Source: Ureibacillus massiliensis 4400831 = CIP 108448 = CCUG 49529 (GTDB taxonomy: Bacteria; Bacillota; Bacilli; Bacillales_A; Planococcaceae). From it: a stretch of DNA of 33,488 bases. The DNA is taken from contig NZ_JPVQ01000036.1 in the NCBI RefSeq assembly GCF_000772965.1, forward strand, positions 1 to 33,488, read 5' to 3'. The first letter of the stretch is position 1; each line of letters begins with the position of its first letter. The notes under the pieces were generated by a model. That model was not told the DNA's origin. It did not search any database and saw only the letters and a list, made by a program, of their open reading frames with translations. This document shows, piece after piece, positions 1 through 33,488 of this stretch. A program made the position numbers and the translations under genes.

Positions 1-201
1 TCTTAACTGAATATAATATTATCATTTTTTGTCTTCTTATTATATAGCAATTCTGTTATTTCTCATTTAATAATTTTTAGCAATTTTAAACCATCTAAAC
101 TATTTTAAATCAAGAGCTTTTAAGTAGCAAATGGTTTTCTATCTTTAACATATGAAATTTTATAAATAAAGAATAGACATACACTAAAATGTCACTAAAA
201 T

Positions 202-1338
202 TTAAAAGATAAATTCTAACTTTTCTCCGACTAACTTTAACTTAGCTTTGCCCTTCTTTCCACTTTTCCAAGTAAAACGAATTTCTCGTGTTTCTTTTCC
301 TATGAGCAATTTCTTTACGTCAGTTGGAGTAATTTTACCTTTCATGATTGTTTTACTAATCGTAAATTTACATTCTTTGTTTGTACAATGATATACTTTA
401 AATGCCTCTATAACTGGTTTTCCACACTTTACGCATTTCCCAACCACATTCACTTGCTTTTCTTCAACTTGCATGTTTAATTCCATGAAACTGGAGGTTG
501 CTTGTTTAACAAAGTTGAGCATTTCTTGATAAAAGAAGCTAGAGCTTAATGTACCATCTACAATGTCCTTTAATTTTTTACTCCATACAGCTGTTAAAAC
601 CGGAGATACAATATCATGCTCTCCTATGCTGTTTATCACATCAATCCCAAATTGAGTAGCATAAAATGTTTTACCCTCTCGAGCAATCATTCCAATTGAA
701 ATCAGTTTTTCAATAATTTCAGCTCTAGTAGCTGAGGTTCCTATTCCTTCTGCGTCTTTTAAGACACGTTGCAATTCTTTATCTTCTACAAATCTTCCGG
801 CATGGTACATTGCATCTAACAGAGTACTATCGGTATACCGTGTAGGTGGTTCTGTTTGTTTTGAAAGGATATTACTTTTTTTTATTTTTAGCGCCATGTC
901 TTTTGTCAGATTCGGTAATGGTTGTTCTTGTTTTTTCCTAAAGTTTTCATAAAGAACACTATATCCTTTATCAATAACCATATTGCCATTTGCTTTAAAA
1001 AACTGATTGTTTGATTCTAGTATAACTGCCGTTTTGTCAATGACATATGGAGGCATGAAGATGGACATTAGTCTTTTAGCCACTAAGTGATAAATTTTTA
1101 ATTCATTTGGTGACAATTTTTTCTTACCAATGGCAACTTCCGTTAGGGTAATGGCATGGTGATCAGTAAGCTTTTTATCATCCACGTATTTTTTTGACTG
1201 CCTAACTGATTCAATATGCTTTTTATTTTGCAAAATAGAAGGAACAATCTCTTTATATTCTGGTAAGTTACATAATGATCCTAAATTGTTTTCAATCGTC
1301 TTTGCAAAATTCATCGGTAGATGCTTAGATTCTGTCCT
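202..1338 (-). pseudogene. topB: DNA topoisomerase III, C-terminal fragment (5'-truncated)
   Basis: The reading frame encodes the C-terminal half of a type IA topoisomerase of the TopB class. Visible landmarks are LTDHHAITLTE, the GIGTSATRAEII segment, and a terminal zinc-ribbon-like region with CVKCGKP and a later HCTNKEC. The first ATG is at 1314, but the same frame continues upstream as RTESKHLP (1315-1338). This matches the family's active-site context Y-P-R-T-[DE]-S, so homology breaks exactly where the catalytic tyrosine should be; the residue two before the Arg is Arg, not Tyr. The Toprim domain is absent and no ribosome binding site precedes the ATG. About 370 residues remain of a usual ~700, so the product cannot be an active topoisomerase. 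topB copies are frequent on conjugative elements and plasmids, so this may be a relic of one (inference). Confidence 0.85.
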
Positions 1339-1349
1339 GTATCTATAAA

Positions 1350-1396
1350 AAAGTGGACTTAATGAAAGTGGACTTAATGGAATAAGTTAATAAGTT
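1350..1396. repeat. Short tandem repeats at the topB break
   Basis: Two perfect 15-bp copies of AAAGTGGACTTAATG lie at 1350-1364 and 1365-1379. They are followed by two copies of AATAAGTT at 1381-1396. They sit directly beside the point where topB homology is lost, so they may mark a recombination or insertion/excision scar. No transposase is present. Confidence 0.6.
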
Positions 1397-1411
1397 AATA
1401 CTTATGTTTGA

Positions 1412-1440
1412 AAACACCTAATTTTAACAATTAGGTGTTT
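1412..1440. terminator. Perfect 12-bp hairpin, bidirectional terminator
   Basis: The arms AAACACCTAATT (1412-1423) and AATTAGGTGTTT (1429-1440) are perfect inverted repeats around a 5-nt loop. A-rich and T-rich ends on both sides suit rho-independent termination in either direction. It lies just downstream of the CDF remnant, which is read on the minus strand. Confidence 0.7.
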
Positions 1441-1554
1441 CCCTGATGATGTATCTACTAAAAGAAAATTGTCTTGCATTGTAATGTATGTTGAAAGTAA
1501 AACAATCGTAAGTACATTTGCCTTAATTATAAATGTTTTTCAAAATTTAATGTA

Positions 1555-2020
1555 CTATTTTATATCTGGCTCAACGTGGACATGAAAATCGTAATACACC
1601 ATAATCATCCATTAGAACTTTTTCTACTTTAGTGGCTATATCATGAGCTTCTTTAATATTTAACGTAGAATTAACAAGAATTACAGTATCAATAACTTCA
1701 TTATTGCCGTAATTTCTCCCTTTAATTTCTTTAATTCCTTTAACTTCATCTAAATTATTTATGGCTAATCGATAAATGAAGATTGTTTCGACATCAAATC
1801 CATCTGAAAGTTCATGTGATGCTTGTTTAAAAATATCCCATTCAGTTTTACATATTAAAAGCCCTACAGCAATAGCAGTTAACGTATCAAGCCAGGGCAT
1901 GTTAAGTTGAGAACCTAAAATACCTAACGCTGTCTCCATACTTACCCATGCATCCGAAAGGTTGTCTTTTGCGGTTGCCGTAACCGCTTTACTATTAATC
2001 TTATTTGCTAATCTTCTATT
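1555..2020 (-). pseudogene. Cation diffusion facilitator (CDF) transporter remnant, truncated and frameshifted
   Basis: The minus-strand frame reads RRLANKINSKAV, then AKDNLSDAWVSMETALG, then the C-terminal cytoplasmic domain of a CDF-family divalent-cation exporter. Two lesions are visible. First, the N-terminal four or so membrane helices are missing, because the frame loses homology at about 2018-2020, where the FRG fragment begins on the other strand. Second, near the C terminus the frame ends in YGVLRFSCPR. Removing one base of the GTATTACG run (around 1592-1594) restores the family's typical ending YDFHVHVEP, with a stop at 1555-1557. The ATG at 1939 is internal and has no ribosome binding site. 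It is a dead gene. The family exports zinc, iron, manganese or cobalt; the substrate cannot be read from what remains. Confidence 0.85.
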
Positions 2021-2620
2021 AGAAAAATTCGAGGTCTACCAACACCTAAAGAAATTTTAGTTAAGGATTTACCCAGTTATATACATTTATTTACAACTGG
2101 AGAATATGCAGATTTTTTTCTAAGAGGTGAACCAACAAATTACTACGAAACAACTTCTTCTGCTCTTAGAGATCATTCATTATCGTTTCTTGATATGCAA
2201 AATGAATTCAAACGGGAAGTTTGGCACAAGTTATCTATAGATGAAAGAATGCATTTCACAGCTTTTTCTCAACATCATGGCATTCCTACCAATCTCATAG
2301 ATATAACTACCTCTCCATTAGTAGCTTTGTATTTTGAATGTCAAAAATACACTAATCCAGCAGGTGAAAAAAACGATGAAAAACATGGTTTCGTGTATTT
2401 ATTAGAAAATAACCTTATAAACATTACAAATATAGTATCTAAACTTGAAAATGAAAATCTATTGGAGCATTTTGCTTATAATAAGGGCGATATATTTTGG
2501 GAGATGTATAATTTATTTAGGGATTTTGAAAAGAAAAAGCCTTTTCAATTTTATAAATATTTAAAAAAGTTAAATGAAAAACTTCTGTATAGTGACTATG
2601 ATAATATTGCTCTAATATAA
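2021..2620 (+). pseudogene. FRG-domain protein, 5'-truncated
   Basis: The frame is open from 2012, directly after the stop codon at 2009-2011, but has no ATG, GTG or TTG with a ribosome binding site before homology starts (RGLPTPKEIL from about 2030). It carries both hallmarks of the FRG domain: the FFLRGEP segment, and QHHGIPTNLIDITTSPLVAL, the conserved Q-H-x-G-x-P-T-x-L-x-D block. An internal ATG at 2195 leaves only 141 codons and skips the FLRG part, so it is unlikely to be the native start. FRG proteins are small, poorly characterised, often mobile accessory proteins, sometimes found near defence or toxin genes; no function is claimed. The break at its 5' end coincides with the break in the CDF gene, which suggests a single deletion or insertion joined two unrelated genes. 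Confidence 0.75.
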
Positions 2621-2668
2621 AGGAGAAATACACCAGCTAAGAATCCATACCGTTACTTAAGGGGTTAA

Positions 2669-2717
2669 TTAATTAAAAAGCCTACAACTTATATTAGGTT
2701 TGTAGGCTTTTAATTAA
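2669..2717. terminator. Long bidirectional terminator between convergent genes
   Basis: The arm at 2669-2687 (TTAATTAAAAAGCCTACAA) pairs with 2700-2717 (TTGTAGGCTTTTAATTAA), with one extra A in the 5' arm. A/T runs on both flanks make it functional in both directions. It separates the FRG fragment from the multicopper oxidase gene. Confidence 0.8.
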
Positions 2718-2789
2718 ATATGTTTCATTAAATCTTTTAGTTCTTTTATTTATAAAACTTTAGATTTTGCACTGTCTATATGAATAGGC

Positions 2790-4331
2790 TTAAATTACTT
2801 CAACTTGTCCCATCATACCATTCTCTTCATGTTCAAGAACGTGACAGTGGAACATGTAGATACCTTTATTATTAAATTTAACAGCTAGTTTCACTGTTTG
2901 GTCTGGTTCGATTGCAACAGTGTCTTTCCAACCTTGTAATTCTACAGGTGGCTCTTTCCCATCAATTGATACTATTTTAAATTGTGTTCCGTGGATATGG
3001 AATGGATGTGTCATGCCCCCCATTGCATCAGGTTTATTATAAATTTCCCAAATTTCTGTTTCACCTTGTTTTTGAGTAAAATCAATTCGGTTCATATCAA
3101 ATTGTTTGTCATTTATATATACCATTTCGCCCATTCCGAATAATTCAAGCTTTTTTGTAACTGGTAAATTTTTTTCTTCTTCTGTTACTACATAATCATT
3201 TAACGTTCTCGGAATTTCTATTGAATTTGTTTTTTGGACATCGATTTTAAATGGCAATAGGATAGAACCTGCCTCATTAACTAAGGCTACATTGCTAGAT
3301 GCATCATATTCAGAAAAATCAACGATAATTTCTGCACGTTCACCTGGTGTTAATGTAATTTCTGACATCTCAGTTGGTTCATTTAGGAATCCACCATCTG
3401 TAGCAATTTGCAGGAATGTATCTCCTGTGTTTAATTTAAACGTATATTTACGTGCATTAGATCCGTTCAATAAACGTAAGCGTACTTTCTCTTTTCCTAC
3501 TGTCAGATTAGGATTAAGAGTTCCGTTTACTAACATTGTGTCACCAATTGTTCCGTCTTCGTTACGCACAGCTTGATAATCAAATTGTTTACCCTCATTA
3601 AATTGTTTGTCTTGGAATATTAGTGGGAAATCATTTACTCCATATTCATCAGGTAATCCTAGGCTTTTAGAGTTTTCATCTTCCACATAAATCAACCCTG
3701 CTAATCCTTTGTATACTTGTTCAGCTGTAGCACCTTCAGGATGTGGATGGAACCAAAGAGTTGACGCACCTTGATTAACAGTAAATTTTACATCTTCTGA
3801 TTCACCTGGTTCTAGTATTTGATGTGGTCCTCCATCGCCTTCACCTGGAATATCAACTCCATGCCAATGGAATGTCGTTGGTTCAGATAATTGATTTTTT
3901 GTTCTGAATGTTACTGTATCACCTTTATTAACACGAATAACAGGGCCTAAGAATGAACCATTATATCCATATGTATTAGTTTGGATACCATCAAAGAATT
4001 CAGTTTTCCCTTGTTGAGCAGTGATATCAACAATTCCATCTTTAGGTTCAACTAATGGTGGAAGCGCTAGTTCGTTTTCTCCTGTAGAATCATTTAATTC
4101 TAATGGATTAGTATGACTAGCATGGCCGTTTTCCGCATCCATTCCTTCCATATTCATCATTTCTTCTTCGGACATGTTTGAATGATCCATACCCTCCATG
4201 TCCATCATTTCCTCTTCAGACATATTGGAATGATCCATTTCTTCAGAATCTGAATTTGTATTACTTGCACTACAACCTCCAGCAATTACAGCACTTGCTA
4301 TTAATGCAGTCATCCATAACTTGGATTTCAT
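2790..4331 (-). CDS. Multicopper oxidase lipoprotein (CueO/laccase-like)
   Basis: A 513-residue secreted lipoprotein whose signal peptide ends in a lipobox (AGGC, Cys20), so it should be anchored on the outer face of the membrane. All four copper-ligand blocks of three-domain multicopper oxidases are visible: HWHG, WFHPHPEG, HPFHIHG and HCHVLEHEENGM. The set supplies the type-1 and the trinuclear copper sites. The family oxidises Cu(I) or phenolic/metal substrates with O2, and in copper islands usually acts as a cuprous oxidase. Between lipobox and enzyme is a Met/His/Asp/Glu-rich spacer with two 16-residue repeats, likely a weak Cu(I)-binding tether. The start is fixed by AGGGAGG eight bases upstream. 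Its promoter (-10 at 4365-4370) is preceded by the tandem operator at 4375-4396, shared with five other loci here. Confidence 0.95.
   Translation of the reverse strand: MKSKLWMTALIASAVIAGGCSASNTNSDSEEMDHSNMSEEEMMDMEGMDHSNMSEEEMMNMEGMDAENGHASHTNPLELNDSTGENELALPPLVEPKDGIVDITAQQGKTEFFDGIQTNTYGYNGSFLGPVIRVNKGDTVTFRTKNQLSEPTTFHWHGVDIPGEGDGGPHQILEPGESEDVKFTVNQGASTLWFHPHPEGATAEQVYKGLAGLIYVEDENSKSLGLPDEYGVNDFPLIFQDKQFNEGKQFDYQAVRNEDGTIGDTMLVNGTLNPNLTVGKEKVRLRLLNGSNARKYTFKLNTGDTFLQIATDGGFLNEPTEMSEITLTPGERAEIIVDFSEYDASSNVALVNEAGSILLPFKIDVQKTNSIEIPRTLNDYVVTEEEKNLPVTKKLELFGMGEMVYINDKQFDMNRIDFTQKQGETEIWEIYNKPDAMGGMTHPFHIHGTQFKIVSIDGKEPPVELQGWKDTVAIEPDQTVKLAVKFNNKGIYMFHCHVLEHEENGMMGQVEVI
4143..4238 (-). 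repeat. In-gene 48-bp tandem repeat encoding a Met-rich motif
   Basis: Two in-frame 16-codon units encode residues 32-47 and 48-63 of the multicopper oxidase. Each unit reads MDHSNMSEEEMM[D/N]MEG and the two differ by one residue. The GMDHSNM core also occurs in the YdhK lipoprotein at 11556-12185, so the motif is shared by two surface proteins of the same predicted regulon. Confidence 0.85.
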
Positions 4332-4364
4332 ACTGATTCCTCCCTAAAATTTGATTACAATCAA

Positions 4365-4396
4365 AATGTAACAAATAATTATGGAGAAATTATGCA
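4365..4396 (-). promoter_or_regulatory. Tandem 11-bp operator plus -10, site A (multicopper oxidase)
   Basis: In the direction of the gene, half-site TGCATAATTTC is followed directly by half-site TCCATAATTAT (4375-4396), then 4 bp, then the -10-like hexamer TACATT (4365-4370). No good -35 box is present; the repeat occupies that place. The 22 + 4 + 6 geometry recurs before five other genes. A transcript would start about 27 bases before the ATG at 4331. Confidence 0.75.
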
Positions 4397-4430
4397 CATA
4401 TCAAACTATGATAAAGGAGATTTTATCAAG

Positions 4431-4462
4431 TTCATAAAAAATTCATAATGTAATTTAAATTA
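4431..4462 (+). promoter_or_regulatory. Possible divergent copy of the tandem operator, site G (SpoIIP-like gene)
   Basis: On the plus strand TTCATAAAAAA is followed directly by TTCATAATGTA (4431-4452), an 11-bp-period direct repeat of TTCATAA. Four bases later comes AAATTA, or TAAATT one base earlier, as a poor -10. It matches the period and the CATAA core but not the rest of the consensus, so it is weaker than sites A-F. If real, it would couple the amidase gene to the divergent oxidase gene. Confidence 0.35.
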
Positions 4463-4565
4463 TAGTGAGTAATATTACTAACGGTAAATATTACAAATCC
4501 ATTTATTTTTACACTTATATAAATAATAGGTAACCCTCACACATATAGTTGTTTGAGGTGAATAA

Positions 4566-5393
4566 ATGATGCAATATAAACTAGTCTTCTTTATTGGATT
4601 CTTTTTACTATTATTTCTATCACCGATAATTGCAAGTTCTTTTAGTATAACTCAGGAAGTAGCAGTTGAAGAGCAGCAATCACCTAAAAAACTTGTGTTA
4701 GCTCCTACAACGACTACTGTACCTCTTAATACTTTGGAACCGACAATATCAAAGAATGTGTTGTTGCTTTTTACACATTCCCATGAAGCTTTTATTCCCA
4801 TAGTTAAAAATATAAGTGGAGAAAAAGCTGTTTATCACTCAAACTCAAACATTACTGAATTTGAAGAAATTATAAAAATGCACTTTAACGTTAATTCCCT
4901 AAACACAAAATTTCTTAACTTTGATACAATGGATGAATTAAAAAAAACAAATCGCACATTCTCAGAAGCTTATGATGTTGTACGACCTCATCTTTCAAAC
5001 GAAATCCAAAATAATACCTATGATCTAATCATTGACCTACATAGAGACTCAGCTTCTAAAGATATATCAACGCTTACTTATAAGGATCAGACCTATGGAA
5101 AACTCTATTTTGTTGTAGGAGAAGATAATCCAAACTACTTAATTAATCAGTCATATGCCAAAAAAATCTCTGATAAATTGAATGAGTTGGTGCCTGGAAT
5201 ATCACGCGGTGTAATAGGTAAAAAAGGGGAACATGTTGACGGTATATATAATCAAGATTTAGCTAATAATATGGTTTTGATAGAACTTGGAGGTATTGAG
5301 AATACAGAGGAAGAGATTAATCGTACGATTTCTGTACTCGCACAAGCAATCTCTATAGTTTTACAAGATGATTCATCTGTTGAAACAAATTAA
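4566..5393 (+). CDS. SpoIIP-family N-acetylmuramoyl-L-alanine amidase, short form
   Basis: A 275-residue protein with an N-terminal membrane/signal segment (residues 4-24), a short linker, and a SpoIIP amidase domain. Visible family blocks are LLFTHSHEAF, DLHRDSASK and VLIELGGIENTEEE; the His and Glu residues in these are the expected metal and catalytic ligands. SpoIIP works with SpoIID to degrade septal peptidoglycan during engulfment in sporulating cells. This copy is clearly shorter than the sporulation enzyme of Bacillus subtilis (about 400 residues) and has no gpr or spoIIP-type neighbours. It may therefore be a paralogue used in another wall-remodelling setting. Translation starts at ATG ATG after GAGGTGAATAA. 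It is divergent from the multicopper oxidase. Confidence 0.85.
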   Translation: MMQYKLVFFIGFFLLLFLSPIIASSFSITQEVAVEEQQSPKKLVLAPTTTTVPLNTLEPTISKNVLLLFTHSHEAFIPIVKNISGEKAVYHSNSNITEFEEIIKMHFNVNSLNTKFLNFDTMDELKKTNRTFSEAYDVVRPHLSNEIQNNTYDLIIDLHRDSASKDISTLTYKDQTYGKLYFVVGEDNPNYLINQSYAKKISDKLNELVPGISRGVIGKKGEHVDGIYNQDLANNMVLIELGGIENTEEEINRTISVLAQAISIVLQDDSSVETN

Positions 5394-5476
5394 TTGAAGA
5401 GACTTGTAGACTTGTATCACTATTTAATAAGTTTGAATATATAGTTTTTATAAAAGTATGTTCATTTTGTTCTAAT

Positions 5477-5506
5477 TTCTTCCGCAATCGGTCGATTGCG
5501 GAAGAA
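5477..5506. terminator. Perfect 13-bp hairpin downstream of the SpoIIP-like gene
   Basis: TTCTTCCGCAATC (5477-5489) pairs perfectly with GATTGCGGAAGAA (5494-5506) around a GGTC loop. There is no clear U-tract, so it could be a terminator with a weak tail or a dispersed palindromic repeat. Related AACAATC-type sequences occur near 20097 and 21297. Confidence 0.55.
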
Positions 5507-5546
5507 CAATTACATTGTTTATTAAGCGTTCGTTAGCACAGATATT

Positions 5547-5672
5547 TTAGATTGATTTCTTAATATGAGTAATACAAAATTCCCCACGAGCTTTTAATAT
5601 TAATATAGTTGGCCTTTTCCAACCATTATAATAAATTCCATAGTTTTCCACATCCTTTACCAAATTATCCAT
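5547..5672 (-). CDS. Possible small protein, 41 aa, unrecognised
   Basis: An ATG at 5672 is preceded at good spacing by AGGGGT (AGGGGTAAATGTC then ATG). It opens 41 codons beginning MDNLVKDVENYGIYYNGWK and ending HIKKSI before a TAA. The composition is ordinary for a soluble, basic, mixed alpha/beta peptide, with no signal or membrane segment. I do not recognise the family. It may be a genuine small gene or the tail or head of a lost one. The ribosome binding site is the main support. Confidence 0.35.
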   Translation of the reverse strand: MDNLVKDVENYGIYYNGWKRPTILILKARGEFCITHIKKSI

Positions 5673-6152
5673 GACATTTACCCCTGTCTCTTTTCTTTTA
5701 TAGAAATAACTCCATATTTACCTACAATCTCTCATTTTGAATTGCCTAATGATATCCCTTGCTCTGAATGCGTTGTGCCTGTTTTACATAGAATAACTTT
5801 GTACTTGTCAAACGTTGAATAAATATCCCAATATTATTTCTATTAATTTAAATAATTAGGAAACGCTACTATAAAAATATATAGAGAAATAATATAGCCC
5901 CCATCCCAAAAGAGACGAGAGCTACCCGGCGTTGCCCACAGTAAATAAGTAAGACAGGAGAAATCCAATCTACTAATAAAGAAACGACTTTTTATCCGTC
6001 CAAAATTTACTTAACCATCTACTCTGATTCTCTATTATGGATTCAAATAAGTCTATTTTAGCTTCCTCGAACTTGCTAACTCTCTTAAATAAACTTACTT
6101 GTTACTACTTCCTATCATTGATTTAACAATTTTGAAAATCAACGATACCATA
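5673..6152. other. Gene-poor stretch with a GC-richer patch
   Basis: No intact gene is seen. Around 5895-5960 the DNA is visibly richer in G/C than its surroundings. The minus strand there has an open stretch (about 5865-5985) that would encode a hydrophobic peptide containing RRVALVSFGMGAILF before a stop, but it has no start codon. It may be the tail of a decayed membrane-protein gene. No RNA motif was recognised. Confidence 0.4.
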
Positions 6153-6758
6153 CTATATGGAATTTACTGTTGTACGCGAAGACTTTGTGTAATCATTTAC
6201 CATGTTAATAAAATATTGAAGTACACGTACATCTTCTGTTAACTCGGGATGAAAAGAGCAGCCTAAAAATTGACCATCTTTTGCAAGAACAATTCGATTT
6301 TCAAATGTTGCTAGTATTTCAACATTATCACCGGTAGATACTATATGTGGCGCTCGAATAAAAACTGCTGGAATATCGTCACCTATTGATGGAATCGATA
6401 ATTCAACTTCAAAACTATCCAATTGTCGACCAAAAGAATTTCTTTCTACCACAACATCCATTATGCCGAGATGAGATTTTTCGAAACCTGTAATCTTTTT
6501 TGCTAATAATATAAGTCCAGCACAGGTCCCAAACGTCGGTATTCCCTGCTGTGCCAATGTTTGTATTGGCTTCAATAAGCGGTAGCGATCTAACAGTTTA
6601 CGCATTGTTGTACTTTCACCACCAGGTAAAATTAGACCGTCAAGACCATTCAAATCTTCAATTGTTTTTATTGCAATAGCTTCACAACCAAGTAATTCAA
6701 TATGTCGAATATGCTCTCTTACTGCACCTTGTAATGCTAGGACCCCTATTTTTGTCAT
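6153..6758 (-). CDS. pdxT: Pyridoxal 5'-phosphate synthase glutaminase subunit PdxT
   Basis: A class I glutamine amidotransferase of about 200 residues. It releases ammonia from glutamine and passes it to PdxS for deoxyxylulose-5-phosphate-independent vitamin B6 synthesis. Seen in the sequence: the GGEST block, the nucleophile elbow FGTCAGL with the catalytic Cys, and the C-terminal SFHPELTED supplying His and Glu. The start chosen is the ATG at 6758 ([11 protein letters not shown]), which follows GGGG with an 8-base spacing and gives the usual family N terminus. An ATG 30 bases upstream lies inside pdxS. The gene follows the pdxS stop by one base, so the two are translationally coupled. The pair looks intact. 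It has no evident link to copper and may be ordinary chromosomal sequence flanking the metal genes. Confidence 0.96.
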
Positions 6759-6759
6759 A

Positions 6760-7644
6760 TTACCAACCCCGCTCTTGCATACGTTCACTTACATCTAGTG
6801 TAGCAATGTCAATTCCCTTCATCGGTGTTCCAAGTTCCTTCGAAATTTCAGCAATAAGTTTATAGTCTTTGTAATGTGTTGTTGCTTCGACAATTGCCCG
6901 TGCAAATTTCTCAGGATTTTCTGATTTAAATATACCGGAACCAACAAACACTCCATCTGCTCCCAGTTCCATCATTAGCGCTGCATCTGCAGGTGTTGCA
7001 ACACCACCCGCAGCGAAATTTACAACTGGTAAACGACCTAACCTTTTAATTTCCAATAGTAATTCAAATGGTGCTCCCAAATTTTTTGCTTCTGTCATTA
7101 ATTCACCCTTACTCATACCAACCACACGACGTACTTGTGCGTTTACTTCGCGAATATGACGAACTGCTTCTACAATGTTGCCCGTACCTGGTTCACCTTT
7201 TGTACGAAGCATAGAAGCCCCTTCTCCAATACGTCGTGCTGCTTCTCCTAGGTTACGGCACCCACAAACAAATGGCACGGTAAAATCACTCTTAAGCAAG
7301 TGGAATTCCTCATCAGCAGGTGTTAAAACTTCACTTTCATCAATATAATCAACACCCATTGACTCTAACACGCGTGCTTCTACAATGTGACCAATACGTG
7401 CTTTTGCCATAACAGGAATTGTTACTGCATCCATTACTTCTTCAATAATTCGAGGATCAGCCATACGAGCAACACCGCCAGCTTTTCGAATATCCGATGG
7501 TACTCGTTCTAGTGCCATTACTGCCACTGCTCCCGCTGCCTCTGCAATTTTTGCTTGTTCTGCATTAATGACGTCCATAATAACGCCGCCCTTTTGCATT
7601 TCTGCCATTCCACGTTTGACCCTATCAGTTCCAACTTGTACCAT
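6760..7644 (-). CDS. pdxS: Pyridoxal 5'-phosphate synthase, synthase subunit PdxS
   Basis: The (beta/alpha)8 synthase builds pyridoxal phosphate from ribose-5-phosphate, glyceraldehyde-3-phosphate and ammonia delivered by PdxT. The sequence is near the family norm over its whole length. Landmarks include [17 protein letters not shown] near the N terminus, [24 protein letters not shown] with the substrate-binding lysine, [17 protein letters not shown] and [11 protein letters not shown]. The start chosen is the ATG at 7644 ([13 protein letters not shown]), eight bases after GGGGG; two in-frame ATGs upstream overlap that ribosome binding site. A TATAAT-rich segment at about 7663-7683 is a likely -10. 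A divergent MocR-type PdxR regulator, common beside pdxST in other genera, was not found upstream. Confidence 0.97.
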
Positions 7645-7858
7645 TAACATAACCCCCATTCCTATTATAATTTTTATTATAATGAAGATTGACTACATAA
7701 AAAGAGCCAATTTCCTAAAATTTTACATGGTCAGTTGGAGGTGACAACTTATAAATCTGCAACAATATGTTTAAAAGGACTCGATATTCTAGACATATAA
7801 ACCTGATTTATTAATACAATCTTTTCAATCAGTCTTCAACTGTGAAATAAATTAAAAA

Positions 7859-7916
7859 GAATCCTTTTCTGTTAAGTTTAAGCAACTACGAAATAACCAC
7901 AGAAGGAAGGATCCTT
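7859..7916 (-). terminator. Imperfect hairpin followed by T-run, end of the decayed cop operon
   Basis: Read on the minus strand, the arm at 7899-7916 (GGATCCTTCCTTCTGT core) pairs with 7859-7872 (ACAGAAAAGGATTC), with a small bulge and one mismatch, and is followed by TTTTTAATTT. It would end transcripts coming from the orphan copZ and its broken neighbours, ahead of pdxST. Confidence 0.5.
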
Positions 7917-8053
7917 ATAATAGCATTTAATTGTCAAATGATGGAGGTGCATTATCCTCGAAAAAAGGTGAGAGTTTTCGTAAATATGAAGAAAAAAACA
8001 GGCTTTTCGAAAACATTGGCAAGCCATTCATGTTTATAAAATAACAAAAATTT

Positions 8054-8152
8054 TGCTTTGTTCTTCACCTTCCATGCTACTTAGCACTTTTTTCTATACT
8101 TGCTTCACAAGGTGCTCAAGTCATACCTGTTATTTGTAGACTTGTTTCTAAT
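8054..8152 (-). pseudogene. copA remnant (N-terminal metal-binding domain), heavily mutated
   Basis: About 100 bp on the minus strand read ETSLQITGMT, a stop, APCEASIEKSAK, a stop, then HGR-GEEQS. This aligns with the start of the intact CopA encoded here at 29754-32171 ([31 protein letters not shown]). DNA similarity begins around GAAACAAG and ends after the GAGCAAG-like segment; beyond that no copA homology is seen. Both metal-binding cysteines of the first domain region are lost or displaced and two stops interrupt it. It lies directly downstream of copZ, as copA does in the intact operon, so it marks a dead duplicate of csoR-copZ-copA. Confidence 0.8.
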
Positions 8153-8247
8153 TCACTACCCAACTTGCCTTCACTCTATTTAGCATACCACTACGGAGTA
8201 TAAACTTTAAGAAGAAATACAGTGCTAATGAAGCACCCTATATCTTT

Positions 8248-8454
8248 TTACTCAACATCATATCCTTGATCTTCAATTGTCTCTTTAATTTTTTCGAGTG
8301 TTACTTTTTCATCATTGAATTCAACGTTTACCTTACCAGCGACTAAATCAGCTTTTACTAGTTCAACACCATCTAACGATCCAACACTACCTTCAATCGA
8401 TTTTACACAATGACCACATGACATTCCGTTTACGTTTAATGTTACATTTCCCAT
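8248..8454 (-). CDS. copZ: Copper chaperone CopZ (orphan copy)
   Basis: A 68-residue heavy-metal-associated (HMA) domain of the CopZ/Atx1 fold with the Cu(I)-binding loop GMSCGHC near residue 10. It carries copper in the cytosol to a P1B ATPase and to the CsoR sensor. The start is well defined by AAAGGAGAG nine bases before the ATG. It is clearly related to the second CopZ here (32240-32446): both end in KIKETIEDQGYDV. It is the only intact gene of a decayed csoR-copZ-copA duplicate, with a csoR remnant upstream and a copA remnant downstream. No CsoR-type operator is visible before it, so its expression control may have been lost or replaced. Confidence 0.95.
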   Translation of the reverse strand: MGNVTLNVNGMSCGHCVKSIEGSVGSLDGVELVKADLVAGKVNVEFNDEKVTLEKIKETIEDQGYDVE

Positions 8455-8477
8455 ACTAGTTCTCTCCTTTTATTTTT

Positions 8478-8695
8478 CCATTAATATTTGAATAGGACAA
8501 GCATTTCATTTAAAAGTTCTAAATCCCCTTCTTGTATACAATTAACAACATACTTTTCATATGCACTTTAAGAAGTAGGATTGCTACACTATTAAACACA
8601 GCATTAGTAGCAGATAATTGTGTTAAAACCATCACAATAAGTTTCTCTTTCAATTAAACCCTATTAATTCACGATTGCCGTACCTTAAATCGAAA
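8478..8695 (-). pseudogene. csoR remnant with frameshifts and stops
   Basis: The minus strand upstream of the orphan copZ carries fragments in shifting frames that align in order with the intact CsoR here. GLIERETYCDG matches GMIDKDVYCDD. VLTQLSATNAVFNSVA then ILLLKVHMKS matches VITQLSATQSALNSVA then RILLEGHLKS. VVNCIQEGDLELLNEMLV matches VVERISEGDEEVLDEFVV. At least two frameshifts and upstream stops make it non-functional. The order csoR remnant, copZ, copA remnant repeats the intact operon at 29.7-32.9 kb. Confidence 0.85.
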
Positions 8696-8828
8696 TAATT
8701 AAAGTTTTCAGAATAATCTCAGGATACTTTTTAATAAAATAACAATAGTTATAAGAACGATTTGAAGAAGAAATTATTATAATTAAACCTTACATATAAG
8801 ATTAATATAATTTGTCCTAAACTCCATC

Positions 8829-9770
8829 TTAGGTAACCGTAATCCAACCAACCATACCCGACTCCTTATGTCCAGGAACCGTACAAACGAATTCATATAA
8901 TCCTGATGCTGTAGGAGTGAAAATAATCATTTGCTCTTCTTTAGGTCCTGTATGAAGATGAATAGTATTTTCTAGATTCCCTTCATTTCCATGGTTTTCA
9001 TGATTATCTTCGGATTCCTCTTTACTATTTGTTGGAATTTTAATTTCAATATCATGTTCGACGGTATCTTCATTTTTGAGAATAAGCTTAACTGGCTGAT
9101 TTTTTTCGAGAACAAAATTTGATGGCGAGTATCTCATATCGAGAATCTTTATAATAATTTCTTTTGATTCCTTAACTTCATTTTTTTCTGAAGGTGTTAT
9201 TTGTGTATGCTCATTATGTAAAGGCGGATTAGTTGCTAATTTAATCCTATTCTCAGCATAAGAAACCCCACCAAATAAGTAAAAAGAAATTATAGACACA
9301 AGAAGTAATGGTTTAAGTAGCCAAATTTTATTATTTACGCCCTTCTGATTACTTTTATTAGGAAAAATTAAAAATAAAAAGATTGTTGAAATAGTTAGCA
9401 GTAAGAATAGTCTTACTAATTTAACTAACTGCTCTCCATTTATCATTTCTCCCAGCATAGCACCCATCATTCCACCCATTAAACCAGACATAATTCCTTC
9501 TAAACAAGAAATTGTTCCAAAACTAATACCACATAATAAGCCAGCTATTACTCCTATAACAATTGAAAGAATTGTCGATTGGTACAAATTCCCTTGTAGG
9601 TAACCACCTAGTAGAACACCAGCAGTTAATCCCATATTCATACTAAAAAACATCGTAATGCTCATACCCTGCATTGGAGTAATCACGCTCTTCATTCTAC
9701 TTGATAAAATTGTGATTACTAATGTCAAAACAAGTAGTGAAGTTAATATAAATGTTTGATAGTAGTCCAC
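8829..9770 (-). CDS. Polytopic membrane protein fused to a cupredoxin domain
   Basis: The start chosen is the GTG at 9770 (VDYYQTFILTS), because AAAGGA lies seven bases before it; an ATG 57 bases upstream has no such site and overlaps the promoter. The N-terminal half has about five or six hydrophobic segments, including a Gly/Met-rich stretch (GLMGGMMGAMLGEM). The C-terminal ~110 residues form a cupredoxin with type-1 copper ligands in the right order: EHDIEI (His), YEFVC (Cys), PGHKESGM (His and Met). A His/Glu/Asn-rich insertion (EDNHENHGNEGN) sits in the fold. The cupredoxin should face outward and could pass copper or electrons to membrane partners. A CsoR-type operator at 9808-9822 overlaps the promoter, which supports copper-responsive expression. 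Exact function unknown. Confidence 0.85.
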   Translation of the reverse strand: MDYYQTFILTSLLVLTLVITILSSRMKSVITPMQGMSITMFFSMNMGLTAGVLLGGYLQGNLYQSTILSIVIGVIAGLLCGISFGTISCLEGIMSGLMGGMMGAMLGEMINGEQLVKLVRLFLLLTISTIFLFLIFPNKSNQKGVNNKIWLLKPLLLVSIISFYLFGGVSYAENRIKLATNPPLHNEHTQITPSEKNEVKESKEIIIKILDMRYSPSNFVLEKNQPVKLILKNEDTVEHDIEIKIPTNSKEESEDNHENHGNEGNLENTIHLHTGPKEEQMIIFTPTASGLYEFVCTVPGHKESGMVGWITVT

Positions 9771-9807
9771 ATCTCCATCCTTTCGTAGTATATAAAAATA
9801 TATTATA

Positions 9808-9822
9808 TACCCTTTATAGGTA
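9808..9822 (-). promoter_or_regulatory. CsoR-type operator before the membrane-cupredoxin gene
   Basis: TACCCTTTATAGGTA matches the CsoR pattern TACCC-N5-GGGTA with one mismatch. On the minus strand it is directly followed by TATAAT, so bound repressor would block RNA polymerase. Three further copies lie at the intact csoR-copZ-copA locus. Confidence 0.7.
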
Positions 9823-9893
9823 TGCATCTTTATTTATAAATTATTTATAATCATTTGTATTATCAAATTAAAATAGTTAATTCTTAAAAACAA

Positions 9894-9926
9894 AATGCTT
9901 GAAGGTATTCTTTACCCACAAGCATT
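9894..9926. terminator. Bidirectional terminator
   Basis: AATGCTTG (9894-9901) pairs with CAAGCATT (9919-9926). T-runs follow on both strands. It ends the copper storage protein transcript before the membrane-cupredoxin promoter. Confidence 0.7.
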
Positions 9927-9969
9927 ATTTTTTACTAAATAATTTTTTCTCGCTAATTTCATTAATAAA

Positions 9970-10299
9970 TCATACAGCCATTTTTCGACAAGTTTCTGCA
10001 CATTTGTAGCAAGATTCAGCACATTGTTTACAATGTTCATGATGCTCATGTTTTTTACATACGTCACCACAAGATTGACAAATATCTGCACATGCTTGAC
10101 AAATTTGTTTTATATACGGGCTATCTGATTGCATTGATTTCGCGGCAAAGGCACAAATGTCTGCACATTCACGTAAAGAGCGTATACACTCAGTTAACAT
10201 TTTTACATCTTCTTCTTTTAAACATGCATCATAACATCCATTACAAGCCTCCATACATTCCAGGCAAGCTTTAATACATTCTTGTAAACTCATGTTCAT
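9970..10299 (-). CDS. Four-helix-bundle copper-binding protein (Csp/YhjQ-like)
   Basis: A 109-residue, Cys-rich protein with regularly spaced CxxxC and CxxC motifs along predicted helices (CIKACLECMEACNGC, CADICAFAA, CQACADICQSCGDVC, CKQCAESCYKCAETC). A HEHHEH patch lies between the last two helices. This is the signature of the Csp copper-storage family, in which Cys side chains line the core of a four-helix bundle and hold many Cu(I) ions. No signal peptide is present, so it is a cytosolic (Csp3-type) store. The ATG follows GGAGG with a nine-base spacing. It stands alone between two terminators or promoters. No CsoR-like or tandem operator was recognised in front of it. Confidence 0.93.
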   Translation of the reverse strand: MNMSLQECIKACLECMEACNGCYDACLKEEDVKMLTECIRSLRECADICAFAAKSMQSDSPYIKQICQACADICQSCGDVCKKHEHHEHCKQCAESCYKCAETCRKMAV

Positions 10300-10444
10300 T
10301 TTTAATTACCTCCAATAATATTAAGTTCAAAAGTATTATGTACATTGCCTTATTTTTTAAACTAAGGTCAAAAAAATTGGGTAAGTCTCATCAACATTTC
10401 TCCCATATTTCAAACAAGGTTAGTTTATACTCCCGTACTTTTCA

Positions 10445-11071
10445 TCAACCACCTTTAATTGAACTAACTATTTCATTCATCATTTGTTCGTTCATTGGTC
10501 CAACTATCTTTTGGAAAACTCCCCCATCAGTATCTATAATAAAACTTGTTGGTATCGTTAAAATTTCGTACATACTCCCAACAACACCATCTTTGTCTAA
10601 TAATATCGGGAAGGTTAAACCATAATCTTGTATAAATGATTCAATTGCTTGTACACCATTATCAAGATTAGTTAGATTAACGGCAACGATTTCAATTCCG
10701 TTTTCTTTATTTTTTTCATAAAACCTTTGCATATCAGGCATTTCTTCTCTGCATGGTGGACACCAAGTGGCCCAAAAGTTTAATATTACTATCTTACCTT
10801 TAAAATCAGAAAGATTAACGGCTGTGCCATTCATATTTTTCAATGTAAATTGTGGAGCAAGTGTAACTTTTTGATAGTTTTTAACGGATCCTGTTAAACC
10901 TGTTTCGGTCATTTCAGCCGGTGTGTTTTTGGGGGATTCATTTAAGTTTACTTGCTCATTAACATGTACTGTTTTACTAATATTAATGGTATTTTTTTCA
11001 AATAAATAAACAAAAATGACATAGCTAATAAGTAAAGAAATGAAAATTACAGGGATATATTTTTTCAACAT
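10445..11071 (-). CDS. Membrane-anchored TlpA/ResA-like thioredoxin
   Basis: A 208-residue protein with one N-terminal membrane anchor (residues 5-25), a polar linker and a thioredoxin domain of the TlpA/ResA type. The active site is WCPPC in NFWATWCPPCREEMP, and the cis-Pro loop reads TIPTSF. Such proteins reduce disulfides outside the membrane, for example on apo-cytochrome c or copper-binding proteins. The start is firm (AGGAGG five bases before ATG). It is not next to a ccdA gene; the nearest are at 21.5-26.6 kb, where a second, CKPC-containing paralogue lies. Its promoter region has no copy of the shared tandem operator. Confidence 0.92.
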   Translation of the reverse strand: MLKKYIPVIFISLLISYVIFVYLFEKNTINISKTVHVNEQVNLNESPKNTPAEMTETGLTGSVKNYQKVTLAPQFTLKNMNGTAVNLSDFKGKIVILNFWATWCPPCREEMPDMQRFYEKNKENGIEIVAVNLTNLDNGVQAIESFIQDYGLTFPILLDKDGVVGSMYEILTIPTSFIIDTDGGVFQKIVGPMNEQMMNEIVSSIKGG

Positions 11072-11555
11072 ATATACCTCCTAATTGGTTATATAAGTAA
11101 TGTTCATAGGATAAACGATTAGGATTTTTTGAACCATACTTCAATCCTTAATAAGACCAGATGTTTAAGTGTTTTAATTGTTTCCTTTCGAAATCAGGAT
11201 TCCTAATGCCTTCCACTATGTAATGCAATTTAGTAAAAACCAGACATTACTTTTTAATTAATTTAACGAAGTACTAAAATACAACACGGAAATAAAGATG
11301 GTTAACATTACTTTGTACGGCTTATAATTTCAACCTCTACTGCAACTGTTTGTATAAGAATATTTATCAGAAAACAGGAACGTTCTACTATTTTTAGGAA
11401 TGTAACTTTTATAAGAAAAGCCCCCTATTAGATAAGATGAATTTTATATGTTCATCTGCCTATCTAATAGGGAGCAAATCAAAGTCTTTATTCAACTTTT
11501 CGGAAAACTCCATTTTGCCAACAGTCCATATTTGGACACCTGTTTTAAGATTAAT
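11072..11555. other. Gene-free stretch with a long palindrome
   Basis: No coding frame with a start site and family resemblance was found between the thioredoxin and ydhK genes. The only strong structure is the 50-nt palindrome at 11423-11472. Otherwise it is AT-rich sequence with several short open frames lacking ribosome binding sites. Confidence 0.5.
11423..11472. terminator. Two-stage long hairpin downstream of ydhK
   Basis: The outer arms CCCTATTAGATA (11423-11434) and TATCTAATAGGG (11461-11472) pair perfectly. The inner arms AGATGAA (11435-11441) and TTCATCT (11451-11457) pair as well, with GCC bulged. No T-run follows closely, so it could be a processing/terminator structure or a small palindromic repeat. 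Confidence 0.5.
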
Positions 11556-12185
11556 TTATTGAGCTGATAATTCACTTTCTGTTACCCATTTATGGTTTGT
11601 TACTTGTTCACCAGTTGTAGAAGTAAAGTCAACCATATAAACGGTTGTTTCTTCAGCGGAGTCTATTGTAGCAGTAGCACCCTTCATACCTTCCATATGA
11701 TCAGCATTAATTGTTGCTTCAGTTCCTGGCTCTAAAGATTCTTCACCAACATCTTCTAATTCCTCATGGATAACCCACTTATGATTTGTAACTGGGTCAC
11801 CACCAGTAGTTGGAGTATATGAGACAGTATATACTGTTGTATCATAAGCACCCACAATTGTTGCTTCTGCACCTTTCATACCAGACATATGATCTGATTC
11901 AATAATTGCTTTACTGCCAACAGGGAAAGTTGGGTTCTCAGCTTCAATTAAACCTTCTGGAACTTCACCTGATCCTGAGTGATTCATGTTAGAATGGTCC
12001 ATACCTTGCATATCATCAGTTTCCTCTGATTCCTCCATTCCATCCATGTTATGACCAGCCATATCATTATTCTCTTCTTGAACAGTCTCATTCTCAGTTG
12101 TTTCTTCGTTATTTCCACCTGCACAGGCAGAAAGTGTTAAAACTGCTAAAAACGAAATAATTCCAAACATTATTTTATTTTTCAT
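11556..12185 (-). CDS. ydhK: YdhK family lipoprotein (DUF1541 repeats)
   Basis: A 209-residue lipoprotein (lipobox LSACAGG, Cys about 21). It has an acidic Met/His-rich linker with the GMDHSNM motif also seen in the multicopper oxidase. Two copies of a ~55-residue YdhK (DUF1541) domain follow: each runs from a DHM-x-GMKGA-x-ATI block to TNHKW near its end. The function of the family is not established; it appears in copper and cell-envelope contexts, and the His/Met clusters suggest metal binding at the surface (inference). The start follows GGGGGT at normal spacing. The promoter has a textbook TATAAT and the shared tandem operator at 12227-12248, so it probably belongs to the same regulon as the oxidase and CopB. 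Confidence 0.92.
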   Translation of the reverse strand: MKNKIMFGIISFLAVLTLSACAGGNNEETTENETVQEENNDMAGHNMDGMEESEETDDMQGMDHSNMNHSGSGEVPEGLIEAENPTFPVGSKAIIESDHMSGMKGAEATIVGAYDTTVYTVSYTPTTGGDPVTNHKWVIHEELEDVGEESLEPGTEATINADHMEGMKGATATIDSAEETTVYMVDFTSTTGEQVTNHKWVTESELSAQ

Positions 12186-12216
12186 TCTAAATACCCCCTA
12201 AGTTATTTTCATTGTA

Positions 12217-12248
12217 ATTATAATCCTAAAATTTGCAGAAATTATGCA
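12217..12248 (-). promoter_or_regulatory. Tandem 11-bp operator plus -10, site B (ydhK)
   Basis: In gene direction TGCATAATTTC is followed by TGCAAATTTTA (12227-12248), then 4 bp, then a perfect TATAAT (12217-12222). The spacing is identical to sites A, C, E and F. The predicted transcript starts about 25 bases before the ATG at 12185. Confidence 0.8.
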
Positions 12249-12306
12249 GATTAAAATAAAATACAAACTCTATTTTTTGCTTACTTAGGGTATTAGATTA
12301 TAAAAA

Positions 12307-12323
12307 GGTGCTATTAGAGCGCC
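12307..12323 (-). terminator. Short hairpin after znuA
   Basis: On the minus strand GGCGCT, a 5-nt loop and AGCACC are followed by TTTTT. One C-A mismatch weakens the stem. It lies about 160 bases downstream of the znuA stop. Confidence 0.4.
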
Positions 12324-12484
12324 ATAGATTTTCCCTTGTTAACATCAACCAAAGTTCACAATTACTTTGGTAATTTTCTCAAGAATTCCATTATTAAAAG
12401 TAACCTTAACCTTCTTAGATTAAAATACACTTGAAACGAGTTTTAAATTATATCTAATCAATAAAATTACATAATTAGAAGTAA

Positions 12485-13522
12485 CTATTTATTCCCTAAC
12501 GCTTTTCTAAAAGTTTCAATATTTTGCTCCATCAAAGTGAAATACGTTTCATTATTCTCAATATCTTCTTTGGTAAGGACACTTAGATTATGCAATGTAA
12601 GTGATTCCGCTCCAATTTCAGATTGTATAATCTCTGCCAATTTAGAAGAAACATTTTGCTCAAATAAAATATATTGAATTTCTAAATCTTCTGCTAAAGC
12701 AACTACCTCTAATAATTCCTTTTGTGAAGGTTCATTTTGCGAATTCAGACCAGCAATTGGTACTTGTTGCAAACCATATTCCCCAGCAATATATCCAAAA
12801 GCTGCATGTGATACAAAAAATGTTTGCGTATCAGCATTAGCCACCATATCTTTAAACTTAATATCTAGTGCTTCTAATTCGTTAACTAATGTTTGATAAT
12901 TTGCTTCAAACTTATCAGCCTGTTCTGGCATTTTTTCTGTAAGTGTATCCTTTATAGCTAACGCAAGATCTGCAGAAAGAGATGTAGAAAGCCATACATG
13001 AGCATCTATTTCATTATGTTCTGTATGTACATCTTCGGATTCAATAGTTACCTCCTCATTAGTGAGTACTTCATCAGCATGGGCATCTTCATCTTCCTCT
13101 GAATGTGCATCTTGTGAATCACCGGTACTCATATTAAGCTTTTCTTCAGGTATATTGACTGTTGTAGCAACAAACTCCACTTTTTCATTTTTTAATGTCT
13201 CTTGTGCATTTTCAATAAAACCCTCAAGACCATAACCGATGTAGAATATCAAATCTGAATCTGCTAACTTAATCATATCTTGTTGCGTTGGCTCAAATGA
13301 ATGCTCATTTGCCCCCGGGGGATAAACAGATGACACTTTAACAAATTCTCCACCAATACGTTCTGCAAAATAACTTAATGGATATACCGTTGTATAAACC
13401 TGTAATTTTGTTGCTTCTTCAGTACTTTCATTCCCCAGTTCTTTCTGTACAGCTTCATTGCTACATGCTGCTAGAATAACGAAGCAAAGAAACAATAGTG
13501 TTAAAAAATATTTTTTCAACAT
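12485..13522 (-). CDS. znuA: Zinc ABC transporter substrate-binding lipoprotein (ZnuA/AdcA-like)
   Basis: A 345-residue lipoprotein (lipobox LAACS) of the cluster A-I metal-binding proteins. Metal ligands are recognisable at EHSFEPT, DAHVWLS, FVSHAAFGY and a late acidic position. Between the first two lies a long His/Asp/Glu-rich loop (roughly residues 137-172), typical of zinc-specific members, where it collects Zn(II). It captures extracellular zinc for an ABC importer, but no permease or ATPase genes lie nearby, so it must work with proteins encoded elsewhere. The start is set by GGAGG. A Zur-like palindrome (13534-13554) lies just upstream of the ribosome binding site, so repression in zinc-rich cells is expected, opposite in logic to the efflux genes around it. 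Confidence 0.94.
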   Translation of the reverse strand: MLKKYFLTLLFLCFVILAACSNEAVQKELGNESTEEATKLQVYTTVYPLSYFAERIGGEFVKVSSVYPPGANEHSFEPTQQDMIKLADSDLIFYIGYGLEGFIENAQETLKNEKVEFVATTVNIPEEKLNMSTGDSQDAHSEEDEDAHADEVLTNEEVTIESEDVHTEHNEIDAHVWLSTSLSADLALAIKDTLTEKMPEQADKFEANYQTLVNELEALDIKFKDMVANADTQTFFVSHAAFGYIAGEYGLQQVPIAGLNSQNEPSQKELLEVVALAEDLEIQYILFEQNVSSKLAEIIQSEIGAESLTLHNLSVLTKEDIENNETYFTLMEQNIETFRKALGNK

Positions 13523-13533
13523 TCCCTACCTCC

Positions 13534-13554
13534 AAATCGTAATGGTTACTATTA
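13534..13554 (-). promoter_or_regulatory. Zur-box-like operator before znuA
   Basis: The left arm AAATCGTAAT matches the Bacillus Zur consensus half exactly. After one base, the right arm GTTACTATTA matches the expected ATTACGATTT at 7 of 10 positions. The location, over the leader and close to the ribosome binding site, fits a repressor site. Confidence 0.6.
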
Positions 13555-13743
13555 ACGAATTAAATAATATCCAATCACATTACATATTGCAACTATTAAT
13601 TTATAATTCTAAAAAACCTCTAAAAAAGTAATAGTGGAATTAAGTATTAGCGAGGGGGAATTTTATTCGAAGTATTATGAAGTAATTAATTTGTAAAGTA
13701 TAATACTCAAAACGACGGGCTTATCTGAAGGAGAAAATTAAGT

Positions 13744-13780
13744 TAGCCTCGTCAACAGTGGATTAACAAGGCTATTTTTT
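13744..13780. terminator. Hairpin with T-run
   Basis: TAGCCT (13744-13749) pairs with AGGCTA (13769-13774), extended by a GT/AC pair step after one mismatch, and TTTTTT follows on the plus strand. On the minus strand it lies directly after the small SHOCT-like gene. A TATAAT-containing stretch at about 13698-13704 on the plus strand could start a short plus-strand transcript ending here. Confidence 0.5.
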
Positions 13781-13786
13781 CAATCA

Positions 13787-14155
13787 TTAATTCAAAAAAT
13801 AAATATACATTGTAAACATCATTGCTATCAAAATCCCAACTCCCAGAATTGAATAGCCTATCCATTTAACGTCATCTATTTTTTGAAATTTAAGATATTC
13901 TTTATAATTGATCTCTCCCTTTGCAAACCTTAAGCCAAAGTCATCAGGATTAACAGTAAAATAGTTATTATTGTCATCTTCTAGAATTATTTTTGTAATA
14001 AGGTCATTGCTATTAAATTGTGAAGTTTGAAATTGAGGTTCCCAACAATAACCCTCTGAAAATTCTACTCTCGCTACTTTGTACAAAGAATTTTTACGTA
14101 TTTCCTCATAAACCCGATATGAATGATTTTCGATAAAATCGCTATTTATACACAT
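13787..14155 (-). CDS. Small membrane protein with a SHOCT-like motif
   Basis: A 122-residue protein of unknown function. The first ~75 residues are soluble and moderately acidic. A short segment, RFAKGEINYKEYLKFQK, resembles the SHOCT motif (R-[FY]-A-[RK]-G-E-I-x-x-x-E-Y), a small domain often found beside membrane helices. One hydrophobic helix (WIGYSILGVGILIAMMFTMYIYFLN) ends the protein. A good ribosome binding site (GAGGTGA) precedes the ATG, and a TATAAT lies about 55 bases upstream. It is monocistronic between two hairpins. No copper link is visible in the protein itself. Confidence 0.75.
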   Translation of the reverse strand: MCINSDFIENHSYRVYEEIRKNSLYKVARVEFSEGYCWEPQFQTSQFNSNDLITKIILEDDNNNYFTVNPDDFGLRFAKGEINYKEYLKFQKIDDVKWIGYSILGVGILIAMMFTMYIYFLN

Positions 14156-14235
14156 ATAAACTCACCTCGCTTTTCTTATTTTGAATGCACTTGTTCATTA
14201 TTTTATTTATTATACGCTCGAGAAACTTAATACTA

Positions 14236-14277
14236 AAGGAAAATTCGCCTATTATATTATACAAGGCGAATTTCCTT
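14236..14277 (-). terminator. copB terminator
   Basis: The arms AAGGAAAATTCGCCT (14236-14250) and AGGCGAATTTCCTT (14264-14277) pair over about 14 bp, with one extra A, and on the minus strand a T-rich segment follows. It separates copB from the small SHOCT-like gene. Confidence 0.7.
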
Positions 14278-14382
14278 CTATTTAATCATGTTGATAGCAA
14301 GATTCATTCAATTGCATTTTGTCCCGCATGAGTTTTGAATTTTGCCGTATCTACACTAAATTAATTTATTCTTTTAACCGAA

Positions 14383-16572
14383 TTAATCAATCCTCAATAG
14401 CTGAGCATTAACCGCACAAATTATAGTACTTAATGACATAACGGCAGCCCCGATTGCCGGTGTGATTACAATCCCCACACTAATAAGAACTCCAGCTGCT
14501 AGTGGTATGGCAATAATATTGTATCCGGTAGCCCAGATTAAATTTTGAACCATTTTTCGTCGACTAGCTTTGGAAAGTTTAAGAGTACTTAATATATCAA
14601 CAGGTTTACTGTTTACTAAAACAACATCTGCAGTTTCAATTGCAACGTCAGTTCCAGCGCCAATTGCAATTCCTAAATCAGCTTCGGCTAAAGCAGGTGC
14701 ATCGTTTACACCATCACCAACCATCGCGACTTTTTTGCCACCCTCTTTTAATGTACTGACATTATCTGATTTTTCATGTGGTAGTACTTCAGCAATCACC
14801 TTTGTCATTCCAAGCTTTTCGCCAACATAATGTGCTACTCGACTATTATCACCAGTCATCATTACAGTTTCAATTCCTAATTCACTAAGTTCTTTTATAA
14901 CTTTATAAGAGGATTCTCTAATTATATCCGCTAATGCAATCATCCCTTGTAATACGCTATCTTTTAATACAAAAATAACGGTTTTACCTTGTTGTGCTAG
15001 ATTCTCATATTTTTGTTCATCGAAGGAAATTTGATTTGCTCTTAATACACCTGGACTTACAACTGCAATTTCAGAACCATTTATTTTCGCCACAAGGCCT
15101 TTACCTGTTAGGTTTTGATAGTCATTAACTTCATATATCTCTAATTTACGATCCTTACCTTCCTTTACTATCCCTTTTGCAATAGGATGTTCAGATTGTA
15201 TTTCAACAGAATACGCTAGTTTTAATAATTCTTCTTCACTAACACCTTTATTTGGATAAACATCTGTTACTCCGAAATTTCCTTCTGTTAAAGTACCTGT
15301 TTTATCAAAAACTATTCGATTAATTTTAAATGCACTTTCAAATGATGTACGGTTACGAATCAATAGCCCATTTTTGGCTGCAAGTGATGTAGATCTAGAT
15401 GCTACAAGGGGTGTAGCTAGACCAAGTGCGTGTGGACAAGCGATAATCAATACAGTTACCATTCTTTCTAACGCTATATCAAAATCACCTATTATCCACC
15501 AATGAGCCAATGTAATAATCCCTGAAACAACGGCAACATAAAATAACCATTTTGCAGCAGTGTCTGCAAACCCTTGAGCTTTTGATTTTGTTTTCTGGGC
15601 TTCACTAACTAATTGGATAACTTTAGCAAGATATGTGTCACTACCTGTTTTTCTAACAGTTATTTTTAATACACCATCACCATTAATAGCCCCACCAATT
15701 GCTTCCATTCCAATCGTTTTTTCTACCGGAATCGATTCTCCAGTTAACATCGATTCGTCAACTGTTGAATGTCCTTCAAAGATTATTCCATCGAGTGGAA
15801 TTTTTTCTCCTGGCTTCACCAAAATTTGGTCACCTGGTTTTAAGTCTTCAACTGAAATTTCCACTATATTACCTTCAATTTCAAGTTTATGAACTTCTTT
15901 TGGCATTAGCTTAATTAATTCTTCTAATGCTTTCGAAGCACCCGATATAGATTTCATTTCAATCCAGTGACCAAGAAGCATAATGACAATCAATGTTGCT
16001 AATTCGAAGTAGAAGTCACTACCTTCGATAAAGAAAGCAGTTAATGTACTATATACATAAGCAGTAACGATTGCTAATGAAATTAACAACATCATACCTG
16101 GTGCTCTATCTTTAATCTCGCTCCAAGCACCGAATAAAAAAGGTTTACCACCATAAAAAAAGACAATTGTAGACAATAAGAATAATAAAAATGTATCTCC
16201 AGGGAATTCAACATGATAGCCAAATAACATTTGAATCATCATTGATAAATATGAAATCGGTATAGTTAAAACTAATGACACCCAAAAACGTTTTTTAAAC
16301 TCAGCAATTGAATGGCCATGGTGTTTGTCGTGCCCCTCATGGCTACTATGATTATGATTATGACTGTGATGACTACGTTCAGTATGTTCATGGTGATTTT
16401 TTTCCGGAGTCGTATGTTGGTGATCGTTGTGTTGTTCATTTTCTGTCATATAAACATGTTCATTATGTTTATGTCCATGGTGAACATGTTCATTGTTGTC
16501 GCTTTCATAGTGATTATGACGTGAATGTTCATCATCAAAATGATTTTTGCTATCAATACCTTTATTACCCAT
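14383..16572 (-). CDS. copB: CopB-type P1B heavy-metal ATPase with His-rich N terminus
   Basis: A P-type ATPase that should pump copper (or silver) out of the cell. The transmembrane metal site is CPH (ACPHALGLATP) rather than CPC, which defines the CopB/P1B-3 class. Also seen are the actuator motif LTGES, the phosphorylation site DKTGTLTEG, HP in SEHPIAKG, and the hinge GDGVNDAPAL. Instead of HMA domains, it has an N-terminal tail of about 85 residues crowded with His (HHGHKHNEH, SHHSHNHNH, HDKHHGH). The start chosen is the ATG at 16572 (MGNKGIDSKN), seven bases after GGAG; an in-frame ATG at 16635 has a weaker site and would add 21 residues. Tandem operator site C lies upstream, so it is likely controlled by the two-component system rather than CsoR. 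Confidence 0.95.
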   Translation of the reverse strand: MGNKGIDSKNHFDDEHSRHNHYESDNNEHVHHGHKHNEHVYMTENEQHNDHQHTTPEKNHHEHTERSHHSHNHNHSSHEGHDKHHGHSIAEFKKRFWVSLVLTIPISYLSMMIQMLFGYHVEFPGDTFLLFLLSTIVFFYGGKPFLFGAWSEIKDRAPGMMLLISLAIVTAYVYSTLTAFFIEGSDFYFELATLIVIMLLGHWIEMKSISGASKALEELIKLMPKEVHKLEIEGNIVEISVEDLKPGDQILVKPGEKIPLDGIIFEGHSTVDESMLTGESIPVEKTIGMEAIGGAINGDGVLKITVRKTGSDTYLAKVIQLVSEAQKTKSKAQGFADTAAKWLFYVAVVSGIITLAHWWIIGDFDIALERMVTVLIIACPHALGLATPLVASRSTSLAAKNGLLIRNRTSFESAFKINRIVFDKTGTLTEGNFGVTDVYPNKGVSEEELLKLAYSVEIQSEHPIAKGIVKEGKDRKLEIYEVNDYQNLTGKGLVAKINGSEIAVVSPGVLRANQISFDEQKYENLAQQGKTVIFVLKDSVLQGMIALADIIRESSYKVIKELSELGIETVMMTGDNSRVAHYVGEKLGMTKVIAEVLPHEKSDNVSTLKEGGKKVAMVGDGVNDAPALAEADLGIAIGAGTDVAIETADVVLVNSKPVDILSTLKLSKASRRKMVQNLIWATGYNIIAIPLAAGVLISVGIVITPAIGAAVMSLSTIICAVNAQLLRID

Positions 16573-16685
16573 TTCCTCACTCCTAACAACATTCGTGGTT
16601 GTGTTTCCAATACAGAGTAATTCTTCTTCATTCACTTTTGACCATATTAAACCAATATAGTCATTATTAACCTTTATATAAATCT

Positions 16686-16717
16686 AATGTAACACGTAAA
16701 TATGCAGAATTTATGGA
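16686..16717 (-). promoter_or_regulatory. Tandem 11-bp operator plus -10, site C (copB)
   Basis: TCCATAAATTC is followed by TGCATATTTAC (16696-16717), then 4 bp, then TACATT (16686-16691), the same -10 variant and spacing as the multicopper oxidase promoter. Confidence 0.75.
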
Positions 16718-16808
16718 AATTATTGTACTTAATTGAAAACGTTTGTAATAAATGAATTGTTTCTATAATCAATGGCTAAAAGTACTACTAAGCATTTAAC
16801 CCCAAATT

Positions 16809-16849
16809 AAAAAGAGCTTGTAGATAAGGATTATCTTCAAGCTCTTTTT
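16809..16849. terminator. Strong bidirectional terminator
   Basis: AAAAAGAGCTTG (16809-16820) and CAAGCTCTTTTT (16838-16849) pair perfectly, and an inner AGATAA/TTATCT pairing lengthens the stem. It lies between the carboxypeptidase gene and the copB promoter. Confidence 0.85.
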
Positions 16850-16908
16850 AATCATAAAAGATCAACTTCTTGAAATAAGTAGCTTTCTAAAAAGGTTTAG
16901 TAAGTACT

Positions 16909-18117
16909 CTAATCAATACTGTCCACTTTTTTATGGTTTTTTATAAACAATATTCTTAACAAAATTAAGATAAAAATTAACATTACGAAGAACATTAAAT
17001 TTTTATTAATTCTTTGATCATTTATTGCGTTATCCTTGGATTCTTTTAAAATTTCAACATTATCGTTCCAAGTTATATTTTTCTCTAATTGAAATTGGGC
17101 AATTACATCTTGTGAGTCGTTTTTTAGTTCCAAAACTCCACCTTTTGTTATCAGTTTATGAATATTTTCATTATTAGAAATCGTATAGGTAAGAATATCA
17201 TTGTTTATGTACTCTTCATTGTTTATTTCAAACAATTGTCCCTGTGAAATACTCTCTACTGTAAAATTATTAAAACCATAATCAAGTAGGTCTACAGTAT
17301 CGTGATAAGCAATATCTTCTGTTGGAGCATTAAGAGTAACAGCAATTAATGATAAATCTCCTCTTGTTGCAGCAGTAACTAAAGTAATACCAGACTCATC
17401 AATATAACCAGTTTTCCCTCCTGTAATCCCTTCATATGGTTGTTCTCGCATTAATTTATGATGAGTATATATGGTTGTATCCCACGACTCCCCATTCCAA
17501 CTTAATTCCTTTGTTCCAAATATTTCTCGGAACTCATTATTCTTCATTGCATACTGTGTAATCAGTGCGAGGTCCCTAGCAGTAGTTAAGTGCTCTGGAT
17601 GGTAAAGACCATGTGGGTTAACAAAGTTTGTATTTTGTAGTCCTAAATCTTTTAAGTATCGATTTAAACTAATTACGAAATCCTCTACCGATCCATCCAA
17701 GTGTTCTGCTATTGCTATACCTGCATCATTCCCGGAATTGACCAGTAGTCCTTCGATAAGCCTTTTTAAGGTTATCTTTTCTCCTTCTTCTAAATAAACC
17801 CGAGTACCTTCTACGTCTCTTGCATTGTGACTTACTGTTACAATGTCTTCAAGATTTCCATTTTCAATTGCATATATTGCAGTTGCAATTTTTGTTAAGC
17901 TTGCTGGTTGCATCTTTTTATCTGAATTTTTTTCATATAAAACTCTGCCTGTGTTTCCATCAATTAAAATGGCAGCTTCACTTGTTATAAGTGGTTCATC
18001 AGGAGAAACTGCTCCTATTACTTTATTATTAAAGAAGATTGAAAAAATAGATAAGATTATTAGTAAAACCAATAATTTCATTACTAATGGAATATCAATG
18101 CCTATAAATCTCCACAT
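16909..18117 (-). CDS. D-alanyl-D-alanine carboxypeptidase (peptidase S11, DacF/DacA-like)
   Basis: A low-molecular-weight penicillin-binding protein that trims the terminal D-Ala from peptidoglycan stem peptides. The three active-site motifs are present: SxxK as ASLTKIA, SxN as NSGNDAG, and KTG as GGKTGY. An N-terminal signal/anchor segment (LLVLLIILSIFSIFF) precedes the catalytic domain. A second hydrophobic helix near the C terminus (NLMFFVMLIFILILLRILFI) anchors it to the membrane. The start chosen is the ATG at 18117 (MWRFIGID), which follows GGGGAG; the longer frame from 18135 contains that ribosome binding site. Unexpectedly, the promoter carries site D of the tandem operator shared with copper genes, suggesting a wall response to the same signal. 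Confidence 0.93.
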   Translation of the reverse strand: MWRFIGIDIPLVMKLLVLLIILSIFSIFFNNKVIGAVSPDEPLITSEAAILIDGNTGRVLYEKNSDKKMQPASLTKIATAIYAIENGNLEDIVTVSHNARDVEGTRVYLEEGEKITLKRLIEGLLVNSGNDAGIAIAEHLDGSVEDFVISLNRYLKDLGLQNTNFVNPHGLYHPEHLTTARDLALITQYAMKNNEFREIFGTKELSWNGESWDTTIYTHHKLMREQPYEGITGGKTGYIDESGITLVTAATRGDLSLIAVTLNAPTEDIAYHDTVDLLDYGFNNFTVESISQGQLFEINNEEYINNDILTYTISNNENIHKLITKGGVLELKNDSQDVIAQFQLEKNITWNDNVEILKESKDNAINDQRINKNLMFFVMLIFILILLRILFIKNHKKVDSID

Positions 18118-18163
18118 ACATATTATTCTCCCCATAAAAATTTACCTAATGTATTTTAAGAAA

Positions 18164-18195
18164 TAAATATGAAAAAATTATGGAGAAATTAAAGA
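18164..18195 (-). promoter_or_regulatory. Tandem 11-bp operator plus -10, site D (carboxypeptidase)
   Basis: TCTTTAATTTC is followed by TCCATAATTTT (18174-18195), then 4 bp, then TATTTA (18164-18169). The distal half-site lacks the CATAA core and the -10 is a poor match, so this is the weakest of the minus-strand sites, but the spacing holds. Confidence 0.55.
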
Positions 18196-18494
18196 AAATC
18201 AATTATGTAATTAAAACGTAATACTTGTAAATTACTATAACCTAAATTTTTGTATATATTTCATCTAATAAATGTATTAAAGTTTTAATATATTCTGTAC
18301 AGCTACCCATGTATTACAAGAATATATCCTATACTCTTCCCGAACTTCCCTATTAACATAAATTTATGTTTAGTAGTATTGTCATTTCTTTTTTGTAATA
18401 ATTTGTTACAGAAATGAAAAATAACATTCTCTTTTTTTATGTTAATCTTATCCTATTCAATTAAAGCATTGCTTTTTAAAGGAGTAAGATTTCA
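18196..18494. other. AT-rich intergenic region between divergent wall-enzyme genes
   Basis: No gene is seen. The stretch holds the upstream region of the NlpC/P60 gene. A WalR-like pair, TGTAAT and TGTTAC, lies at 18394-18409, but with a 4-base rather than the usual 5-base gap. No clear -35/-10 pair was identified. Confidence 0.4.
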
Positions 18495-19409
18495 ATGAAA
18501 AAAAGATTGTTACTACCAATCTTTGCATCTTTTATGATTTTTACAGGTGTAGGTGCAAATGATGTATATGCAGCAACGGTTTCAGATTTAACAAATACTG
18601 CTAAAGATTATATTGGAGCTCCATATCTATTCGGTGGTACAAATATTAATACCGGTGTTGATTGTTCAGCTTATACACAATTTGTATTTTCAAAGTTAGA
18701 TATTTCATTGGAACGTACTTCAAGAGCTCAATATCAACAAGGTACACCTGTATCCAAAAGCAATTTACAAGCGGGTGACTTAGTATTTTTTAATACATCC
18801 GGTACTGGCATTTCACACGTTGGAATATACATAGGAAATGGTAATTTTATATCAGCAACACCAAGTTCAGGTGTAAGAATTGATAAATTAAACGATCCCT
18901 ACTACTGGGGTTCACGATACATAGGTGCTAAGCGTGTAGCAAACTTTACAACAACTGAAAAAGCAGAAGTAAAAAATTCTCAGGTAGATTTTAGTATTTA
19001 CGCATCTCGTGGTGAAGTAGCACTACAACTAGCTAAAGCTTTAGGTTTAGATACAAGCGATACAAATTCACCCTTCCCAGATGTGAAATCAACATCTAAA
19101 TATGCTGGGGCTGTTACGGCACTTAACAAACTTGGTATTTTTAACGGTGATCAAAGTGGAAAATTCAATCCAAATTCTCCGATTACCCGTGGCCAACTAG
19201 CAATTGTTTTAGTTAAAGCTTTTGAATTAGAAGAATTAGGAAAAGCTGAAAAATTCTCCGATGTTTCTAGCGCTCATTATGCATATGAATATGTTACTAT
19301 TCTATCTTCAAATGGTATTACTTCTGGAAAACCAGATGGAACATTTGGTGTTGGGGATAAAGTAAAATTAATACATTTAAAAATTTTCTTAGATCGCTTA
19401 ACTCAATAA
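18495..19409 (+). CDS. Secreted NlpC/P60 peptidase with C-terminal SLH repeats
   Basis: A 304-residue exported wall hydrolase. A classic signal peptide ends in VYAA. The NlpC/P60 domain (about residues 33-148) has the catalytic Cys in GVDCSAYTQF and His in SHVGIYIGNG, and should cleave gamma-D-Glu-meso-diaminopimelate bonds in stem peptides. The C-terminal ~135 residues contain at least two S-layer homology units: SRGEVALQLAKAL followed by FPDV, ITRGQLAIVLVKAF followed by FSDV, and DGTFGVGDKV. These would anchor it to pyruvylated secondary wall polymer. SLH domains point to a Lysinibacillus/Bacillus-type S-layer wall. It is monocistronic, with AAAGGAGT before the ATG and a strong terminator after it. 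It is divergent from the carboxypeptidase gene. Confidence 0.94.
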   Translation: MKKRLLLPIFASFMIFTGVGANDVYAATVSDLTNTAKDYIGAPYLFGGTNINTGVDCSAYTQFVFSKLDISLERTSRAQYQQGTPVSKSNLQAGDLVFFNTSGTGISHVGIYIGNGNFISATPSSGVRIDKLNDPYYWGSRYIGAKRVANFTTTEKAEVKNSQVDFSIYASRGEVALQLAKALGLDTSDTNSPFPDVKSTSKYAGAVTALNKLGIFNGDQSGKFNPNSPITRGQLAIVLVKAFELEELGKAEKFSDVSSAHYAYEYVTILSSNGITSGKPDGTFGVGDKVKLIHLKIFLDRLTQ

Positions 19410-19436
19410 TCTCTTTTATTTAAAATATTAATAGTA

Positions 19437-19470
19437 TAGGACTTCTCAATATCGAGAAGTCCTATTTTTT
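19437..19470 (+). terminator. Terminator of the NlpC/P60-SLH gene
   Basis: TAGGACTTCTC and GAGAAGTCCTA form a perfect 11-bp stem with a 6-nt loop, followed by TTTTTT. Confidence 0.95.
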
Positions 19471-19674
19471 AAGTTACTTTTAATTGTGCTGATTAATTAA
19501 TATTCTTTAAGATTTAGGCATATTTATTGCTTGAAATAAAGTTTGATAAAAATACTTTCTTCTGTATGATTTAGTATGTAGTCTTATACAAAAGTTTGAT
19601 TAGTATAGTAGTTCATATTCAATTAAAGCACCCTATAATGGAATATATTCTTACGGTAAAAAGGCGGTATGAGA

Positions 19675-19869
19675 ATGCAAAAGAAATTAAAGAAAAACCG
19701 AATTCGTTGTAAACTTTGTGGTGACATTATAGAATCCAAAAGTACATATGACTTTCAAAAATGCACGTGTGGAGCAGTAGGTATAGATGGTGGATTAGAC
19801 TATGCAAGACGTGTTTATGGTTCGAATCCAGCAGAATTATATTACGAAGAATTATCCGAATATGAATGA
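19675..19869 (+). CDS. Small Cys-containing protein (DUF7695-like)
   Basis: A protein of 64 residues if started at the ATG at 19675, or 66 from the ATG at 19669. GGCGG lies seven bases before the later ATG and only one before the earlier, so 19675 is preferred. It has a treble-clef-like Cys pattern (IRCKLCGDII then KCTCGAVGIDGG) followed by a conserved-looking DYARRVYG. The pattern resembles the DUF7695 family, short proteins of unknown role found widely in Bacillales. It likely binds zinc (inference). It is monocistronic with its own terminator at 19921-19968. Confidence 0.75.
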   Translation: MQKKLKKNRIRCKLCGDIIESKSTYDFQKCTCGAVGIDGGLDYARRVYGSNPAELYYEELSEYE

Positions 19870-19920
19870 ATTAAACATATGTCAAAAATGGGTATATCCG
19901 CCAAAAGCTGAGAGAAGCAA

Positions 19921-19968
19921 AACCCAAGATTACTGTAAACCAACATTCTTGGGTTCGATTTTTATTTT
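19921..19968 (+). terminator. Terminator after the DUF7695-like gene
   Basis: AACCCAAGA (19921-19929) pairs with TCTTGGGTT (19947-19955), followed by CGATTTTTATTTTTG. Confidence 0.8.
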
Positions 19969-20252
19969 TGCTTTATGTCAATTGCTTGTGGCCATCTATT
20001 GTACTACGTAACTTTTAGTTATTTAAATTTATTTTGCATACTTTATAAATCTTTTAAGAACTAAGGTAATCTTGAATTTAATAAAAATAGAGACGCTTCT
20101 TAAACAATCGCGCCCTGAAATTGAATAACATAATATGGTCTTAGCATTTATTCTTGCAACTACCCCCTCTTGTAATAAAACGTTCAATTATTAAAGTCAC
20201 AGTAGGAAACGACTTTTTTAGCATAAATTTGTCCATCTAATGAGGAGCAAAA

Positions 20253-21104
20253 CTACTCTTTTATTACTTTTGCTTTTTTCAATAATTCTAATCTGCCAAT
20301 CGTTCTATACTGTTCGTTGATAAATGATATTGCATGGGTTAAATAATCATGGGCATCATCTAAGTAGCTTTTGAACTCTTCGAATTGTACATTATAAACC
20401 TGCTCTTCATTATAAAGTTGCATATAAAATTTGAACCAATCATATTCTGGTGGTACTATATAATTTAGTTCATTGAAATATTTTTTTAAATCGTCTAAAA
20501 ATCTAAGTTCTGGAATTATCTCTCGTATCTTCTCTTCATACAGTTCCTCTAATTCTCTTTTACGTAAATCCTCAGTGGCAGACAATAATCCTGATAAAAA
20601 ACCAAATGGATCCATAGACTGGGGTACATTTATAAATTCACTATTTTCAAGCAATACACTACGGTAATACTTTGCAATTTTCTCCACGATTTCTTTATTT
20701 TTGAAAATAACCCCACTCTCATAATTTCTATTGCTGCCAAAACTAAAATTAGCAGAACCAACAAATGCAAAATCGTCTGTAATGAAAAGTTTTGAATGAT
20801 TGGCTTCAAGTTGAGCGCATAATACAAAATTTTTAAATACTTCTTCTATTTCTAAATTATCACTGGTTGCATTAGTCATGGTAGCATATAACAATCGAAC
20901 ATCTACACCAACATTAGCAAGTCCAGCTAATTTCTCATAAAAGCTTCTTGGGTACTGATTAAAATTAAAATTATATGTCGCTATATAAATGGTGCCAGTT
21001 TTCCTCGTCACTCTTGATAGTAATTCATCCCAAAAGTTTGATTCTTTGAAAAACACGACCTTGCCATCATGAAACGATATGTCTTCTCTCATAATACCCT
21101 CCAT
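20253..21104 (-). CDS. Phospholipase D-like domain protein (single HKD motif)
   Basis: A 283-residue cytosolic protein. Residues 30-150 form a PLD-like half with one HKD motif: HSKLFITDD then FVGSANFS, that is H-x-K-x4-D followed by G-S-x-N. The C-terminal half is helical, acidic and not recognisable. Proteins with a single HKD usually dimerise to build one active site and include nucleases and phosphodiesterases; the substrate cannot be told. A start at 21104 follows AAAGGG with eight bases. An in-frame ATG 12 bases later follows GGAGG at five bases; both are plausible. No partner gene, helicase or restriction component is adjacent, so it is not evidently part of a defence operon. Confidence 0.8.
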   Translation of the reverse strand: MEGIMREDISFHDGKVVFFKESNFWDELLSRVTRKTGTIYIATYNFNFNQYPRSFYEKLAGLANVGVDVRLLYATMTNATSDNLEIEEVFKNFVLCAQLEANHSKLFITDDFAFVGSANFSFGSNRNYESGVIFKNKEIVEKIAKYYRSVLLENSEFINVPQSMDPFGFLSGLLSATEDLRKRELEELYEEKIREIIPELRFLDDLKKYFNELNYIVPPEYDWFKFYMQLYNEEQVYNVQFEEFKSYLDDAHDYLTHAISFINEQYRTIGRLELLKKAKVIKE

Positions 21105-21519
21105 AACAATTTCCCTTTTGTATCCTTAATTATTCCGATTTATCAGGGAAATGTTTGATATCGAAATCATAGAAAATTCATTAATTCTTAAATTATAGTT
21201 TACTTGATTTTTTATAAATAGTTGAGCCTTTCTTGAATTGATTGTTGTAATACAGAATAGTACGTTAATTTTTCTTAGATCAACACCCCATTAGATTGCT
21301 GTTCAACAATCTGGCCGATTTGTGGAAAAAGAAAAAATCCTCATATTAACACAAGGATTTTTAATCAAAATTAATTTGAAATTACAAATCTTTATTTTAA
21401 GTTATCGAATTTTGTTTCATATTTATCGGAAAACTACAAGATTATAGGAATTTTTAAATAGAAATAGCATATATAAAAATGCTTAAAGCTATTCATGCAT
21501 ATTATAAAACTATTTACAC
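21105..21519. other. Gene-free stretch ending the large redox/two-component operon
   Basis: No coding sequence is evident. It contains an imperfect repeat-like segment at about 21294-21330 (TTCAACAATCTGGCCGATTT core) and a terminator at 21333-21362. The rest is AT-rich and unremarkable. Confidence 0.5.
21333..21362 (-). terminator. Terminator of the 21.5-26.6 kb operon
   Basis: On the minus strand AAAAATCCT, a 12-nt loop and AGGATTTTT are followed by a T-rich end. It lies about 160 bases after the last gene of the operon. Confidence 0.7.
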
Positions 21520-22266
21520 CTAAATCCCCCAATATGTTAGCGTATCGAATAACCCAATTATAATAAGAATTACACCGGTTGTATTTTGTACGACTTTTCC
21601 TATGTTTCTACTATTTTTCATAATAACTCGTTTCGCATCAAAAACTTCAATTAAAGCAAAAATAAGTAGTAAAGGAATTGAAGTTGCGATTCCAAACACT
21701 GCTGGTAGGGCAAAACCATATGAAGTAGAGACAACTGTAGGCATTAACCAAACAAAAAACAGGACAAACATAGTTGGACAAAAAGCGAGCGAAAAACTTG
21801 CACCTAATAAAAAGGAGCCCAGTTTTCCTTCTTTCATGATGACTGGAACACGTTCAGTAATTCTCCCTAGAAATTCCATTTTAAACAATCCAAGTAGTAC
21901 AAGACCTGTTAAGACCAATAATGGTCCGATTACTTTCCTGAATACTGCAAAGTACTTAGTCATCTCTGTTTCAAATGCCTGTCCAAAAATCCAGGCAAGC
22001 CATCCTATTAAACTGAACACAACAACTTTTCCAAAAATAAAGAATGCAATTTCAGTCCAAATTGTCTCTTTTTGTATCGCTCTATTTCCATAAAACGTAA
22101 TAGCACTAATATTGCCGGTTAATTGACAGGGTGCAAATGCGCCTATTAATCCAAGCAAAATCGCAACAATAATTGGAGAATGTTCATAGGAATACATAAA
22201 CGCTGAAATTGGTTCACTAATCATTCCACTTATATTAGATAGAAAACTATACATAATAAATACCAT
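21520..22266 (-). CDS. CcdA/DsbD-like membrane protein (second copy)
   Basis: A ~248-residue protein with six predicted membrane helices. Two helices carry the single cysteines typical of the DsbD/CcdA electron-relay fold: GAFAPCQLTG in the first and FCPTMFVLFF in the fourth. The family carries reducing equivalents from cytosolic thioredoxin to proteins outside the membrane. It is the last gene of the operon and follows the lipoprotein stop by 9 bases. It differs from the first CcdA (25911-26621) in having APCQ instead of SPCS, and may serve a dedicated partner such as the preceding lipoprotein or a copper protein (inference). The start is uncertain between the ATG at 22266 and another four codons later; AGGGA is nearby but spaced poorly for both. 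Confidence 0.8.
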   Translation of the reverse strand: MVFIMYSFLSNISGMISEPISAFMYSYEHSPIIVAILLGLIGAFAPCQLTGNISAITFYGNRAIQKETIWTEIAFFIFGKVVVFSLIGWLAWIFGQAFETEMTKYFAVFRKVIGPLLVLTGLVLLGLFKMEFLGRITERVPVIMKEGKLGSFLLGASFSLAFCPTMFVLFFVWLMPTVVSTSYGFALPAVFGIATSIPLLLIFALIEVFDAKRVIMKNSRNIGKVVQNTTGVILIIIGLFDTLTYWGI

Positions 22267-22275
22267 TCCCTAAAT

Positions 22276-23196
22276 TTATTTCCTCAATTCACCATTTGAA
22301 GCTAACTTCTCCCAATTAACAAGATCTTTTGTTAAATAAATATTTAAAGTATTTGTTACTATCGTTATTTCTGCACTATTATTAGGATTAGTAGCAATAT
22401 AGACAATAGGATCTTTCATTATTTCCTCTGGAAGTGGAATTTCTTTTTCTTCTGAACTGTCAAATGTAAATGATTTTAAATAAACATTCGAATCATCAAA
22501 ATTTGTATAGTAGCCACCAGACTCAGTTAATGTAACGTAAGAAACCATACTTGCAGAATTAAATTTTTTAAAGTTTTGACCAAAATCTTCAGTCATAAAT
22601 ATTCCATCTTTACTTCCTATTACAAGCAACTCTTCTCTTGTTGGATGTGCAGCAAAGTTTGAGATATATGTCGAATTAAATCCATTTAGAGCTGATGAAG
22701 TCCAAGTTTTACCTTCGTCAGTTGAATAATGTAGACCTCCCTCTAAATTTTCTGTTGGCATTTCATTAAATACATAAATTGCATTTGAGTTGTACCCAGC
22801 GGCAAGATAGTGGAAATCAATTTCCCCATAAAATGCCAACTTTTCAAAGCTTGCACCTTTATCCGTACTTTTAATTAGACCTAAAGGATTTTCAAGGTCA
22901 GAACTTTGACCAGGATGTCCACTTGCAAAGAAACCATCATTTACTGCTTGGAATCCCATATAATCATGCTTTTGACTATTAGCTTCTTTCCAACCACTTT
23001 CATCGTAGGAATATAAACCTGCATGTGTAGCAATTACCACACTATCTTCTCCATTTATATAGCCTACACCATGAATGTGATCAATTGGATTATTTTTAAC
23101 TTCACCGTATTGAAACTCAATATTTTCACCTGAACTACAGGCTGTTAAAATTAAGACTAACATTAAAAGGCTAAACATCATTGTATACTTTTTCAT
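22276..23196 (-). CDS. Beta-propeller-like lipoprotein (F510_1955 glycosylhydrolase-type)
   Basis: A 306-residue lipoprotein (lipobox LTACSSG). After the anchor comes IDHIHGVGY. Then come repeated blades with BNR/Asp-box-like turns (STDKGASFEKL, STDEGKTWTSS, TEDFGQNFKKF). It resembles the family annotated as F510_1955-type glycosylhydrolase, a name based on fold; no catalytic proof is known to me. The conserved HIHG near the N terminus and later His (YAT-HAG, SGHPG, DFHYLA) could bind metal. Its place between the response regulator and the DsbD-like gene, in one transcript, suggests it senses, stores or scavenges something at the membrane surface linked to the two-component signal. Translation starts with GGAG seven bases before ATG. 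Confidence 0.8.
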   Translation of the reverse strand: MKKYTMMFSLLMLVLILTACSSGENIEFQYGEVKNNPIDHIHGVGYINGEDSVVIATHAGLYSYDESGWKEANSQKHDYMGFQAVNDGFFASGHPGQSSDLENPLGLIKSTDKGASFEKLAFYGEIDFHYLAAGYNSNAIYVFNEMPTENLEGGLHYSTDEGKTWTSSALNGFNSTYISNFAAHPTREELLVIGSKDGIFMTEDFGQNFKKFNSASMVSYVTLTESGGYYTNFDDSNVYLKSFTFDSSEEKEIPLPEEIMKDPIVYIATNPNNSAEITIVTNTLNIYLTKDLVNWEKLASNGELRK

Positions 23197-23209
23197 TATT
23201 CATGCTCCT

Positions 23210-23896
23210 TTAACTCCATTTATAACCAATTCCCCAAACCGTTTTGAGGAAATCATCAATTGGTAATCCTGCTTTCCCGAGTTTATCTCTCAAATTACGG
23301 ATATGTGAGTCTACTGTTCTAATATCAGTATCTGTTTCATATTCCCAAGCAGCGTTCATTAATTCCTCTCTTGTAAATGTCTTTGTCGGTCTAGAAATCA
23401 TAGCCTCTAAAATATGGAATTCTTTTAGAGTCAGTTGAACAGTTAAATCCAAATAATGTAACGAGTATGTTTCTTGATCCAATTGAAAACCATTAAACTT
23501 AATCATATTTTGTTCATCATCATCTTCAGGGAATCTTCTTAGAACCGCATTTACTCTTGCCACTAATTCCTTTTCATTAAATGGCTTTGAAATATAGTCA
23601 TCTGCACCAATATTTAAACCTTTAACTAAGTCTTCTTTATCAGATCTAGCAGTCAACATAATGATTGGTACATTTGAAAATTCACGGATTTTTTCACATA
23701 CTTCCCATCCGTCCATTTCAGGCATCATAACATCTAATAAGATTAGTTGAATTCTTTCTCTCTCAAGTACTTTTAATGCCTCATTGCCATCCGTAACTTT
23801 GATGCACTTATATCTATGAGGGATTAAAAATAATTCAACTAAATCTAGCATTCTTTGCTCATCATCGACCAAAAGAATGGTTTGCGTTTTGGGCAT
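23210..23896 (-). CDS. OmpR-family response regulator
   Basis: A ~228-residue regulator. The receiver domain has the acidic pair in LVDDEQ, phospho-acceptor Asp in LILLDVMMPEMDGW, Thr in MLTARS and Lys in SKPFNEKEL. The winged-helix domain has the family's TLKEFHILEAM, FTREELMNAAW, VDSHIRNLRDKLG and WGIGYKW. The start chosen is the ATG at 23896 (MPKTQTILL), right after GGGGGTGGG and 16 bases past the kinase stop. As an OmpR-type factor it should bind direct repeats with a 10-11 bp period, exactly the form of sites A-F. One of those (site E) drives its own operon, so this is the best candidate for the shared regulator (inference). Confidence 0.93.
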   Translation of the reverse strand: MPKTQTILLVDDEQRMLDLVELFLIPHRYKCIKVTDGNEALKVLERERIQLILLDVMMPEMDGWEVCEKIREFSNVPIIMLTARSDKEDLVKGLNIGADDYISKPFNEKELVARVNAVLRRFPEDDDEQNMIKFNGFQLDQETYSLHYLDLTVQLTLKEFHILEAMISRPTKTFTREELMNAAWEYETDTDIRTVDSHIRNLRDKLGKAGLPIDDFLKTVWGIGYKWS

Positions 23897-23912
23897 ATTC
23901 CCACCCCCATAT

Positions 23913-25274
23913 TTAAATAATAATGGTAAATGTACTACCAATTCCTAAGTTACTTTCCACATTAATAGTACCGCCATGTGCTTCGACTAACTCTTTCACA
24001 ACAGCTAATCCAATTCCTGAACCACCATAAACTCGCGATCGTGATTTTTCAACACGGTATAATTTCTCAAAGATAAAATCTAATTCTTCCGACGGAATAC
24101 CGATTCCAGAATCAATAACCTTAACAACCGTTTTATCTCCTTTTTTATATGCTTCCAATAGTACTTCCGTATTTTCTTTTGAATATTTCAATGCATTATC
24201 TAATAAATTTACAATTATTTGCCCTAAGCGAATAGAGTCAGCAAATATTGTAAAATTTTCATTAGTTTTCAAGTTTAGTTTAATGTTTTTCAATTCAAAT
24301 GATGGTGCAACAAGTTTACAAATATCCTCAAGGAATGGTTGTGACTCAAAATTGGTTTTTGTTACCGTAAAAGAGTTTTCATCCATTCTAGCAAGATCTA
24401 ATAAATTCTTAACTAACTCTTTCATCTTGTTTGACTCTTCACCAATAATTTCAAGATATTGTTTTCTTTCCTCGTCACCCAATCCATCTCTCATTGCAAC
24501 ATTAGAGTAGCCAATTAAATAAGTTAAAGGTGTACTTAATTCGTGCGAAACCGAAGCTAGAAATTCATTCCGATCTTTTTTTAGTCTCTCCAAATCATTG
24601 GCCAGTTTTTGAATAGAAAAAGATAATTCACCAAGTTCGTCTTTCCCTAATTTAGGAAGGCTAACATTAAATTCACCTTTACTTAATTTTTCCGTTGCCT
24701 CTTTCATCCGTATTAATGGTCTAGTGATCACTTTTGATAATACAGCGTAAATTAGTAAAAGCACTACAAAACTGGTTACTCCCGCTATTGCGAAGTGAAC
24801 ATTCAAGTAGCTAACCATTTGATTAAGTGAGTTTGTACTTTGAAACATCACAACATAACCAACCTCAATTTCACTTACTTTATAGGGATGAATACTAACT
24901 ATATAAGGCGAATTTTCCCAATCAGAGATTAATATCCTATCCTTACCTTCTTCTAAATCTTTTATTAGTGGATTGTATACTTCTAATAAGTTGCTGTCTA
25001 TCCCAGAGTTTCCTATAATGTTACCTCTATTATCGGTAATGACAACTTCTCTCTCCTCATTCATTTCCATCAATACAATATGTTTTATTGTAGTATCAGA
25101 ATAATTCTCAACTAATACATCTCTGTGGTTTGCCCCATTTGATAATAATAAGGAAAACTCTTCTTCAACTCTGGTATGGATAATTTTTCGATGAAGATAA
25201 ACCATAAGAAAGCATTCCATCACAAGCACTACAATAAAAAAACATGTAGCCAGTTTTATAGAAACTTTGTTCAT
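23913..25274 (-). CDS. Membrane sensor histidine kinase
   Basis: A 453-residue sensor. The first membrane helix is at about residues 7-27. An extracytoplasmic domain of ~130 residues follows, then a second helix at about 162-183 and a HAMP linker. The dimerisation domain contains SHELSTPLTYLIGY (phospho-His), and the ATPase domain contains the N box (LLDNALKYS), G1 (DSGIGIPSEE), F box (FIFEKLYR) and G2 (GGSGIGLA). The extracytoplasmic domain has no Met/His cluster that would name copper directly. It precedes and is cotranscribed with the response regulator. An inverted repeat (25292-25318) lies just before its ribosome binding site GGAGG. The gene order kinase then regulator is the reverse of the second two-component system here. 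Confidence 0.93.
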   Translation of the reverse strand: MNKVSIKLATCFFIVVLVMECFLMVYLHRKIIHTRVEEEFSLLLSNGANHRDVLVENYSDTTIKHIVLMEMNEEREVVITDNRGNIIGNSGIDSNLLEVYNPLIKDLEEGKDRILISDWENSPYIVSIHPYKVSEIEVGYVVMFQSTNSLNQMVSYLNVHFAIAGVTSFVVLLLIYAVLSKVITRPLIRMKEATEKLSKGEFNVSLPKLGKDELGELSFSIQKLANDLERLKKDRNEFLASVSHELSTPLTYLIGYSNVAMRDGLGDEERKQYLEIIGEESNKMKELVKNLLDLARMDENSFTVTKTNFESQPFLEDICKLVAPSFELKNIKLNLKTNENFTIFADSIRLGQIIVNLLDNALKYSKENTEVLLEAYKKGDKTVVKVIDSGIGIPSEELDFIFEKLYRVEKSRSRVYGGSGIGLAVVKELVEAHGGTINVESNLGIGSTFTIII

Positions 25275-25291
25275 AATTATTTAATTCCTCC

Positions 25292-25318
25292 ATCCTTAAG
25301 ATAATCTTGCTTAAGGAT
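25292..25318 (-). other. Intercistronic hairpin between thioredoxin and kinase genes
   Basis: ATCCTTAAG and CTTAAGGAT form a perfect 9-bp inverted repeat with a 9-nt loop, immediately upstream of GGAGG for the kinase. No T-run follows. It could damp read-through or stabilise the upstream mRNA, setting low kinase and regulator levels relative to ccdA and the thioredoxin. Confidence 0.5.
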
Positions 25319-25325
25319 TCAAACG

Positions 25326-25871
25326 TTAATTTAAATTTTTACTTGGCAATATCTGTTCCATATAACTGCGAATAGCCGTTTCACTCATTTCCCCAGTAAT
25401 AATATTCTCTATTTTTCCTTCCGGATTAATAAGAACTGTCGTTGGTAAAGGATTAATATTATATGTACCCATTACACTTTTACTTTTATCGATTAATACA
25501 GGGAATGTTAATCCTTTACGATCAATGTAATTTTGAACTACAAAATCCGATTCAGCAATATTTACTGCTAAAACCTGAAGACCTTGTGTTTTATATACTT
25601 GGTAATAACGATTAATTATTGGAAACTCTCTTTCACAAGGTTTGCACCAAGTACCCCAAAAGTTTAAAAAGACCCCTTGTCCCCTATAATCAGATAACCT
25701 GTGTTCAACACCATCCATATCTATAAGTACGAAATCCGGAGCAACATCACCTACTTGTAAAACTTCAGCTTTTTCTTTCGTTAAACCTGTATAAATCGTA
25801 AATACTATAGCAGAAAATAATAATAGTAGAATAACAAATCTTACTACTCTACGTCTCTTTTTTTTATCCAT
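25326..25871 (-). CDS. ResA/TlpA-like membrane-anchored thioredoxin
   Basis: A 181-residue protein: basic N terminus, one membrane helix (VVRFVILLLLFSAIVFTIYTGL), and a TlpA/ResA thioredoxin domain with the active site WCKPC in NFWGTWCKPCEREFP and cis-Pro loop PLPTTV. It should face outward and receive electrons from the CcdA encoded just upstream, whose stop it follows by about 40 bases. In Bacillus, ResA keeps apo-cytochrome c haem-binding cysteines reduced; in this setting a role in repairing copper-catalysed disulfides or preparing copper sites is plausible (inference). It is a paralogue of the WCPPC protein at 10445-11071. Confidence 0.93.
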   Translation of the reverse strand: MDKKKRRRVVRFVILLLLFSAIVFTIYTGLTKEKAEVLQVGDVAPDFVLIDMDGVEHRLSDYRGQGVFLNFWGTWCKPCEREFPIINRYYQVYKTQGLQVLAVNIAESDFVVQNYIDRKGLTFPVLIDKSKSVMGTYNINPLPTTVLINPEGKIENIITGEMSETAIRSYMEQILPSKNLN

Positions 25872-25910
25872 AAATTAATATCCTTTCTTAAATTTCAGTC
25901 TTATAAAGTG

Positions 25911-26621
25911 TTAAAATCCTGTAAATCCACCGAAGTATGGTATTAAGAAAGTAATAATCATTGTCATTAAATCAAAGTATAATAGGATACCCATCATAAT
26001 CATTATAATCCCACCTATTTTCATAAATAGGTCGCTTCTTTTTTGAAGAAATTTCATTCTCCCAATAAATAGAGACATTACTAGGAATGGAATAGAAAAA
26101 CCAAGTACATAAAATAACATATAGATAATTCCCTGACTTGGATTTGAAATTCCTAACGCAATGACACCTGCAAGGATTGGACCTGTACAAGGGGTCCACC
26201 CAGCTGCAAAACCTATTCCAATCAAAACAGAACCAATATATCCTTGAGGTCTTTTCTTAAACTGGATTCTTTTTTCGGAACTTAAAAAATCAAATTTGAA
26301 GAAACCTAGAATTACTAAACCAAAGATAACCATAAATAGTGCACCAATTTGCCTTAGTAAATCTTGATACTGTATAAAGATTTGTCCAATTATGGAAGTT
26401 GAAAGTCCTAAAGCCAAAAAGATTATCGAAAATCCAATTAAAAATAATATCGTATGAATTAGCGCTCTCTTATGAAATATTCCTTTTTCTTCTTTCAATT
26501 CATTAAAGGACATTCCAGTAACATAAGAAAGAAATGCGGGATATAACGGAAGAGAACATGGTGAAATAAACGACAAAAGCCCTGCTCCGAATGCAAGAAA
26601 GAAATTTAATTGATCAACCAA
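25911..26621 (-). CDS. ccdA: CcdA-type cytochrome c biogenesis/thiol-electron transporter
   Basis: A 236-residue protein with six membrane helices and the two CcdA cysteines, in SFISPCSLPLYPAF and GWTPCTGPILAG, both flanked by the usual Pro residues. It moves reducing equivalents from cytosolic thioredoxin to extracytoplasmic thioredoxins such as the ResA-like protein next to it. Translation begins with TTG at 26621, eight bases after GGTGGAG. It is the first gene of the six-gene operon running to 21520. The promoter has a perfect TATAAT and tandem operator site E, which places thiol-redox maintenance and the two-component genes themselves under the shared control. Confidence 0.94.
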   Translation of the reverse strand: MVDQLNFFLAFGAGLLSFISPCSLPLYPAFLSYVTGMSFNELKEEKGIFHKRALIHTILFLIGFSIIFLALGLSTSIIGQIFIQYQDLLRQIGALFMVIFGLVILGFFKFDFLSSEKRIQFKKRPQGYIGSVLIGIGFAAGWTPCTGPILAGVIALGISNPSQGIIYMLFYVLGFSIPFLVMSLFIGRMKFLQKRSDLFMKIGGIIMIMMGILLYFDLMTMIITFLIPYFGGFTGF

Positions 26622-26691
26622 AATAATGTCTCCACCCTTACCATTTTATTTGAAAACAATGGCTACAAATAAAAATTTTAAAATTAAATAA

Positions 26692-26723
26692 ATTATAAAC
26701 AAGATTTATGCAAAAACTATGGA
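26692..26723 (-). promoter_or_regulatory. Tandem 11-bp operator plus -10, site E (ccdA-kinase-regulator operon)
   Basis: TCCATAGTTTT is followed by TGCATAAATCT (26702-26723), then 4 bp, then TATAAT (26692-26697). A third, weaker half-like segment (TTTATTTTC) lies directly upstream. Since the operon encodes an OmpR-family regulator, this is the likely autoregulation site. Confidence 0.8.
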
Positions 26724-26756
26724 GAAAATAAATCTTACCATTACAAAAGTCAAAAA

Positions 26757-26783
26757 GGTTATCCTATCTCAACTAGGATAACC
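26757..26783 (-). terminator. Terminator after the ferritin-like gene
   Basis: On the minus strand GGTTATCCTA, a 7-nt loop and TAGGATAACC form a perfect 10-bp stem followed by TTTTTG. It insulates the ccdA operon promoter from the upstream gene. Confidence 0.9.
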
Positions 26784-26876
26784 TTACAAAATTGACCATT
26801 TCTCTCTTTCCCATTTATATTTACTTTTCTGTACTATATCCTACATAATGCTAAATACGATGAAATGCTATTCTAA

Positions 26877-27284
26877 TTATAGATTCATCAATATATATTG
26901 TAATAGAGATAGATGACGCTGTTCATCTAGTGCAGCATTTTTAAAATACAATCTCCCTTTTGTTGATACTGCCCTCGAAGATAGTCTTAAATAGCAAATC
27001 GCACTATCTAATTCGTTTTGTATAGCTATACTTAAACCTTCTTCAAATTCAAAAGATATTATCTCATCAGGTTCTGAGGATTGCAGGCCATCTAAAGTAG
27101 GTAGAATTTTATTTAACCATTGAAAGTGTTTAATTTCATCACTCTGAATCTTTATTATCAAGTGTTGGTATTCTTCTTTAGGTGCAAGTTCTGCTAATTT
27201 ATTATAAAAGTTGTATTGTTTGACTTCATTAACTAAAGCTTTTGAAATTTCCTCTATTAAATGCTCATCATTATCCAAAATCAC
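26877..27284 (-). CDS. Ferritin-like (rubrerythrin/DUF2383-class) di-iron protein
   Basis: A protein of about 135 residues forming a predicted four-helix bundle. The carboxylate/His pattern of ferritin-like proteins is visible: NEVKQYNFY, DEIKHFQW (ExxH), NELDSAICYLR and DEQRHLSL (ExxH). This supports a di-metal site, although the closest subfamily cannot be fixed by eye. Such proteins detoxify peroxide or store iron. The start is unclear. The ATG at 27296 contains its own AAGGG; the GTG at 27284 or TTG at 27278 is better placed after it, and GTG is used here. The gene is monocistronic, with tandem operator site F at its promoter and a terminator after it, which links it to the copper regulon. 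Confidence 0.75.
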   Translation of the reverse strand: MILDNDEHLIEEISKALVNEVKQYNFYNKLAELAPKEEYQHLIIKIQSDEIKHFQWLNKILPTLDGLQSSEPDEIISFEFEEGLSIAIQNELDSAICYLRLSSRAVSTKGRLYFKNAALDEQRHLSLLQYILMNL

Positions 27285-27371
27285 ACATCCCTTCATTTAT
27301 TATGAGGAATTTTGGTATAAACTCTTTCAACGAATCCCTTTCACACCTTGCTTTTACGTATTACAGTTAAA

Positions 27372-27403
27372 ATTATAACAATTAAATTTGTAGAAATTAT
27401 GGA
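27372..27403 (-). promoter_or_regulatory. Tandem 11-bp operator plus -10, site F (ferritin-like gene)
   Basis: TCCATAATTTC is followed by TACAAATTTAA (27382-27403), then 4 bp, then a perfect TATAAT (27372-27377). Half-sites and spacing closely match site B. Confidence 0.8.
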
Positions 27404-27459
27404 TTTCATAAAAATAAAATGTCCATTGCCAATTTCATGACATGAACATTTATTAAAGT

Positions 27460-28860
27460 TTAATAACCTTTGCAATTTTTTATTTTATAAGGCAGTTTTA
27501 TTTCGAATTTAGAGCCTTTACCTAACTCACTCTCAACCGTAATTTGCCCATCCAAATACTTTACAAGTTCAAATACAATTGCTAAACCTAGGCCAGTTCC
27601 TCCATTTGTTCTAGACCTTGATTTCTCTACTCGATGGAAACGATCGAAGATGAATGGAAGATCTTCATTTGGAATTCCTATGCCTGTATCCTTAACAGAA
27701 ATCAGTATAGCTGTTTTTTCCTTTTTGGCCTCAACAATTATACTACCCTTTTCCGTATAATTAATAGCATTCTCTAATAAATTAAGTAGAATTTGTTCCA
27801 ATCTAAGTCCATCTGAAATAATTGAAGGTAACTCTGAATCCAATAATAATGATAAAGAGATATTTTTCTTCATTGCTTTTAACTTCACTTTTTGAACTGC
27901 TGATTCAATAACATCTTCTATATCAACTGACTGAATGTAAAGATTAATTATACCTTCTTCCATTTTGGACAATTCAAATAGTTCCTCGATTAGTTTTGCT
28001 AATCGTTCCGATTCTTTTTCAATAATCGCTGAATATATCCTTAATTCTCTCTCATTACTATATTGACCATGTTTGATTACTTGTGCGTAACCCATTAGAT
28101 ATGATATAGGAGTACGTAGTTCATGCGATATGTTTGCAAGCAACTCACTCCTATTTGAACGATAATTATTTAACTCAAGACTTAAATGGTTTATTGCATT
28201 AGCTAAAGAGCCAATTTCATCATTAGATTTTACCTCTACTTTTATGTTTAGTTTTCCTTTAGCAATTTCCCTCGTGGCTCTTTCCATTTTGAGAAGTGGC
28301 CTTGAAAGTTTTTTGGCTAGGAAAATCGTATAACCAAAAGCTAATATTATTGCTGCAATTATTGCAATTATTATCCAATCCCTTATAACATGCATTATTT
28401 GATGGATTTCATCAACAGAGGAAAATAAAATGACACCACCTTTAAATTCATTGTTTTCTATTATTGGTCTTCCGACGAAAAAGTACTTTTCATGAGTAAT
28501 AGGATCATGTTGTTCTTTTTCAAATTCCTCACCATTTTGAAGGGTTTTTAGCAAGTCTTCCGTTATGACCGAACCAGTATTAAATTCGTGTGAATAATTC
28601 GAGAAAATAACCTCTTCTTCATTGAAGACAAGGATGCCTTCATCTGTAATAGTACTTAAATAATCATAATACTCATCCATCATTGTGTTTCTTACTGCTA
28701 TTACAATTTTATCAGCTAACTCATTTACATTTTCATTAACGTGTAACCTATATACATTAAGAAAAATACTATCAATAAGTATTGCAAAAGGAATTAGGAT
28801 ACTAAGAAACAAAACCATGATAAATAATCCATATTTAATAACAATACTTTCTACTTTCAC
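27460..28860 (-). CDS. Membrane sensor histidine kinase (second system)
   Basis: A 466-residue kinase with a first membrane helix near the N terminus, an extracytoplasmic region of ~130 residues, a second helix (IIIAIIAAIILAFGYTIFLA) and a HAMP domain. The H box is ISHELRTPISYLMGY, followed by the N box LLENAINYTE, G1 DTGIGIPNED, the F box and G2 GGTGLGLAIV. The start chosen is the GTG at 28860 (VKVESIVIKYG), seven bases after AGGAG; it overlaps the response-regulator stop as GTGA, showing tight translational coupling. A longer frame from 28902 lies inside the regulator gene. The ligand is unknown. The gene lies downstream of copA but has its own promoter region. Confidence 0.93.
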   Translation of the reverse strand: MKVESIVIKYGLFIMVLFLSILIPFAILIDSIFLNVYRLHVNENVNELADKIVIAVRNTMMDEYYDYLSTITDEGILVFNEEEVIFSNYSHEFNTGSVITEDLLKTLQNGEEFEKEQHDPITHEKYFFVGRPIIENNEFKGGVILFSSVDEIHQIMHVIRDWIIIAIIAAIILAFGYTIFLAKKLSRPLLKMERATREIAKGKLNIKVEVKSNDEIGSLANAINHLSLELNNYRSNRSELLANISHELRTPISYLMGYAQVIKHGQYSNERELRIYSAIIEKESERLAKLIEELFELSKMEEGIINLYIQSVDIEDVIESAVQKVKLKAMKKNISLSLLLDSELPSIISDGLRLEQILLNLLENAINYTEKGSIIVEAKKEKTAILISVKDTGIGIPNEDLPFIFDRFHRVEKSRSRTNGGTGLGLAIVFELVKYLDGQITVESELGKGSKFEIKLPYKIKNCKGY

Positions 28861-29564
28861 ATTTGGTCTCCTGGTACTGTAAACTGATAACCAATACCCC
28901 AAATTGTATTTATAAATTTTGCTTCTCTCAAAACATTTTTAATTTTAGTTCTAATGTTTTTTATATGAGTATCAACAATCCGAACATCCCTATCTTCGTG
29001 GTTCTCCCAGATTTGATTTAGCAAAATATCTCTCGTGAAAATGTGATTTGGTGAATTAGCTAATATAAAAAGTAAATCAAATTCCTTTGTAGTTAATTCT
29101 ACTAAAGTGTTATTTATGTAAAGTTTCCTACTACTTAAATGCATTCTGAATAACCCATTTGAAAATGAAATACTATTCTCCTTTAATGTATGGCTATTTT
29201 TTATTTGGTCAGTCCTACGAAATAGAGCTTTCATTCGTGCCTTTAGTTCTTCAAATTCAAAGGGCTTTACTAAATAGTCATCTGCACCAATTTCAAAACC
29301 TTTCACTTTATCAGATAACTCTGTTCTTGCAGTTAGCATTAAAATTGGCGTCTTATGCTTTTTCCTGATTTCCTCACAAATTGTCCACCCATCAACATAT
29401 GGAAGCATAATGTCTAGAATGATAAGGTCAAAATGCCTTTTCTTTATTAGTTCTAAAGCTTCTGCACCATCTTTGGCTGAATAAACATTATATTCATATC
29501 TTAAATGTATAATTAATAAATCCAACATATACTTTTCATCTTCAACAATAAGAATATCTCTCAA
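28857..29564 (-). CDS. OmpR-family response regulator (second system)
   Basis: A 235-residue regulator starting with TTG at 29564 (MRDILIVEDE), placed after AAAGGATGG. Receiver landmarks are VEDEKYM, LIILDIMLPYVDGW, MLTART and VKPFEFEELKA. The winged helix has LTTKEFDLLFIL, FTRDILLNQIW, VDTHIKNIRTK and WGIGYQF. It forms a two-gene operon with the kinase it overlaps. A palindrome (29627-29652) lies 60-90 bases upstream. It is the alternative candidate to bind the tandem operators elsewhere in this window, but no such site was seen at its own promoter, which argues mildly against it. Confidence 0.93.
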   Translation of the reverse strand: MRDILIVEDEKYMLDLLIIHLRYEYNVYSAKDGAEALELIKKRHFDLIILDIMLPYVDGWTICEEIRKKHKTPILMLTARTELSDKVKGFEIGADDYLVKPFEFEELKARMKALFRRTDQIKNSHTLKENSISFSNGLFRMHLSSRKLYINNTLVELTTKEFDLLFILANSPNHIFTRDILLNQIWENHEDRDVRIVDTHIKNIRTKIKNVLREAKFINTIWGIGYQFTVPGDQM

Positions 29565-29626
29565 AAGTCCATCCTTTCAAAATATATTGTTCAGCCAAAA
29601 TGTTGACATATTTTTCATTGAATTAT

Positions 29627-29652
29627 TGAAATGACTATTAATAATCATTTCA
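29627..29652. promoter_or_regulatory. Palindrome upstream of the second two-component operon
   Basis: TGAAATGA (29627-29634) and TCATTTCA (29645-29652) are perfect 8-bp inverted repeats with a 10-bp spacer. The position, 63-88 bases before the TTG start, is right for an operator. The identity of the binding protein is unknown. Confidence 0.5.
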
Positions 29653-29668
29653 TTTTAAGAGTAAAAAT

Positions 29669-29701
29669 AATGGCGTTTACCCTATTGGATGAACGCCCAT
29701 T
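29669..29701 (-). terminator. copA terminator
   Basis: On the minus strand AATGGGCGTT and AACGCCATT pair around a 14-nt loop with one bulged G, followed by ATTTTTA. It lies about 55 bases after the copA stop and before the second two-component promoter. Confidence 0.75.
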
Positions 29702-29753
29702 AGTTAATAGAGTAAACTTCCTTCCTTTAATCTACTCTATATGAAAGTTAAAT

Positions 29754-32171
29754 TTATTTATTCAGTTTCACTCTTTGTAAACGTAAAGCGTTTAATACAA
29801 CCGAAACAGAACTAAATGCCATCGCAGCTCCTGCTACCCATGGTGCAAGTAATCCTATTGCGGCAATTGGTATACCCACTGTGTTATAGGCAAATGCCCA
29901 GAATAGGTTTTGTTTAATATTTAGCATTGTTTTACGACTCATTAGAATTGCATCTGCAATGCTGTTTAAGTCTCCTCGAATTAATGTAATATCCGCCGCT
30001 TCCATCGCTACATCTGTACCAGTACCAATTGCCATACCTATATTAGCTGTTGCTAATGCTGGTGCGTCATTAATACCATCTCCGACCATTGCCACTTTCT
30101 TACCTTGATCTTGTAATTTTTTCACTTCATCTGCTTTACCTTCCGGAAGTACTTCTGGAATTATGGCGTCAACGCCTACCGCTTTCCCAATTGCTTGGGC
30201 AGTTCGCTCGTTATCACCAGTCATCATAATAACTTGAATACCCATTTCTTGTAAACGATGAACAGCCTCTTTAGATGTTTCTTTAATTGTATCCGCTACA
30301 GCAACAATCCCAGCATATTGCCCATTAATTGCAGCTAACATAGCAGTTTTGCCGTTTCTTTCTAACTCTTCCATCGCAGCAAGAATTGATTGAACCTCGA
30401 TACCATATTGTTGCATTAGTTTTCGTGTCCCAATAATCACACCTTGACCTGAAACTGTTGCTTGAATACCATAACCAGGAATCGCTTCGAAATATTGAAC
30501 ATTGCCAAGCTCGATGCCTTTTTCTTGAATACCTTCAACTATTGCCTGTGCTAATGGGTGTTCAGATTGTTTTTCTGCTGCACCAATAAGTGATAAGAAT
30601 GTGTTTTCGTCTTGACCAGCTTCTAACAAAACATCTGTTAAAACAGGTTTACCGTGTGTTACAGTACCTGTTTTATCAACTACTACTGTGTCAATAGCTT
30701 GAGTTTGCTCTAAATGTTCTCCACCTTTAAATAAAATACCGAACTCTGCCGCACGACCTGAACCAGCCATAATTGAAGTTGGAGTTGCTAACCCAAGTGC
30801 ACATGGACATGCAATAACAAGAATTGCAATTAAGACCTCAAGTGCCTGAGTAAAGTTACCTGGATCTACCCATAAAATCCATACTAGAAATGTGATAACT
30901 GCTATTCCTATTACTATCGGAACAAAAATACCTGAAATTGTATCAGCCAATCGTTGAATAGGAGCTTTTGATCCTTGTGCATCTTCTACAACCTTAATGA
31001 TTTGGGAAAGTGCAGTATCACGTCCAACTTTTGTTGCCTTCATTTTAATGAAACCATTTTTATTAATTGTTGAGCCGTATAAAACATCCCCCGCTGTTTT
31101 ATCTACTGGTAAACTTTCACCTGTTAACATCGATTCATCAACTGCTGTTGTGCCTTCTAATACCTCACCATCAACTGGAATTTTATCACCTGGTTTTACA
31201 AATATGATGTCATCAATAACAACTTCCTCTAATGGAACTTCTTTTTCAACTCCATTTCGTAAAACAATTGCAGTTTTAGCTTGTAGCCCCATTAATTTTT
31301 TTATGGCTTCAGATGAACGACCTTTTGCCTTTGCTTCAAATAATTTACCTAATAGAATTAATGTAATTAGTACGGCACTTGTTTCGAAGTATAGCTGAGG
31401 CATGTGTACTGAACCAGTAGTAACAATTGCTTGGTAAACACTATAGAAATATGCTGCTGAAGTACCCATGACAACAAGTACATCCATATTTGCACTACCA
31501 TTTCGAAGTGCTTTATATGCACCTACATAAAATTGTTTTCCAATAATAAATTGTACTGGTGTTGCTAAAATCATTTGAATCCATGGATTCATTAAGAGAT
31601 CTGGTACATATAAGAATGATGTAAATGTAAAATGTCCAACCATCGTCCATAATAATGGTAACGACAAAATAGCTGAAAAAATGAACTTACGTTGTTGATC
31701 TTTAATGTGCTTTTCTCGGTAATCAACTTGTTCTTTATCCTCTTGCTTTTGATGCGCACCGTAACCTAAATTCTCTACTTTTGCAATAATGTCTGAAATA
31801 GTTACTTCTGAGGGATTAAATTCGAGTGTTGCTTTTTCAAGTGCTAAATTGACATTTGCAAATGCAACACCTTCCATTTTATTTAACCCTTTTTCAATCC
31901 GTGTCGCACAGGCAGCACAAGTCATCCCTGTAATATCAAATTCAGCTTTCTGTTTCACAACACCGTAGCCAAGTGCCTCAATTTTCTTTTCAAAATCGGT
32001 TTCACTCAGTTTTGACGAATCATATTTAATCGATGACTTTTCTAGTGCTAGGTTGACAGTCGCTTGCTCGACACCTTCCATTTTATTTAATCCTTTTTCT
32101 ATACGTGTCGCACAAGCTGCACAGGTCATACCTGAAATTTGTATACTTGTTTCTTTTACTTCTTTACTCAT
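29754..32171 (-). CDS. copA: Copper-exporting P1B-1 ATPase CopA
   Basis: An 805-residue Cu(I) efflux pump. Two N-terminal HMA domains each carry GMTCAACATRIEKGLNKMEGV (residues about 14 and 82). They are followed by eight membrane helices, the actuator LTGES, the transmembrane metal site CPC in IACPCALGLATP, phosphorylation site DKTGTVTHG, SEHPLA, and hinge GDGINDAPAL. It moves cytosolic Cu(I), delivered by CopZ, across the membrane. The start follows GAGGTG eight bases before ATG. A CsoR-type operator lies in the 68-base gap between copZ and copA, so copA may be repressed both from the copZ promoter and locally. It pairs functionally with CopB, which has a CPH site and His-rich tail instead. 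Confidence 0.98.
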   Translation of the reverse strand: MSKEVKETSIQISGMTCAACATRIEKGLNKMEGVEQATVNLALEKSSIKYDSSKLSETDFEKKIEALGYGVVKQKAEFDITGMTCAACATRIEKGLNKMEGVAFANVNLALEKATLEFNPSEVTISDIIAKVENLGYGAHQKQEDKEQVDYREKHIKDQQRKFIFSAILSLPLLWTMVGHFTFTSFLYVPDLLMNPWIQMILATPVQFIIGKQFYVGAYKALRNGSANMDVLVVMGTSAAYFYSVYQAIVTTGSVHMPQLYFETSAVLITLILLGKLFEAKAKGRSSEAIKKLMGLQAKTAIVLRNGVEKEVPLEEVVIDDIIFVKPGDKIPVDGEVLEGTTAVDESMLTGESLPVDKTAGDVLYGSTINKNGFIKMKATKVGRDTALSQIIKVVEDAQGSKAPIQRLADTISGIFVPIVIGIAVITFLVWILWVDPGNFTQALEVLIAILVIACPCALGLATPTSIMAGSGRAAEFGILFKGGEHLEQTQAIDTVVVDKTGTVTHGKPVLTDVLLEAGQDENTFLSLIGAAEKQSEHPLAQAIVEGIQEKGIELGNVQYFEAIPGYGIQATVSGQGVIIGTRKLMQQYGIEVQSILAAMEELERNGKTAMLAAINGQYAGIVAVADTIKETSKEAVHRLQEMGIQVIMMTGDNERTAQAIGKAVGVDAIIPEVLPEGKADEVKKLQDQGKKVAMVGDGINDAPALATANIGMAIGTGTDVAMEAADITLIRGDLNSIADAILMSRKTMLNIKQNLFWAFAYNTVGIPIAAIGLLAPWVAGAAMAFSSVSVVLNALRLQRVKLNK

Positions 32172-32187
32172 GACATTTCACCTCTTA

Positions 32188-32202
32188 TACCTAATAGGGG
32201 TA
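32188..32202 (-). promoter_or_regulatory. CsoR-type operator between copZ and copA
   Basis: TACCTAATAGGGGTA fits TACCC-N5-GGGTA with one mismatch in the left arm. It ends 17 bases before the copA ATG, overlapping the start of the leader. Confidence 0.75.
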
Positions 32203-32239
32203 TATAATTTTAGAAAAAGAGAGTGCTTTAAAAGCACTC

Positions 32240-32446
32240 TTATTTAACATCGTATCCTTGATCTTCAATTGTTTCTTTTATTTTATCAAGTGTTACTTGT
32301 GATTCATTAAATTCTACTTCTACTAGAGCTTCGTCTAATTTTACGTTTACTTGATTAACGCCTTCTAGTACTCCAACACTTTTTTGGACTGCATTGACAC
32401 AATGTCCACATGACATTCCCATTACGTTTAAAGTTACATTTTGCAT
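32240..32446 (-). CDS. copZ: Copper chaperone CopZ
   Basis: A 68-residue HMA-fold chaperone with GMSCGHC as the Cu(I) loop. It hands copper to CopA and to CsoR. The start chosen is the ATG at 32446 (MQNVTLNVMG), preceded by AAGGAGAG; the frame extends 13 codons further upstream into the operator, which is not credible as coding. It lies between csoR and copA on the same strand. It is the functional counterpart of the orphan CopZ at 8248-8454, with which it shares the same C-terminal end apart from the last residue. Confidence 0.96.
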   Translation of the reverse strand: MQNVTLNVMGMSCGHCVNAVQKSVGVLEGVNQVNVKLDEALVEVEFNESQVTLDKIKETIEDQGYDVK

Positions 32447-32487
32447 GATAATTTCTCTCCTTCTAATAAATGTTTTAAAGCACAATA

Positions 32488-32502
32488 TACACTATAGGGG
32501 TA
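32488..32502 (-). promoter_or_regulatory. CsoR-type operator before copZ
   Basis: TACACTATAGGGGTA matches the CsoR pattern with one mismatch in the left arm. It lies in the gap between csoR and copZ, 42 bases before the copZ ATG, over a TATATT -10 candidate. Confidence 0.75.
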
Positions 32503-32529
32503 TAATTTCTATAAAAAATTATACAAAAG

Positions 32530-32865
32530 CTATTTTTTCATTAACTTTTGTATTGTGACTACAAATTCGTCTAAAACCTCTTCATCACCTTCTGAAATAC
32601 GTTCTACGACACAACTCTTTAAATGACCTTCCAAAAGAATTCTGGCTACACTATTCAAAGCAGATTGTGTTGCTGAAAGTTGTGTGATTACATCATCACA
32701 GTAAACGTCTTTATCAATCATTCCTTTTATGCCTCGGATTTGTCCTTCTATCCGATTTAATCGAGTTGTTAGGTTCTTTTTAACACTTTCTGAATGATGG
32801 CTTTTTCGACCTGATGTATCATCGTTTTTATGGAAAGCTACTTCGTTCACTGTATTTTCCACCAT
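32530..32865 (-). CDS. csoR: Copper-sensing repressor CsoR
   Basis: A 111-residue, all-helical repressor of the CsoR/RcnR family. The Cu(I) ligands form the expected Cys-His-Cys set: YCDD, then GHLKSC. DNA-contact and fold landmarks are TTRLNRIEGQIRGIKGMI and ITQLSATQSALNSVA. The N terminus (about 25 residues before the first helix) is longer than in some relatives and contains HKNDDTSGRKSHHSE. When Cu(I) binds, the tetramer releases its operator and copZ-copA are expressed. Operators lie before csoR itself (32897-32911), copZ and copA, and one is found 23 kb away before the membrane-cupredoxin gene. Confidence 0.97.
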   Translation of the reverse strand: MVENTVNEVAFHKNDDTSGRKSHHSESVKKNLTTRLNRIEGQIRGIKGMIDKDVYCDDVITQLSATQSALNSVARILLEGHLKSCVVERISEGDEEVLDEFVVTIQKLMKK

Positions 32866-32896
32866 CTCAACCTCCTAACCTGATTTCATAATAACA

Positions 32897-32911
32897 TACC
32901 CCTATAAGGTA
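32897..32911 (-). promoter_or_regulatory. CsoR-type operator before csoR
   Basis: TACCCCTATAAGGTA matches TACCC-N5-GGGTA with one mismatch in the right arm, about 32 bases before the csoR start. Autorepression is expected. Confidence 0.8.
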
Positions 32912-32972
32912 TGTAAAGATTGAAATATAATTTTTTATATTGCTTAAAACCGAGTTTTTGTAAGAAGTTAAA

Positions 32973-33020
32973 CTGACTTTTCAATAAACATGGACTTTTC
33001 GCTACTATTGAAAACGTCAG
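32973..33020. repeat. Long imperfect inverted repeat between csoR and the last ORF
   Basis: CTGACTTTTCAATA (32973-32986) pairs with TATTGAAAACGTCAG (33006-33020) over 14 bp with one bulged base and a 19-nt loop. No T-run follows. It lies between two divergent genes, so an ordinary terminator role is not obvious. Confidence 0.5.
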
Positions 33021-33126
33021 ACTTTAGTATCTTCATTGTAAAAAATTCAATTCATTTTCTCGTTATAACTAAAATTATTATTTCATGGAAATAATATTAC
33101 TAATTAATATAAAAAGGATGGTATAC

Positions 33127-33488
33127 ATGGGTAGGATACCTACAACAAGAAAACTTCCTAAGGCAAAGCAATCCAATTTCACTTCATCGATTATACCTAG
33201 TGTATTATTATTTATCTTTGGTATGATAATCGCCGATTCCATCAACCCTTTCCAGGAGGTTCTGTCATCAACACTTGTATTTCTAGTCTTTCTAATAGCG
33301 ATCAACGTAGGGCTATTTAGATATATGAGACTGCATCAAGCCTTTCAACGTACACATCGTATTCAATACTGGAATTTAAAACAGAAAAGCATCTTATTTC
33401 TTTATCTTTTTTTAATCGTTTTAATGCTAGGTGAATTATTTGAATATTGCATCCTAAATAAGCCACTTGTGCGGAACTTTGAGCCACT
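33127..33488 (+). CDS. Hypothetical membrane protein, 3' end beyond the window
   Basis: An ATG at 33127 after AAAGGAT (about 9-base spacing) opens a frame that stays open to the end of the window, at least 120 codons. It begins MGRIPTTRKLPKAKQ. It contains three hydrophobic segments (IIPSVLLFIFGMIIA, STLVFLVFLIAINVGLF and SILFLYLFLIVLMLGELF) separated by basic loops (RYMRLHQAFQRTHR). This is the pattern of a polytopic membrane protein with positive loops on the inside. I do not recognise the family. It is divergent from csoR; no CsoR-type or tandem operator faces it. Confidence 0.65.
   Translation, partial: MGRIPTTRKLPKAKQSNFTSSIIPSVLLFIFGMIIADSINPFQEVLSSTLVFLVFLIAINVGLFRYMRLHQAFQRTHRIQYWNLKQKSILFLYLFLIVLMLGELFEYCILNKPLVRNFEP

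What the first reader, a model, noticed from the sequence alone, without database searches (positions are those of the whole stretch)
4365..27403. A six-member operator family with invariant geometry defines a hidden regulon
Upstream of six transcription units (multicopper oxidase 4375-4396, ydhK 12227-12248, copB 16696-16717, D,D-carboxypeptidase 18174-18195, ccdA operon 26702-26723, ferritin-like 27382-27403) the same layout is seen: two abutting 11-bp half-sites with consensus TSCATAATTTC, then exactly 4 bp, then a -10 hexamer (TATAAT three times, TACATT twice, TATTTA once). There is no -35 box; the repeat takes its place. Direct repeats with an 11-bp period beside -10 boxes are the known mode of OmpR-family activators. 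The members (Cu oxidase, Cu ATPase, surface metal-binding protein, thiol redox, wall and iron proteins) look like an extracytoplasmic copper or oxidative stress response parallel to CsoR. I know of no described Firmicutes regulon of this composition.
Basis: partly seen in the sequence, partly recalled or inferred. Interest (0 to 1): 0.87.

Follow-up and report, generated by a model that had tools for sequence, protein, structure and literature searches.

The report
Copper-stress two-component regulon in Bacillales
The repeated DNA motif is real and marks a set of genes that are probably switched on together when copper reaches the outside of the cell membrane, most likely by a sensor-regulator pair encoded in the same region; the same motif and pair recur in many related bacteria.

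Summary
Six minus-strand promoters carry a 22-bp tandem repeat (two 11-mers, TSCATAATTTC), 4 bp, then a -10, with no -35. The D,D-carboxypeptidase box was read one half-site too far upstream (better 32-mer 18153-18184; three half-sites). A profile of the six sites finds nine sites with E<=0.0096 in the 4.0-Mb genome, next 0.26; the reversed profile's best is 0.13. The three new sites lie in a second, paralogous copper island with a counterpart of only one of the window's two two-component systems (HK 23913-25274/RR 23210-23941). The other regulator has orthologues (E<=1e-75) in 4 of 250 family genomes, so it is not the general regulator. Box and RR family recur together (boxes in 50 of 80 RR loci), before multicopper oxidase, YdhK, CopB, CcdA and the kinase. 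His50, His65, Met69 of the sensor domain are invariant (72 of 72). Best reading: a CopRS-like extracytoplasmic copper regulon beside CsoR, closest to C. glutamicum CopRS; ten paper searches listed no Firmicutes counterpart. Copper induction and DNA binding are inferred, not shown.

The parts
4365..4396 (-). Box + -10 of the multicopper oxidase gene (22-mer 4375-4396, ttgt, TACATT)
   Evidence: E 1.1e-5
2790..4331 (-). Multicopper oxidase (CueO-like) lipoprotein, target gene
   Evidence: best hit NCBIfam CueO model, below its curated cut-off
12217..12248 (-). Box + -10 of ydhK (22-mer 12227-12248, ggat, TATAAT)
   Evidence: E 1.6e-5
11556..12185 (-). YdhK/CopL-type lipoprotein, tandem DUF1541, target gene
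   Evidence: PF07563 1.9e-50
16686..16717 (-). Box + -10 of copB (22-mer 16696-16717, gtgt, TACATT)
   Evidence: E 1.0e-5
14383..16635 (-). CopB-type His-rich copper P-type ATPase, target gene
   Evidence: TIGR01511 598.2 bits, cut-off 397
18153..18195 (-). Triple half-site + -10 of the D,D-carboxypeptidase gene; preferred register 18163-18184 + ttct + TAAAAT (18153-18158); extra upstream half-site 18185-18195
   Evidence: E 0.0021
16909..18135 (-). D-Ala-D-Ala carboxypeptidase (Peptidase_S11), target gene; the listed first ATG overlaps a ribosome-binding-site-like GGGGAGA, so the start is probably the in-frame ATG six codons on
   Evidence: PF00768 3.9e-61; start codon read by eye
26692..26723 (-). 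Box + -10 of the ccdA-resA-HK-RR operon (22-mer 26702-26723, tgtt, TATAAT): autoregulation of the sensor/regulator
   Evidence: E 1.1e-4
25911..26621 (-). CcdA/DsbD-type membrane thiol-redox protein
25326..25871 (-). ResA/TlpA-type thiol-disulfide oxidoreductase
   Evidence: NF002854, above cut-off
23913..25274 (-). Sensor histidine kinase (proposed CopS-like); extracytoplasmic domain about residues 27-168 with invariant H50, H65, M69 and near-invariant M143
23210..23941 (-). OmpR/PhoB-type response regulator (proposed CopR-like), the likely binder of the boxes
22276..23196 (-). F510_1955-family BNR-repeat lipoprotein, same operon
   Evidence: NF045728, above cut-off
21520..22266 (-). TauE/SafE-type (DsbD_2-like) membrane protein, same operon
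   Evidence: (ArsG model, below cut-off) and product name of the gene in the same position
27372..27403 (-). Box + -10 of the ferritin/rubrerythrin-like gene (22-mer 27382-27403, ttgt, TATAAT)
   Evidence: E 1.6e-5
26877..27296 (-). Rubrerythrin/ferritin-like protein, target gene
   Evidence: PF02915 6.3e-7

Best explanation
The boxes are operators of the OmpR-family response regulator at 23210-23941, paired with the kinase at 23913-25274. Proposed chain: the kinase's extracytoplasmic PDC/PAS-like domain binds copper (possibly also silver) through His50/His65/Met69 (inferred); it phosphorylates the regulator (inferred from family knowledge); two regulator monomers bind head-to-tail to the two 11-bp half-sites that take the place of the -35 element; they recruit RNA polymerase to the -10, 4 bp away (class II activation, inferred from geometry). 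The result is induction of copper oxidation (multicopper oxidase), export (CopB), surface binding (YdhK/CopL), disulfide repair (CcdA/ResA), a wall D,D-carboxypeptidase, a ferritin-like protein, and the two-component operon itself. CsoR appears to keep csoR, copZ and copA separately. Shown here: the boxes, their geometry, confinement of the strong sites to two copper islands in the genome, and co-occurrence and co-location with this regulator family. Not shown: binding, phosphorylation, copper induction.
For: Genome-wide specificity: 9 hits E<=0.0096 in 4.0 Mb, next 0.26, all nine in the window or contig C134; reversed profile best 0.128. C134 carries a paralogous island with RR 70% and HK 68% identical, boxes before the HK, the D,D-carboxypeptidase and ydhK paralogues, and CueP, DsbA-like and DsbB-like genes. 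The other window regulator is 39% identical to the C134 RR and has matches at E<=1e-75 in only 4 of 250 family genomes, against box hits E<=0.01 in 63 of 250 and 2 of 250 with the reversed profile. Co-occurrence over 250 genomes (own one included), RR E<=1e-100 and box E<=0.01: both 37, RR only 11, box only 26, neither 176 (odds ratio 22.8, P 8e-18; phylogeny not corrected). Of 12 genomes with a box E<=0.01 but no RR at 1e-75, 6 have a 50-52% RR within 2 kb of the box. Of the 29 fetched best boxes of other family genomes, 26 precede an intact MCO, YdhK, CcdA or HK frame and one a decayed ccdA followed by the HK (L057). In 80 named RR loci, 50 carry 88 boxes of 18 bits or more, 70 of them within 600 bp before a homologue of an island gene. 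RR residues T195 and S198 of the recognition helix are kept in the 82 RR1-type sequences aligned and differ in RR2. His50, His65, Met69 in 72 of 72 kinases, Met143 in 71 of 72. CsoR-operator-like sites lie at 32187, 32487 and 32896 and at none of the six promoters. Plasmid copies sit among copper genes.
Against: No expression or binding data. 11 of 48 genomes with a close RR (E<=1e-100) lack a box at E<=0.01, and 26 have a box without such an RR. G131 has a 31.9-bit box before ydhK with no RR at E<=1e-55; G165 and G109 also lack one. 30 of 80 RR loci show no box of 18 bits or more in the stretch held, including 4 of 19 with RR >=60% identical. Two further DUF1541 genes of the same genome have no box. 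Ten of the 80 RR loci lack a recognisable HK1-type kinase. The loci are centred on the RR, so copper neighbours are over-represented there. The plain-pattern search had as many reversed-control hits (8) as real ones (9) at 3 mismatches. The metal ligands rest on conservation alone; the model was not examined for their geometry.
Confidence: 0.8

Rival explanations
1. The boxes are bound by the second two-component regulator of the window (RR 28857-29564/HK 27460-28902), which lies directly upstream of the ferritin-like target.
For: One box (27372-27403) lies just behind HK2; RR2 is also an OmpR-type regulator with a similar recognition helix (RIVDTHIKNIR against RTVDSHIRNLR). In G051 a box lies just after an RR 46% identical to RR2.
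Against: Matches at E<=1e-75 in only 4 of 250 family genomes; no second RR among the listed C134 ORFs of 60 aa or more; no box before its own gene among the best window hits; the RR1 family tracks the box.
Confidence: 0.05
2. The boxes belong to a different, unlinked regulator or respond to oxidative or thiol stress rather than copper; the two-component system is merely another target.
For: Targets include thiol-redox and ferritin-like genes; a box lies before the kinase operon, as any target would have; some box-bearing genomes lack the RR.
Against: The strong sites of this genome sit in the two copper islands only; 71 of the 76 typed boxes on an RR-bearing contig are within 40 kb of that RR; plasmids carry RR, HK and boxes together.
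Confidence: 0.12
3. The boxes are repressor sites (the response regulator blocks the promoter).
For: Box and promoter overlap; some sites have an extended -10, which can work without a -35 (3 of 6).
Against: No -35 at any of nine sites; fixed 4-bp spacing to the -10 across species, as expected for contact with RNA polymerase; the OmpR-type copper regulator of C. glutamicum activates (PMC3140484).
Confidence: 0.08
4. Chance AT-rich repeats beside promoters.
For: The window is 32% G+C; the loose pattern search has 8 reversed-control hits against 9.
Against: Profile search against its reversed control (29 and 85); Markov copies; 6 hits on two control strands against 90 real ones.
Confidence: 0.01

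Closest known systems
CopRS of Corynebacterium glutamicum (PMC3140484; passages seen)
   Same: OmpR-type (recalled) two-component system in a Gram-positive; operator is an 11-bp-period direct repeat (TGAAGATTTgaTGAAGATTT); regulon has a multicopper oxidase, a CopB ATPase and a TlpA-like thioredoxin; the system activates its own genes
   Different: One operator in the whole genome for two divergent operons, far upstream of one start; here at least nine promoter-proximal operators replacing the -35, other half-site sequence, plus YdhK, D,D-carboxypeptidase and ferritin-like genes; Bacillota, not Actinobacteria
CsoR regulon of Firmicutes; S. aureus copXL (PMC5947656; passages seen)
   Same: Effectors overlap (P-type ATPase plus a DUF1541 lipoprotein homologous to YdhK); copper induction
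   Different: CsoR is a cytoplasmic one-component repressor with another operator; here its operator-like sites lie before csoR, copZ and copA, with two weaker ones at 8185 and 9807, not at the six promoters
CusRS/CopRS/PcoRS of Gram-negatives (heavy-metal TCS, TIGR01386/TIGR01387)
   Same: Periplasmic copper sensing by a histidine kinase and response regulator (recall, and passages of PMC10141476)
   Different: RR1 156.6 bits against cut-off 279.2, HK1 156.6 against 292.55
DsbRS of Pseudomonas aeruginosa (mentioned in PMC10141476)
   Same: Copper-responsive two-component system that induces disulfide-bond formation genes
   Different: Known to me only from that passage; no copper efflux set described there

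Membership tests
CopRS-type copper regulon (as in C. glutamicum) | OmpR/PhoB-type response regulator with an adjacent HAMP histidine kinase | tested here: met
   RR1 full-length to OmpR/PhoB-type models, none above cut-off; HK1: HAMP, HisKA, HATPase_c
CopRS-type copper regulon (as in C. glutamicum) | 11-bp-period direct-repeat operator | tested here: met
CopRS-type copper regulon (as in C. glutamicum) | Regulon with multicopper oxidase, CopB ATPase, thioredoxin-like protein and the TCS itself | tested here: met
   regulon membership by operator only
CopRS-type copper regulon (as in C. glutamicum) | Specific induction by copper through the kinase | not testable with these tools
   needs expression data; only invariant His/Met in the sensor domain
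CopRS-type copper regulon (as in C. glutamicum) | Orthology of the RR/HK to C. glutamicum CopRS | not tested
   the C. glutamicum proteins were not at hand
Gram-negative heavy-metal TCS (TIGR01386/TIGR01387) | Scores above the curated cut-offs | tested here: not met
CsoR regulon | CsoR operator in the promoter | tested here: not met
   none at the six promoters at up to 2 mismatches; present before csoR, copZ, copA
OmpR/PhoB class II activation | Tandem repeat overlapping the -35 position, fixed spacing to the -10, no -35 consensus | tested here: met
OmpR/PhoB class II activation | Activation shown in vitro or in vivo | not testable with these tools
   no wet-lab data at hand

The most novel reading that the evidence does not exclude
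Bacillales have a second, undescribed and horizontally mobile copper-response system: a CopRS-like pair commanding a scattered regulon that couples copper export and oxidation with disulfide repair and cell-wall remodelling. In this genome two paralogous sensor-regulator pairs, with almost the same recognition helix and the same operator, would drive each other's islands, giving one regulon with two sensors.
Probability: 0.45. Interest if true: 0.68.

Novelty: new member of a known kind. Interest (0 to 1): 0.6.

Why it matters
Copper control in Firmicutes is described as cytoplasmic one-component sensing (CsoR, CopY; passages and recall). A conserved extracytoplasmic copper-sensing regulon in Bacillales, whose regulator family is also on plasmids including those of lactic acid bacteria, would explain how these bacteria control surface copper oxidases and copper-binding lipoproteins. 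It would assign a regulator to YdhK/CopL and add wall D,D-carboxypeptidase and disulfide enzymes to the copper response. It gives a directly testable operator, regulator and candidate metal ligands.

Tried and rejected
RR 28857-29564 as the regulator was tested and rejected. CsoR control of the six promoters was tested and rejected. The plain-pattern search with 3 mismatches found 5 of the 6 window boxes (ccdA missed), the shifted D,D-carboxypeptidase register, 2 of 3 C134 sites and one site on C125 inside a long ORF of the opposite strand; its reversed control had 8 hits, so it was not used as evidence. The first profile R1 was built on alignment A1, in which the D,D-carboxypeptidase site was misaligned; it was not used and was replaced by R2. 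The order-level search returned only genomes of the same family in its listed rows, so it added a fuller hit table and no new lineages. The Latilactobacillus sakei plasmid locus has a 22.7-bit candidate box before lgt, but its control strand reaches 21.7, so it is inconclusive. The Foldseek search of the sensor domain gave WalK-type extracellular domains (best E 8.7e-5, TM about 0.5) and weakly CzcS (E 0.008): it supports a PDC/PAS-like sensor but says nothing on the metal. Papers: PMC3140484, PMC5947656 and PMC10141476 were seen as passages only; all others as search listings and starts of abstracts; no full text or supplement was read.

Weak points left open: E-values of the profiles are rough by the tool's own statement; co-occurrence was not corrected for relatedness; loci are RR-centred; one of the 80 records is titled Chryseobacterium (L134), probably a mislabelled or mixed assembly.
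Full report
What is there. The six boxes are at the stated places on the minus strand. Each is a pair of abutting 11-mers, then 4 bp, then a -10. No -35 is present at any of the six, nor at the three further sites found later (best 2 of 6 bases). Three of the six have an extended -10.

Is it more than chance? A sequence-only profile of the six sites (R2) was run on the whole genome (4.0 Mb, 156 contigs). It returned nine sites with E from 1.0e-5 to 0.0096, and then nothing until 0.26. Six are the training sites; the other three are on contig C134 (11,888 bp), an independent confirmation. The same profile read backwards (R3) has its best hit at 0.128. Over 250 family genomes R2 hits 108 at E<=0.05 and 63 at E<=0.01, R3 12 and 2. 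A plain pattern with up to 3 mismatches did not separate from its reversed control (9 against 8 hits) and is not used.

The second island. C134 holds a paralogous set: HK 9148-10503 and RR 8464-9135 (68% and 70% identical to the window pair), CcdA and ResA homologues, DsbA-like and DsbB-like proteins, a D,D-carboxypeptidase, YdhK, a TauE/DsbD_2-like protein and a CueP-family copper protein. The three boxes lie before the HK, the D,D-carboxypeptidase and ydhK. RR 28857-29564 of the window is 39% identical to the C134 RR.

Which regulator? Over 250 genomes of the family (own one included), the RR 23210-23941 family is found in 133 at E<=1e-75, and RR 28857-29564 in 4. With RR E<=1e-100 and box E<=0.01 the table is both 37, RR only 11, box only 26, neither 176. 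Relatedness is not corrected. Some lie far away, e.g. before an MCO-like gene (33% identity) 603 kb from the RR (G010) and before CueP 114 kb away (G120), as expected for action in trans. Twelve genomes had a box but no RR at 1e-75. Six of them have an RR of 50-52% identity within 2 kb of the box; G131, G165 and G109 have none at E<=1e-55, G051 only a 43% one, and G049 and G127 have theirs elsewhere.

What the boxes control. The search fetched the best box of each of 29 other family genomes, chosen by box score and not by neighbours. 26 of 29 precede an intact multicopper oxidase, YdhK, CcdA or HK frame (in some the longest frame begins within or before the box). L057 precedes a decayed ccdA with the HK behind it, L043 ends 86 bp after its site (1586 bases held), and L047 precedes a C39-like peptidase. 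In 80 named loci of the RR family, nearly all Bacillales by title, 50 carry 88 boxes of 18 bits or more. 70 of these have a homologue of an island gene within 600 bp downstream (HK 23, YdhK 16, MCO 8, CopB 6, CcdA 4, D,D-carboxypeptidase 3, BNR lipoprotein 3, TauE/UreH-like 2, and one each of ResA, RR, TlpA, CueP and CopA); 10 precede other frames and 8 have no frame listed. Among the others is a SpoIIP-family protein in L065, whose relative at 4566-5393 in the window has no box. By identity of the RR, 15 of 19 loci at 60% or more and 35 of 61 at 50-57% have a box. In these loci 74 of 90 boxes found with the 22-mer alone have TANNNT exactly 4 bp on.

The sensor. Read from the sequence, the kinase has an extracytoplasmic domain between two membrane helices (no topology program was run). 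Over 72 kinases His50, His65 and Met69 are invariant and Met143 is kept in 71. AlphaFold gives a confident domain (mean pLDDT 86.9) that resembles WalK sensor domains. His and Met are typical Cu(I)/Ag(I) ligands (general knowledge), so copper is the likely signal, but this is inference.

Division of labour. CsoR-operator-like sequences (pattern from PMC5947656, passages) lie before csoR, copZ and copA (32896, 32487, 32187; 1-2 mismatches), with two weaker ones at 8185 and 9807, and at none of the six promoters. So two copper circuits appear to run side by side: CsoR inside, the two-component system outside.

Spread. The RR is also encoded on 25 plasmid records at E<=1e-60, including Lactobacillaceae. 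Regions of Sporosarcina psychrophila, Bacillus methanolicus, Paenibacillus urinalis and Latilactobacillus sakei plasmids were read. Boxes are clear in the first three (best 38.3, 33.1 and 29.6 bits; control strands at most 8.7) and inconclusive in L. sakei (22.7 against 21.7).

Known or new? The nearest described system is CopRS of C. glutamicum (PMC3140484, passages), with the same logic and a direct repeat of the same period. Ten paper searches listed no Firmicutes copper two-component regulon of this kind; most subscription papers are not held and the listings were capped, so this is not proof of absence. The regulator and kinase fall below the curated cut-offs of the Gram-negative heavy-metal families. 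I file it as a new member of a known kind (copper-responsive OmpR-type regulons) with an unusually scattered, uniform operator set.

Noticed in passing
window 27460-29564: A second two-component system (HK2/RR2), RR2 matched at E<=1e-75 in only 4 of 250 family genomes; no box before its own genes; target unknown.
   Followed up: partly
window 9807 and 8185: Weaker CsoR-operator-like sequences (2 mismatches); the first lies at the start of the cupredoxin-membrane gene 8829-9827.
   Followed up: no
window 9970-10299: Cys-rich four-helix protein of the DUF326/Csp copper-storage kind, without a box.
   Followed up: no
window 4566-5393; L065 18910-20074: SpoIIP-family protein divergent from the multicopper oxidase; no box in the window, but the L065 relative has one.
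   Followed up: partly
G000 contigs C1 138897-139226 and C119 12358-12699: Two more DUF1541 genes of the same genome without a box.
   Followed up: partly
L140 (Latilactobacillus sakei plasmid 2): RR/HK pair among cupredoxins, copper ATPase, lgt and YdhK on a mobilizable plasmid.
   Followed up: partly
L082, L102, L105 and L107: Boxes with TCGATA half-sites instead of TGCATA/TCCATA, a possible shift in operator specificity in Alkalihalobacterium and Planococcus.
   Followed up: no
L057 (unnamed family genome): A ccdA gene behind a box looks decayed (broken frame) while box and kinase are kept.
   Followed up: no
window 6153-7659: pdxS/pdxT-like genes (vitamin B6 synthesis; named by eye from the translation) lie between copper genes.
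   Followed up: no
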